NCBI GenBank assembly: GCA_020466095.1
Contig: CM035806.1
Coordinates: forward strand, 61,986,059-62,050,058
DNA: 64,000 bases
Direction: 5' to 3'
DNA from: Chlorops oryzae
Lineage: Eukaryota > Arthropoda > Insecta > Diptera > Chloropidae
Below, piece by piece: positions 1 through 64,000 of the stretch; positions within the stretch are counted from its first letter, which is position 1, and each line of letters begins with the position of its first letter. The notes below the pieces were generated by a model. That model ran no database searches, was not told the origin of the DNA, and saw nothing but the letters and a program-made list of their open reading frames with translations. A program made the translations under genes and the position numbers.

Positions 1-522
1 AGTCAAATCAAACAATTTGACCATTATACTCTACAAGTCGCCCATTGGAGGCCTCCTAGCACTTTTATATTAAAACAAGTTATTATATTTATATATTATT
101 TATTTATTTATTATACCAAATGTACTTTTTTCATTGAACGCTTCTCAATCTTATATTATGTTATTAAAACGATTATACACCTACGATTATACACCTACGA
201 AGTTGATGCTGAGAAAGATAAATAAATAAGAGAAAATAAAAATAAAATAAAAATAGGAACAAAAGCAAACTCAAAATTTAAACCCTAATTCATAACCAAA
301 ATAATAAAATAAAATATACACATTATATTACATACTATATACATATATAGGCATCAGATGGAGCCTGAGACGCAGCCTAGGGATACATATATAAGCATCA
401 GATGGAGCCTGAGATGCAGCCTATGAATACATTCCAAGACAGGCTAGAATTATAAAAAACACATAGGTTATTAACAACAACAATCGAAATTATAAACATT
501 GGATATTAGCTAGAAACATTAT
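1..522. repeat. AT-rich DNA with a short tandem duplication
   Basis: No gene is visible. Positions about 345-432 hold two tandem copies of a roughly 46-bp unit containing GCATCAGATGGAGCCTGAGA. A shorter duplication (ATTATACACCTACG) lies at about 173-200. The rest is A/T-rich simple sequence. Confidence 0.6.
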
Positions 523-981
523 CTAATACTTACACTCCAAGAAAACAAGGAACGCATATATTTCGGGAGGTATCTCGCCGGCGAAATATGGTAAAACCAC
601 CTGATTACCGAATAGGGTGTTTACCATGGCATATAAATGCACTTGTAAATGTGGTGGTATGTGACGAATAGTCAGGTCTACGAGTCGGTCCCCAACTGTA
701 TGACCGGTATCCATGCGATGCTGAGATATCGAGGAATGAGGGCTATGTAGCTCATAGGTCGTATGCTCCGCATTAATGAGGAATAACAACGAACAGTTGT
801 CACAAGGTGCCACAAGAACCTGCGGCGCATCTTGGAAAAATTCTTCCACAATCGGGTTATGGTCCATGGTTGAATCTAAAATCGTAAGAAATTTTATTTT
901 TAAGAGATGTGTAAAATGCTGAGATTGATAGCTAACAAGGGCGCAGTATAATTGTACATAATCAAATGCCGCTAACGACAT
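523..981 (-). CDS. Unrecognised 152-codon ORF, possibly spurious
   Basis: This is an ATG-started open frame on the minus strand (ATG at 981-979). It has no signal peptide, membrane segment or family motif that I recognise. The part from residue 39 on has an ordinary protein-like composition, with acidic residues, prolines and a short C-x2-C pair (PCDNC). It could be the last exon of a host or transposon gene, or chance. It is isolated: no recognisable coding sequence lies within 6 kb downstream in the window. I cannot assign a function. Confidence 0.2.
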   Translation of the reverse strand: MSLAAFDYVQLYCALVSYQSQHFTHLLKIKFLTILDSTMDHNPIVEEFFQDAPQVLVAPCDNCSLLFLINAEHTTYELHSPHSSISQHRMDTGHTVGDRLVDLTIRHIPPHLQVHLYAMVNTLFGNQVVLPYFAGEIPPEIYAFLVFLECKY

Positions 982-2795
982 TCACACCATATAGTACTAT
1001 AGATGGCACTTGGCAAAAAACGTGTGTGTTGAATTGAAGTAGGCCCCCTGTGCATGCATTCTTATGGCAAAATCAAAAACGTAGCACGCCCCCGAGAAAT
1101 TCCGGGTCCGGTCTAACAAATCTTTTTAAATCTTGTAACATGTACCAAAATGTTTGGTATAGTTCATATACATGTTAAAGTGTTCGTCAAATATTTTTTG
1201 TTAAAACTCATTTTTTTCGACTAAAATATGGTTTTTATATAATATCAAAAATCTTTACGTGAAATTTTCCTTTTGTTCTTCAACAACGCTAAAGAAGAGC
1301 ACTCATGCGTCGAATATGACCGAATGTTTGTTTACAAAACAGAACAGCTGATATGAACTTTTCAGTGATGTAGAAAAAATTCTAGCTCGATACCAAACTA
1401 ATGGCTCAAGTACTTATAACAAATCATTCTAAAATGAATACAAAAACTACTTATTTTTCGAACTCCTCTCTTGAAAAGGGCACAGTATTGCATAATCTTT
1501 CATCAAAAACCTAAAAGGTTGTATACTAAAAAGAAAACATTAAAAAATTTCAACGCAAGAATGCTTAGTTAAAAAATTGAGTGAGTACTCAAAACATTCT
1601 AGCATCACTAATTCGGTTGTTGTTGGGAGTGCCACATATAGTAATATATGATTCACACGTTATACTTACAACTTTCGATTGTTTTGTCGCTGTCCGCTAG
1701 AAGATGTGAAGGATATCCTTACTACCTGCAGAATGAGTGTAATGAGATAATTTTCTACACAAGTAGGTTAAAAACACTCAGACTGCACTTAGCATCAATA
1801 CATACAAATTTGTTGGAAAACACTCAGAAACTCTCTCAGAGTAAAAATACATATAAACACTTGACATCTATTGCCAAATATTTTTCATGATAATTACCCA
1901 TTATAATTCTATTTAAACAATGTCACAGGAACTAAACCCTCAATGCTAAGTTTTAGAGATTCTGCTAAGAAATGTTGTGTAGAACTCAAAAGGGCGAATC
2001 AAAAATACTCTCAGATCATCTACTTGCACCCTCTCATTTTTTACTCCTTACACCTCTCCCGCAAAATAAACACAATATCATCGAGAAACTTGACTAAATT
2101 TTTGTGCACTCACAAACTCACACACATAGTTTATACCGTTAGAGTGGAAATGAGATGAAAATCAGCATAGACAGATCATCGCAGTAGGAAATTTCTCATA
2201 CGATGACTATGGGACGGTCATGATGGGTGTAGGGGTGATGCTGGGCTTTGCTGATTGCCAACATTTTAACCTAATCATAAATGCACTTCACCCACAGTCT
2301 CAATGCACTTCATCCATAGTCTGAATTCATTCTTTTTTCATCTCGGTCCCATCTAGGCTTCCATTTATATTTCTCATTTAGATTTACAATTACTGTTACA
2401 TTTGAATTAAAATATTTACATATCATTCACAATCTCATTGATTCATAATTTCATTTAAACCATATTTCATTTACTACTCCATTTACCAGCTCATCTGACC
2501 AAAATTTTACTTAACATTCTCACTCATGACCTCAATCGATTCATAATTTCATTCAAACCTTATCGCCCATTTACGGCTTCATTCGAACAATTTTAACCTC
2601 ATTTAGATTTATTATACGCTAGACGGTTTTTTTTGGATATGTCGAGATCGACTCGGAAATCATTCCAATGGTTTAGATGATGAAATTTACTCAAATCCGG
2701 AGATCCATGTTCCATCTGTAGGCAATAATTGACCAGCAATTTTTTCTCCAATAACATACGGTAGAGTCTACCCGAAAATCGGACTCAAAGTCGTA
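982..2795. other. No gene seen; degenerate repeats near 2390-2610
   Basis: Only short open frames occur (for example 1648-1890 and 1943-2158 on +), and none resembles a known family. At 2390-2610 two imperfect direct repeats recur, built around GATTCATAATTTCATT followed by CATTTAC. They look like remnants of low-complexity satellite. Confidence 0.5.
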
Positions 2796-3905
2796 CCCAA
2801 GCAGCAAAATAAAGCGATTCGACCAGAAGCAAGTCGAATCGACCTATTTTGGTTGAAAATACCCTATTTCTGACCTATTTTCCGGCCTTAAATATGACCT
2901 AACTTAAAAGTCCGTTTCGATGGTCCAAATTACCTCTATTCTACCTATTTCATGACTTCAAAGTCGCTTCGACTTCCAAGTCGATTTTTGGTCGAAAATA
3001 GGTAAAAAATTCCCTATTGAGGGACTTAAAATTGACTTAACTTTGAATTCCAAATTAGGTAATTTTTCAAGGCAAACAGACCAATTTTTTGACTAAAATT
3101 CGACTTTAAAGTCCGTTTGACTTATAGGGCGAAATAGGGTCAAAAGTTGACTTATTTTGTTGCATGCTTCGACTTCAAAGTCGAGCGGACTTGATTTTTG
3201 GACTTCATAGTCGGTTTGACTTTTAAGTCGAAATAGGTCAAAATAGGTCGAGCTCCGCCATGTTTTTCGAATGGCAAATTGAGAATTATTCTTCTGCATA
3301 TGTTTTTTCTTTAAGAAAAACAATTTTTTTCAAGCAATATTTATTTAATTTCCATCAATGAGAAAGCCCCTTCAAAATGAAGAAGTAGAGGGAACACTTT
3401 CACGAAAAATCTCAGCGGGCATATGTTTTTGGGACTTATTAAGCGCAAAATAATTTTTAATGAAGTCCATATTTCATTTATTATTTATTTCTTAAGACAC
3501 ACGAAGAAGAAAATCTCTCGTTCATTTCTGCTTTCGAGTAATACGAATGACTGAGTAAGATATTATGTATTTATATCTTTCTCTGTTACTCTCTCTCTCA
3601 CTTTTTTCGTTTCCTTTTACGTTCTCTTTCGTTTTACTCATAAGTCCAATTAGGTCGAAAATTGGTCATTGCGACTTCTTTTCGACTAATATTAGGTAAA
3701 CGGACTTCTTTTCGCCCTGACTTTGAAGTCGAAATGCCCTATTATGACCTATTATTACCGCCAATCGACTTCCAATCTATTCCCCACTTACGTCGACTCG
3801 ACGTCGAATCGACGTAATTTCGACCTATTTAGGTTAGGTCAAGTAAATATTCTGACTTAATATAGGTAAGAATTTACCAATTTTCGACCTATTTTGCTAC
3901 TTGGG
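2796..3905. mobile_element. Non-autonomous DNA transposon with 16-bp TIRs and TA duplication
   Basis: The ends are inverted copies: CCCAAGCAGCAAAATA at 2796 and TATTTTGCTACTTGGG ending at 3905. A TA dinucleotide flanks each side (2794-2795, 3906-3907). The interior has no credible ORF. Much of it is degenerate short words such as AGGTCGAAAATAGG and AAGTCGAATCGAC on both strands, so the element is internally palindromic and repetitive. The TA duplication would fit a Tc1/mariner-related or similar source, but I cannot name the family. Confidence 0.7.
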
Positions 3906-6040
3906 TATTCCATATATTCCTAAAAAAACAGCACCCTGTAACAGAAAAGAGACCACAAGCTATAAACGGTTTAAAATAATTATAATCATAACTTATCTGA
4001 TTATCTTATAATGATGCGGAGTTGCGTTATCCGTGGCATGTTCATGGCCGGCTTGGGTAGCAATCCTAGAACCCGAATCTCTCTGGAACATGACAAAAAT
4101 TTCAAGGGAATTCACCTGAAAATTTATCAAATACTAAAAACATCCTCTTATATCAAAGTTAATTAAGTAATAAATAATTAATTTCCAACCCCTGATATAC
4201 TTACATTGGAACACCCGAGATTAATAAACCGATGAGTTGTAATGAGGCTTATACTGCATTAACAATTCTTGAACGATGCATGACATTGGCTGGAGTCGTG
4301 GAGTACATTGTATTTACTTAGTTCCTGAAAAGAGAAAGTTTAAAAGACATTCAATTAAAAGACATTTTGGCCAAATTGAAAAGACATCCATTTTTCGGAA
4401 GATGATAAAATAAATTAATAAAATAAATAAAATAAATAAAATTAATAAACAAACAAAACAAATAAAAAGGATAAAATAAGTGCATTTGTTTGTTTTGGGC
4501 TAAAATTCTCACCAACTTTTAATTCAAGCACATATAAAGGTGTGCTTGGAAATCGTACAAATTATTTCAAAATTATATCTAGAGTGTTTGAAATAAGTGT
4601 GTCGAAGTGTCATATTTAGGCAAAATCCTTCAATTGTTTTATATGCACATATGCAAAGGTGCATACGCGATATGGCATTAAGTGTCTCAAAAGTGTTTTT
4701 AAAATCATATGTTAAGTGTCATACGCGTATGCACAAATATGATTTGTTAAAAGTGAAGTGATTGTTTAATGTAATAATGTTTGCTACAAATTATTTCGTA
4801 TTTGGACACAGGGTATGCTTTGAAATGTTTATTAAATTCTATGTGCCATACGCGTGTGCACAAAATTGTTGTTGTAATTTAAAAAGTTTGTTAAATGTTT
4901 CAGTTATATGTGACATGCGCGTATACACCAAAATTGTTTTGTTTGACATATTTTTAAGTGAAATGTTAATAAAATTATGTCGCATTTGTCGATCGATTTG
5001 TGTTGAAATATGATATGGTATGTTTTATCTTTTTACCCGATTGCCCGATCATACTACGCATAAATTCTCCCCAAAATCTTATCAGAACCCATAACTTTTT
5101 TGAATAAATAAAACTCAGTTTCCATAACTTCTTTGGAAAAATAAAACTCAGTTTGCATTTTCAGTTCACACATATATATATATAAAATCAAAAACATTCT
5201 TTGAAAACATTTTCAAATTATTTTTATCAAAAAGACTATAAAAACATTTTATTTCTTCCTTTCAAAACTCTCTTAAAATTTTATAATTTTTTCAAAAAAC
5301 ACTAATACATAGATATTCGAGTCTCCTAAAACTAAGAAAGTTAGCACTCAGCCTAAATTTGAAAATAAGACATATACTTTGAAAATTATACATTTATATA
5401 CGTATATGACTTAAAAATGTATAAAACTTAAAGCCAAAAAGGGCACTAATATTTAAATTCAATAAATTCAAAAAAAATCTACCAATTAGATTTTACCACT
5501 TAAAGTAATCTCACACTGAACCTCTAATAACGGTCAAAAGGCAGAGTCCTAATAAAATTAGTCGTCATTTCAGTAAACAATAAAAATATATAAAGTATAT
5601 CAGGATGTGGAGAGCTCTCCAAAAACATTCTTTAGTCAGACTAAAATTTTCCATCAGTGGTCAGAAACAACAATCCACTAAAGAAATAAAACTACCACCC
5701 AACTTATGGAAATTTTTAGAAATCTGATAAACAGGGGAACCCTGTACCGCAAGTTACAAACACTCAGTTGTAGACGCGAGCGCGTACTCAAAACAGAAAA
5801 TATTTTTATCACACGAGTGAGCAAAATTTCGAGGAAATAAGTAACTTCCTCACGCGCGAGTGCAAAAATAACAAAATAGTGTTCGTGGGTCAAGAGATCG
5901 ACCCCCTACTAAATAAAGTTTTTTTTTCCCCCCAGTGCTGTAGTAGGAATGTGCTTCCTCCATAAACAAAATTTAGAAGGGCAAATAACCTCCATCGAAC
6001 TCATAAAGAGTGAGTACACACTTCATCAACAATTTATAAC
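3906..6040. other. No gene seen; AT-rich flank
   Basis: Short ORFs at 4762-5013 (+) and 5678-5893 (-) have no recognisable motif. Words such as CATATGCGCG and CATACGCGTATGCAC recur at 4640-4930. The sequence ends directly at the TG of the BEL-1 LTR at 6041, where the five preceding bases are ATAAC. Confidence 0.5.
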
Positions 6041-6376
6041 TGTTTAGGCCAACAGATTGGCAACCCTTTTTTATCTCATTTTGATAACACCTAAGAGAAT
6101 TAAAAAGAGAAGCCTTCAAAGACAGATACCGCTGCTATTTCGCTTTCCAAGCAACTTTTAGTCTTTAAGTCTAACTTTAAGACAACTGAACTTGAAAGTT
6201 CAGTTCCTGTTTCTCCATCCTGCCAGCAGGTAATAAAGCGCTCCATCGCTCAAAGCTAACTATTCGTGTTTCTAATTCGGCTTTTCTTTCTTTTCAACGG
6301 TGAATTTGATTTGTTGCTCTGCACGAGTCAAACTCAATTACTATATTTACAGTCCACCCATTTCAAGGAAAAAACA
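6041..6376 (+). repeat. BEL-1 5' LTR
   Basis: This is a 336-bp LTR beginning TGTTTAGGCC and ending GGAAAAAACA. It is recognised because an inverted copy of exactly the same length lies at 30722-31057 and a 64-bp inverted piece lies at 33359-33422. It is followed at once by a tRNA-type primer-binding site. No direct-orientation 3' LTR exists in the window. Confidence 0.85.
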
Positions 6377-6377
6377 T

Positions 6378-6394
6378 TGGTCCTTCGAGCCGGA
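6378..6394 (+). promoter_or_regulatory. BEL-1 tRNA primer-binding site
   Basis: TGGTCCTTCGAGCCGGA begins with TGG, the complement of a tRNA CCA end, one base after the LTR. The same 16 bases, inverted, stand at 30703-30718 beside the inverted LTR, where viral sequence begins immediately after them. Confidence 0.75.
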
Positions 6395-7441
6395 TCCTAT
6401 TCGAGCAAATAACTATTCGGAATTTTGGTCGAAATAACTCCAGAACTCCAGAGAGCCATCACAGCGATCCAGCGCTTTTTTAATTTCACTTCTTTAATCA
6501 AGGTTCGTTTGCATATGTGTGTGTGTAGAAAAGTGCATTAAATAAAAAGTAAAAAAAAAAATCTGATCACTTCGATTCCACGAAAGTGCCATCGATCGGT
6601 ACTAAGGCAAATACATAAGCCTTTCCTTAGACATCCATACATATCGTGATTAGTCACCTTGATTGACCTTCCTCCAACACGCGACTCTTCTCTTTTAGTG
6701 CATTTAAAGCGGTATTATCGAGTCTTCTCTATGCAACTATCATACATACATACATACGCGCTGCGGCATACATAAGCTGAAACAGCTTATCGGCAATAAT
6801 TTTTGTCGTTCTTTTTCGTATTCACATACATTTCCCAATCAGAGTGTATGTGGTCAGTGACTTCAAAGTGCTGATCAATTCTTTTACATAGACGCGTTCG
6901 TTTTTTTTTCGGTCGTCATTCTCCTTTGCCGACAGCTTCTTCCGTTCGGTGCATTTAAAACCGCAGCGTCGCTGCTTAATTTTTCGCTGCTTCCGAGTTT
7001 TTACAATTTTTTTTGTATTTTCTTCGGCAACGATCCACAGCCAGCAGATCAAATAAATCAGCTGGTATTGCTTACAACACAAACAAAAGCAAGGCAACGC
7101 AATTCATTCCAAGACAATTGCTTTAATTACAGTGCGGGACAAAATAGTTAGGGCAGCATTTTTTCCACAAGTGAAAATTAGTTTTCGACTTATTCGCTTT
7201 CAGTTCGAATTCCATTCGTGTTTCCCATTCGATTTAATTTCCCACGCGACTTTTGAAAGCATTTGGCTACTCCGAAATTACAGTGAGGAACAAAGTTTAA
7301 CAACCAAATTAAAACAATTTCATCTGCGAGTTTTTTTTTCTCGTTTCGCATCGAATTCACCATAAAGTGCCTCTTTTTTAGCACCAATTCCAATCACTGC
7401 CATCTTCGACTAGAATATTTCTTTCCTCTTATCATCTCATA
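6395..7441 (+). other. BEL-1 untranslated leader
   Basis: A 1-kb internal leader lies between the primer-binding site and the gag ATG at 7442. It holds a (CATA)n run near 6745. Its last 110 bp, together with the first roughly 100 bp of gag, recur at 31283-31492. Minor ORFs here on both strands appear to be chance. Confidence 0.6.
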
Positions 7442-8794
7442 ATGGCGTTTGAAGCATTCATCCGAGCCACTGATAATTTGATGGAATTCGAAGCCAATTT
7501 TAATACCATTGAGGTAGCTCGGCATTCCGTAGCTTCGCTAGACATACATAGCGATGAACTTCGAATTTTGTGGAAAGTGGTGAAAAGTAAATATGATCAC
7601 TATCTCCAAGCGTTGGAAGCCGACGAATCCGAGGATGCGGAAACGAAAGCGCGTGAGCAAAACGTGGTTCCTGTTGTTAAATCGCGATACCAAACTACTT
7701 ACAATGTTTATGTCCGATGTCTGTCCACGATTACGGATAAAATAAATTCGCTTGAAGACCGAGGTCCAACACCGAGTGCCCCTCCGGCCAATCATTCCGC
7801 GGCTCCCAACACAGGTGTTCGCTTACCACCCTGTGATATGGAAACTTTCGCTGGTGATTATACAACATGGCCTTCATTCCGTGATCTTTTCGAGGCAATT
7901 TATGGGCGGAATCCGCGTCTGAGCCCGGTAGAAAAACTGTTCCATTTGCTCCAAAAAACCAAAGGAGAAGCAAAAGACATTATCCAAACCGCTCCACTCA
8001 CCCACGACGGGTTTTCAATCGCATGGCAGGCATTAAAGGAACGTTTTGAAAACAAAAGAATTCTCGTCAATTCCCAATATCGTATTCTCTTTAGTGTCGA
8101 ATCCATAAAGTCAGAATCCGGGAGTGCTTTAAAGAAAATGCAAAGCACAATCAACGGTTGTCTGTCCGCTCTCAAACTACAAGGCATCGATGTGAGCTCA
8201 TGGGACTCCATGCTCGTGTATTTCTCCTCTACGCGTCTACCAAATACCACCCTCACTCTCTGGGAGCAGTCGTTGTCGGGTAAAGATATTTTACCCACAT
8301 GGCAACAATTCGATTCCTTTTTGACCAGTCGATATCAAATATTAGAGACGCTGAACGACATAAGAAGTACCAATCAAAAACAATCCGATGCTCCCAATCC
8401 GCGAAATATTAAATCGCATGCGGCGAATGTTTCGGCTCCTCAATGTAGGCTCTGTCCAAAAGAAAAACATCCGATCAGGGCATGTCCAATCTTTCTTAAA
8501 ATGTCAGTTGACAATCGGTTAGCGTCTATCCGAAAGCAGGGCCTCTGTATTAATTGTTTTGCGCGTTCGCATGCAGTTAAAGAGTGCAAGAGCAATTACA
8601 ATTGTGTTACGTGTCACAAGAGGCATAACACTTTACTCCATCGCGAACCCGTCACCCCCTCAAACAATACAAAAAGCGAAAAAATAGTACCTCCACCGGC
8701 GGCTCCGCTCAACAAAAAACACATTCCGCTCAGATCACTCCAAGTAATGAACCCCCACGTCTACCATTCAAACATGCGTTGCATCGGGCACTAA
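7442..8794 (+). CDS. gag: BEL-1 Gag
   Basis: A 450-codon Gag-like protein of a BEL/Pao retrotransposon. Residues about 110-290 match the DUF1759 Gag region (motifs LPPCDMETFAGDYTTWPSFR and WQALKERFENKRIL). The C-terminal third has cysteine/histidine knuckles (CRLC...HPIRAC, CINC...HAVKEC, NCVTCHKRH), which bind RNA in virus-like particles. BEL elements normally encode Gag-Pol as one frame. Here pol is in another frame, and the shift lies in or near a C5 run at about 8750, probably a decay indel. The start follows a long leader that is also conserved at 31283. Confidence 0.85.
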   Translation: MAFEAFIRATDNLMEFEANFNTIEVARHSVASLDIHSDELRILWKVVKSKYDHYLQALEADESEDAETKAREQNVVPVVKSRYQTTYNVYVRCLSTITDKINSLEDRGPTPSAPPANHSAAPNTGVRLPPCDMETFAGDYTTWPSFRDLFEAIYGRNPRLSPVEKLFHLLQKTKGEAKDIIQTAPLTHDGFSIAWQALKERFENKRILVNSQYRILFSVESIKSESGSALKKMQSTINGCLSALKLQGIDVSSWDSMLVYFSSTRLPNTTLTLWEQSLSGKDILPTWQQFDSFLTSRYQILETLNDIRSTNQKQSDAPNPRNIKSHAANVSAPQCRLCPKEKHPIRACPIFLKMSVDNRLASIRKQGLCINCFARSHAVKECKSNYNCVTCHKRHNTLLHREPVTPSNNTKSEKIVPPPAAPLNKKHIPLRSLQVMNPHVYHSNMRCIGH

Positions 8795-8801
8795 AAGTGT
8801 T

Positions 8802-11579
8802 TTGTTGGGTACGGCGATAATAAAATTGCAAAATAAAGACAACATTCTTTACGTCAGAGCTCTGTTAGACTCAGGTTCCGAAGGCACTTTTATTTCCCAA
8901 AAAATACAGAGGAAACTTAAGCTACCTGTGTATTCCGTAAATGCTAATATAACCGGGGTAGGGGCGTCTGTGAGCGCCAATTCCATGAAAGCATGTCGCA
9001 TTTTAATAGGTTCCACACGATGTTCCGACTTGAACATAGAAACTACCGCGTTAGTGTTACCGAAGATAACAGGTGATCTTCCCTCCTGCTTCATCGAGCC
9101 CTCGTATTTTTTAAATATGCCTAAAATGCCTTTAGCTGACAAAGATTTTGCGAAAAGAGCTTCCGTTGAGGTCCTCCTAGGTGCCGATCTCTTTCCAACA
9201 ATTCTCCGTAGTGGCATCAAACGCAATATTTGTGGGTCCTTGGTTGCGCAAGAGACAGTTTTCGGGTGGATTTTAACGGGGCCAATCAAGTTACAGCATC
9301 CTATTTCTGTAACCGCGAATTTCTGCTCATGTGATGTCGTCCCTTTAGAAAGAGCACTTACGCGTTTTTGGGAGGTGGAGGATCTTCCGCAGCAGAGACT
9401 TGAGTCCGAAGAAGAGCAATATTGTGAGGAGTTATTCAAGAGAACCACTAAACGAAATGAAGAGGGGCGCTATATAGTCTCTCTACCTTTTAAACTCGGT
9501 TTTCCAACACAAATTCAAATAGGCGCGTCGCGTAAAATCGCATTAGCGCAGTTCCTTCGCAATGAAGCGCGGTTAAAGAAAAACGTTCAGGCTAAGGATG
9601 AATATGACGGCGTACTTCGGGAATATTTAGAGCTCGGGCATATGGTTCCAATTCCACAAAATTCCACTGATCCCATCGAATCCACTTTCTATTTGCCACA
9701 CCACGCTGTTATAAAGGCGGAAAGTACCACCACGAAGGTTCGCGTTGTGTTCAATGCATCGAGTCCGTCCGATAATTCCGTGAGTCTCAACGATGTACTG
9801 CATACCGGTCCTGTGTTACAATCCGATTTGACGCTGCTCATTCTTCAATGGCGATTTTTCCGATATGTTTTTAATGCTGATATCCAAAAAATGTATAGGC
9901 AGATTCTTGTGACGCATAATCACACTCCATTCCAAAGAATTCTATTTCGTCAGGCAGCAGGACGAGATGTCGAAGATTTCGAATTAAAGACCGTTACTTT
10001 TGGCGTTAATTGTGCACCTTATCTCGCTATTCGCACACTTCTGCAGCTAGCAGAAGATGTGAAGGAATCTTTTCCTCTAGCAAGCGAGATATTGAAAAAA
10101 TACATGTATGTGGATGATGTATTAGCAGGTGGTCATTCAATAGAAGCAACAATTGCTGCGCGCGATGAATTAGTGTCCGCGTTGAACTCGGCTGGATTCC
10201 CACTACGAAAATGGGCGGCGAATGCTCGAGAATTGTTACACGACATTCCTAAAACTCACCTTCTTCGCGAAGCTTTCCTCTTATTAAACGAACATAGTGT
10301 CGCCAAAACTCTTGGCATCAGATGGAATGCTCAATCTGATGCTTTTTATTTCCATCCAGATCCGTTGCCAGACCACCCCAATTACACCAGAAGGGAGATT
10401 TTGTCGCAAGTCTCCAAATTGTTTGATCCCGCCGGCTGGCTCGCTCCCATAATCGTTTCTGCTAAAATGTTGATGCAGGAAATTTGGTTAGCGAGGATTG
10501 ACTGGGACGCTCCGCTCCCTGCTCCATGTGTCACCAAATGGAATTTGTTCCGAGATAATTTCGCATTCATTCAGGAAATTACCGTTCCGCGGTGGGTTAA
10601 TTATCTGCCTGAAGGCGACGTCGAAATCCACGGTTTCTGTGATGCTTCCGAGAAAGCATACGCAGCCGCGATTTATGTCCGCGTGCAGTTAGGCGACGAA
10701 ATTTCTTCACACCTGCTCACAGCTAAAAGTCGAGTAGCTCCCGTTAAAACGTTGTCTGTGCCTCGTTTGGAATTGTGTGGTGCCGTCCTCCTCGCTGAAA
10801 TGATTCAGGCTTTCTCTAACCACCTACCGTTCAACCACGAAAAGCTGTTTTTATGGACAGATTCAACCATCGTCCTTGCATGGCTCCAAAAACCCCCCTG
10901 CCACTGGAAGAATTTTATCGCAAATAGGGTTTCCAAAATTCTACAATGTATAGGTCCATCGACATGGCTCCACGTTGATTCCGAATATAATCCCGCTGAT
11001 TTAGCAAGCCGAGGTGTGACCGCTAGGGAACTACGGGTTAACGATTTGTGGTGGCACGGCCCTGCTTGGCTTCCGTTACCATTGGCGCACTGGCGAACTC
11101 CCAGCGCGGCCTCTCCCTTCGAAACTGACTTAGAAAAGAAACCGCTTCGAGTCCATGCAGTCATTGTAGATCCGACTGAGGACATTCTGGAGAGATTTTC
11201 TAATTACTCTAGAGCCGTTAGGGTCCTCGCGTACGTCAGTCGTTTCGTGCTCCGGACGTGGAAAAACCAACGAGTGCCTAAAGCGAAGTTCGACTGCCAA
11301 ACTTTACATTTAGATAGTCACGAAATTTCGGAAGTTCAATTTATGAGTATAAAACTAGCTCAACGAAAGGAATACGCAATCGAATATGCGGCACTACAAA
11401 ACAAAAAATCCATAGCCTCAACTAGCTCGATCTTAAGTTTGAACCCATTCCTCGACTCGCGACAGATAATCCGTGTGAATGGCCGACTAGCGGCTAGCCC
11501 CAGCCTCACCTACAATGAACGTCATCCAATAATTATTCCGTATAACTGCCGTTTATCTCGTCAGATACCCAGTCGGTGA
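8802..11579 (+). pseudogene. pol: BEL-1 Pol, truncated before the integrase core
   Basis: A 925-codon frame carries the BEL/Pao pol order: retropepsin (LLDSGSEGTFIS near residue 20), reverse transcriptase (FNADIQKMYRQI, then YMYVDDVLAGG near residue 436), RNase H (FCDASEKAYAAAIYVR, LWTDSTIVLAWLQ), and the linker into the integrase zinc domain (ERHPIIIPYNCRLSRQI). The usual H2C2 zinc finger, DDE core and DUF5641 tail are missing. The frame runs into antisense viral sequence at about 11560-11572 and stops at 11579. The upstream junction with gag needs a one-base shift near 8750. RT and RNase H motifs look intact. Confidence 0.85.
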
Positions 11580-12123
11580 CTTCTTTATAAATTTTAGCGT
11601 CGGTATATGGTGCCTTTCCATTTAAGGAGTGTAGATGAGTCAGTAGCATGTATGCTGGTCCGCTTTGGGCGGGGTCGCTACCGAAGATTCTTCTATATGC
11701 GTAGGAACTTAAACTGCGTAAGTGGTGACGGTAATAATCATCTAGGTGTTCAGCTTGGATTTTTTCAGTACTTGATAGTGTCTGTATTTGTGTGAGATAC
11801 CTTAACAGCTCACTTGCTACCTGTGGATGTCCGCAGGCTATAATAGACCTGTAGTGTAAGAATGTGGGCCAGGAACAGTCTAGATCAGCCGGGATAGGCC
11901 AGAATCGAGGAACCTGTCCCCAAAAACGTCTTAGACCTTCAACGCCGCGGGGTCGGGTGCTCCACAGGGTGCCGCTGCCCGTAGTTGCAGAGGGTCTGTG
12001 GACCGACAAGTGCAGGTGATAGGGTCGTGCATTAATGGGGCCAGATAGGCGACCAAGGGATAAAGGGACTCGGTATCTTCCGTGGCCCGGGTATCCCTCC
12101 GTTCCAGACTGAGGTACCCACAC
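11533..12123 (-). pseudogene. Totivirus-like RdRp ORF, N-terminal part only (endogenous viral element)
   Basis: This minus-strand frame resembles the region N-terminal to the polymerase core of insect toti-like viruses, with blocks such as WPTFLHYRSIIACGHPQVA, SSYAYRRIF and AYMLLTHLHSLNG. It is open upstream of 12123 as far as the slippery site at 12267-12273, in the -1 frame relative to the coat ORF. The catalytic palm motifs (GDD region) are absent because the viral copy stops at the BEL-1 pol junction near 11560. It is a fossil fragment and cannot encode an active polymerase. Family assignment rests on my recall of such proteins plus the genome layout. Confidence 0.65.
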
Positions 12124-12149
12124 ACCACAGTACTGGCCCTGACAATCGT

Positions 12150-12453
12150 CTATGCAGTTGAAGTTGATGGAGGCACCGTCTTGGACGGTGCTCCTTGTGA
12201 GCCCTGCGTAGTCGCGCTGACCGCTGGCTTTTCCACACCTCCTCCCACAACGGCCGCGCTCGCCGAGTTTTTTGAGTTGTGCTCTGTGGATTGTGATTCA
12301 ACTGGTTTGGTTTTGTCTTTATCGCTGGATGTGTTTTCTGACGGCTTTGGTTTCTTTGTGACCGGCGGTTTATCTCCATTGTTTCTCTTAGTAGGTACTG
12401 CTATCTTAGGCTTGATTAAAGGTGGGTCAGGATAATCGATGCGGGAAATCTGG
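12150..12453 (-). pseudogene. Totivirus-like coat protein ORF, C-terminal end beyond the Polinton
   Basis: This is the coat-protein frame continuing on the far side of the Polinton. It ends at a TAG at 12152-12150. Polinton plus one duplicated target copy is 15360 bp, a multiple of three, so the frame class is the same on both sides. The tail is rich in Lys, Pro, Ser and Thr and looks disordered. The slippery heptamer lies inside it. The stretch is separated from the main coat ORF (27820-30601) only by the Polinton. Confidence 0.65.
12267..12273 (-). promoter_or_regulatory. -1 ribosomal frameshift heptamer (AAAAAAC)
   Basis: On the minus strand the coat frame reads A|AAA|AAC, the canonical X-XXY-YYZ pattern. 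A -1 slip enters the frame of the RdRp ORF, which is then open down to about 11533. The coat stop lies 115 nt downstream (12152-12150), giving the CP/RdRp overlap typical of totivirus-type genomes. A pseudoknot was not modelled. Confidence 0.65.
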
Positions 12454-12459
12454 AACTTG
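12454..12459. repeat. Polinton target-site duplication, left copy (AACTTG)
   Basis: AACTTG stands directly before the Polinton terminus AGTAGG and again directly after its other end (27814-27819). A 6-bp duplication is the Polinton hallmark. Confidence 0.92.
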
Positions 12460-12671
12460 AGTAGGTAGGATTAGCCGATTCTAGGTCAATGAAAACCTGC
12501 GCAAAAAGGCGCGCAAAAGGGGGCGCAAAAAAAGGGACCGCAAAAAGGTACCATAAGAAAAAGTGTCTCAAAAATTGTTGTAAAAAGGGGGTGCAAAAAA
12601 AAGAAAAAATTAAATAAATAAAAGATCAAAAACAAAAAAAAAAAAACAAAAAATATGTGTCTACTTACTTT

Positions 12672-12965
12672 TCAATGTGTAAGATGAATATCGCAATCAT
12701 CATCATCATCATCACATAAACATATCTGCAGCAATTTATTGCTGCATGATATAAAATACAGTCCACTTTGAAGGGCCTGTATTCCTGGTATACAAAGATA
12801 TCCTTCATCCAGCTGAATGATTTTACCATCCTCTAAATGAAGGTGAAGTTTAACACTTGTCCTAGCATTTAATTCAATCGAAAATCCGCAAATTCTATTT
12901 AAATTTAACTTGAATTGGTTAGGATATTCAATCCCATACAAATTAAACTTTCTTATGAAATCCAT
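12672..12965 (-). CDS. Polinton TIR-encoded orphan protein, left copy
   Basis: A 97-codon ORF with ATG at 12965-12963. The protein begins MDFIRKFNLYGIEYP, has a compact predicted beta-rich middle, and ends in an acidic run (DDDDDD) followed by CDIHLTH. A TATA box (GGTATAAAAG) lies at 13008-13001, about 40 nt upstream. Because it sits in the terminal repeat, an almost identical copy is encoded at 25898-26191 in mirror orientation. I recognise no family. Conservation of both copies may reflect selection or simply TIR homogenisation. Confidence 0.65.
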   Translation of the reverse strand: MDFIRKFNLYGIEYPNQFKLNLNRICGFSIELNARTSVKLHLHLEDGKIIQLDEGYLCIPGIQALQSGLYFISCSNKLLQICLCDDDDDDCDIHLTH

Positions 12966-13000
12966 CTTTCGTTATGATTTTAGAAACCGAAAATTTGTTC

Positions 13001-13008
13001 CTTTTATA
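13001..13008 (-). promoter_or_regulatory. TATA box of the left TIR ORF
   Basis: TATAAAAG lies on the minus strand about 36-43 nt before the ATG at 12965. The mirror copy is at 25855-25862. Confidence 0.55.
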
Positions 13009-13103
13009 CCAGTTTTAATTGAGAAAAAAGAAAGAAGAATGTTCAAATCAACATGTCCCGGAAAAAAAAAATAAAAAAAAAAAACAATTTGGTTGACCTA
13101 GTA

Positions 13104-13333
13104 GGTAGGTAGGTTGAAGTGGCTGCCACTTAGGTCGTAAATCGGTCCATTGTGATACCAAGGAGGTTTTCTTGTGCTTGTGTGAGTGTTTGTCTTTTTA
13201 TGTAGTGTGCCCCCTAACATGCGATTTTTGGAAACCAGTGCTAGGCTTAGAACATTACATTCCATTTCGCCTGTGCCGGGAATCGAACCTCGGACCCTGA
13301 GATCAAGAGCATAGCACGCTATCCCAGAGCCAC
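13104..13333 (-). mobile_element. tRNA-derived SINE inserted in the Polinton left arm
   Basis: On the minus strand the 230-bp element starts GTGGCTCTGGGATAGCG, has a perfect pol III B box (GGTTCGATTCC) about 50 bp in, and ends in a CCTA-type tail. It is flanked by an 11-bp duplication TTGACCTAGTA (13093-13103 and 13334-13344). Its 3' part, but not its tRNA head, also occurs in the right TIR (25673-25767), which suggests that gene conversion spread it between arms. A minus-strand ORF at 13098-13355 is a shadow of it. Confidence 0.8.
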
Positions 13334-13344
13334 TTGACCTAGTA

Positions 13345-13641
13345 AGACCACACAAAAAAAAAAAAAAAATTTTCTTATCATAAGAAAAGTCTAGAATAAA
13401 ACATCAATAACAAAAGTGAAATGTGTGCAAATAAATTTTATTTAAAACATTTTTTTTTGTAGAGGTTGTACAGAATATTAAATTTATAGACTAGTCCACG
13501 ATACCAACGATGGCCATGTTGACAATGTTGAATGATCATTAATATATTTTGTTAAAGCAATAGAGTTTCTTAGTGCACAAGCATATACCTTATTTTTTCT
13601 ACTCTTCTCCTTTCAATGATAATATACATTTTGTTTCTACA
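13345..13641. other. Polinton spacer without a gene
   Basis: AT-rich sequence between the left TIR/SINE and the first unique Polinton gene. No ORF or motif is seen. Confidence 0.5.
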
Positions 13642-14037
13642 TCAAAATTGTATAAACGATTTATTTCTTTCAGACGAATGAGTACAATCGATTTCTTTTA
13701 TTCCAGAAATAAGACAGTCTTGTAGTAGTTCCTTCGCCCACAATGCTTTTTCCTCGCCTTTAACATAGATTTGATAGTCTTTAAGAAGAAATTTGAGATA
13801 TTTTTTTACTTCAGCCAAAGTGAAGACACCAGAGTCCCAATCCAGCATATGATAATAGTTTTGTAGCCAAAAAACAGATTTTTTTTCATTATCATTTAAT
13901 AACCGAAAACTAAATGGTGATTTTATAAGAAAATGAACATATTTCTTTTCACTGAAGCAAAAAAATAAATCCTTGAAAATAAACTGGCTATTTATGCTTT
14001 GAAATCCTTGACAATCGAAAACAACAAATTTGAACAT
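13642..14037 (-). CDS. Polinton small conserved-type ORF (exonuclease-fold candidate)
   Basis: A 131-codon ORF with ATG at 14037-14035. It begins MFKFVVFDCQGFQSINSQFI, and later has KSPFSFRLL, an aromatic/His block (WLQNYYHMLDWDSG), and YVKGEEKALWAKELL near the end. I recall this layout (an IDxQGF start, a FKPPFPF-like box, then HH.L.W.G and YVKG) as a recurrent small protein of insect Polintons. The first strand-with-Asp resembles ExoI of RNase H-fold exonucleases, but other catalytic acids are not evident. A function in DNA metabolism is only inferred. It lies downstream of the capsid gene on the same strand. Confidence 0.5.
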   Translation of the reverse strand: MFKFVVFDCQGFQSINSQFIFKDLFFCFSEKKYVHFLIKSPFSFRLLNDNEKKSVFWLQNYYHMLDWDSGVFTLAEVKKYLKFLLKDYQIYVKGEEKALWAKELLQDCLISGIKEIDCTHSSERNKSFIQF

Positions 14038-14145
14038 TGTTTAAAATATCTCTGCTTGATGTTTTCCACGACGATGACGGCGATCCTTTTCATTCAAAGT
14101 CTAAGAATGAACTAAATAATTACCTATGTAAATTTATGATTTATA

Positions 14146-15538
14146 TTACATATGCTTTACAATGCCACCAGTCGTTGGTTTATACGAAAAAAGTCGATCG
14201 TGTATTAGAACACAGTATGCAGAAGTGTTTGCTCTAACGTTGGCACTTGTTTTAAACATTATACGAATATCAAAAGCACCAGTCTTAATACGCTCATTTT
14301 GATGTGATGTATCAATGACAATTATTGGATTATTTTTAAAGCTCTCTCGCGATAAAAGTGGTTGTGGATCAATCATGTAGTAGCTCTGTTGAAATCTTGT
14401 ATACATATCATATAGGAGAGCATATCGATCGCGAGACAAATTTAAATTCAAATCATCATAAGGATATGTCTCAGAGTTAAGTTGCACCTTTAAGTCAGTC
14501 AAATTGCAAGCAGTAAATTTTTCACCATTCTCAAATGCAACAAGAATAAAGCGAGGGCGCTCAATTTGTGTCCCCACTTTTATATTCCAAGTATGATTTT
14601 GGCCTTGTAGAAGCTCTGGATAAAGATGTGATTCCCATGTTCGAAATGCGATGGGTAGAGGAGTATCATTTTTAATAGTGGTATAGATTTTTAGTTTTGC
14701 TTCATCGGATAACTGAATGTGTGGAACTTTCCATGATACATTCGCCAACTGTAAGTTGAGTGCCTGAGTTTTTTCAACCTCATCTGTGGTAAAAAAAAGC
14801 CTTACTATCCGATCTTGAGCGCAGTAAGATAAGCTCATGTTTACAATTAATTATTATTTTGTTAAAGTCTTCAGCAAAACCCATAAGCATTTTAAGTGGG
14901 ACACAAAAATTGAAATGTCCACTAGCTGGTTGAATTTTTTCGTCTAGCATCCAACCGGCGTTTTCCAACATTGTGCTAGCATTAGGGTTAAGAGACACGA
15001 GATTTTTAATTTTAGTGGTTTGACCTAAGCATCGTGTTCGATCAATTTCAATGCCATTCAACTCATAACGTATTTCCTCGAATAAATGTGCGACAGCATT
15101 ATTTCGAATTTGAACTCCTTTTGGCACTGCTCTAGCTTCTCCAATTGTAATAAAGCCTTCAATGTACAAAAAGCTTTCATGGGGTAGAATGTAAACATCT
15201 TGATTTTGAATTGCAATACGTATTTCATCATTGCTACCAAAAGATTGTAAATATATTGCATATATATCTAGTGTAGCACCAGAAGTTCGTTTTTCATGAG
15301 TTTCATAGTCTTCGATAATATATTTCGCAATGTCATCAAATTCATATGAACCAATAGGAAGCACAATTTTTTCATCAGCAATATGAAAAATATTATTGGT
15401 TTCATCAACATTCGGCACTGAGTAATAGGTATGAAAATCAATCAGTCCACAAACATAGTCCCGGTTAAGCTCTATGGGAGGAAAATAATTTGCCGTGAGA
15501 ATTGATGAATTTCCAGTCAAAGTTAATGTTCTTGACAT
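14146..15538 (-). pseudogene. Polinton double-jelly-roll capsid gene, frameshifted and apparently fused to penton N-terminus
   Basis: Two overlapping minus-strand frames, 15538-14780 (252 codons) and 14838-14146 (230 codons), together make the Polinton double-jelly-roll-type capsid protein. The first half has FLYIEGFITIG, HLFEEIRYELNGIEID and FNFCVPLKMLMGFAEDFNKI; the second has WKVPHI, a long beta-rich body and AYCVLIHDRLFSY near the C-terminus. The frame changes at an 8-base A/T run at 14791-14798, so a one-base indel is likely. The first 75 residues (PPIELNRDYVCGLIDFHTYY, LPIGSYEFDDIAKYI) look like the start of the separate Polinton penton/minor-capsid protein, so an internal deletion may have fused the two. 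A TATA box lies 47-54 nt upstream. Confidence 0.7.
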
Positions 15539-15584
15539 CTTGAATAAGAAAATTAAACTGAACCAATTAAGAAAATTAAACTTC

Positions 15585-15592
15585 TTTTTATA
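15585..15592 (-). promoter_or_regulatory. TATA box of the capsid gene
   Basis: TATAAAAA (preceded by ACTA) on the minus strand lies 47-54 nt before the capsid ATG at 15538 and overlaps the last codons of the integrase ORF. The spacing is similar to that seen before the ATPase and TIR ORFs. Confidence 0.5.
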
Positions 15593-16505
15593 GTATATCG
15601 TCTTTATTAATCCATGAGTTGTGTTGAGATGAAAATCCCAACCATTTTACATACACTTTATTATCCTGTTTCTTAATAACTTTCTCTACTAAATATGTAT
15701 GTGGATAACGTGATTTAGATAACTCTTCCTTATAGAAAGCGCCTTTGACAATATTACCCTGATAGTCCTCTAGTGTGTAGGTACATGGATTGGTATTTTG
15801 AATTTTTTTTATTTTAAAGATTTCCGTTGTCCAATTGGGTGTGTAACCCTTCTCAAAAATATGTTTATATTTGCTTATTCGTACATAATCGTTCACATGA
15901 AATTTTGGTTTATCATAGATTTTCAGACGATTGTAAGCTGTTTGTAAAATTAAAGCTTCATTCGAAGAATCGACATCATTTGGCGCCATTTTTATAGTTC
16001 TATGCACTGTGTTATTGTATTTCTCAGTTAAGTTATCATACTCATCAATCCATTTGTATGATCCACGATTGCTAAACTCCTTCCACATCATATTTTTTAG
16101 AGTTCTATTAAATCGTTCGACAATCGACGCTTTCAATGTACTATAGGTCGAATAATGATTAATTTTATTTTGTTTCATTAAATTTTGAAAGTCCTTGTTA
16201 AAGAATTCTTTTCCATCATCTGTTTGTAAATTTTTAGGTTTTCGGTTACGTTCCAAGATATTTTTCATTGCTTTAGTGACGTCTGCAGCTGTTTTAGATT
16301 TCAGTGCAACTGTCCATGCAAATTTTGAGAATGTGTCAATGATTGTAAGAAGATAGCGGTAGCCTTTATTGTGAGCAGCATAGCTACCCATTTCAACCAA
16401 ATCAGCTTGCCAAAAATCATCGAGACCTTTTATGATGACTGCTCTACGTCTAAAGTTTCGTCGTGCTTGTCTATGTAGCTCCTGAACTATTTGACTGCGA
16501 CTCAT
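15588..16505 (-). CDS. INT: Polinton integrase (retroviral-type, with chromodomain)
   Basis: A 305-codon DDE integrase that inserts the linear element DNA into the chromosome. The core runs from about residue 28 to 190: first Asp in DFWQADLVEM (D35), second in LQTDDGKEF (D96), and the Glu in ASIVERFNRTLKNMMW (E130). The last about 38 residues (YLVEKVIKK...VYVKWLGF...SWINKDDIL) form a chromodomain, as is usual for Polinton integrases. The ATG at 16505 overlaps the end of the 154-codon ORF by 35 nt. All catalytic residues are present and the length is typical, so the gene looks intact. Confidence 0.92.
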   Translation of the reverse strand: MSRSQIVQELHRQARRNFRRRAVIIKGLDDFWQADLVEMGSYAAHNKGYRYLLTIIDTFSKFAWTVALKSKTAADVTKAMKNILERNRKPKNLQTDDGKEFFNKDFQNLMKQNKINHYSTYSTLKASIVERFNRTLKNMMWKEFSNRGSYKWIDEYDNLTEKYNNTVHRTIKMAPNDVDSSNEALILQTAYNRLKIYDKPKFHVNDYVRISKYKHIFEKGYTPNWTTEIFKIKKIQNTNPCTYTLEDYQGNIVKGAFYKEELSKSRYPHTYLVEKVIKKQDNKVYVKWLGFSSQHNSWINKDDIL

Positions 16506-16935
16506 ACTGTTGACGATTGTGCTCCTTCTGTGATATTTTTTTCGAAGAATTTATGTTATTAACATTTGAAATCATTGAAAACAAAACACTTTCCATACCG
16601 TCTAGACGTTTTTCAATGTATTCCATACATGTCTTAAAGTTCTCATCAATAACGTTTTCATTAGATTTAATTTTATTATAAATGGCTTCAACTTCTTTAT
16701 TGCTGTGCTTCTCATGAGCTTCAATCGAACTCTGAAATTCAGTTCGAAACACATTAAGATTGAAAAGAATAAAATTCTTGGTTGCAGCGTCTTGATCTTC
16801 TATTGGATCTTTTAGATTTTTAATGCGATGGAAATGGGCATTAAAGCAAGTATCCTTACCAACAGTCAATTGGGTACTAAAGTTATTTGAATTTTTAATT
16901 GTATTATTATAGCGACCAAATTTGTCAACGCCCAT
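16471..16935 (-). CDS. Polinton fibre-like protein with a coiled-coil C-terminal half
   Basis: A 154-codon ORF starting MGVDKFGRYNN. Residues about 37-56 (RIKNLKDPIEDQDAATKNF) match the short I-x-N-x-x-DP...DA(A/V)TK-x-(Y/F) motif that is common at the trunk of phage tail fibres. The remainder is charged, probably helical (heptad-like LNVFRTEFQSSIEAHEKH onward), then a Ser/Asn-rich tail. This suggests a trimeric virion surface fibre or adaptor, but that is inference. Its ATG overlaps the stop of the upstream DUF8207-like gene as TAATG, favouring translational coupling, and its 3' end overlaps the integrase start. Confidence 0.6.
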   Translation of the reverse strand: MGVDKFGRYNNTIKNSNNFSTQLTVGKDTCFNAHFHRIKNLKDPIEDQDAATKNFILFNLNVFRTEFQSSIEAHEKHSNKEVEAIYNKIKSNENVIDENFKTCMEYIEKRLDGMESVLFSMISNVNNINSSKKISQKEHNRQQYESQSNSSGAT

Positions 16936-18192
16936 TATACGATTATATTAGATTCTTTGAGCTCTTCAATAATTGAAATAATTTCGTTGTTATGATTATT
17001 ATGTCCAGCTGACTGTGATGACAAGAGCAGTCTCAGACGATTGACTAATTCATTAGGATCGTCCCAATATATATAGTTCGTGGGAGTAGAATTTAATTTC
17101 ATCAATCCAAATCCTTCTTTTTTCACATTTGGTGTGCTGGGGCTTGACTCGTGATCTACATCTTTGATTAACTTACGAATAATTTTGGTATACTTTTGAC
17201 CTTTGTTACCATTTATTTGTCCGTCTGATGTGTAGCCACGTCTATATGCATTGGTTTTTAATAAAATATGCTTATAGAGGTCAAGATCGGGTTGTTCATA
17301 ATATTGAGGAGATTTATAAAACATTAACTGATAGAACCCCGTTGTCATTGTAAAATGTTCATTTCCAATCTGAAACTCTTTAGAATTATTCCAGGTTAAT
17401 TTTGAATCTCCAAACATCCAATGTCCATCATCAAGTCTTTTATGCAAACCAAATTGAGTATCAAGATTATTTTGCTTTTCTAGTGTTTCAACACTCAATG
17501 TACTACTTGTACTCTTATTTCTCTCCACATCCACTTCTTCATTAAGTATTTTTATATGACTTTCTTGTTCTTCATCTTCGCTAAAAAACTGATCTTTGCT
17601 GCTGCTTGGAGTATCATTTTCAACATTTTCGGTGATGGTGGTGTTGGAAAAATTTTTAAGCGGTGTGCTTGATTTTATGTTAAACAAATCATATTTTTCA
17701 AATCTACTGCGGTTTGGTCTTTCATTTCTAAATCTACTCCGGCTCGGCCTTTCATTACTGAAAACCACCTTTTTCCCAATCAATCCTTTTTTATTAAAAG
17801 TAGAATTATTAGGGGTATTCACAAAGGCGTGTTAAAAACGTTGGAAAGTCGGAAAATCGGAAAATTTTGACTTCTTAAAAAATTTTTAAACATTTTTTGT
17901 AACTTGTGCAACTTTTTAAGCAGATAAAATATTCAGATTTTCCGACTTTACTATTTTCCGACGCCTTTGTGAATACCCCTATTGTCTGTTGCTAGCTTAG
18001 AGTTTTCATTCAAATTGTTTAATATTTCGTTTTTAACTTTAGTTTCTGTAAGTAGATCTTTAATTGGTGTAGTTATGGGAAGAAACGATTTCTCAAGACT
18101 CTCGGCAACACCTTGTTCATTAATTTTGATGGCATTGAACTTATCTTTCAAGATTTTTCTCGTCTGAATTATGTTCTTTAACAATTTTTCAT

Positions 18193-18196
<4 letters not shown>
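16935..18196 (-). pseudogene. Polinton DUF8207-like protein, split by a MITE
   Basis: The N-terminal exon-like part (18196-17982) begins MDEKLLKNIIQTRKILKDKF and is a Lys/Glu-rich probable coiled coil. The C-terminal part (17811-16935) has a basic, Ser/Arg-rich stretch, an acidic stretch, and then the conserved block DGHWMFGDSKLTW...MTTGFYQLMFYKSP...DLDLYKHILLKTNAYRRGY, which I recognise as the DUF8207-type domain of insect Polintons. Its function is unknown; a virion or core role is plausible from its operon-like position before the fibre-like and integrase genes. A 169-bp MITE at 17812-17980 interrupts it and introduces stops. A TATA-like CTATAAAGG lies at 18294-18287. Confidence 0.7.
17811..17981. 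mobile_element. Short MITE inside the DUF8207-like gene
   Basis: The ends are AGGGGTATTCACAAAGGCG and its complement CGCCTTTGTGAATACCCCT, about 170 bp apart, with further internal complementarity around TCGGAAAATC/GATTTTCCGA. ATT on both sides (17808-17810 and 17982-17984) fits a 3-bp target duplication. No coding capacity. The family is not identified. Confidence 0.75.
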
Positions 18197-18197
<1 letters not shown>

Positions 18198-18225
<28 letters not shown>

Positions 18226-18226
18226 C
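18198..18226. repeat. Long T homopolymer
   Basis: About 28 T residues (A on the gene strand) sit between the TATA-like box at 18287-18294 and the ATG of the DUF8207-like gene at 18196. It looks like an expanded A-rich leader. Confidence 0.8.
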
Positions 18227-18341
18227 AACGAACCAGTATTATTGAAGATATAAATGAAAATGAAAGTACTTTAGGACTGTTAATGACCTTTATAGTATCG
18301 ATAATGACAAGACGTGTTTATCGTTTTTATTTTTATTGATT

Positions 18342-18761
18342 TCAATCAGATACAGTAGTTTTAAGTTGTAATAAATTATTAACAATTTGTGAGATTTTAC
18401 TTAGCTCGTTTTGGAATATATAATTATTACAGCACCTTTTACTTATTAAAACTTTTAATTGTAAAATTATTCTCGATATATGTATGATTGAATACACCTC
18501 ATTGTGATCAATAGTATGATTGTCGGTTCGATTTAAGCATATCAATGGACAAGACGGTGACCAACGTATGTGTTCTGTTAGAGGATCATCTCCCAGTTGC
18601 CATTTGGATATTTCAATATTACAAAAGAAGCATTTTGTAATATCACTCGTTCCTGTGTAAAACATTCCAAATTGTGCAAGTCTTCTCATATCCAACCATT
18701 CTAGTGGCCAGTTGTAAAATGATTTAAGGCGGCCACTTTCATAACTCATTCGATCAATCAT
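18342..18761 (-). CDS. BIR-domain (IAP-type) protein carried by the Polinton
   Basis: The ORF encodes one baculoviral IAP repeat. The block ESGRLKSFYNWPLEWLDMRRLA, then FGMFYTGTSDITKCFFC, then W..GDDPLTEHIRWSPSCPLI carries the zinc signature C-x2-C-x16-H-x6-C with the expected GDDP and W residues. IAP proteins bind and restrain caspases; viral copies block host cell death. No RING finger follows: after the BIR come about 60 residues of hydrophobic/helical sequence ending TTVSD. The first in-frame ATG is at 18761 (the frame is open to 18767). A 24-bp minisatellite separates it from a TATA-like box at 18975-18967. BIR genes are not core Polinton genes, so this looks like captured cargo. Whether it is active is unknown. 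Confidence 0.8.
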   Translation of the reverse strand: MIDRMSYESGRLKSFYNWPLEWLDMRRLAQFGMFYTGTSDITKCFFCNIEISKWQLGDDPLTEHIRWSPSCPLICLNRTDNHTIDHNEVYSIIHISRIILQLKVLISKRCCNNYIFQNELSKISQIVNNLLQLKTTVSD

Positions 18762-18786
18762 ATCCAACGGTGGATCTGGAATTCTT

Positions 18787-18972
18787 TTCTGCTTTATCGG
18801 AAACAGATCTATTCCATTGGAAACAGGTCTGTTTCATTGGAAACAGGTCTGTTTATTGGAAACAGATCTTTCTATTGGAAACAGGTCTGTTTATTGGAAA
18901 CAGATCTATTCCATTGGACACAGGTCTGTTTATTGGAAACAGATCTGTTCTATTGAAAACAGGTCTGTTTAT
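18787..18972. repeat. Minisatellite (about 24-bp unit) upstream of the BIR ORF
   Basis: Seven to eight imperfect copies of ATTGGAAACAGRTCTGTTT. The open frames across it on both strands (for example 18770-18976) are repetitive translations and not credible proteins. It occupies the presumed 5' leader of the BIR gene. Confidence 0.85.
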
Positions 18973-19133
18973 ATAGCAACTGTGATTGTTGTTGTTGTTG
19001 TTGAAAAGACGAATTTTTTCTTCATGAACTGAGTCAACCATTTTAAATGATATAACTGTTGCGTCTGCTGCTCTGCAGTTAATGAAACCCTTTTTTTTGA
19101 GACTGAGTGTTTTATTGTTTGTCTTCATTACTT

Positions 19134-19829
19134 TTATAGATGAATGAATACATTGAAGCCCTTCCTGTATCGGCCATTATTTAGTAAGTCGTCTTTGCTG
19201 ATGACGAGAAACTCATGCTTATCCTTCCAACACTCTCCACAAATTTTTAAAAAATCGGCAAATGTCATATCAGTACCAACGTGATCATGGTATATATGAC
19301 GTATATTCATTTCATCTTGCTTGAATATAATAATTAAGTTCGCGTTGTCGCGAATCAAATGTTTTGGTATTCGAGTGTAAGTTTGACAAAGATAGAAGCA
19401 ATCAATATTGTTATGTCGCCCCATGCAGAAATAATTTCGTATATTGTTTTGTTTCTCACATGCAACATCATCAAAAATAAAAATTGAGTCTTGTTTAGCG
19501 TTTTCTGGAGCTATGACATCATCATTTTCAGAGTAGGTTAAAAGTCCCATTCCTTTTATAGGATTTATAAGTTGTTTTAAATACTGATATTTAGGCTGAT
19601 GTAATGATTTTGAATACAAGTATATATTTTTGAATCTAAGTCCATGGGGACTTTCAATAAGACTCAACATAACATTAGTTTTCCCACAATTAGATGGTCC
19701 AACAATTAATGCTCGTATTGTGTTTGGTAACAATGAACTATGACGCGATTGTGTTGAATTAAAATTTGGATTTATTTTCACATCCAAATTTTTCACTAAA
19801 ATATTCTTCTGCTGTTTTACGAAACGCAT
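19134..19829 (-). CDS. ATP: Polinton FtsK/HerA-type packaging ATPase
   Basis: An A32-like ATPase that would pump element DNA into capsids. The ATG at 19829 (MRFVKQQKNILVKN) is chosen because the frame upstream has only a TTG and because TATAAAAG lies about 41-47 nt before it. Walker A is GPSNCGKT (about residues 44-51), Walker B is SIFIFDDV (about 116-122), and the C-terminal part has FYLCQTYTRIPKHLIRDNANLIIIF, typical of the family. At 231 residues it has normal length and looks intact. It is transcribed divergently from the PLA2-like/protease pair. Confidence 0.92.
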   Translation of the reverse strand: MRFVKQQKNILVKNLDVKINPNFNSTQSRHSSLLPNTIRALIVGPSNCGKTNVMLSLIESPHGLRFKNIYLYSKSLHQPKYQYLKQLINPIKGMGLLTYSENDDVIAPENAKQDSIFIFDDVACEKQNNIRNYFCMGRHNNIDCFYLCQTYTRIPKHLIRDNANLIIIFKQDEMNIRHIYHDHVGTDMTFADFLKICGECWKDKHEFLVISKDDLLNNGRYRKGFNVFIHL

Positions 19830-19869
19830 TTTTCCTTTCAACTAAAAGTTAAACTATAAAAGATGATGC

Positions 19870-19876
19870 TTTTATA
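19870..19876 (-). promoter_or_regulatory. TATA box of the ATPase gene
   Basis: GGTATAAAAGC on the minus strand (core 19876-19870) supports the ATG at 19829 as the start. It lies in the 113-bp divergent intergenic region shared with the PLA2-like gene. Confidence 0.5.
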
Positions 19877-19942
19877 CCTTTTCAGTTAGATTGATTTTGA
19901 TCATTGTTTTGATTATAACATATTCAAAGTATAAGTTTTTAA

Positions 19943-20776
19943 ATGATTGTCCACCCTAAAATGACATTTAGTCATAAACGAAAGGTCATCGGAAGAGGAT
20001 TAATAAATAATTTTATTAATAAACTACCAATAGAACTTCATTTACCAGGCTATCAGTTTTGTGGTCCAGGTACAAAGCTTCAAAAACGTTTAGCAAGAGG
20101 AGACAAAGGTATCAACCCATTGGATTGTGCCTGTAGAGAACACGATATTGCCTATTCTCAATTCAAAGACTTGGAAAATCGGCATATTGCAGATAAGAAT
20201 TTAGTGGAAAGAGCTTGGGAGAGAGTTAAATCGACTGACGCCAGTGCTACAGAAAAAGCAAACGCTTGGTTTGTTACAAACGTTATGAAAGCTAAATTAA
20301 AATTTGGTGGCAGTCTCACAAATTTCATGCAAAATCAAAAGAAGAAGAAGAATATAATGATGAAGAAAAAAACTGTAAAGAAAAAGAAGGAATGTCCTAC
20401 AAAAATTTTTAAGACAGCAATCAAGAAAGCTACAACAGAATTGAAAAGGGCAAAGCCCATTGGCTTACATGATGCTATCCAAGTTGCTGAAAAATCTCTA
20501 TCATCGTCACTTAAGAGACAAACCAAAAAAGCAATACCGCGCATTATCCCAGTACCCAAAGTGGGAGGATTTTTACCATTAATACCAATTTTAGCGGGTA
20601 TTTTGAAACTTGGAGGAATTATATCTGGAGGAATGTCAATTGCAAACCTGATTAAAAACGTAATATCTGCAAAGAATAAAAAGCTTCAGGAACCTGTTGC
20701 AGTTGGAAATGGGCTTTATTTAAAACCATATAGAAAAGGATATGGTTTCTTTCTTAAACCGTACACAAAAAACTAA
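19943..20776 (+). CDS. Polinton minor capsid protein with PLA2-like domain
   Basis: A 277-codon protein. Residues about 34-72 form a parvovirus VP1-type phospholipase A2 motif: calcium loop GYQFCGPGT and catalytic DCACREHDIAY (His67-Asp68). In parvoviruses this activity opens endosomal membranes; a similar role here is inferred. Then follow a very basic segment (KKKKNIMMKKKTVKKKKE), a hydrophobic glycine-rich segment (about 212-240, LPLIPILAGILKLGGIISGG), and a basic C-terminus with the repeated KPY motif (LYLKPYRKG, FFLKPYTKN) reminiscent of adenovirus core/cement peptides. It is followed 5 nt later by the protease ORF on the same strand. All PLA2 signature residues are present. Confidence 0.82.
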   Translation: MIVHPKMTFSHKRKVIGRGLINNFINKLPIELHLPGYQFCGPGTKLQKRLARGDKGINPLDCACREHDIAYSQFKDLENRHIADKNLVERAWERVKSTDASATEKANAWFVTNVMKAKLKFGGSLTNFMQNQKKKKNIMMKKKTVKKKKECPTKIFKTAIKKATTELKRAKPIGLHDAIQVAEKSLSSSLKRQTKKAIPRIIPVPKVGGFLPLIPILAGILKLGGIISGGMSIANLIKNVISAKNKKLQEPVAVGNGLYLKPYRKGYGFFLKPYTKN

Positions 20777-20781
20777 TAAAC

Positions 20782-21132
20782 ATGCTACCCAACAGAGCCC
20801 TAACTGAAGACGATATCAGAAAATATGCTAAGAAATTACAGTCCTTTAGAGGTGTTTTCATGCGAAATGCTTTACCAAAACGCCCCCATAAGAACGAATG
20901 TGGAATTATTAATCTAGATTCAGCAGATGGAGGAGGAACGCATTGGGTAGCATATATTAAAAATGATGGTTTAAAAGAATACTTTGACAGTTTTGGTAAT
21001 CTACCTCCACCAAAAGAAGTTGTGAAATACCTTGGAGTGAAAAACTTGAGCTATAACTATAAACAACATCAACAATACAATTCATATAACTGTGGTCATT
21101 TATGTTTACAATTTCTTTATTCAAATTCATAA
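20782..21132 (+). CDS. PRO: Polinton adenain-like cysteine protease
   Basis: A 116-codon C5/Ulp1-type protease that in adenoviruses matures virion proteins. The catalytic triad is visible: His in GGTHWVAYIK (H54), Asp in EYFDSFG (D69), Cys in YNCGHLCLQFL (C104), with a Gln just upstream (QQYNSYN). The N-terminus (ALTEDDIRKYAKKL...FRGVFMRNALP) is the usual Polinton form. The ATG lies 5 nt after the PLA2-like stop, suggesting one transcript. It ends soon after the Cys box, slightly shorter than many relatives, but no key residue is missing. Confidence 0.9.
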   Translation: MLPNRALTEDDIRKYAKKLQSFRGVFMRNALPKRPHKNECGIINLDSADGGGTHWVAYIKNDGLKEYFDSFGNLPPPKEVVKYLGVKNLSYNYKQHQQYNSYNCGHLCLQFLYSNS

Positions 21133-21154
21133 TAAACATAAATACAATAACAAA

Positions 21155-21448
21155 TCAAAATTTACTATTTTTTCTAATTAAATTTGTATAATGGTTCATT
21201 AGTTTGTGTGCTTTGCAGAGAATAAATTTGTTGTTGAAACAAGTGCAATCATTGTATCCTTGAGAAAAGTTGTTACAGCTTGAAGGGCAGCTTTGGAAAT
21301 GCATTCCATATATGGATTTGACAACTCGTTCTTGTTCCATTTGTATAGCTTGTTGCATTGCTGTCCACAAAAAATTATAGTCTTCGCTAGAAATATGAAG
21401 CTTAAATTTTTTTAGAAAAAGACGAATTATTCCGCTTTCCAATGTCAT
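21155..21448 (-). CDS. Polinton Cys-rich orphan ORF
   Basis: The open frame extends to 21487 and beyond in protein-like sequence (EPTFRRLIYYVTN), but the first ATG in frame is 21448, giving about 97 codons. The C-terminal half has six cysteines (SCPSSCNNF...NDCTCF...ILCKAHKL), perhaps a zinc-binding fold. The natural start may be lost or spliced: an ATG at about 21530 is in another frame, next to a long T run. I recognise no family. It lies tail-to-tail with the protease gene and downstream of the polymerase gene. Confidence 0.45.
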   Translation of the reverse strand: MTLESGIIRLFLKKFKLHISSEDYNFLWTAMQQAIQMEQERVVKSIYGMHFQSCPSSCNNFSQGYNDCTCFNNKFILCKAHKLMNHYTNLIRKNSKF

Positions 21449-21616
21449 GTTGTTAATTAATTGACAATTAGTAACGTAATAAATCAACCGCCTGAATGTT
21501 GGCTCACCTTTCTCGTGAAATTCATTTAAAAAAAAAAAAATTTTTTTTTATTTTTATTTTTTTTTTATTTTTTTTTATTTGCATTAATTCTTATACTAAA
21601 TAAATATACATAAAAT

Positions 21617-24600
21617 TTAGTCTATATCCATATCTTCACTAGTAACAATACTATAGTGCCCCCATGCAAAAGTATTAATACCATCTGATTGAATACACCT
21701 CTTGTCATCTGTATTACTTAATACTACTTTTTTCCACAATTCGGTGTAAATGGCATGAAACTTACTTCTAAACATATACATACTATCAAAATAGATCTTA
21801 TTTTCTAACAAACATAATCGATAATCGTCAATAGTTAATTTCATTAATGCAGCCTTTTTGACTCCTTTAGACTTTTTTATTTCAAAATTGTCTAAAGTTT
21901 TTAATGAATACATTTTCGATCTGAGCCCAATAAACTCTTTAATTATTCTTCCACTAAGCTCATCCTTCATCATTCCCAAAACTTTTTTATTTCTAAGAGG
22001 AATTTTAAATTGATTATCTGGAGAATAGTCTGATGTATCAAAATTGAAATCGATATCAGGAAAAATTTCTTTATAAAAATCAGAATTTTCAATACTATAT
22101 ATGAATGAATCAGTGTCCATATAATTTAAAGACAGATGTTTTCCAAATTTCGGTAGCATATAATCATAGTGGAAACTATACATTTTATGTTTTGACAACT
22201 CTAATACTGCGAAACCCAAATACATGGGCTTGTCATATAAAATTTTTTCTTTTTGCAGTTCTATGGATATTAAATTGTCTGTGAAAATTTTAATACTACG
22301 AAAATTTGGTTTAGATATGAGAGCTTTAGCACCAAGCCGTTTACCCTTACTCTCCCACTCTTCTACTAATTTTATATTTCTTCTCTTTTCAATATTTTCC
22401 ATAGTTTTACCGTACACTGCATTATTCAAAAGCTTAAAAAGATTTTTCTCAAAATCGTTTTTAGCATTTTGTCTACACTCAGTATTAAGGTCTATGCATT
22501 TTTGTAGCCAAGAAGACTGTTTGAACTCTAATATTCGATGAACTTTTACTAGTTTAAGACCATGTTTTAAACACTGTTGAAGAACTCTATAATGAATGGT
22601 ATAGTTATGTTTGGGAGTCAAGTCTGCTAAAAGCTTTGCAATTTTTCCGCCTGGTGGCTTCTTGTTTGCTGGACAAAATGGAAGATCATTATGTAAGTCA
22701 TGAATTTCTTGTGGATATTCCAAATCAACTTCTAATATGTAGCCAAATAGTGAATCGGGTGGTATTGAGAAGACATTAAAATTTTCAATATTTTCTAACC
22801 ACTTGAAACCTCCATAGGGCAAATATTCGGACATTGCATATCCATACAAATTATTTGCGTCTAAATACACAATTGTGGATGAAGGCTTACTTGCATCATA
22901 ATCTTCCATCATGTATATATTGTTTGCAGTAGAATGTCTTTTGCTACATTGAACCAAACCACCACGTATACCATTTCTTATTAAATAGAGCATTTCAATG
23001 TCAGTTAAAAGCTCTAGTTCTATTTTTGTGTACTTAAGCATTGCATCCCATGATAGCGCTGGTAATGTTAAATATTGACACGGGTCCAATTTATAAATAT
23101 TTTGAGAAACTCTTCTAAAGTTTTCCATAACATCAGCTAGCAACAAAACATCTGTCTTTAAATATATAGACATATAATCGCAAAGCGTTGTACAATTGAA
23201 AAACTGCCAAACATTTTGAGCATGTTGATAATCTTCAATGGTACATGCTTTGTTTGTTAGTTTATTGAAAAAAGATTCACGTGGTGGCAAGCTTGTTTCT
23301 GTTAGACTTTCAAATGATTTAATGTAATCATATGGAAATATACCTTTACGTGTTAATAAATTTTTTTCGTCATCGTCGTGAAATTCTGTACTCAAAATAT
23401 TAAAGCTGTCTTTCTCCAGATTTCGAGCTAAGGTGTCTAGGCTGGCTGGTAGAAATTTAAATGAGTCCAGAAAACGTATTTCCGCATGTTGTTTATCTTT
23501 AGATGTAAAGTGTTTTGCCAATGAAATATACTTTTCGTTATTGAGCGCAACTACACTAATAGAACCAGGTAAAAAATTTAGTTTTTTAACAAATAAATGG
23601 CAATCATATGCCGAAAAGTTATGGAAAAAAATGGGTATAAAACGACTAATTTGAAATTCTAGATTGCATTTAGAGTGTGCTGCACCTCGAAATTCTCCTG
23701 TTAAATGGCAATGATCTATAATTTTTGTGTCATCTAGTGGCAGCTCGCAAATATGAAAATTCATTGCATTATCAAAAGAAATCTGTTGGCTTCTGGAAAG
23801 CGGATTCATTTCTTTGAATTGAAAAACATTGTTTTCCAACAATGGTACACAATCCTCATAAATTCTTTTGACGAATACCTCGGCTGCATTTTCATCATCT
23901 TCATTCGCTTGGACATACATTTGAAATCTATCTAGACTGGAATCAAAACTGCATTTAATAAAATAACTAAAGGCAATCGGTTTGTGTGTCTGAACTCTTG
24001 TTACATATTCAGATTCTTGTTCATTTGTTGGAAGTAGCATGCATTCAAAGTCTGCATATACTACAAAAGGAACATTTAATTGTTTTTTATAATTCTTAAA
24101 CTTAAGAATATCATTTTCACCTTTTACTGGTAACTCTGTTACCGTTCGGTTGCAGTACTTTAAATGTTTCTCCAGTGTTTCGTTCCTCTGGAAGAACTGC
24201 AAACAAAAGTTACACATATGGATTGTGTGACCGTGTTTACTACTTTGTGTACTCAATAATCTGAAAAAAAAAGAAGAGGAAACAATTTTTTGATGTTGTT
24301 GTAAATACCAATTATGACAAGGTTTTCTACATCAATAGCTATTATATAAAGCATTTAAATGCTAACCTTGAGATATTCTTTATCCATACGTAGTGGAAAT
24401 TTTCTTCTTTTTCCAAAAGAAGCAGGTTTAAATGTATTGGTTTCAAAGTGTTTGTCTTATAGTATGGCCCAATAATGCGTCCTTTTTCCTCTTGAAACCC
24501 AAAAATATTTACACTGATAAGAGGATTATTGTCTTCGAAAATTGCAACATCCTTCACAGGAAGAGGAAAACTTAGTCCATCAAAGTTTAATATGATGTTC

Positions 24601-25535
24601 TCTTCGTTGAGAGCAATGAAGTTTTCCTCTATGTTGACTTCATATGTGGAACATCTTGATGAGTTGTCAGGAAAATTGTAAAAAGCTGATATAATTGCCC
24701 ATTTGAAGCAGTATGGGTCATTGTTTTGCACATTTATTACAGCTTTTTTTGAGACTAGAACTGTAGGAGTTTGTATATATGATGAGCCTCGGATCGGTCT
24801 ATATTGATTGACGTTAAGTTCTAGCCACAATATTTTTGAGAGTGCCCAGCCGCTATCCTTCTCCTGAAACTCTTCCATCCGTTTACATATTTTAACTATG
24901 TCTTTAGAGTATATCTCTTGAATATTGGCTTCACTCTGAGCTATTGCCATTGTTGTTTGAAACGACTTTTGACTAATATTAGTTGTTTCTTCTCCGTCAA
25001 TGATTTTAAATTTGATGTACTCGCAAAAGAGCTCCATATTAAATTTAAATAGCTTGTGTTTAACAAGAGTTTGTTGTAAAAGCCTTCTGACGTGGGGTTC
25101 CACATTTGCGAAAAAATTCAACGGTATCAAATCGTCAACGTGTTTGTTTTCAATTTGAAAACATTCTATGCGATTCTTAAACAATGTTCTCACCTTCTTA
25201 ACATTCTCGTGTAGGAGCGTTGACGTATTCGCTTTATGGCTTGATTTCCGCAAATGTTTGGACCAGTTGCATATCTTTATCCACTCCTGGCAATCTTGAC
25301 AGTTTTTTAATTTCAATAATAATTTAGGTTTGGTCTTTGTGGTTGTTGTTGTTGTTGTTGATGTTGATGCATGTTTTAAAGCTTTATGCTGCATCAACTT
25401 AGTTTTTCGCGAATACTCTTTGTCGCAAACATTACACTTCACTTTTGCTTTTTCATGGATCGTCAAAATATGACGTGTTAAGTCACGTTTATACTTATAA
25501 ATTTTATTACAAGTTTTACATGTAAATGTACTCAT
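21617..25535 (-). CDS. pDNAP: Polinton protein-primed DNA polymerase B (two exons)
   Basis: This replicates the linear element from protein-primed ends. Exon 1 is 25535-24367 and exon 2 is 24260-21617. The exon lengths sum to 3813 nt, 1271 codons including the stop, in frame. N-terminal C2H2 fingers (FTCKTCNKIYKYKRDLTRH, VKCNVCDKEYSRKTKLMQH) are followed by another Cys2His2 cluster after the intron. Exonuclease: ExoI YADFEC (about 460), ExoII NFSAYD (about 605), ExoIII YLKTD (about 756). An endonuclease VII-like box DHCHLTGEFRGAAHSKCNL lies at about 572-590. Polymerase: motif A YLDANNLYGYAM (about 856), B LLNNAVYGKTMEN (about 1000), C YMDTDS (about 1104). All catalytic residues are present. 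Confidence 0.93.
24261..24366 (-). other. Spliceosomal intron in the pDNAP gene (106 nt)
   Basis: Donor GTTAGC at 24366-24361 and acceptor TTTTTTTTTCAG ending at 24261. Splicing joins an AG|A codon and connects the ISRL and LSTQSSK segments, which are contiguous in relatives. Without it an in-frame stop ends exon 1. Confidence 0.8.
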
Positions 25536-25597
25536 TTTAAATAGCTTCTTTTTTTTTTTTTTCAACACACTGTCCTGTTCAATGATCAAAAAATTTC

Positions 25598-25655
25598 TGA
25601 ATTGAATCTTAAAGTGGACTTCGTTTTATACTAAACTATGACCCACTCACACATA
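25598..25655 (-). promoter_or_regulatory. pDNAP promoter region (duplicated at 26998-27058)
   Basis: On the minus strand it contains TATAAAAC (25630-25624), about 90 nt before the ATG at 25535. The whole block, GAATTGAATCTTAAAGTGG through CACACATATCCG on +, is repeated almost unchanged in front of the 172-codon ORF. Confidence 0.6.
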
Positions 25656-25854
25656 TCCGTTTGACCATCTGGAACACTCACACAAACACAAGAAAACCTC
25701 CTTGGTATCACAATGGACCGATTTACGACCTAAGTGGCAGCCACTTCAACCTACCTACCTACTAGGTCAACCAAATTGTTTTTTTTTTTTATTTTTTTTT
25801 TCCGGGACATGTTGATTTGAACATTCTTCTTTCTTTTTTCTCAATTAAAACTGG

Positions 25855-25862
25855 TATAAAAG
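25855..25862 (+). promoter_or_regulatory. TATA box of the right TIR ORF
   Basis: GGTATAAAAGG with its core 36-43 nt before the ATG at 25898, a mirror of 13001-13008. Confidence 0.55.
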
Positions 25863-25897
25863 GAACAAATTTTCGGTTTCTAAAATCATAACGAAAG

Positions 25898-26191
25898 ATG
25901 GATTTCATAAGAAAGTTTAATTTGTATGGGATTGAATATCCTAACCAATTCAAGTTAAATTTAAATAGAATTTGCGGATTTTCGATTGAATTAAATGCTA
26001 GGACAAGTGTTAAACTTCACCTTCATTTAGAGGATGGTAAAATCATTCAGCTGGATGAAGGATATCTTTGTATACCAGGAATACAGGCCCTTCAAAGTGG
26101 ACTGTATTTTATATCATGCAGCAATAAATTGCTGCAGATATGTTTGGGTGATGATGATGATGATGATTGCGATATTCATCTTACACATTGA
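25898..26191 (+). CDS. Polinton TIR-encoded orphan protein, right copy
   Basis: The 97-codon mirror copy of the ORF at 12672-12965, differing by one residue (Gly instead of Cys before the Asp run). It is transcribed divergently from pDNAP, with about 360 bp between the starts, and has its own TATA box. The family is unknown. Copy number two per element would double its dosage. Confidence 0.65.
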   Translation: MDFIRKFNLYGIEYPNQFKLNLNRICGFSIELNARTSVKLHLHLEDGKIIQLDEGYLCIPGIQALQSGLYFISCSNKLLQICLGDDDDDDCDIHLTH

Positions 26192-26391
26192 AAAGTAAGT
26201 AGACACATTTTTTTTTTTTTTTTTTTTTTGTTTTTGATCTTTTATTTATTTAATTTTTTCTTTTTCCTTTTTCTTTTTAGGCAAATAGTTCTTAACATTA
26301 AATTTTTTATTTAGAAATGTAAAATTATATATTTAATAAAAAAATAAAAATATTTTAAGTTATATATATATGTATATAATAAAAATATATT

Positions 26392-26910
26392 TTAATGAAA
26401 ATTTAAATATTGACTTAAATCATTTGGAACCACAAACGGTTGGGAAGGTGGAATATAATGTTGTTCTTCTTCTTCTTCTTCTTCTTCTTCCGCAATTTCG
26501 TCCTCTTTAGACAGCTCAAGCAATGGGTTGATCCCATCACCACTCTTCCTTACAAGATGCGGATAGCTATTTATATTTTCTATCGCTATATCCTTCATCT
26601 TGTTAAATCTAGGTGGAAGCACCAATTGTACTTCAGACAACTCCAATACAACCTTTGGCCCATATTTTGTTTTGATGCGCTTCGCCAGCTCCACTACGAA
26701 GGTTTTATTAAAAGCCATCTTTGACATTGACAAAAATGGTTTGTTCAATTTTTGCTTCGATATAGCGTTAAAGCTAATACAGCCAATGTCCTTGTCTGTT
26801 GCTACTGAAACTGATGGCGCTGTTGCTGATCCTGTTGGCTGTGTAGGTCCTGTTGGTGCTACTGCTGATCCTGTTTGTGCTTTTGTAGATGAATTCATTT
26901 TGCGTCCCAT
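26392..26910 (-). CDS. Right-arm-only orphan ORF with acidic tract
   Basis: A 172-codon ORF with ATG at 26910. The first 40 residues are Ala/Thr/Pro/Gly-rich and probably disordered. The middle (LNKPFLSMSKMAFNKTFVVELAKRIKTKYGPKVVLELSEVQLVLPPRFNKMKDIAIENI) looks folded. A run of Glu residues (encoded by a GAA microsatellite at 26464-26491) precedes a C-terminal SQPFVVPNDLSQYLNFH. Function unknown. Its upstream block duplicates the pDNAP promoter including the TATA box (27032-27026), so the two may be expressed together. Confidence 0.5.
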   Translation of the reverse strand: MGRKMNSSTKAQTGSAVAPTGPTQPTGSATAPSVSVATDKDIGCISFNAISKQKLNKPFLSMSKMAFNKTFVVELAKRIKTKYGPKVVLELSEVQLVLPPRFNKMKDIAIENINSYPHLVRKSGDGINPLLELSKEDEIAEEEEEEEEEQHYIPPSQPFVVPNDLSQYLNFH

Positions 26911-26997
26911 TTTTTTTTTTTTCTAAAAAAATTTTCAAAATTTCTTATTTATTAGTAGGTTCAAAAGTACACTGTACTGTTGAAGTGTTAGAAATTT

Positions 26998-27058
26998 TCT
27001 GAATTGAATCTTAAAGTGGACTCCGTTTTATACTAAACTATGACTCACACATATCCGT
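26998..27058 (-). promoter_or_regulatory. Duplicated pDNAP-type promoter before the 172-codon ORF
   Basis: Near-identical to 25598-25655, with TATAAAAC at 27032-27026. Differences are a C/T change and loss of four bases in the GACCCACTCAC word. Confidence 0.6.
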
Positions 27059-27813
27059 TGACCTGTTAAGAAAATTTTGTCTATCTTATTATTTGACTTC
27101 AATTTCCAACTACAGCCGATAAAAAAAAAAAAAAAAAAAAAATAAATAAAAAAAAAAAAAAATAAGGAACCCATCTGGTTGAGCGTGGAAAACTATTATA
27201 AAAGATCTCTCACAATGATAGCGATATGCTAATGTCTTAAATTTCTTACCTGCTTTTTACATATTCTCCTGCATTGTATTTGAAATGCATCAAAAGATCT
27301 TTATTGCAGCAAAAGGGTACCTATTCATCTTTTTTTTTTACCGTCGTAAATATTGTAAATATTTTAAAGTTATAAACATCATGCTCTCCCGTCGACAATG
27401 ACGAGTTCGTTTTCTAACAATTCATCTTTTAACACTTGTTTTCCCATCGACCTTGAAGAATTCGTTTTATAGCACTTTAAAATACACCAAAAGGACTCCT
27501 ATTCATCTTTTAACACGTGTTCTCCCATCAATCATGAAAAAATTAGTTTTTCAAAACACACACTCACACACACCCACATATTGATTTTTTTTCATTTTGC
27601 TACTTTTTTTGTGATACTTTTTACGACAATTTTTGAGACACTTTTTCTTATGGTACCTTTTTGCGGCCCCCCTTTTTTGCACCCCCTTTTTACAACAATT
27701 TTTGAGACACTTTTTCTTATGGTACCTTTTTGCGGTCCCTTTTTTTGCGCCCCCTTTTGCGCCCCTTTTTGCGCAGGTTTTCATTGACCTAGAATCGGCT
27801 AATCCTACCTACT

Positions 27814-27819
27814 AACTTG
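27814..27819. repeat. Polinton target-site duplication, right copy (AACTTG)
   Basis: The same six bases as 12454-12459, directly after the CCTACCTACT terminus. Confidence 0.92.
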
Positions 27820-30601
27820 GTGTTTTCCCACGATGATCGAGATGCATCGCTGTCCAACAGATATATCATGCGCTTGAAAGTCTGAATATTTCTCAACACT
27901 TGAACGGATTCGGTGGGGGTTGTACTACACAACAGGCGGCGATTGGCAGGTAATCTTCCTGTTGCATGCATTGATAAAAATTGGAACTGCTCAATCCAAG
28001 TTCCCTTGTAACGTGAAGGCAAGTCTAATCCGGGTGTTATATCTAAAAGCTGTGGCAGGTAAATTTCGGCGTCATTAGTAGAGCATATGTACGTTTTGAA
28101 TTTAATTACATCCATGTTTAACAAGATGCACTCAATTGGCTCATTATAAGCTAATGTTATTGTCAATGGCATGATTTGGCTAGGAGTGGTTGACAGCTGC
28201 AATTTCTCTAACCACTGTACGGTGGCATAGAAGGGAACAGGGCTATTTGTGTACCACTCCTGAGTATCATATGGATAAAGTCCATAATAAAAAGTTGGAA
28301 TCCAAGACATATCCCAGTTTGTCCATTGTTCATGCATATCATATGCTGCAATATGACCATAAAATCTGCCCACTAATTCATTTTTCACATCAGCTAACTC
28401 GCCTCTGCGTGATATTGATGGCCAAATATCGTTGTATCCTGCCCAGTCGCGGGTGGGAATGTCGTTGTTATGTAGATAAGTCGAATAATTTAAAGATGTA
28501 GCTACAGCAGCCATGTGCAACCATGAAGCAATGGCAGCTGCACTATGGAATACATATTCAAGATTTCCTCGTTCCATTAATCCAGACATGGTAGCAACGC
28601 GAATCATTGAACTAGTTGTGCAGATGTAGTACATAGTAGTGGTGTTCGTTCTGGAGCGAGTCCTGTCTAGTATTACCGGGTTATTATCTGCGTCAAAGTT
28701 TATTTTTGCTAGTCCAGAGGGAGGCAAGTGGCTTGGGGATAGTGAGGCTGCATTGTACCCATACATTAAATTCGTCATATCACTAATCCCGTTGTCTGAA
28801 AAATGGTTCTTTGTCAGACTTAAAAAGCGACTGCCATCAGCAAGGGGCGTAACGTCGTCATGTGTAGCCGTGGTTAGGTGAAACGCCCCGGATAAAGGGG
28901 AGTTGTAGTTATATCCCTTCCGTTTACTGTTAGGATGCACATACAATCCTGGCCTGTTCGCTAATATCATTTCAGATGCTCTCCCAAGTGCGCGAGATGC
29001 TGTGCCTTCAACTGTTGCCTCCTTCCTCATTGTTTCCCAGGATAAAGCAAGATTGTGCAAAATGTTCTGGAGATTTGTTGGAGTAAAATATGTGACCCAC
29101 ACGTTACCAAAATCTACAGGAGTCACCCGCTGAGCTCCGGTAAATATAGGAATATCGACCCCGAAGACTCTAGTTGACCTTGGGCATCCAAAAGACGACA
29201 TCTCCGTTAGCACTAGTATAATGTGCTTAGGCCCTGAGATATGTACAGTTGTTGATGCGGGAATATTTACGCTGTTTCCGCTCAAATTTTCTGAACCAGA
29301 CACTTTGTAATTGTGAGTATACGATGCAGCTCCGTAAGTTAACCCAGAGTCAAAATAGCTAGCGATAAATTCACGCACGTAGCAGCTAGCGAGTATTGCA
29401 TTAGAAATGGGTACTGCTATCCAGTCAGCATCTAAGCGTTCCGCTTTAAAGGGGGGTCTAGCGTCACATTCATTCTGTTGCCCTGCATCATGGCTAGAAA
29501 CGTATCGAGTGGGGTCGCTAACAGAGTGTAAACCCTTGGAGCGGGAGGAATGCGAGCTACATTTATATGTCCTGACTCTAATAGCACGTTCCTCATAAAT
29601 TGGACGGTTGTAGGGTCGACGGTACTCGATTGGCCGGATAGAGAGTGAATTAATAAAAGGTTCCTTACCATTGGAGCGACATCATACACTGTTGATGTGT
29701 CCTTGTCAAGTCCCTTAGTCAGTGCATATCTGTTAGATGGGGCTTGGAGTAGCGTATTCTTGATTGATGAACGGATAAAGGCTGGGGTATTTTCTGACAA
29801 GGTTTCAGCCAAGATAGTATATACTTGAGATCTATGAGCACCGAGCTGTTCATCAGCTTCGGGCATGCAGGCAGTGGTAACAACGCGAACAGGCACATAC
29901 GTGATAACACTTCTTGCAGTCAATGGGAGAACCTCTTCTTCTTCGTCGGCTTGGGACCCGATTGATGTCGTTTCAAGATCTGCTTGGGTCGAGTGGTTTG
30001 AAGGAGTGCCAACGTTACCTTCAACAGGGGAGCTGGAGTCGGTAGGTTCTAATTCCGATACACTGGGACGTGCCGACACTACACAGTTAAGATTTACGCC
30101 TATAACAGGGCCCTTACTTTGAAATTTCATTAATTTTGCATAGTGTTGCTGTACTGTCAGGAACCCTTCGTATCGTGTAAATATGTATATTCCGTCTTTG
30201 TATCCTCTCTGTACGATAGATGGGGCAAGCGCCAATTGGTCAGGAGTAGGAACACACACACTATCCGGTTCAGTCGCTGGGCGTGTACTTTCTATATCTT
30301 GTCGAGGAATAGCGATGAAGAGCGGCTTTTTTGTTATCCATGATGCAAGATAGGAAGAAGTAGTTGACGCAAACGTTGTATATGAAGTTGTATTTACACC
30401 GATCTTTCTGATCAAATCCTTGCCAGCAGGATAATCCTTCAATGAGTAGTGACGGCCTCCCACAACTGGTGGAGGGGCATTTAGCCAGTCTTTGATATAC
30501 GTGTTTTCTTTCTTGGTTTCACTTATATTGGATGTACTAGAATCAGTTAAGGCATCGTTTTCATGGGTTATCCCAATGACGGCACTAGGTTGTGCGGCCA
30601 T
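27820..30601 (-). pseudogene. Totivirus-like coat protein, main part (endogenous viral element)
   Basis: Two minus-strand frames, 30601-29432 (389 codons, ATG at 30601) and 29378-27789 (529 codons; open further upstream), read as one long coat-like protein with a single frame change close to a G6 run near 29450. They continue across the Polinton to the stop at 12152-12150, giving roughly 1000 residues, a coat size usual for insect toti-like viruses. The first part has a Ser/Glu-rich acidic insertion (about residues 185-225). There is no signal peptide. Absence of a polymerase signature here, the downstream -1 heptamer and the RdRp-like ORF support the assignment. Apart from the frame change and the Polinton, no stops are seen, so the copy is not old. 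Confidence 0.68.
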
Positions 30602-30702
30602 ACTTTAGCTATTTAGTTTCGATTATGTGTTATTGTTGATCTCCAAAGACATCGCCCACAACCTACCACCAGTGGAGCAAAATGAACTTTACAGCCACGG
30701 TG
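30602..30702 (-). other. Viral 5' leader segment joined to BEL-1 primer-binding site
   Basis: About 100 nt between the coat ATG (30601) and the inverted BEL-1 primer-binding site. No match to BEL-1 leader sequence is seen, so it is presumed viral 5' untranslated sequence. Confidence 0.5.
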
Positions 30703-31057
30703 CCGGCTCGAAGGACCACAATGTTTTTTCCTTGAAATGGGTGGACTGTAAATATAGTAATTGAGTTTGACTCGTGCAGAGCAACAAATCAAATTCACCG
30801 TTGAAAAGAAAGAAAAGCCGAATTAGAAACACGAATAGTTAGCTTTGAGCGATGGAGCGCTTTATTACCTGCTTCCAGGATGGAGAAACAGGAACTGAAC
30901 TTTCAAGTTCAGTTGTCTTAAAGTTAGACTTAAAGACTAAAAGTTGCTTGGAAAGCGAAATAGCAGCGGTATCTGTCTTTGAAGGCTTCTCTTTTTAATT
31001 CTCTTAGGTGTTATCAAAATGAGATAAAAAAGGGTTGCCAATCTGTTGGCCTAAACA
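30703..31057 (-). repeat. Inverted BEL-1 LTR with primer-binding site
   Basis: The LTR, 336 bp, is at 31057-30722 on the minus strand, followed by TTG, then TGGTCCTTCGAGCCGG (30718-30703), where BEL homology ends and viral sequence starts. Relative to 6377-6380 there are two extra bases (TG) at the LTR/PBS boundary. The boundary equals the end of plus-strand strong-stop DNA. Confidence 0.85.
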
Positions 31058-31282
31058 TCGCCGCCCGCCTTGCAGGATATTGCAATAAGTACCGACTAAG
31101 GCCATGGAAAAATGGCAATGCAGTTCCGGTGCGAGACCCATTGGAATGATGAAAGAGAAGCATTCAAAGAGGAGTCCATTGGAATTCTGGAAAAGAGAAG
31201 TAATAAATTAACTGTCGTTTGCATATGCGTAAGGTGCCTTTTAATTCAATGTGGATATGTATTATTTCATTTATATATATTT
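31058..31282. other. Unassigned filler between BEL fragments
   Basis: 225 bp of sequence matching neither the LTR nor the BEL-1 leader. A + frame at its start (YCNKYRLRPWKNGNAVPVRDP) looks protein-like but I cannot place it. Confidence 0.4.
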
Positions 31283-31492
31283 TTTTTTTCTCGTTTCGCA
31301 TCGAATTCACCATAAAGTGCCTCTTATTTAGCACCAATTCCAATCACTGCCATCTTCGACTAGAATATTTCTTTCCTCTTATCATCTCATAATGGCGTTT
31401 GAAGCATTCATCCGAGCCACTGATAATTTGATGGAATTCGAAGCCAATTTTAATACCATTGAGGTAGCTCGGCATTCCGTAGCTTCGCTAGA
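31283..31492 (+). repeat. BEL-1 leader/gag-start fragment
   Basis: Nearly identical to 7333-7543 (end of leader, gag ATG and the first roughly 34 codons), then switches abruptly after GTAGCTTCGCTAG into BEL-2 sequence. Confidence 0.85.
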
Positions 31493-33358
31493 TCATCACC
31501 GTGCCCTACGACCGGTCTCTTCCGCACCCGACAAAGCCTAGTACATCCAGATTGCCATCGATAATTTTGCGTTTGGTAAAATTAAATTTAAGCGTGGGCG
31601 AGTATATTCGTTAATTTTACTGAAATATTATTAAATATTTTTTCGTTTTTTCACTCCGGAATCGCGTTGCTTGAGCTCTGTGTTAACGTTTCATGTTCGC
31701 CTCCAAAATGGCTTTTAATCTACAATTCAATGTTGCGGTGGAGCAGCTTAAGAGCTACTATGATGTGATTATGCGCTCCAATCCCTTGAATCAAACCGAA
31801 TCGCTCATCGAAGTTAAAATTGAGGAAACTGACTCTTGTTGGCAACGTGTTCAAGAGACTTACAGCCGCGCTCTCGCACATGACGAATGGACTGCTGAGG
31901 TTGCCGCCAGTGCTCTAGTTACTTATAATGAATGTCGCGATCTCCATGTTACTGCTCGAGCGCAGCTGAAGGATATGTTACGGATGCATTCCCACGCACA
32001 TCAACCATTATCCAGCTCACAGGCGCCTCCCCAATATGCTGAGATGCCGCCAGAAGATAACTTTATTCGAGTGCCCCCTTGTGACGTCCCGAATTTTTCC
32101 GGAGGGTACAATGAGTGGCCAGCGTTTCGTGATATGTTCACAGCCTTATACATCAACAATCCAAGGTTGCCACCCGTACATAAGCTCTACTATCTGCATT
32201 ACAAAACGACAGGCGCCGCAGCTGCGATTGTTAAAAGATATCCATTATGCGGCTCGAATTTTATCCATGCCTGGGAGGCTCTCAAGACGCGCTACGAGAA
32301 CAAGCGCATTTTAATCGATCATCAATTAAAAACCTTGTTCGATCTGCCGCCTATTGAAAACGAAACCAGCGAGGGAATTTTGAAAATACAAACGACGGTC
32401 AACGGTTGTATCACCCTGATGAAAAGTCAAGGAGTTGTCGATTTTTTTGATGCCATGCTCGTCCATATTTGCTCCAGCCGCCTGCCAGCCTCTACGATCG
32501 CACATTGGGAGCAGTCGCTTTCATCGCATCGAGAGCTGCCGACTTGGAAACAGATGAACGAGTTTCTCAGCAATCGTTATGAAGTCGTCGAACGCCTTTC
32601 GAGCTTCACGGAAGTAAAAGCGCCGGTTCTATCAGCAAACCAGCCAACTTCATCGACCTACGCGTTCCACACACAAGAGCAAATACCAGGATCGTGTTCC
32701 TCGTGCAATAGAAATCACCCTCTACGCCAATGCTCTCAATTTTTGAAGATGCCAGTCGCGGAACGTTTTCAAATCATCACAGAACCAAAGCGTTGCTTCA
32801 ATTGTCTCGCTACCAGTCACCAACGATCCAATTGCCCCAGTCCACACAACTGTGCGAAGTGCCAACAACGACATCACACTTTGTTGCATGTTTCGAGCGC
32901 GGCTGCAACACCGGACAACAAAGTCTCTACCCCCCCATTGACATCTCCCCCGGAGATGGGCCCGTTTCCGACGAGCCAACCGCCGCATTTTCGTGCGCAA
33001 CCAGAGGCTTCGAGCTCCGTGAGCATCCCCTCCCCGTCACAGGCACACGCACACGTCTCCATCAGCCAGACTCAGGCGCCTTTGCCAACGGTTCGGGCGC
33101 TTTTAGATCAAGGTTCGCAGAGGAAATTTCTTACTGATCGACTGCAGCTGCATTTGAATTTGCCAACGACTCATAAAATCTGCAACGTCTCTGGCATGGG
33201 TGGCCAATGCACCCAAATCGCGAAAAAGAAATGCACCATCACGCTCGACTCGCCTCGTTCTTCGTTCAAGGAAGAAATCGACGCCGTGGTGTTGCCGAAA
33301 CTGACCAATTGGCTTCCGGCCAAAAGGGTCTCCAATTTGGATCCCCACGAGATCTCAT
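31493..33358 (+). pseudogene. gag: BEL-2: leader, Gag and protease start of a second BEL/Pao family
   Basis: The ORF 31693-33372 (559 codons) starts MFASKMAFNLQF. It has a DUF1759-type Gag region (VPPCDVPNFSGGYNEWPAFRD, HAWEALKTRYENKRILI), Cys/His knuckles (CSSCNRNHPLRQC, CFNCLATSHQRSNC, NCAKCQQRHHTLLH) and the beginning of retropepsin (ALLDQGSQ...). It is related to, but clearly distinct from, BEL-1 Gag. RT, RNase H and integrase are missing: the frame is cut at about 33358, where an inverted BEL-1 LTR end begins, and stops 14 nt later. The structure parallels the BEL-1/virus chimera: a forward gag/pro part followed by an inverted LTR. Confidence 0.8.
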
Positions 33359-33421
33359 CGTTTTTTCCTTGAAATGGGTGGACTGTAAATATAGTAATTG
33401 AGTTTGACTCGTGCAGAGCAA
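33359..33421 (-). repeat. Inverted BEL-1 LTR end fragment
   Basis: 63 bp matching 30723-30785, that is the inner (U5) end of the LTR in reverse orientation, starting within one base of the LTR edge. It is cut on the right by the hAT-like element. Confidence 0.8.
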
Positions 33422-34864
33422 CATGGGCGTAGCCAGGAATTTTTTTAGGTCTTTTTTCGAGGACAATTTCTCAAAAATCAATGAAAAAACGAGGAAATTT
33501 TTTTGAAACAAAAAGTAGGACACATTTATTAACAATATAATATTGAGAGATACTTTAAAAGTATAATTTTTTGGTTTCTGAAAGAAGAGAAATATCGTTA
33601 GTATATGAAATGAATCAAATCGATTTTATAAATTTTTACCATTGATTTCGCGTTTTATAAATAGCAAGGTGTCATTTTTTCGATTTTTTCAAAATCGTCC
33701 GACAAATATGAAATCACATTTTTTTTAAAGAAAAATCTTCAGTCCTCAATTAAAAATAAAGAAATTTTTTTTTCCATGTGTAGAAGAAGATATGGAGCTA
33801 TATATGTAGCTTTTTCGGGAAAATTTATTTTATTTATGTGTCGTTTGCATACAAAGTAATTAATTAACGGGGGTTATGTTGATGTTTTTTCATGTGATTG
33901 ATAAGTCTCTAAAAAAAAAAATATAAATATTAAATATATCAATAAGGTTCTGGTCTGTATAGCTTTAAAACCGTCGAAATTCGGAAATGCTCATTTTGGA
34001 AATCGTTTGCCACACCCTAAAATAAACTCGATTTAATAGTTAGTCCCCATTTCGGAAAGACCTTCAATTACCTTTCAAAATTCTTTTGCCCCAAGCAAAA
34101 AGGACCAATATTATGGAAACTATCAAGGAAAAACGAAATTCCCCATACAAAAAAATCGTGTTTTTTGCCATTTTCAGAGCACGATGCCACCCCTTAAAAA
34201 CATTTTGTTTTGAAAATCTTTTATATTTTTAATTTTGTCATAATATTAACTTTCGAAAATCAGTTGGCCCACAGAAATTGCTAAGCAAATTTGGCTGTAC
34301 TGAAGTAAAATATGTAACAATGCAACTGAATAATTTTACGATGATAATCGGTTAGAAACAAGCAGTTTTGCCTCTCATTTGCACTTTTTATGACATAAAA
34401 AAGAGAAGAAGAAGAGAGAATAAGAAGTTTCCCCCTTATTTTTACTAGATTTCCTTTTCAATAAAATTAAGATGATTTGTAAGCTAAAATTAAGATGACT
34501 TTCTACTAAATATTTCTTCACTCTTTTCCCCTGTTACTCTCCTTGGTCGACATGCAATTTAAGATGGAAATCCTCTTAAATTTAGGGGACATTTTTCGCT
34601 CTGTGCGTTTTTCTGCAATTTTGCGAATTGTCCTCATTTTTTATAAAAATTTTCATTGATACTCCTTTTTTTCCGCTTTTTTCCTAAATTGTCCTCGTTT
34701 TTTACGAGAATACTCTTTGAAAAGTCCTCGTTGTTTCAGCATTTTCTCCAAATCTCCTCGAGGACAAAGATTAATTTTTTCTTAAAAAACGCAGAATTTT
34801 TCGAGGACATTTGGCTTAGGTTGGGGCATTTGCCCCTACCTGACCCCCCCTGGCTACGCCCATG
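33422..34864. mobile_element. hAT-like non-autonomous DNA transposon
   Basis: The 1443-bp unit begins CATGGGCGTAGCCAGG and ends with the complement CCTGGCTACGCCCATG. The interior is AT-rich, non-coding, and contains repeated words such as TTTCGAGGACA and GTCCTCGTTTTT. The GGGCGTAGCCAGG terminus resembles hAT ends, but the 8-bp flanks (CAGAGCAA and AAGCTTTA) do not match, so the element or its flank was rearranged. Confidence 0.6.
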
Positions 34865-35130
34865 AAGCTTTAATAAATGTATTACGATATGTTTTTGCTT
34901 AATGTGTAAGAATGTTTTCATTTTGTAATAAATCTACATACATTATTGACTACGGCTACGAATTTGATTGTACATAGAATTAAGTATTTTTTCTGAAACA
35001 GTGTGATCAAAAAGTTATGTGGACAGGGAAGGCCTAAAAGAACAATTTTTATTTCTCCTCAATATTGAACATATGTATGTAATGTACTCGACAATCTCCC
35101 AAAATTAAAATTAAAAGTGGGAATTCATTT
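34865..35130. repeat. Dispersed repeat, inverted relative to 61130-63480
   Basis: 34865-34905 matches the complement of about 63430-63480, 34917-35040 matches the complement of about 62190-62310, and 35040-35080 weakly matches the complement of 61130-61170. On the right copy a mariner (61173-62183) and a 1.1 kb repeat (62300-63418) split these blocks. No gene. Confidence 0.55.
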
Positions 35131-35410
35131 CACAACAGCAGAGCTAAATAGTTCGCTGCCATAGCATGCTTCTTTTTTCCTCGTGCTATATGCCTATGTT
35201 GAAGCAGCGTAGCTCTTACACATTGCAGGAATTAGGAAGAAGAAGAGTTAGACCTACACTCCTACATGATTCGAGTGTCCTATCATCGATTTAATAGACG
35301 TTACCACGTCAAACAAATAAGGGTCTTATACATATATTACTATATACGTCACTCTCATAGATTTTGGGCGGGACATTCCGCGCAACTTAGAAAGAGTGTT
35401 ACTCGGCAGG
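35131..35410. other. No feature recognised
   Basis: AT-rich sequence between the dispersed repeat and the left arm of the large inverted repeat. The ORF at 35266-35460 has no recognisable features. Confidence 0.4.
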
Positions 35411-36402
35411 CAAAAAAAAAGTTGGCAGTTATGGAACTGCCGTTGGAAGTGAAAACATAGAATGTGTATTGAAGTTTGAAATGCATAATATTTGATTTAA
35501 AATTATTAAAATCAATCTGGATTTTTACATTTAATGAGACTCAGAGAAACAATTATAGGCATGTTATATGTAAAGTATTTTTTTATTTTATTATTGAAAT
35601 ATATTGCTGGCTGCACAAAGTTTTAACAATTAATTACACTGCTCAACACTAAATTTTCCTTTGACTTGAAACCAACTTTTTTTTTGTCGTATTTGTTTCG
35701 CTGAAGCAAAATATATGCTTTAAGTTTGAAAGTTAGCTCGCGTTTTTTAAATATTCGCTAAGAAAGGTTTTGCGATTTTTTGTCAATATTTTTTAGTCGT
35801 AGTTTTATCGTTCGACCGTTTCAAAAAATTTAATTCATATAAAAGAAGAGTAAATATACAGCATATCCCTCATACATATCGGTTCAACAGCTTAGGAGCT
35901 ATAGGGCGATAAAGGCAAAAATTTTAAGAAATTTTTAACAACTTTGTACAAAAACTTGATTTCAAGCCCATATAATTTCTGAAGAAGATTCGGTATTCAG
36001 GTTTAGGCTATCTTAAGTAAATGAGTGGATTTCTAAGAGCATTTCAAGACCCAGAAAAAGAAAATCCGATGAGTTGTTCATATTTGAATTGGGTTTTTAG
36101 AAAAAATGAGACGAGTTTTTTTCGCCAGAAAATATTTTATATATTTTAGTTTCATTTGATTTTTCATCGTCGTCTCTATCATTATCCGAGGACACCGGAG
36201 ATACAATATGTACAATACAATATGTTGCATGCCCAGTGACAATACTAAGAATCACAACGTCGAGCTTTCGTTTTCTATTAGTACCCAGCGGCCAAAGTGC
36301 TGCTTACAGAAGCGATGAACCGTCCCAGCGGCCAACAATGCCTACCGCCTACAACCGCCTACCACATGTTCAATTTCGGTGCTATGATTCGATGTGTACA
36401 TA

Positions 36403-36571
36403 AGGGAACGTGTCCAAACTACGTGAACCATTTTTTACTACTTTTTACCCCCCTCCCTCCCCTCGGTGACAATCCGTAGAATAATTTAAGTGAGCAATTT
36501 GTCCAAGTGTAGTACTTTCAGGACCCCCCTCGCCCCCCCTAAAAGGGTCACGTAGTTTGGACACGTTCCCT
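36403..36571. mobile_element. MITE with 24-bp TIRs (left-arm copy)
   Basis: AGGGAACGTGTCCAAACTAC at the left end returns inverted at the right end (GTAGTTTGGACACGTTCCCT). The 169-bp interior contains C-rich tracts (CCCCCCTCCCTCCCC). The second copy is at about 55772-55939 in the other arm. Confidence 0.75.
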
Positions 36572-37197
36572 AAAAACGTTCATAGGAAAAGTGCATAGCG
36601 CATTGAGATATCCTGAGCATTTAAAAATTATATGTAAACACATTGGCATGACTATGTCCAGCGCTGATCAAAAATGCCACCAGTGGCAAACATTTTTTTT
36701 GCCTTTCGCACACATAGATTGCGTGAGCGAAGAAGAGAAAAATTTTAGTCTATTGCGAACAGTGTTGCCGATTTGTGTATAATTATACGAAATGCGTATC
36801 TTTTTGAACGCTTTGTGTAATTTGTGTATAGAAATTTTTCAGGCCATTTTGTGTATAATTTGGTCTGCTTTTGTCTTTATTTTTTGAAAACATGAAATAT
36901 CAACCAAAAATTGCGTGAACCATAAAAACTCCTCCATTTCTGTACATATTTTGTGAAATCATATATCGATATATTATTCCATCGACATTTTTCTTACATC
37001 CATAAATTGTCTTCTTAGAAAACTGAATATTTGTTTGATTATGGCAGATGCGATTGGTTGACGTGGATAAGTTTATATTTATTTAAGAAATGGACACGTG
37101 GTTAAGCGTGTATCTAACAAGGTAGATAATTGGTCTATTTTTTGTATTTAATATTCCAATCTTAACAACAATTAAATATTTTGCTATTAAGACCCGT

Positions 37198-37542
37198 TGT
37201 TGCCGCCATTAGGAGCCAAGATCTCAGTTATCAATATCTTTTCTTTGCTTATCGAAATATCGATTAAAACTTAACAGCAATATTGTAAGCTTTTTCATTC
37301 TTAAAAATCGTTCGCCATAGTTGGTTCGATTCGTGCTTTATACTTTTCTTTGACGTAAATCAAGTCGCGTTTAAAAGACAAATTCTTTTTTAGTCTCTCA
37401 ATTTCGTTTTTAAATCTAAATCCTTCGTTTGACTTCTTAACTAAATTCGAAATTTATGTAAATAATGAAATAAAAAAAAAACAAACATTTGAAATAAATC
37501 GAAATAAACGTGATTCTAAGAAAATCTGTCTTTGCGTCAACA
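37198..37542 (+). repeat. BEL-3 5' LTR
   Basis: Begins TGTTGCCGCC, ends GCGTCAACA. No difference from the 3' LTR was seen by eye. Confidence 0.93.
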
Positions 37543-37770
37543 ATTCTAAAAAAGAATTTGTATAATCAAAGTCCGAACTAATAAGTGAGCTCTAACGCGC
37601 GCGAATAAAAGACTCAATCGTTTTAAATTAAGCTGTAAGCTTCGGGTTTTCATTTCGCGGAAATTTAAGCACGCGGAATTCATAAAGAATTTCTACGTAA
37701 GTCCTAACCTCTAATAGGACACGTGATCGTGCTACCGAAGTAGCCTACTATTAGTGGACATAACGGCAAG

Positions 37771-40700
37771 ATGGACGAAACGACAACGCTTTGCGCGATA
37801 TGCGGAAAAAGGGAAACTGCGAACCATGAGGACGCCATTAGTTGGGTGAGTTGCGACCAGTGTAAACGTTGGTTCCATTTCGACTGCGCCGACGTGGGAG
37901 CGGAAGTCGCCGATAAAAATTGGGCATGTGACGACTGTCAACCAAAAGGCAACGAAATACCGCTAGTGACGATCGTAACCTCAACTCCGGAAGTGAACGC
38001 GGCGAATCTCAATAAAGGGAAGCAAAATTCTACCACTAAAGGGAAAAAACAAAATGCTCCCACTAAAGGGATAAATCAAAGTGCTGCCACCAACGGTGCC
38101 CCCACTAAAGGGAAAAGACAAAATGTTACTGAAAGTAGTGTTAATATGAGAGTGTTATCGACGGCCGATAAAACAGAATCTACCACGGTTAATGAGGTAG
38201 TAGATGATATCGATCATACAAATGCTACCAACAAAAATGAAATTAATGGCAGCGCTCGCTTTATGCTGTCAATGCTAGAAGAAGAAACCAAGGTGAAGGA
38301 AGAATATATACGCAAAAAGTACGCGATCCTAAGCCAAATGGGAGACGATGCCATTAAAATGCAATTTAAAGAAGCTCCTGGATTAACAGCGACACAACTA
38401 GCAGCGAGGCAAGTCATACCGGCCGAACTTCCAGTATTCAGCGGTGAGCCAGAGGATTGGCCGACATTTATTTGTTCATACGAAAACAGCACTCGGGCGG
38501 CCGGATTTTCGGAAACGGAAAATATGCTGAGGTTGCAAAAGTGTCTCAAAGGCAAAGCCAAAGAAATCGTTAAGGATAAGCTTCTGATCCCTACACTGGT
38601 ACATGAGGCGATCGCAACACTTAAACTTTTCTTCGGCAGACCTGAGCACATCATCGAACGCATGATCGAGCGGGTTAGAAAAACGCCACCACTGAAAGAC
38701 AAATTGGAAAGCTTGATCGAATTTGCACTAATCGTACGCAATATATACTCCACAATGAAAGCATGCGAACTCCAAATGCACCTTTCCAACCCGATGCTAT
38801 TGAAAGAGCTCATAGAGAAGCTCCCAACTCATCAGAAATTGTCATGGGCGATGCATGCGAGGACGTTATCAGCTCCAACATTAAAAGACTTCAGCGACTG
38901 GATATATGGCTTTGCAGAAGTCGCAGCAACCGTAGTGTCCCCAGCGTCGATCAAGATGCATTCGGTCAACACACATACAAACAACACTGAAGCAGAAAAT
39001 AAGGAGAAATGTTTGGTGTGTAAAAAGGAAGATCACAAGCTCGGGGCGTGCAAAGAGTTCACTGCAATGTCACTCAAGGACCGTTTATCCGTAATAAAGG
39101 CAAATGATATCTGCAACCGATGTCTCAAGCGCCATCGAAAACGCTGTTTCAGGAAGGAAGATTGCGGCGTTGATGGCTGCAAACTGAAGCATAATCCCCT
39201 GCTGCACGTAAGCGAGGAGCCAACGGACCGCAATCAGGGAATGAAGAACCACGGCCTTGTAAGCGCACATCAAACGCAAAGTGAGGCAAGTCGCCAGTAT
39301 TTTCGCATCGTTCCTATAAATTTGCATGGGAAAAATGGAGTCGTCGAAACGTTCGCATTCCTCGACGAAGGATCCTCGGTGACATTAATCGAGAGCAATA
39401 TTTTCCGTAAGCTTGGAATCGACGGCACTCTTAAACCTCTCTGCCTTCAATGGACAGGCGATACTACACGCACGGAAAACGACTCGCTTCGAGCATCAAT
39501 TCAAATTTCTCCGAGAGGAAAGAATGTTCATAAGTATTGGTTGAACAATGTACAAACCGTCGCAAATCTCGCTCTACCTCGACAATCGCTAAACGGCTCG
39601 GATTTGGCGAAAACGTACGAACATTTATCCGGCATACCATTGCAATCGTACGAGAATGCGGAGCCTGGAATATTAATCGGTAATGACAACTGGAAGGTGG
39701 CCATCCCAACCAGAGTACGCGAAGGAAGATGGGGCGAACCGATTGCATCAAGATGCAGACTAGGCTGGGCAGTACAAGGAGGCGAAAACGGAGCTACAGG
39801 TCGCGTAAACGCGCACAGGCGATGCGACTGCGAAGATCTTCATCAAGCCGTCAAAGATAATTTCAACTTGGACATCACAGTTAAGGACAACCTCGCAACG
39901 CCGGAAGAAAGCAAGGCGCTCCAACTTCTTGAAACGAAATGCATTAAAAAGGGCGGACGATTCGAAGTCGCGTTGTTATGGCGCGAAGAGAACACTCCAT
40001 TGCCCGACAGCTACAAGATGGCAGTCAACCGCCTGAAGTGCCTCGACAAGAGAATAAAAAAAGAATCCTCATTGAAGCAGCTCATACAGACCCAAATTGA
40101 CAATCTTCTTGCTAAAGGATACGCCAGGCAACTATCCGGCAAGGCTATTGAAGAGTTCAAAGGGCGAGTGTGGTACCTTCCTATTTTCATCGTTCGGAAC
40201 CCGAACAAGCCCAGCAAAATTCGATTGGTCTGGGACGCTGCAGCAACGGCTCACGGAAGGTCATTAAATGATTTTTTGCTCGCCGGTCCTGATTTGTTGA
40301 ATTCTTTGGTCACAGTCCTCGCAGCCTTTCGAGTGGGCAAGTTCGCCGTATGCGGCGATATTTCCGAAATGTTCCATCGTATCAACATTCGAGATGAAGA
40401 CATGCACGTGCAAAGATTCCTGTGGCGTACCGATGGCGATCCAAACAACGAGGCGAACGTATACGTAATGAAGGCGATGACATTCGGAATACGGTGTGCG
40501 CCATGTATAGCACATTTCGTACGGAACAAGAATGCCGAAGAATACAAACAGGCATTCCCGAGAGCATACGAATCAGTGCGATACGCGCACTACGTTGACG
40601 ACTTCATCGACAGCATGTCAAGCGAAGAGGAAGCCATCGAAGTTGCAAGACGAGTGCACGCTATTCATGAAGCAGGAGGGTTCCATATCCGAAATTGGGC

Positions 40701-43146
40701 GTCGAACTCGATCAAGGTCTCGCAGCAACTCAATGGCAATGCAGCAGACAAACAGAGCCAAATAGAAATGGGAAACACCGAGAAAGTACTGGGTTTGTAT
40801 TGGGATCCTAATCAAGATGTGTTCCACTTTATTTTCAGGTTCGCCAAAATGAAACGGAATGTAATAAGCGAACCGGTGATCCCAACGAAAAGAGAGCTTC
40901 TGCAAGCTCTAATGAGCATGTTTGATCCGCTAGGGTTCTTGGCAAGTCACACCATCGGCCTCAAAATATTACTACAAAAGATCTGGCGTAGCAATATCGG
41001 CTGGGATACGCACATACCAGTGGAACTACAAACAGCCTGGAATCAATGCAGGGGAATAATCCAGACTATCAGCACCCTTAAAATTCCACGCCTATACTCA
41101 CCGATCCTGGAAGAGGCCACTGACGTACAGCTCCACACATTTGTGGACGCCAGCGAAGAGGCGTACGCAGCCGTCTGCTATCTGCGTGTCTCCAATAGCG
41201 GTCTTGTTACGACATCCATTATTCTGGCGAAATCAAAGGTAGCTCCGCTAAAGCCGCTTTCGGTGCCTAGGCTGGAACTCCAGGCAGCAGTTATCGGAAC
41301 TCGTCTCGCTCAATATGTGCAAAAAACCAGACGTCTACGCGTGGATTCCTGCTACTATTGGTCCGACTCTAAGACGGTCCTGCGATGGCTACAAATGGAA
41401 CCAAGAGCGTTCCACCAATTTGTTATGTTTCGTATCGGCGAAATTTTGGAAACGACGCGTGCGAGTCAATGGCATTGGGTCCCATCCCGGTTAAACGCAG
41501 CCGACCAAGCTACTAAGGCGAAGCCACGAATAAACGTAAATCTTTGGCTAAATGGTCCGGAGTTCTTACAAAAGGAGCGTGAGGATTGGCCGATATGCAC
41601 CGATCTAGGGCGCTTGGACACCGAAGAATTGAAGAAGCCTACTCTGCTCATAATCAAAAACAAGAAATACGAACCGCTGTGTAAATTCGAGAATTTTTCT
41701 TCTTGGCGAAGCCTGTACAGATCTTTGGCAGCACTTGTTTTCTGCGTGGAAAGGCGATGTTGCTTAAAACAAAATTCACAACCACCTGAACGGATGGCGT
41801 ATCAACATTTGAATAGAGCTAAAATTCTTCTCATCAAAGAGGCCCAAAGGCAAGCATTCGCCTATGAAATCGCTACGTTAAAACACGAAGACTCTTCAAC
41901 AAAACTAACCAACTTCATGAAAATGGCTATCGCTTTAGACGACGATGGCGTATTAAAAGCTAAAGGGAGAGTTGAAGGCTTAAACTACAACAACGGATTC
42001 ACTGTCCTTCCGAATGATAGCTACATAACGTTCTTAATCGTCCGACACTTCCATGAAGAAGCGCACCACATCGCACATGAAACGACCATCAACCTGATCC
42101 GAGGCGAATATTACATTCCACGGTTGCGCGTCTTGTATAAAAAGGTTCGAAGTAACTGCCAATGGTGCAAGAACAGCCGATCGAAACCCAATCCTCCACA
42201 AATGGCACCGATCCCTTTAGCACGAATGGCGAGTTTTCAAAGAGCATTCTCGTATGTCGGCGTGGATTATTTTGGACCACTATTAGTAAACGTCGGGAGA
42301 CGGAAAGAGAAGCGATGGGGTGTATTGTTCACCTGCCTTACATTAAGGGCGGTTCATATAGAAGTGGCTCATCAACTGGATACAAGCTCCTGCGTAATGT
42401 GTATAAAAAATTTCGTGTCTCGCCGAGGCAGTCCAGTCGAGATTTATTCCGACTGTGGAACAAACTTCAGGGCTACTGAGAAAATAATTCGAGATCAGCT
42501 AGCCAACATCGACTATCCTCAGATCGAGCGTAAATACGACACCATAAAATGGAGATTCAACCCGCCAGGAGCTCCGCACATGGGTGGAATCTGGGAGCGG
42601 ATGGTAAGATCTATCAAGTCGACCCTCGCAAATATTAACCCAACTGGGAATTTCAACGATGAAACCTTAAGGAGTACACTGTGCGAAATCGAATTTTTGC
42701 TGAACGCAAGACCATTGACGTTTGTCTCGCTCGATATTGAGGACGATGAGGCGCTCACCCCCAACCATATCCTTCTGGGATCTGCGGCTGGTTACAAACC
42801 CTTCGGCGACGGAAATGACGACGTAAGAATACGATGGAAGCAGACCCAAGCGTTCGCCGATCGATTTTGGCGTAGATGGGTCAAAGAGTACTTACCTGTG
42901 CTGACTAGGCGAAGCAAGTGGTTTTCAAAGCAACCACCGGTGAAAGTTGGAGACATCGTCATAATAGTCGACGAAAACCTGCCGCGGAATTGTTGGCCAA
43001 AAGGAAAGGTCATCGACACGATAACAGCTAAGGATGGGCAAGTGAGGCGAGCGACAATAAAGACTCAGCATGGTGTGATGGTGCGACCAGCAGCTCGAAT
43101 AGCAGTTTTAGATGTCGGCTCTGCAAGGAGTAAGCTTGATCTATAG
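37771..43146 (+). CDS. BEL-3 Gag-Pol polyprotein
   Basis: 1791 codons without interruption. Domains in order: PHD finger (residues about 8-52, CAIC...WVSCDQCKRWFHFDC...WACDDC), linker with TKGK repeats, DUF1759 Gag (about 215-370), Cys/His knuckles (about 415-475), retropepsin (FLDEGSSVTLIE, D532), reverse transcriptase (CGDISEMFHRI, D863; YVDD near 941-944), RNase H (FVDASEEAYAAVC, D1126; WSDSKTVLRWLQ), integrase zinc finger (HFHEEAHH...CQWCKNSR), integrase core (VGVDYFGP D1499; IYSDCGTNF D1561; GGIWERMVRS E1609) and a DUF5641-type C-terminus (WPKGKVIDTI). All catalytic residues are present, so it is probably competent. The PHD finger may target particular chromatin. Confidence 0.95.
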   Translation: MDETTTLCAICGKRETANHEDAISWVSCDQCKRWFHFDCADVGAEVADKNWACDDCQPKGNEIPLVTIVTSTPEVNAANLNKGKQNSTTKGKKQNAPTKGINQSAATNGAPTKGKRQNVTESSVNMRVLSTADKTESTTVNEVVDDIDHTNATNKNEINGSARFMLSMLEEETKVKEEYIRKKYAILSQMGDDAIKMQFKEAPGLTATQLAARQVIPAELPVFSGEPEDWPTFICSYENSTRAAGFSETENMLRLQKCLKGKAKEIVKDKLLIPTLVHEAIATLKLFFGRPEHIIERMIERVRKTPPLKDKLESLIEFALIVRNIYSTMKACELQMHLSNPMLLKELIEKLPTHQKLSWAMHARTLSAPTLKDFSDWIYGFAEVAATVVSPASIKMHSVNTHTNNTEAENKEKCLVCKKEDHKLGACKEFTAMSLKDRLSVIKANDICNRCLKRHRKRCFRKEDCGVDGCKLKHNPLLHVSEEPTDRNQGMKNHGLVSAHQTQSEASRQYFRIVPINLHGKNGVVETFAFLDEGSSVTLIESNIFRKLGIDGTLKPLCLQWTGDTTRTENDSLRASIQISPRGKNVHKYWLNNVQTVANLALPRQSLNGSDLAKTYEHLSGIPLQSYENAEPGILIGNDNWKVAIPTRVREGRWGEPIASRCRLGWAVQGGENGATGRVNAHRRCDCEDLHQAVKDNFNLDITVKDNLATPEESKALQLLETKCIKKGGRFEVALLWREENTPLPDSYKMAVNRLKCLDKRIKKESSLKQLIQTQIDNLLAKGYARQLSGKAIEEFKGRVWYLPIFIVRNPNKPSKIRLVWDAAATAHGRSLNDFLLAGPDLLNSLVTVLAAFRVGKFAVCGDISEMFHRINIRDEDMHVQRFLWRTDGDPNNEANVYVMKAMTFGIRCAPCIAHFVRNKNAEEYKQAFPRAYESVRYAHYVDDFIDSMSSEEEAIEVARRVHAIHEAGGFHIRNWASNSIKVSQQLNGNAADKQSQIEMGNTEKVLGLYWDPNQDVFHFIFRFAKMKRNVISEPVIPTKRELLQALMSMFDPLGFLASHTIGLKILLQKIWRSNIGWDTHIPVELQTAWNQCRGIIQTISTLKIPRLYSPILEEATDVQLHTFVDASEEAYAAVCYLRVSNSGLVTTSIILAKSKVAPLKPLSVPRLELQAAVIGTRLAQYVQKTRRLRVDSCYYWSDSKTVLRWLQMEPRAFHQFVMFRIGEILETTRASQWHWVPSRLNAADQATKAKPRINVNLWLNGPEFLQKEREDWPICTDLGRLDTEELKKPTLLIIKNKKYEPLCKFENFSSWRSLYRSLAALVFCVERRCCLKQNSQPPERMAYQHLNRAKILLIKEAQRQAFAYEIATLKHEDSSTKLTNFMKMAIALDDDGVLKAKGRVEGLNYNNGFTVLPNDSYITFLIVRHFHEEAHHIAHETTINLIRGEYYIPRLRVLYKKVRSNCQWCKNSRSKPNPPQMAPIPLARMASFQRAFSYVGVDYFGPLLVNVGRRKEKRWGVLFTCLTLRAVHIEVAHQLDTSSCVMCIKNFVSRRGSPVEIYSDCGTNFRATEKIIRDQLANIDYPQIERKYDTIKWRFNPPGAPHMGGIWERMVRSIKSTLANINPTGNFNDETLRSTLCEIEFLLNARPLTFVSLDIEDDEALTPNHILLGSAAGYKPFGDGNDDVRIRWKQTQAFADRFWRRWVKEYLPVLTRRSKWFSKQPPVKVGDIVIIVDENLPRNCWPKGKVIDTITAKDGQVRRATIKTQHGVMVRPAARIAVLDVGSARSKLDL

Positions 43147-43169
43147 ACCTTCGCATACCAGGGGGAGAA

Positions 43170-43514
43170 TGTTGCCGCCATTAGGAGCCAAGATCTCAGT
43201 TATCAATATCTTTTCTTTGCTTATCGAAATATCGATTAAAACTTAACAGCAATATTGTAAGCTTTTTCATTCTTAAAAATCGTTCGCCATAGTTGGTTCG
43301 ATTCGTGCTTTATACTTTTCTTTGACGTAAATCAAGTCGCGTTTAAAAGACAAATTCTTTTTTAGTCTCTCAATTTCGTTTTTAAATCTAAATCCTTCGT
43401 TTGACTTCTTAACTAAATTCGAAATTTATGTAAATAATGAAATAAAAAAAAAACAAACATTTGAAATAAATCGAAATAAACGTGATTCTAAGAAAATCTG
43501 TCTTTGCGTCAACA
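43170..43514 (+). repeat. BEL-3 3' LTR
   Basis: Same sequence as 37198-37542, directly after the polypurine tract; followed by the CCCGT duplication. Confidence 0.93.
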
Positions 43515-43919
43515 CCCGTTTTGTATAATATGTGTAGAAGTTTTTACTTATGGGGCATTTACACATTTGACATAAAAAAAATTGACGTCAAAATTTGAAA
43601 AATTATTTTGATTCATCGTTTACACACTACATAAATTTGACGTCAAAATACTCTCTCAAAAAAAATAAAGCAATGTCAAAATATCTGAGAGCTGAATAGA
43701 GAGTTTTTGATGCCAACCTTCAAAATAGTGTTTATACGTTCGGTCAAAATTTTATGAATTATTTTGAAATCAAAAAGTCTTTCAAAGTGGCTTTTGAAGA
43801 GTCAACTCCAAATTTGGGGGAAAAAGAAGGGATATAATAGCATAATAGACGAAGGATCAAGAAAGATCCAAAAAATTAACAAAGGATTTTTGGATATCTA
43901 AGGATCGTGATAGGGCCCT

Positions 43920-44400
43920 CCGCAGCCTGTGAGGCCATTTTGATTAATAATATAAGGAAGTTTACATCGGCTTACCCGATTGCACAAATACCTTTTCCTC
44001 AGCTTAAAATATATTAAAACATTACCCTAACGAAAATTCCTGCCGTTTTCGTTGTTCTAGCTTTGATATCTATTTATGGGTACCTTATCTGTACTTCGAT
44101 TTAGCTTCTCAAACTCGAAATTAATATTAAGCACAAAATTTTCGCGGATGGTGGTCATGGACAAAGTTTAACCGTTAGAGGGCATTATATCTAGCTGCGA
44201 AATACGCAATTCAAAATAGTGAAAATAACATTTTTGCGAATTTCGCGGATGGTGGTCTTGGTCAAATTTCAACCGTAAGAGGACATTTAGCTACGAAATA
44301 CTCAATCCGAAATAGTGAAAATCAATTTTTTGCGAATTTCGACAATGGTGGTCATGGTCAAATTTTAACTAAGCATTTTTAAATTTCTGACTGTATTTAC
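43920..44400. repeat. Dispersed repeat with roughly 110-bp subunits
   Basis: Starts near AAGTTTACATCGGCTTACCCGA and contains subunits built on GCGAATTTCGCGGATGGTGG. The same family is at 54190-54720 (mirror arm, three subunits) and 62300-63418 (four subunits). No coding sequence. Confidence 0.75.
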
Positions 44401-45370
44401 TTTTCTTGAAATTTTGATAATTTATCAAAATAAAATGAGCATGTCGATTCTTTTTTGAAGGACTGTCAATTTCCTTTTTTTGAAAACTTTTTGTGTTTAC
44501 ACTATTGACACTATTTCAACAAATTTTTTGAAGATAATTCACTTCAAAATCAAGAAGCGAGTTTGATGTTAAAAATTTTGATGTTTACACTTTTTGACGA
44601 TTTTTTGGAGAGAGATTTTGACAAAATTGTCAAATGTGTAAATGCGCCTTTATGTGTATAATTTGTTAGAAAATTGTTCAAATTGTGTATATTCCATGAT
44701 AAATTTTTTGGCAACACTGATTGCGAACTGCCGAACGAGAAGGTTGTCGACGCTCGCAATAAGAGAATACTTACCCAGCCGGACTTTTTCGCATAAAGGA
44801 AAAAATCATTAATGTTTTCACCGATGATGTCAAGGGGAAAGTTAGAGTACTTCTAAATTCTAATGACATTGTCATCGAGAAAAGGTGTTATTAATCGCAA
44901 TTCCTTTCATTAGAAAGTTGGTGTAGAAACAGGAGGAGTCGCGGCTCTTATGTCATGCTGAAATCATTGATGGTTTCACCGGGACTTTTCCTGCTGGGTA
45001 TGCTTAGAGAGATTACACAAAAAAAAAACTTTTTGAATCGCGCCCAATACATGCATACATTTATGAATGTGTGTTTTGAGCACCGCTGACTATGTCGCTC
45101 CACCTCGCAGACACTCTCATGCTGAGCATATCACCGAGGCGTCCGCAATGAAAGACGCTTGGACTTGTTCACCGCCGAAACTATCCCAGCGGCAAATTAT
45201 CTCCTGCATGACAATGTCATCAGTGATGTCATCGATGACATATAGGTGACATTCTCATGCATGACACTTTGGGGGACATGTCATCGTGGAGGGATGCTGT
45301 TCACGTGCTTGTATCTCATTGGCTATTGAAATTTTAATAAGGTTTTAGCGTCAGTTGAACGTTAGCATGA

Positions 45371-45438
45371 AGTGGCGTAGATGATGAGTGCTCGACTCAG
45401 AATCCGAAGATCGCGGGTTCGATCCCTGGCAGAGGCGA
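45371..45438 (+). repeat. tRNA-like SINE head (left arm)
   Basis: AGTGGCGTAGATGATGAGTG followed by a B box GGTTCGATCCC at about 45416-45426. It is not a complete cloverleaf, so a SINE or tRNA relic is more likely than a tRNA gene. The mirror copy is at about 53138-53206. Confidence 0.55.
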
Positions 45439-46608
45439 ACAAAAATTGTTAAAAATAGATTTTTTAAAAATTGCGAAATATCCAAAGAGAGGACAAATAA
45501 GAGAAGTTATCAAACTGGTTTTCTATAAATGGACATTTAGAGAGGTAAGAGGGAATGTGTTGCTCTGTGAAATGCTTTTTTTCGCCATCGCACCTCCTAG
45601 CATGACATTGTCACCGGTGAATTCACTGTCCAACTCCTGTACAAATGTCATAGAAAGTGTCATATGAATTGTCATGCATACCGGATCCAAAGTCACCGTG
45701 ACTTCATCGATGATGTCAGCGGGACATTTGCCGCTGGGATATTCTGCTGGGAACATACATACACACATTATTGAGCAGATATGACTCATGGCTGCCACAG
45801 TTGGCGTTTTAACGCAAAACTGACACTATATTTTACAGTCGGCGGTGTGGCTCGTTTTCATTGTATTTGGCTCTTTTTTGGCTTTATTACGCCACGACAA
45901 AAATTACTCAGTGACCAATTCAAAGCAAAAAATTTTCGGTGCAAACACTCAAAATAATTAAGATTTAGCGGACCTAATCCACATCACAAAATTTTTGTTT
46001 TACAATATACATACATATATACATGTAATATAAGTGTTGGACCCTTTTAATTCCCATTGGCTCTTTTTGAATCGCTGTGGCACTTTTATATCTTTTTAAA
46101 TGGCAACCGTTTGCATACTCTCTTTGCGCTGTAGTGAGAAAGAAGATCGAATGAACTGAGAGAACCGAAGTCAAAGTGAGAAACCAAGAGCGAGTTGAAT
46201 CAAATCCCAGTCGGAATATGCAATGTTTAGCTATTACCATTTTTGCAATAGTTTCTATGCGGAATTTGTCGTTCAAAATTATAATTGCGATGTCATAAAA
46301 ATGAATGATAGCTATCGTAGAATTTGTTTTTAACCACTCACGAATTTTTATGACGTAATATTTTTCCTTTGTCATCAATGAATTTCCAAAAGAAGATATT
46401 CATGGAATATCAAATTGCCGACTGGGGCGTTACGTCGACGAATCACATAAAACTTTTTAGGAATGCTTCTCACTGAAAGCTACGCACACTAATATAGCCG
46501 AGATATACGTACACGACGAGCGTGACGGTTACAACATATACAAATGCATTTTGAACTTAAAGATTTGCTCCCTGCTCAACGCGCCTAAAGAAGTTTTCAC
46601 TTCAAAAA

Positions 46609-46734
46609 GAGCGAGAGAGAAATACTTTCGGTGAGTACCTAAGTGAAAACTGCTCATTTTGGTGGGTACCCAAGACCGTGTTGAAAAGAGCCAAAATATA
46701 AACGGCTCCTGAGTGACATATATAGTTATATATG
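46609..46734. other. No feature recognised
   Basis: Short unmatched sequence just inside the left arm. Confidence 0.4.
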
Positions 46735-47560
46735 GTGTTATAGTCAGGCGAGCCTGACAATAGAATACCCGACACAGACATACATTTTCAAATAATTTTT
46801 TTTAATATCAAGTGTTGTTTAAGGCCATAGGGGCCCCATATACCGACTTTTGTTTAATTTCTTTATCAAAACCGCCCCTTTGCCACGCCCAATTTTCCAA
46901 TTTTTCGGAATTCTAATCGGAGGCTTAAATATACGCGCAAATTTTAAGATTCATTAAAATATTTGGAAAAAGTCAGATTTTGGGGCAGTTTTGAGATTTT
47001 TGTGACAGACCCTAGTACTGGAGGTACCCTTAATAATGGACCGATCAAGAAAATTTTTGGGCAAGATGTTTATGGCTACAAAGGAAGTTTAAGTGCCAAT
47101 TTTCGTTTCGGGAGTAGGAGACAATTTTCGAAAAACGCCCTTCTGCCACGCCCATTTTTCTAATTTTTGTAAATCACATTAATTGGCCTAAAATATGTTC
47201 AAATGCCAAATTTCATCAAAATATCCTGAAAAACATCGGTTTTAGAGTACTTTTTGTGATTTTCATAACAGACCCTAGTACTGGAGGTACCCCTAAAAAT
47301 AGTCCGATTGGGTCCATTCTCGAACTTGTTCTTACTCATGTCCCCGTGAGCACGCGTACCAAATTTCGGATAGCTCAACTCCTTCGATAAGAAAACTGTA
47401 TACAAACAGACAGACGGACATGGCTAAATCGAATCTCCTAGTGACGCTGATCATTTCTATATATTTTTTGTATGGTCTATCTCGAATGGTTCTGGGTGTT
47501 ACATACAACCACACAAACGCAATATAACCTCGACACAAAGTGTGTCGGGTATAAAAAAAT
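46735..47560 (+). repeat. Dispersed repeat ending in CAGACAGACGG tract and GGGTATAAAA
   Basis: Non-coding. The 3' part (AGCTCAACTCCTTCGATAAG, then CAGACAGACGGACATGGCTA, then TGTGTCGGGTATAAAAA) is shared with 60280-60570. Two internal copies of CAGACCCTAGTACTGGAGG occur at about 47006 and 47269. Origin unknown; such sequences are common in fly genomes. Confidence 0.6.
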
Positions 47561-47988
47561 TTCTTAAATACCTATGAAAGAAGAAATGTGAAAACAAATT
47601 TAATTCACGTTCAAAGAAAATGGCCACAGACCCTCTGCTGAACATAGCCTCAAAAATAGCCATCGGATGGACTTCATCCGATTTTGTCACTCCGTTATCG
47701 TGATCACAAAGTATTATAGTATGAGAAACGAGCTAATAGGCAATTCAATAAAGCTAATAGGCAAATGTAGGACAATAGATCCATTATGGGTCGCGGTGCG
47801 CACAGAGCCCCCATTTAATATAATAATAGGCAAATCACCAAAGGCAACAATAACCACACCGCATACAAGGCAATCCACCACGATGCCTCTTTGGGCATTG
47901 TTGTCGTCTCTAAAAATTGGAAAAGTACAAGCAGTTAGTTTTTTAAAGTCATTTTTTCTTATGTATAACCGGAGAAAATCAGATATTA
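47561..47988. other. No gene seen
   Basis: Flank of the mariner. The 112-codon ORF at 47667-48005 has no recognisable motif and runs into the mariner terminus. TA at 47987-47988 is the mariner target duplication. Confidence 0.4.
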
Positions 47989-48051
47989 CCGGTGTGCGCC
48001 TATGAAACCGGTAATTATTTTTGAAAAAACACGTTTATTGTGATTACAATT

Positions 48052-48260
48052 TTATTCTTCAAAGTAATGGCCATCGCTAGCTACACATTTTTCCCATCTC
48101 TCAGGCAATTTATGGATGCCTCGCCAAAAAAATGTTTTGTCTTTTGCCTGAAACCAATCACCGATCCATTTTTTGGCTTCTGCGTGAGAATTGAAGCGCC
48201 GTTCCGTTAATGCGTGGTCCATCGATGCGAACACGTGATAATCTGAAGGCGTCAAGTCTG
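48052..48260 (-). pseudogene. Mos1-like mariner transposase, C-terminal part
   Basis: Encodes DLTPSDYHVFASMDHALTE, then WRGIHKLPERWEKCVASDGHYFEE and a stop at 48052. The third catalytic Asp (of DD34D) is the first residue here. The rest of the protein lies at 58012-58843, on the other side of the inserted material. Confidence 0.88.
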
Positions 48261-48439
48261 CACAGAGAAAACGATACCACATAAAATGGAAGAATAACAA
48301 TAAGATTTCTCTATGGTTTTTATCCAAGAAGATTGTCTTATTGAAACCATAGAGAAAAACTTATTGTTTATTTTAACGAAAAATTGAACGAAAAGAAAAG
48401 ACAACTTATCATTTTGATATGAATTCTTGTAAAAAAACC

Positions 48440-48502
48440 AGGTCGGCGGGTTCGATCCCTGCTCCAGCGAGCGTAATTTTTTTTTTTTTTTTTTTTTTTT
48501 TT
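48440..48502 (+). repeat. tRNA-like 3' fragment followed by poly-T
   Basis: GGTCGGCGGGTTCGATCCCT (a B-box type sequence), then about 25 T residues. Probably a truncated SINE. Confidence 0.45.
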
Positions 48503-48604
48503 TGAAAAGTAGATAATTTAACATTTACATTATTTGAAAAACTGAGAAATAAAAGATTTTACCAAAGTTTTTATGCTTAAAAAATTTAAAAAAAAGATTC
48601 TATA

Positions 48605-48832
48605 GGAATTTCTTGAAAGAGCTTATGCGTGACGTTTCGGAAGGCCCGACGAAAGCAACTTGTTTTTATTGGTTCGTGTCCAACTTACTTTCTGCTCCCC
48701 GTATTTTTCACCTCGAAATTTACTTGCCTGTTTTATCCTCCCATTTTTACACAACTTCTTTGGCCTGCGGCGGGGTTCGAACTCGGACCTTCCAGATTAC
48801 AAGTCTAGCACAACTACGCCATCGCGAGATAT
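48605..48832 (-). mobile_element. tRNA-Thr-derived SINE (candidate)
   Basis: On the minus strand 48829-48763 reads like a tRNA with A box (TGGCGTAGTTG), an anticodon stem-loop CTAGA-CTTGTAA-TCTGG (anticodon TGT) and B box GAGTTCGAACCCC, but the acceptor ends do not pair. The downstream body runs to about 48605. It is therefore a SINE or tRNA relic, not a functional tRNA gene. Confidence 0.55.
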
Positions 48833-50246
48833 GACTTCAGCTTGCTAGATTGATTATATCAATGTAAGTGCAAAAAAACTAGTTTGTCTTTTTAAACTAT
48901 GGAATGAATACGGAATTCATATACTTTTTTAAATCAATAAGGGCCAATATTACCAAGCATATTTAAACAAATTTTAAAAATAAGATCTGATATTCGTTTT
49001 CACCAATCAAATTTTTAAAATATTTTTTAAAAATTTTTAAACTACCTCAGCAGAACGTTTAAGTATTTTTTAAAATATTGTAACAGCCCTGAGTTAGGCG
49101 TTAGAAAAACAGCTGATTACAATTGTTTTGAGAAGTCTGCGCAATTCGAAACAAATATATCGCAAAAATTATGATTTCGGACTATAGCGACATGAGTGAT
49201 ATAAGCGATACGGAATATGAACCCATCGTAAGGGTGATTATTCGTCGTCGGCCTCGGATATATCGACAGCGTCGAAACTTTTTCTCCTTCTATGATGAAG
49301 TGGACTTTCGGAACCGATACCGAATGTGCAAAGAAGCCGCATGGATGGTGTTGGAGCTTATTCGTCATAAAATCCAGCATAGAACTTCCAGGTAAAGCTA
49401 CATATTTTTCCGTAGTTCTTCCTATATTATTGCAAACAATTTCAGAAATAGAGCCATGTCTCCAGAAGATTTGTTCCTCTTAACGTTGAGGTATTTTGCA
49501 ACTGGCTGCATGCAAAGAAGTGATGGGGATTTAAGTGGGGTATCAGTCAGCACCACATCTCGCGCTATAAGAAGGGTTTGCCACCATATCGCTTTGTTGG
49601 GAAATCAATTTATATTTTTTCCATCAACAACCGATGACCAACGACGGCTGCAAGCCGAGTTTTACAACATCGCGAAATTTCTTCGGGTTATAGCAGCGAT
49701 CGACTGTACTCACATTAAAATTGTTTCACCTGGTGAGCGCAACATATTTTCGTTAAATTTCATTAATTTAAGGTTAGCATTTTAAGGTGGCGAAGATGCG
49801 GAACTATTTCGTAATCGCAAAGGATTTTTTTCTTACAATGTCCAAACACTTTGCGACAGCAAATTAAATATCTTAGATATTATTTGTCGCTGGCCTGGAT
49901 CGACGCATTTTTTTTTTTTTTTTAAACTTTGCGTGACTTTACTGAATCTTTCTTAATTTGCGAAACTAACAGTAAATATTCGAATCTTATATCTAGTACT
50001 ACACATTTTCTATTTATACAGAGAAAAATATAAATAGTTGCTGGTTCCAACGGGCCTCAATTTAAGAAGCTGGGCTGATGAGAGTTTAGCGCTGTTACAC
50101 CGCTTACATTGTATCGAGTTTTGTGAATCCTTACGTGTGGCGTGCACGAGCGAGGTGCGCCAGACGTAGTAACGCCTTTTTTGGCTGGAACGGATACGTT
50201 CTTGCCAGTGATGAGCATTGGTCCTGTATCCTTGGATAGGTAATCA

Positions 50247-50460
50247 TCTGACTTGCACGAGCGAGGTGCATATAAGAGAGCATCGGTCTTAAGCCTCTAA
50301 GACGGTAGATGCAGACGGGTCTGACTTGCACGAGCGAGGTGCATATAAGAGTGCATCGGTCTTAAGCCTCTAAGACGGTAGATGCAGACGTATCTGACTT
50401 GCACGAGCGAGGTGCATATAAAAGAGCATCGGTCTTAAACCTCTAAGACGGTAGATGCAG
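50247..50460 (-). repeat. Tandem repeats in the jockey 3' region (about 70-bp unit, 3 copies)
   Basis: Each unit contains TCTGACTTGCACGAGCGAGG, then TGCATATAAGAG and CATCGGTCTTAAGCCTCTAA on the + strand. Confidence 0.85.
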
Positions 50461-51274
50461 ACGGAAGGTCCTTTCTTTTTAAACGTGTTCGACTTGTTGT
50501 GTTACTGAGGCTTCTTGCCAACTGATTCGAATGATGTCTTATCTTATCGTTGTATGATGATTTTAATCGTATGATTTCATCCTTAATGAGTGGAATTTGT
50601 AGGTCACGGTGAATATGTTCATTACGAATATACCATGGGGCACCTGTAATGATTCTGAGAATTTTCGATTGAGCTCTTTGGATTATTTCAATAGAGGAAG
50701 CGCAGGCATTTCCCCACAACTGAATGCCATAAGACCAAACTGGCTTTAATACACTATTGTATAAAAGAACTTTATACTCCATGTTCAGAGAAGAGCGATG
50801 GTTAATCAACCAGTGAATTTTTGATGCTTTAAGCTTTAGGTTTGTTCTCTTTGCCTCGATGTGCTTTCGCCAAGTTAATCGTTTGTCTAGATGGACTCCT
50901 AAATAAACGACACTATCAACTTGACGGATGGAAACTCCGTTTAGTTGTATAGTTGGGCTTATACCCCTTCTTAGCGTAAATGTAATGTGTTTACATTTAT
51001 CTTCGTTTACATTAATTCGCCAGGTAGAGAGCCAATTTTCAATTAATTGCATATGTTCTTGTAGGATTCTTGATGCTTCCATGGGATCGCGGTGGCAGCT
51101 CAATAATGCTGTGTCGTCAGCAAAAGTTGACATTACAATATTATCTCTAGTGGGGATGTCGGCTGTTAGAAGAAGGTAAAGAGAGGGGCCTAATACACTG
51201 CCTTGCGGGACTCCTGCTTTAATTTCAAATTTTTCCGTTATAAATTCATTAACTCTTACTCTAAAGAATCTAAT
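50435..51274 (-). pseudogene. Jockey-type reverse transcriptase, C-terminal fragment
   Basis: An open frame with GVPQGSVLGPSLYLLLTADIP, the catalytic STFADDTALL motif, WRINVNEDKCKHITFT, YLGVHLDKRLTW and SYGIQLWGNA, the standard order of the RT palm/thumb and post-RT region in the jockey clade. The endonuclease and RT N-terminus are lost by 5' truncation. The frame itself is uninterrupted to its stop at 50435. Confidence 0.9.
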
Positions 51275-51589
51275 GGATCGACGCATGATGCGAGAATTTT
51301 TGCGAACTCCCGAATATATAGCAGATTTGAGAGAAACGAGTTTGGAAATGCTATCATTGTTGGTGATAGTGGCTATCCATGCAAGCGATGGATCATGACC
51401 CCATTAGGAATTGTAAGAACCCCGGCAACTTAAAAAATGATCGAACTCCGCCTCCCGTTACTGAAGAGATCAGATCCATAATTGAGACCGAAGTTACTGT
51501 TCCTCCAGCTTCTAACCGAGATAATGACGCCTACAGGCAGCAAATAATACTTGGCCATTTTGAAAAACTTTAGCTTTTTTAAGATAAAA

Positions 51590-51965
51590 AAATATCACCT
51601 TCATGGGTATTATGACATAATGTAAATATTACTAAATATATAAAATAATAAAAAAAAAAAAATAAAAAATATCACCTTCATGGGTATATATATATATATA
51701 TATATAAATATTAGTGTCCGACCGAAGGTTCGGCTTCGGTAATCGGCATAATCGGCCAATTCTTAATCTTCGGCTTCGGCTTCGGCTGGAAAAAGCCAAA
51801 TATTTTAGCCGAATATTTTTGCATTTTAATGGAAGTAAAAAAGTCACGATAGATTTTCAATTGCTTCATTGAGACCTTTTACACTAGTGAATTATTGCCG
51901 TAAACTCTCACTTTGTGGGCGACTAAAGCGAAAGAATTTAGAGAAAATTTGAGCGGTTTTTGAAG
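51590..51965. repeat. Simple repeats at the Harbinger/arm border
   Basis: AATATCACCTTCATGGGTAT occurs twice (51590 and 51668), with an A-rich run between, a (TA)n run at about 51687-51706, and a TTCGGCTTCGG-type tract at 51728-51790. No gene. Confidence 0.65.
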
Positions 51966-54900
51966 TGAAAACTTCTTTAGGCGCGTTGAGCAGGGAGCAA
52001 ATCTTTAAGTTCAAAATGCATTTGTATATGTTGTAACCGTCACGCTCGTCGTGTACGTATATCTCGGCTATATTAGTGTGCGTAGCTTTCAGTGAGAAGC
52101 ATTCCTAAAAAGTTTTATGTGATTCGTCGACGTAACGCCCCAGTCGGCAATTTGATATTCCATGAATATCTTCTTTTGGAAATTCATTGATGACAAAGGA
52201 AAAATATTACGTCATAAAAATTCGTGAGTGGTTAAAAACAAATTCTACGATAGCTATCATTCATTTTTATGACATCGCAATTATAATTTTGAACGACAAA
52301 TTCCGCATAGAAACTATTGCAAAAATGGTAATAGCTAAACATTGCATATTCCGACTGGGATTTGATTCAACTCGCTCTTGGTTTCTCACTTTGACTTCGG
52401 TTCTCTCAGTTCATTCGATCTTCTTTCTCACTACAGCGCAAAGAGAGTATGCAAACGGTTGCCATTTAAAAAGATATAAAAGTGCCACAGCGATTCAAAA
52501 AGAGCCAATGGGAATTAAAAGGGTCCAACACTTATATTACATGTATATATGTATGTATATTGTAAAACAAAAATTTTGTGATGTGGATTAGGTCCGCTAA
52601 ATCTTAATTATTTTGAGTGTTTGCACCGAAAATTTTTTGCTTTGAATTGGTCACTGAGTAATTTTTGTCGTGGCGTAATAAAGCCAAAAAAGAGCCAAAT
52701 ACAATGAAAACGAGCCACACCGCCGACTGTAAAATATAGTGTCAGTTTTGCGTTAAAACGCCAACTGTGGCAGCCATGAGTCATATCTGCTCAATAATGC
52801 GTGTATGTATGTTCCCAGCAGAATATCCCAGCGGCAAATGTCCCGCTGACATCATCGATGAAGTCACGGTGACTTTGGATCCGGTATGCATGACAATTCA
52901 TATGACACTTTCTATGACATTTGTACAGGAGTTGGACAGTGAATTCACCGGTGACAATGTCATGCTAGGAGGTGCGATGGCGAAAAAAAGCATTTCACAG
53001 AGCAACACATTCCCTCTTACCTCTCTAAATGTCCATTTATAGAAAACCAGTTTGATAACTTCTCTTATTTGTCCTCTCTTTGGATATTTCGCAATTTTTA
53101 AAAAATCTATTTTTAACAATTTTTGTTCGCCTCTGCCAGGGATCGAACCCGCGATCTTCGGATTCTGAGTCGAGCACTCATCATCTACGCCACTTCATGC
53201 TAACGTTCAACTGACGCTAAAACCTTATTAAAATTTCAATAGCCAATGAGATACAAGCACGTGAACAGCATCCCTCCACGATGACATGTCCCCCAAAGTG
53301 TCATGCATGAGAATGTCACCTATATGTCATCGATGACATCACTGATGACATTGTCATGCAGGAGATAATTTGCCGCTGGGATAGTTTCGGCGGTGAACAA
53401 GTCCAAGCGTCTTTCATTGCGGACGCCTCGGTGATATGCTCAGCATGAGAGTGTCTGCGAGGTGGAGCGACATAGTCAGCGGTGCTCAAAACACACATTC
53501 ATAAATGTATGCATGTATTGGGCGCGATTCAAAAAGTTTTTTTTTGTGTAATCTCTCTAAGCATACCCAGCAGGAAAAGTCCCGGTGAAACCATCAATGA
53601 TTTCAGCATGACATAAGAGCCGCGACTCCTCCTGTTTCTACACCAACTTTCTAATGAAAGGAATTGCGATTAATAACACCTTTTCTCGATGACAATGTCA
53701 TTAGAATTTAGAAGTACTCTAACTTTCCCCTTGACATCATCGGTGAAAACATTAATGATTTTTTCCTTTATGCGAAAAAGTCCGGCTGGGTAAGTATTCT
53801 CTTATTGCGAGCGTCGACAACCTTCTCGTTCGGCAGTTCGCAATCAGTGTTGCCAAAAAATTTATCATGGAATATACACAATTTGAACAATTTTCTAACA
53901 AATTATACACATAAAGGCGCATTTACACATTTGACAATTTTGTCAAAATCTCTCTCCAAAAAATCGTCAAAAAGTGTAAACATCAAAATTTTTAACATCA
54001 AACTCGCTTCTTGATTTTGAAGTGAATTATCTTCAAAAAATTTGTTGAAATAGTGTCAATAGTGTAAACACAAAAAGTTTTCAAAAAAAGGAAATTGACA
54101 GTCCTTCAAAAAAGAATCGACATGCTCATTTTATTTTGATAAATTATCAAAATTTCAAGAAAAGTAAATACAGTCAGAAATTTAAAAATGCTTAGTTAAA
54201 ATTTGACCATGACCACCATTGTCGAAATTCGCAAAAAATTGATTTTCACTATTTCGGATTGAGTATTTCGTAGCTAAATGTCCTCTAACGGTTGAAATTT
54301 GACCAAGACCACCATCCGCGAAATTCGCAAAAATGTTATTTTCACTATTTTGAATTGCGTATATCGCAGCTAGACCTAATGCCCTCTTATGGTAAAATTT
54401 TGACCAAGACCACCATTCGCGAAATTTGCAAAAATTTGATTTTCACTATTTTGAATTGCGTATTTCGCAGCTAGATATAATGCCCTCTAACGGTTAAACT
54501 TTGTCCATGACCACCATCCGCGAAAATTTTGTGCTTAATATTAATTTCGAGTTTGAGAAGCTAAATCGAAGTACAGATAAGGTACCCATAAATAGATATC
54601 AAAGCTAGAACAACGAAAACGGCAGGAATTTTCGTTAGGGTAATGTTTTAATATATTTTAAGCTGAGGAAAAGGTATTTGTGCAATCGGGTAAGCCGATG
54701 TAAACTTCCTTATATTATTAATCAAAATGGCCTCACAGGCTGCGGAGGGCCCTATCACGATCCTTAGATATCCAAAAATCCTTTGTTAATTTTTTGGATC
54801 TTTCTTGATCCTTCGTCTATTATGCTATTATATCCCTTCTTTTTCCCCCAAATTTGGAGTTGACTCTTCAAAAGCCACTTTGAAAGACTTTTTGATTTCA

Positions 54901-56938
54901 AAAAAATTCATAAAATTTTGACCGAACGTATAAACACTATTTTGAAGGTTGGCATCAAAAACTCTCTATTCAGCTCTCAGATATTTTGACATTGCTTTAT
55001 TTTTTTTGAGAGAGTATTTTGACGTCAAATTTATGTAGTGTGTAAACGATGAATCAAAATAATTTTTCAAATTTTGACGTCAATTTTTTTTATGTCAAAT
55101 GTGTAAATGCCCCATAAGTAAAAACTTCTACACATATTATACAAAACGGGTCTTAATAGCAAAATATTTAATTGTTGTTAAGATTGGAATATTAAATACA
55201 AAAAATAGACAAATTATCTACCTTGTTAGATACACGCTTAACCACGTGTCCATTTCTTAAATAAATATAAACTTATCCACGTCAACCAATCGCATCTGCC
55301 ATAATCAAACAAATATTCAGTTTTCTAAGAAGACAATTTATGGATGTAAGCAAAATGTCGATGGAATAATATATCGATATATGATTTCACAAAATATGTA
55401 CAGAAATGGAGGAGTTTTTATGGTTCACGCAATTTTTGGTTGATATTTCATGTTTTCAAAAAATAAAGACAAAAGCAGACCAAATTATACACAAAATGGC
55501 CTGAAAAATTTCTATACACAAATTACACAAAGCGTTCAAAAAGATACGCATTTCGTATAATTATACACAAATCGGCAACACTGTTCGCAATAGACTAAAA
55601 TTTTTCTCTTCTTCGCTCACGCAATCTATGTGTGCGAAAGGCAAAAAAAATGTTTGCCACTGGTGGCATTTTTGATCAGCGCTGGACATAGTCATGCCAA
55701 TGTGTTTACATATAATTTTTAAATGCTCAGGATATCTCAATGCGCTATGCACTTTTCCTATGAACGTTTTTTGGGAACGTGTCCAAACTACGTGACCCTT
55801 TTAGGGGGGGCGAGGGGGGTCCTGAAAGTACTACACTTGGACAAATTGGTCACTTAAATTATTCTACGGATTGTCACCGAGGGGGGAGGGGGGTAAAAAG
55901 TAGTAAAAAATGGTTCACGTAGTTTGGACACGTTCCCTTATGTACACATCGAATCATAGCACCGAAATTGAACATGTGGTAGGCGGTTGTAGGCGGTAGG
56001 CATTGTTGGCCGCTGGGACGGTTCATCGCTTCTGTAAGCAGCACTTTGGCCGCTGGGTACTAATAGAAAACGAAAGCTCGACGTTGTGATTCTTAGTATT
56101 GTCACTGGGCATGCAACATATTGTATTGTACATATTGTATCTCCGGTGTCCTCGGATAATGATAGAGACGACGATGAAAAATCAAATGAAACTAAAATAT
56201 ATAAAATATTTTCTGGCGAAAAAAACTCGTCTCATTTTTTCTAAAAACCCAATTCAAATATGAACAACTCATCGGATTTTCTTTTTCTGGGTCTTGAAAT
56301 GCTCTTAGAAATCCACTCATTTACTTAAGATAGCCTAAACCTGAATACCGAATCTTCTTCAGAAATTATATGGGCTTGAAATCAAGTTTTTGTACAAAGT
56401 TGTTAAAAATTTCTTAAAATTTTTGCCTTTATCGCCCTATAGCTCCTAAGCTGTTGAACCGATATGTATGAGGGATATGCTGTATATTTACTCTTCTTTT
56501 ATATGAATTAAATTTTTTTGAAACGGTCGAACGATAAAACTACGACTAAAAAATATTGACAAAAAATCGCAAAACCTTTCTTAGCGAATATTTAAAAAAC
56601 GCGAGCTAACTTTCAAACTTAAAGCATATATTTTGCTTCAGCGAAACAAATACGACAAAAAAAAAGTTGGTTTCAAGTCAAAGGAAAATTTAGTGTTGAG
56701 CAGTGTAATTAATTGTTAAAACTTTGTGCAGCCAGCAATATATTTCAATAATAAAATAAAAAAATACTTTACATATAACATGCCTATAATTGTTTCTCTG
56801 AGTCTCATTAAATGTAAAAATCCAGATTGATTTTAATAATTTTAAATCAAATATTATGCATTTCAAACTTCAATACACATTCTATGTTTTCACTTCCAAC
56901 GGCAGTTCCATAACTGCCAACTTTTTTTTTTTTCAATG
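51966..56938 (-). repeat. Large inverted repeat, right arm
   Basis: The complement of the left arm 35411-46608, without BEL-3. It ends GCAGTTCCATAACTGCCAAC then a T run, inside the Harbinger. It keeps the pre-insertion site of BEL-3 at about 55147-55152. It contains the mirror MITE (about 55772-55939), a mirror tRNA-like head (about 53138-53206) and one extra subrepeat at about 54361-54470. Confidence 0.88.
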
Positions 56939-57083
56939 AAGAGGTTTTAATATCGTACAAAATTATTTTTGTGTATGTACTCACCTTTATTATTAGTCGA
57001 GTTATCTAATCGGGCTTGCTTCTTTTCTGGAGGAAGATTTTCGCAGTCTTCATCGTCTAAATATTCTATAATGCAAAAAATCT

Positions 57084-57518
57084 TTATAAATAATGAAAAT
57101 GCTTTGACGTATTGGAAACACCTTCGAAGTTGCTCAATTTGTCACTGTCGTACATCGATTTCATTCCATACAAGTTCGTATCGGAGACAATATCAGGTAA
57201 GTAAATGATCGAACTCGTTGTTGGATTGGTGTATTGGTGGGCCACCTCCAGTAGCATATAGGGATCGCTTGCTCTCCGCAACTCTCTTTTTCATATTTGT
57301 TTTTAAATTTATATATTTTGTTCTTAAAACTTTGTAGGACCGAAACTCGTGCTCACTAGTAGCGTTGAAATCAGTCTCCATCTCCTTCCATGCTCGTTCC
57401 TTTTGCTCTGGGCGGTATTTATCAGTTGATTTGCATTCCAAAATGTGTTTCTTTTATTAATAAGGTTCAGCAACAGTTGAATTTCGTCTGATGAAAAATT
57501 GCGTGAACGCGGCTCCAT
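57084..57518 (-). pseudogene. Harbinger Myb/SANT-like DNA-binding protein
   Basis: The N-terminus (57518, MEPRSRNFSSDEIQLLLNLI) and the continuation (KSTDKYRPEQKERAWKEMETDFNA, then RSYKVLRTKYINLKTNMKKR) together form the helix-turn-helix Myb-type domain that recruits the Harbinger nuclease. They are in different frames, with a one-base shift near 57450. The C-terminal part has LPDIVSDTNLYGMKSMYDSD. It lies head-to-head with nothing else and is the second gene of the element. Confidence 0.7.
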
Positions 57519-58011
57519 GTCGAAAATATAATTTTAATCAGCTGTTAATTGGACTGACAGCCCTGAAAATGGAGCGTGCTGCCACATTTTGCTATACTTA
57601 AAAAAGGTGTATATTGAAAATGAAATTTATTTTAAAAAAATTTTAATTTTAATTTTAAAATTTTTTTAAATATGCTTGGTAATATTGGCCCTAAGTCTTG
57701 CTTTTTATATTAAAAAGGCTTCTTCTTAAAGCGATAAGGATAACTTATCAAAAGGTCACTTTTATAAGAATGTCACATAGTTTGATTGATATGCTCACCT
57801 TACTATTTGACTATATCAAGAAGTTAAATGAAATATTTAATTAAATATATGAGGATATCTATTGAAATGTTTCAATAAGATTTTCTCTATGCATTCAAAG
57901 AGTTTTCTCTATGGAAAAAGCACATCGTTCATATATTTTAAGAAGATTTCTCTATAAAATCGCTCAATAAGGGGATCTTATTGATTTTATGTGGTCATAT
58001 TTTTCTGTGTG

Positions 58012-58843
58012 TGGTGAGTAAGCCGCATGAGCAAGAGCTTCCCAGTTGTACGGTGCAACCAATTCTTTGGTGGCTCTAGTGCGGTGTGGTGGTGCGTTGT
58101 CATCGAGGAAAATCACTTTGTGTTGCCTGGATTCATATTCTGGGCGTTTTTGGCGTATAGCACGGTTCAAATCGGCCAATTGTTGTTGGTAACGTTCACC
58201 GTTAACCGCTTTACCAGGTTTTAGAAGGTCATACCATATGACACCACGCTGGTCCCAGAAATAACATATCATGGCCTTCTTTCCGAAGCGATCTGGCCTT
58301 GCGGTCGATTGCGCACTTTCGCCGCGGTTAACATACGATCTTTTTCGTTTGGGATTCTTGAAATAGACCCACTTTTCATCACCAGTTACGATTCGATGCA
58401 AAAACGACTTTCTTTTGTACCGGGCGAGCAGCATTTCACAAATGTTTTTCGGTTTTCTTACTGCCTTTCAGTCAGTTCATGTGGCACCCATCTACCGACC
58501 TTTAAAGTTTTTCCCATTGCTTTTAAACGTTTTCCGACGGTCCTACGGTCAACACCCAATTGTTCTGCGAGCTGTTCTTGCATTTGGCCATCATCTTCAT
58601 CAAGTAATGCTTGCAATTCGGCGTCTTCAAACTTTTTTGGTGGTCGGCCACGCGCTTGTTTCTCACATCAAAATCACCACTTTTAAATTTATTGAACCAC
58701 TCGTTGCACTGTGTGCGACCAAGAGCATGCTCGCCGTAAGCTTCCACAAGCATTCGATGCGATTCAGAAGCGCTTTTCTTCAAATGGTTACACAAAATTA
58801 ACTGTGTCCGCAAATCGTAATTTGTAGGCACGTTATCCGACAT
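58012..58843 (-). pseudogene. Mos1-like mariner transposase, N-terminal and central part
   Basis: ATG at 58843 (MSDNVPTNYDLRTQLILCNHLKKSASESHRMLVEAYGE). Central motifs: VTGDEKWVYF (first Asp), GKKAMICYFWDQRGV, IFLDDNAPPH (second Asp) and HAAYSP at the break. It is closest in feel to the mauritiana subfamily (Mos1). There is at least one frame change between 58434 and 58523 plus degeneration in the helix-turn-helix linker. The third Asp is on the other side of the nest at 48260. Confidence 0.87.
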
Positions 58844-59016
58844 TTTCCGGAGCGTCAAACAATGCGTTGTTGGATGAAACTTGACAGATTGTGAACTGAA
58901 TATTGTTGACATATGACAGAAGAAGTAAACATGACATTTGTTGCGGTTCCGAAGTTCATAAATATTCGGCTATTTACCGCTAGATGTCGTTACCGGTTTC
59001 ATAGGCGCATACCTGG

Positions 59017-60240
59017 TATATAGTTTTTTTAAGAATGATTAAAAAAGTGATTTCCGAGTTTTTGGTCTAGCTTCATTTAGACGTGAACGTGGCATCCATG
59101 GAGAACATATGGTGCTGAATGGAACGAGTCAATAGTGCAAATCGATGGTGAAAATAGTTACCGACTACAATTTAATTTTAAGCTTTTAGTAATGAGACTT
59201 TTATAAACTTTTATCCTTTTTTTTTAAAGAAATAAACTACAATATTATAAAAAAATTTATTTATGATAATCCCATTCCCTAAAAAGAATGTATTTCAATA
59301 CACTGCTAACAGGTCCTAGCTTAGATTTTCTAAAGTCTTCGATATGAAATTCAAAATATATTTTATGTTTAGTTATGGAAACCTTAAAATTTAAATTAAC
59401 CGTTATTTACAGTATATAAACAAACAAGGAAAACGAAAGAAGCCTTCATTAGAATTGTAACTAATAAGAACAGAATTATCAGTACCTAGTTACAACTTGG
59501 AAATGGTATCTAATATGACAGCACGGAAATTGGTGCCAATTCCAGATCAAGCTAACACATCGAAAAGTTTTTCGTTTCAGATCTGCGAGGGATTTTCGCA
59601 TTTTTAATTGGAATATGGCTTCAAAGACTTTCGTAATGGGATGCAAATTCTTTTTGCATCTCTATCGTTTCCCGGAAGACAAAGAAAGGTATATAGGTGT
59701 CCCTTGAGTGTGTTTTTCGTGATAATTTGAAGAAGGCAAGTTAAAAAATGCATCTTTTGACTCGGTCTTGAAAAACCATTCACGAAAAGCACACTTTATA
59801 TGTTTTGTGTTACATGTTTCCCGTTTTGTGTTTTTCTTCAAGCCTGCGGAACAGTGCGCCCAGTGCGCCAACTGTGATTGCTTGGACGTATCAAATTCTG
59901 TGTTATTAAGATAACTGTTTTGTGTTTAATTTTTTAAGTATGCATGTATGTATGTATGTAGAATGTGAGGGCGGGTATATGCTTATGCATATGCACATAA
60001 TAATTTGATTTGTAATATTAAATACTGCCGAAAACAAAAATAGTACGCGCCCTTACAATTTATGTTGTTGTGTTAATTTATGTTTCAATCACCTGCTCTT
60101 GATTAATTTTGTTTTGGTGTTCGATGCAGGAGAATGGAGTGGTTGAACGCATTCAACATCAAAGGATTAACGCCTGCCAGGATATGTGCCCGCAAGAATC
60201 ACTTTTCCGAGAAAATGAGAAGCAGCAAAAGATTAAAATG
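59017..60240. other. No credible gene
   Basis: AT-rich sequence with a (GTAT)n run near 59942. A short + frame at 59617 (MGCKFF..LYRFPEDKER) faintly recalls a THAP start but ends after about 25 residues. Confidence 0.4.
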
Positions 60241-60249
60241 ACATGCAGT

Positions 60250-60360
60250 ACCAGCGTTGCCATGTCGCCTAGCATCTCCATACCAAATTTTGTCAAAATA
60301 GCTCAACTACTTCAATAAGAAAACTGTATACAAACAGACGGACAGACAGACAGACAGACG

Positions 60361-60413
<53 letters not shown>

Positions 60414-60570
60414 TACAGACAGACAGACGTACAGACGGACATGTCTAAATCGATTCAGTTTTTGATCCTGATCATTTCCATATATATTTTTCTATATCTC
60501 CGGAGCTTAATTCTCCCTGTTACAAGATTTGAACAAAACTAATATACCCCGCTTACGCTGGGTATAAAAA
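60250..60570 (+). repeat. Dispersed repeat with (CAGA)n and GGGTATAAAA end
   Basis: Related to 46735-47560 (AAGAAAACTGTATACAAACAG). It contains an imperfect (ACAG)n microsatellite at about 60340-60436 and ends GCTGGGTATAAAAAGC. Confidence 0.7.
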
Positions 60571-60744
60571 GCGATTGGAAGGACCAAGTGTGGCAAGAAA
60601 AAGCAAGAAAGCTACATTCAAATAGTCAATGTCAAATTGCTGAACATTCATACGAGTGGCCTTACAAAACATTTTAGGATCGTCTGTTTTCATTCCAATA
60701 AATGTTGTACCGTAAGATCCCAATGGGTCCCGACATTCGAACAT
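60571..60744 (-). pseudogene. Possible Harbinger nuclease N-terminal remnant
   Basis: A minus-strand open frame with SYGTTFIGMKTDDPKMFCKATRMNVQQFD, which resembles the start of HARBI1-type nucleases (a short helix, then F.R.TRM..E.FD). No catalytic part is present. This is a weak assignment made by eye. Confidence 0.3.
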
Positions 60745-61172
60745 TGGTCGAACCCACCATACAACAAAATTCGGTGCGAGCTTAATGCTCTCATTTTCCT
60801 ACTTTTTTTAATCGCAAGGTTTAAAATGTTTTTGTCAAATTTTTTTGTCGTTTGCGAGTAACATATGATTGCAAACGATACGATTTTCCCTGCTATTGTA
60901 CACTGGCTTGCAACACGACAAATCGGATGCGACAAATCGTTTTGTCGTGTCGTTCTGTCGCACCTATTGTACCTCAACCTTAAGGGTTAGTAATGCGAGT
61001 AGTCGCTGTATGAATTTTCACTACTTCGGAAGTACTGCAGAAGTATTTCCGGTTGGGACATTACATATAAAATATCTACCAATCTCATACCACGCTATGA
61101 AAAACTTGAAAAATATAAAAATAAGCAAGGTAATTCAATATAAAGGGGAAATAGAAAATGTTTTTAGTCCTA
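60745..61172. other. No gene seen
   Basis: AT-rich with short ORFs lacking motifs. The final 40 bp resemble the complement of 35040-35080. Confidence 0.4.
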
Positions 61173-62183
61173 CGAGGGGTGCTATTTATATTTTGCGCAT
61201 AACATAAAAAAAAGAGATTTTTTTGCCATCGAAATTGGTTTTATTGTTTTTCAAAATATTCTCCACGTTGATTAATACATAATAAATTTCATGCGCTCAA
61301 ACCATTTTATATAGCACTTTTTCCACTGCGATTGAGGTAACTCCAAAACATGGGTTTTAAATGCTTCAACAGCTTCTTCAGGCGTCGAAAATCGCTGTCC
61401 ACGTAATTTTTTTTTTATGGACGGGAACAGGAAGAAATGATTAGGAGCCAAATCTGGGCTGTAAGGCGGGAGAACCATTATATCAACGTTTTGGTTGGTC
61501 AAATAGGCTTTTGTTTGAGCCGATGTGTGAGAGCTCGCGTTATCATGGTGAAGAATGATTCGTTAACTTTTGTCGTTTTCCCTTATTTTACCGAAAACTT
61601 CTGGCAAACAAACAGTTGTGTACCATTCAGAATTGACTGTCCGACATTTCTGCAATGGAACAGTTGCCACATGGCCAGTTATGCCGAAGAATCAGGCCAC
61701 CATATGCTTTGCAGTGCTTCGCTCGCGAACAACTTTTTTGGATTTGGCTCGTCTTGAAAGACCCACGCAGTCGATTGCTGCTTTGTTTCAGGATCATATG
61801 CATATATCCATGATTCATCACCTGTCACGATGTTATATACGAGTTTTGAAGCACCACATTTATATTTCCTCAGCATTTGTTTGCTGTAGCAATGTGTGGG
61901 GCTTCATGACCAAAACACACTTTAAGCTTATCCATGCATTGTTGTCGAGTTAATCCACATCGAAAATCGTAATATATCATCGCACGAAAATTTTCTCGAT
62001 TTAATTCCATTCTTTGGACGAGATGAATTTTTCCAGCAACAGTTAACACGTCAAAACGCACTCGAATGACAAAACATTCTAAGACTATCACCAATACAAA
62101 TGTCATGCTGTTTTATGGTGTTGCCAGATCTCACCTAAAAGCTCCTAGTGTTGCCTAGACGCAAAATATAAATAGCATCCCCC
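61173..62183 (-). mobile_element. Second mariner, internally deleted
   Basis: The ends CGAGGGGTGCTATTTATATT (61173) and the complement CGGGGGATGCTATTTATATT (62183) are flanked by TA. Length is about 1.0 kb against about 1.3 kb for a full copy. Confidence 0.88.
61272..62016 (-). pseudogene. Mariner transposase remnants (second family)
   Basis: Pieces in several frames: RENFRAMIYYDFRCGLTRQQC (N-terminal helix-turn-helix start), YKCGASKLVYNIVTGDESWIYAYDPETKQQS (first Asp), and LPPYSPDLAPNHFFLFPSIKKKLRGQRF (third Asp region) to WKKCYIKWFERM. About 100 residues between the first two blocks are missing, and frameshifts separate the others. It differs clearly from the Mos1-like copy at 58 kb. Confidence 0.85.
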
Positions 62184-63230
62184 GTACCCTGTCTAAATAA
62201 CTTTATGATCACAGTGTTACAGCAAAAATACCGAATTCTATGTCCAATCAAGTTCGTAGCCGTAGTCAAAAATGTATGTCAATTTATTACAAAACAAGTA
62301 AAGAAGTTTACATCGGCTAAGCCGATTGCACACATACCTTTTCCTCAGCCTGAAATATGTTAAAACATTACCTTAACAAAAATTCCTGCCGTTTCCGTTG
62401 TTCTAGCTTGGATATCTATTTATACCTTATCTGTACTTCGATTTAGCTTCTAAGACTCGAGATTATTATTAAGCACAAAATTTTCGCGGATGGTGAGCAT
62501 GGTCAAATTTTAACCGTTAGAGGACATTTTGTCTAACTGCGAAATCCTCAATTCAAACTAGTGAAAATCAAATTTTCGCGAATTTCGCGGATGGTGGTCT
62601 TGATCAAATTTTAACCCTTAGAGGAAATTTAGTTTAGCTGCGAAATACTCACTTCAAAATAGTGAAAATCAAATTTTCGCGAATTTCGCGGATGGTGGTC
62701 TTGATCAAATTTTAACCCTTAGAGGACATTTTGTTTAGCTGCGAAATACTCAATTCAAAATAGTGAAAATCAATTTTTGCGAATTTCGCGAATGGTGGTC
62801 ATGGTCAAAATTTATCCATAATGGACGACTTTATTTGGCGGCAAAATACACAATCAGAAGAAGCAAAAAAATAATTTTTGTATTCAGATATGAGAATAAG
62901 AGAAAGAGTGTTTTTTTCTATTGTGTAGGATGATGACCATAGTTATAGCGATGTCGCAATTTTTTTTCAGCGAAAGCTTAAGTCTACATAGTAGCTATAC
63001 ACTCACCAAATTTCAACAAGCTGGGATGTATAGTAAAAAAGTTATCCAGGAAAAACGTTAAAAATCGTGATTTTTGAAACTTCTGAACCACTTCCCACGA
63101 CCCAAGAAGGGACTACGAAAAAAATTTGTATGCAGTTTTTCGGACATTTACCTGGTTGAAGTCCATGCCAAATTTCAATATAATATCTTTCATGGCTTAG
63201 GAGTAAATTACGAAAAACTAAAGTGTGACC

Positions 63231-63286
<56 letters not shown>

Positions 63287-63420
63287 TGGCTAGATCGATT
63301 CCTCTTGTCACCCTGATCAAGAATATGTATATATGTCTATATATACCGCGACTCCTTTGGTATGTTACATACACCGTGCCAAACTTAATATACCCTTTCC
63401 TTCGGAAAAGGTATAATGAA
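62184..63420 (+). repeat. Dispersed repeat with four roughly 110-bp subunits and (CAGA)n
   Basis: The family copy starts near 62300 (AAGTTTACATCGGCTAAGCC). It has four subunits with GCGAATTTCGCGGATGGTGG at 62470-62810, a pure (CAGA)n tract at about 63228-63285, and ends CCTTCGGAAAAGGTATAATG. It interrupts the older repeat shared with 34865-35040. The partial copies in the two arms lack the CAGA end. Confidence 0.7.
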
Positions 63421-64000
63421 AAAATTGGTGCACATTAAGCAAACACATATCGTAGTACATTTATTAAAGTTTCAATTAAGAACTTTTCAAGCTATATAAA
63501 AAACCGAGCCGACGCACAGTGGATCGTTTCATATAGAGTAGACGAACAAAATTATCTTTTGAGCTTAAATTGTTGCTTTATGGGCTCTACGCAGATATGC
63601 AGGAAGTATAGAGCTCGTTCTTGTGAAGTTAGTTTTTAGCGAGATTCCCATATAAGACAAAATGTAAACAAATTGAGCGAGCTTCCCGCTTGTTATACTT
63701 TACATTATCAGCTGTTGAAACATTTAAAGAAAGAAAAAAAGCGACTACAAAAAACAGCTCCAAACAGTGAGAGATATGAATAATTCTTTAATGTGAGTTT
63801 TAAAAGGAAATTTGTTGGGGAATAACTAAATGTTGTAATTATTTTAGATCACAATTATAAGTACTAAATAGTACATTAATTTCCTATTTGGTATGCGAGA
63901 AAAAACAGCGAAAGAGGAGATCTTGTCATGTTTATCCATATCTTCGGGATAGGAATGCTAAAGGACGCTTCGATACGGATGTAAGTCAATAAAGTTTAAT
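63421..64000. other. No gene seen
   Basis: The first 60 bp match the complement of 34865-34905. The rest is AT-rich without an ORF of note. Confidence 0.45.

Follow-up and report, generated by a model that had tools for sequence, protein, structure and literature searches.

This locus of Chlorops oryzae raised the question of how antisense totivirus-like DNA came to be joined to an LTR retrotransposon, BEL-1, and from which template that DNA was copied. The window, meaning the whole stretch of DNA analysed, was 64,000 nt in length. A sequence-only reading had taken positions 11540-31057 as viral throughout and as a clean example of dsRNA virus DNA entering a fly genome. This region is three things rather than one, toti-like DNA, a probable host exon and a nested Maverick/Polinton, and most of it (12460-27813) is Maverick/Polinton. 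We consider it likely that the locus arose by BEL-mediated retroposition with repeated template switching, the template being a spliced transcript of an integrated virus-derived element plus a host exon. The segment is better seen as an apparent re-copying, at second hand, of an older endogenous viral element than as a direct record of virus RNA entry.

The left portion of the chimera consists of BEL-1 sequence, with the following features.

6041-6376, + strand: BEL-1 5' LTR, TG...CA, 336 bp
6378-6395, + strand: BEL-1 primer-binding site (PBS), 18 nt, compared with other copies
7442-8794, + strand: BEL-1 gag ORF, with DUF1759
8802-11560, + strand: BEL-1 pol, truncated, with aspartyl protease, reverse transcriptase (RT) and Peptidase_A17
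11548-11560, no strand: junction 1, BEL-1 pol to antisense toti-like DNA

A DUF1759 gag, Peptidase_A17, RT, LTRs and a PBS were all present, as in BEL/Pao elements, with the RVT_1 score of the window copy falling slightly under the Pfam cut-off. The PBS presumably matches the 3' end of tRNA-Tyr. Region 6041-11560 was 97.5% identical to a full-length BEL-1 copy (L018). The earlier observation that BEL-1 pol ceases near 11560 was confirmed; among the best 40 of 50 candidates, at least 10 other genomic places with 94-98% identity over 11400-11560 ended there. At junction 1, GCC (11548-11550) was common to BEL and the toti-like DNA and TATCTCG (11554-11560) was common with BEL; the stretch 11548-11560 was also similar in part to viral relatives.

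Beyond this junction, the antisense toti-like DNA amounted to only about 3.7 kb (30640-27814 plus 12453-11561), split by the Maverick/Polinton.

11561-12459, - strand: toti-like segment, CP/RdRp region, ending upstream of the RdRP_4 domain; 78% nucleotide identity to C3:8830589
12454-12459, no strand: left copy of the Maverick target-site duplication, AACTTG
12460-27813, no strand: Maverick/Polinton nested in the toti-like DNA
27814-27819, no strand: right copy of the target-site duplication, AACTTG
27814-30640, - strand: toti-like segment, covering the capsid region and the final 39 nt of the 5' leader

The nested element resembles known Maverick/Polintons in having terminal inverted repeats (TIRs), a 6-bp target-site duplication, an rve integrase, a double jelly-roll capsid, an A32-type ATPase and a putative PolB-like ORF. 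The TIRs (12460-13190 versus 25673-26265 plus 27673-27813, with an insert of about 1.4 kb between) were identical at 140/141 and 588/593 positions. In the 904-aa ORF (21620-24331), polB-like motifs were seen by eye, the motifs being those that we take to mark such polymerases; no Pfam or PDB match of this ORF to a polymerase was found. The empty site was continuous in three relatives. The Maverick landed in the viral part later than the chimera was formed and, as a later insertion, lies outside the mechanism of the chimera.

The totivirus-like nature of the antisense sequence, also proposed earlier, held up. RdRP_4 was present in two relatives in the same genome (L020 and L025), and the three toti-like pieces of the window showed 71-89% protein identity to the closest relative, L020, in matching frames. 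The window copy, which ends upstream of RdRP_4, gave no Pfam match to this domain, and its toti-like membership is by homology to L020. At least one frame break was found in 27814-30640, near 29.44 kb. No match to the 630-aa capsid piece was found among 7997 scored candidates from a large protein collection (E ≤ 0.001) or in viral contigs. The three viral pieces matched no PDB entry and no PHROGs family, and Rfam searches of two loci gave no match at the gathering level.

Between the viral DNA and the PBS lies a further piece, followed by the right-hand BEL-1 sequence.

30641-30702, - strand: probable host exon, a tafazzin 5' exon by position; the match extends to 30705, 3 nt into the PBS
30703-30718, - strand: PBS remnant, 16 nt, with two extra bases between PBS and LTR compared with 6376-6378
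30722-31057, - strand: inverted BEL-1 LTR, 334/336 identical to 6041-6376
31058-31288, - strand: internal sequence of the BEL-1 3' end; the purine-rich GGCGGGCGGCGA adjoins the LTR and is taken as the polypurine tract by position

The sequence-only reading was correct in placing exactly 16 nt of PBS (30703-30718) after an inverted BEL-1 LTR, and this join is as real as the pol break at 11560. The viral end was also said to abut the PBS directly; 62 nt of the probable host exon intervene. The exon match, which includes the 3 nt shared with the PBS, was identical at 65/65 positions to C1:13879498-13879562, the sole such match among those listed (best 40 of 57 candidates). The edge of the exon coincided exactly with a splice donor, GGAG/GTGAGT, 5 kb upstream of the tafazzin coding exons; these are on the same strand, and an acceptor-like site precedes the first of them. 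By sequence and position, 30641-30702 is thus a probable host exon, likely of tafazzin.

On the other side of the join, the viral sequence begins 39 nt before the ATG. An acceptor-like site was defined as at least 13 pyrimidines of 15 followed by YAG. Such sites were found in 5 of the 6 toti-like loci checked, at 39, 74, 44, 42 and 63 nt before the ATG in L020, L021, L026, L038 and L041, respectively (L038 duplicates L026). The sixth, the distant relative L040, had none in its leader even with a looser cut-off, and the acceptor is therefore a feature of the closer toti-like group only. In L021, L026/L038 and L041, the leader upstream of the AG was common to all and the outer flanks had no similarity, indicating that the AG sits inside the viral leader. 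The nearest relative, L020, was without the shared hairpin leader. All of the leader upstream of that AG was missing from the window copy. The idea that the viral 5' end is preserved intact next to the PBS was accordingly discarded, the leader upstream of -39 being replaced by the host exon. In the stretches covered upstream of L020, L021 and L026, nothing homologous to the host exon was detected (scores within the shuffle range).

Since the exon/viral join has splice coordinates on both sides, it points to a nuclear transcript of DNA already integrated. The likeliest template was thus a cellular RNA, transcribed from an integrated viral element and spliced; viral RNA, the template supposed previously, is not supported. 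With respect to intron loss, the donor edge was found joined at the acceptor position of the relatives, each part being seen separately; a composite source locus was not found. The exon parent is present in the assembly. A near-identical viral parent was not found at the protein level: for the 630-aa capsid piece, protein identity reached 82% in the best relative (19/19 candidates scored). Nothing toti-like was matched in the tafazzin region C1:13805000-13894400. With LTRs so alike, a recent parent might be expected, in which case it would be lost, polymorphic or unassembled.

To the right of the inverted LTR, further BEL pieces follow.

31281-31496, + strand: BEL-1 leader and start of gag, second copy (= 7331-7545), overlapping the preceding piece by 7-8 nt
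31491-33362, + strand: leader and gag of a second BEL family (BEL-2), 6-nt overlap
33360-33423, - strand: BEL-1 LTR 3' end, 64 nt, inverted, 3-nt overlap

BEL-2 sequence 31491-33362 was found at 93-98% identity in at least 39 other genomic places (best 40 of 1124 candidates). LTR-element sequence lies on both sides of the captured message, with BEL-1 pol at 11560 and BEL-1 PBS/LTR at 30703. The window LTRs differed from those of two full-length copies (L018 and L019) by 9-13 mismatches; LTR pairs within copies differed by 3 (L018) and 7 (L019), and the window pair is comparably alike. Overlaps of 3, 7-8, 6 and 3 nt were counted at four joins. The near-identical LTR pair and the short overlaps support a chimera made during BEL reverse transcription, as was first proposed. 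A target duplication for the chimera was not demonstrable, the left flank (6036-6040) being ATAAC and the right outer end, in the BEL-1 LTR piece, being cut off at 33424, where a high-copy repeat ends.

Several other accounts of the inverted LTR failed. It is not a terminal fragment, for its other side runs into BEL-1's own 3' end (31058-31288). Signs that the LTR had arrived by a separate insertion, with a target duplication of its own, were sought and not seen, both sides of the LTR being internal sequence of its own element. Autointegration should place joins at the tips of the LTR; here BEL-1's own neighbours are found on either side. One integrated unit between inverted LTRs was also rejected: 31058 begins BEL-1 internal sequence, not flank, and the bases mismatch 6036-6040.

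The following course of events would account for the locus. A totivirus-like sequence would have been integrated beforehand in an intron, most likely between the tafazzin 5' exon and the first coding exon, and co-transcribed with the host exon by RNA polymerase II. The host splice donor would then be joined to the polypyrimidine-AG carried in the viral 5' leader of this group, and the spliced transcript copied by the BEL-1 RT, probably inside a virus-like particle. While it was being extended through pol, BEL-1 plus-strand DNA may have switched onto the spliced RNA at a short similarity; copying would proceed towards the RNA 5' end, until at CGG a further switch led to a second BEL-1 plus strand, entered at its PBS end and carrying 3' internal sequence, LTR and tRNA-copied PBS. 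Later switches would add the BEL-1 leader, BEL-2 gag and the BEL-1 LTR piece. The mosaic would then enter the genome, and the Maverick afterwards insert into the viral part. Directly seen are the component pieces and their arrangement, the coordinates that resemble a splice, the overlaps and the Maverick insertion; the intronic parent, the succession of switches, the particle and the route of insertion are inferred.

A rather unlikely alternative, though the strongest of those considered, is that BEL fragments, a spliced retrocopy and genomic DNA were joined at the DNA level when a break was repaired by microhomology end joining, RT switching playing no part. Overlaps of 3-8 nt fit end joining equally, and the region is rich in nested repeats and has a large inverted repeat. 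However, the spliced exon would still require an RNA step, the two LTRs are almost identical to each other, and the PBS stops after 16 of its 18 nt, two additional bases sitting precisely at the LTR/PBS boundary, the site of the would-be tRNA-DNA junction. This explanation shares the spliced template with the preferred retroposition, so the probabilities of the two overlap.

It is improbable that BEL RT worked directly from an infecting totivirus, copying its genomic or messenger RNA, and then jumped to tafazzin mRNA where exon 1 ends, with the splice-like coordinates arising by chance. The host break would have to hit a strong splice donor exactly, and such sites are rare (13 occurrences of AG/GTRAGT in 403 kb of strand, counting the exon's own); the viral break would have to fall exactly at the relatives' acceptor-like AG, against a background of 108 acceptor-like sites per 403 kb of strand. 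These two coincidences are set against the failure to find a parental integrated copy, an AG common to both sequences that offers a 2-nt overlap, and features upstream of the break that could dislodge the enzyme, namely a polypyrimidine tract and, at three of the loci, two hairpin-like repeats.

That a failed plus-strand transfer linked strong-stop DNA directly to totivirus cDNA, the origin first proposed, is very improbable: the LTR does bear 16 nt of PBS with the junction located there, but its polypurine-tract side still carries about 230 nt of BEL-1 internal sequence, which should be missing had synthesis been primed at that tract, and the probable host exon separates PBS from viral DNA; this plain form is already contradicted, and a longer plus strand ending at the PBS persists within the preferred explanation.

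In LTR-mediated retroposition (Tan et al. 2016, as outlined in review PMC5408686), the LTR-retrotransposon enzyme copies spliced mRNA through template switching at micro-similarities. The present locus shares with it a spliced cellular mRNA, partial mRNA capture and adjoining LTR sequence; it differs in that the captured message is a fusion of host exon and endogenous virus, that the product is a mosaic of many parts, includes an inverted LTR and shows no demonstrable target duplication, and that the assembly yielded no viral parent. In planthopper genomes, too, DNA of totivirus-like capsid and RdRp genes is scattered (ToEVEs; PMC10636211), where three elements have exon-intron structure, one N-terminus is potentially host-derived, and presence differs between populations. 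Unlike these, the copy here is itself a spliced retrocopy fused to BEL, and its splice acceptor appears to derive from the viral leader. Among the open-licence papers listed, none described, in its title or the opening of its abstract, the capture of a spliced endogenous-virus transcript by an LTR element.

On this reading, what appeared to be a snapshot of a virus entering a genome becomes a traceable second step, in which integrated DNA is transcribed, spliced with a host exon and recopied by an LTR retrotransposon. If so, new endogenous viral copies can arise from earlier ones by way of RNA, and each copy need not stand for a separate infection. The polypyrimidine-AG of the leader offers a simple, testable reason for intron gain in some toti-like elements. 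As a general and still tentative proposal, which we rate as somewhat doubtful, one group of totivirus-like leaders may carry a built-in acceptor shortly before the start codon, so that sense copies landing in an intron are spliced to the upstream host exon with the start codon intact, and LTR-retrotransposon enzymes may spread these host-viral messages. If true, no new infection would be needed for viral fossils to increase in number and turn into genes, and infection events would be overestimated by counting endogenous viral elements.

In the window, which spans C1:61986059-62050058, the sequence-only reading had taken 11540-31057 for totivirus-like cDNA joined to BEL-1, an LTR retrotransposon. 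This was real in part: minus-strand toti-like DNA and BEL-1 pieces were found, but the viral extent and the meaning change, since a Maverick/Polinton element lies inside the segment and accounts for about 15.35 kb of non-viral sequence out of 19.5 kb. Toti-like and BEL pieces were located as follows.

Toti-like and BEL pieces in the window
30640 to 27814 and 12453 to 11561, minus strand, toti-like part
31281-31496, opposite orientation, BEL-1 leader and gag start
31491-33362, second BEL family
33360-33423, inverted, BEL-1 LTR end, truncated at 33424, where a high-copy repeat ends

Window self-comparison revealed inverted blocks (12460-12600 vs 27813-27673; 12598-13190 vs 26265-25673) that, with 140/141 and 588/593 identical positions, form terminal inverted repeats; the right one is interrupted by about 1.4 kb. 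Their outer ends read AGTAGG...CCTACT, with AACTTG flanking both sides, and they enclose the following.

Features of the nested element
Between the terminal inverted repeats, rve integrase with a weak chromodomain match
Between the terminal inverted repeats, double jelly-roll capsid protein spread over two frames
Between the terminal inverted repeats, A32-type ATPase
18345-18833 and 19946-20773, BIR (inhibitor of apoptosis) gene and phospholipase A2-like gene

A 904-aa ORF in the same interval carries what we take to be polymerase-B-like motifs and had no polymerase match in Pfam or PDB. The element between the AACTTG copies is a Maverick/Polinton. The toti-like sequence flanking it is uninterrupted in three toti-like loci elsewhere in the genome (L020, L021 and L026); therefore, the Maverick was inserted later.

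The 11561-12453 side matched at least 10 other places in the 442-Mb genome at 70-78%. A 630-aa capsid piece gave 19 rows (19/19 candidates scored), one being the window itself; protein identity in the other 18 was 35-82%, and several rows are pieces of one locus. Pfam detected RdRP_4 in two relatives and no family in a third piece tested, from L021; the window copy ends before this domain, and its capsid frame is broken near 29.44 kb. In L020, the nearest relative, the capsid region (1295-4375) is a 1026-aa open frame and the RdRp side is distributed among several frames. RdRp-side copies in L022, L023 (two copies 3.9 kb apart) and L015 had an identical 5′ match boundary, corresponding to window position 12156, as would result if a single truncated copy had been multiplied at the DNA level.

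The viral end had been placed directly at 16 nt of the primer-binding site (PBS); instead, a probable host exon intervenes. The stretch 30641-30705 was identical to C1:13879498-13879562 (65/65), and no second place matched it among the best 40 of 57 candidates. The edge of the C1 match falls exactly at TTTGGAG/GTGAGT on the minus strand. The next gene, 5 kb further on the same strand, encodes an acyltransferase whose sole PDB match was a tafazzin family protein; its first coding exon starts just past an acceptor-like site at C1:13874468 and ends TTAG/GTGAGT. Judging from position and splice signals, the stretch is probably part of the 5′ exon of this gene.

On the viral side, the exon is joined to toti-like DNA 39 nt before the capsid ATG, and the window copy has no leader upstream of the AG. 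A strong polypyrimidine-AG precedes the ATG by 39 nt in L020, 74 in L021, 44 in L026, 42 in L038 and 63 in L041, against a background of 108 acceptor-like sites (at least 13 of 15 pyrimidines, then YAG) in 403 kb of strand. Over 622 nt, L038 and L026 share 99.5% identity, and L038 has two more such sites further upstream; L021 has a short internal duplication in this leader region. The more distant L040, with its start region covered, had no acceptor-like site even at 11/15 pyrimidines; L039 was left out, as the fetched DNA does not reach its start. The leader upstream of the AG is common to L021, L026/L038 and L041, whose outer flanks showed no similarity among themselves or to L020, so in this group the AG lies inside the viral leader and not in host flank. 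Two tandem hairpin-like repeats of the type CCRTGGTG..GGCGA..CACCAYG (L021 9012-9156, minus strand; L026 1510-1652; L041 1420-1528, minus strand) are conserved across these distinct integrations, with pairing judged by eye, and are absent from L020; they may serve the virus in translation or packaging. At the exon/viral join, the edge of a donor meets the edge of an acceptor; the two coordinates are independent, and their coincidence is what splicing leaves.

The region 6041-11560 is BEL-1 at 97% relative to the full-length copies L018 and L019. The inverted LTR (30722-31057) matched the 5′ LTR at 334/336 positions, the sole difference being one adjacent dinucleotide, and showed 9-13 mismatches to the LTRs of L018 and L019; LTR pairs within these copies differ at 3 (L018) and 7 (L019) sites. 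The pair suggests a recent event. On its outer side the inverted LTR runs on about 230 nt into the BEL-1 3′ internal end (31058-31288), where GGCGGGCGGCGA, taken from its position as the polypurine tract, precedes the LTR as in L018. Of the 18 PBS nucleotides, the inner side retains 16, and two additional bases stand where LTR and PBS meet.

To the right, none of 39 other places matching the second BEL family extends left of 31491 (best 40 of 1124 candidates). The PBS and the exon overlap by 3 nt, and the pieces at the subsequent joins by 7-8, 6 and 3 nt. The high-copy repeat ends exactly at 33424; 37.6 kb upstream of this point, at C1:61981913, a stretch of like orientation is 100% identical to it. 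Further right is a large inverted repeat (35412-37202 and 43514-46608 vs 51957-56930) whose arms measure about 5 kb, with 96.7-99.6% identity between blocks, around a 5.3-kb centre. Its left arm alone contains a third BEL element (37198-43514), with LTRs 345/345 identical and an apparent 5-bp duplication, CCCGT.

The pieces and their order, the splice-like edges, the overlaps, the near-identity of the LTRs and the later arrival of the Maverick are directly evident from the sequence. From these we infer that a toti-like copy integrated in a tafazzin intron would have given a spliced host-viral message, which the BEL-1 enzyme would have copied while switching templates. As a whole, this account is quite probable; the exact series of template switches is less so. 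Against it, protein-level searches of the assembly did not find the intronic parent, though LTRs this alike point to a recent origin, L040 is without an acceptor, and no target duplication could be shown. The missing parent is less odd because planthopper toti-like elements are reported to be highly variable in population presence (PMC10636211). Some of the joins may stem from end joining at the DNA level; this alternative includes the same spliced template, so its odds overlap with those of the spliced-transcript account. The native neighbours on both sides of the inverted LTR contradict the origin proposed earlier, strong-stop DNA, whose synthesis would start from the polypurine tract; a plus strand that began at a more upstream point and extended as far as the tRNA would have this structure.

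Retroposition by LTR elements through template switching has been described for ordinary mRNAs (PMC5408686), and the chimera works in a similar way, although two features needed for full membership, a target duplication and the viral parent, were not seen. In planthoppers, three toti-like elements are reported to have an exon-intron structure, and the N-terminus of one of them is potentially host-derived (PMC10636211). Because L040 has no acceptor, the probability of a wider proposal was lowered slightly and its scope limited to one group of leaders, for which we regard it as rather unlikely: that toti-like leaders may carry their own splice acceptor, giving host-viral messages that LTR-retrotransposon enzymes would spread.
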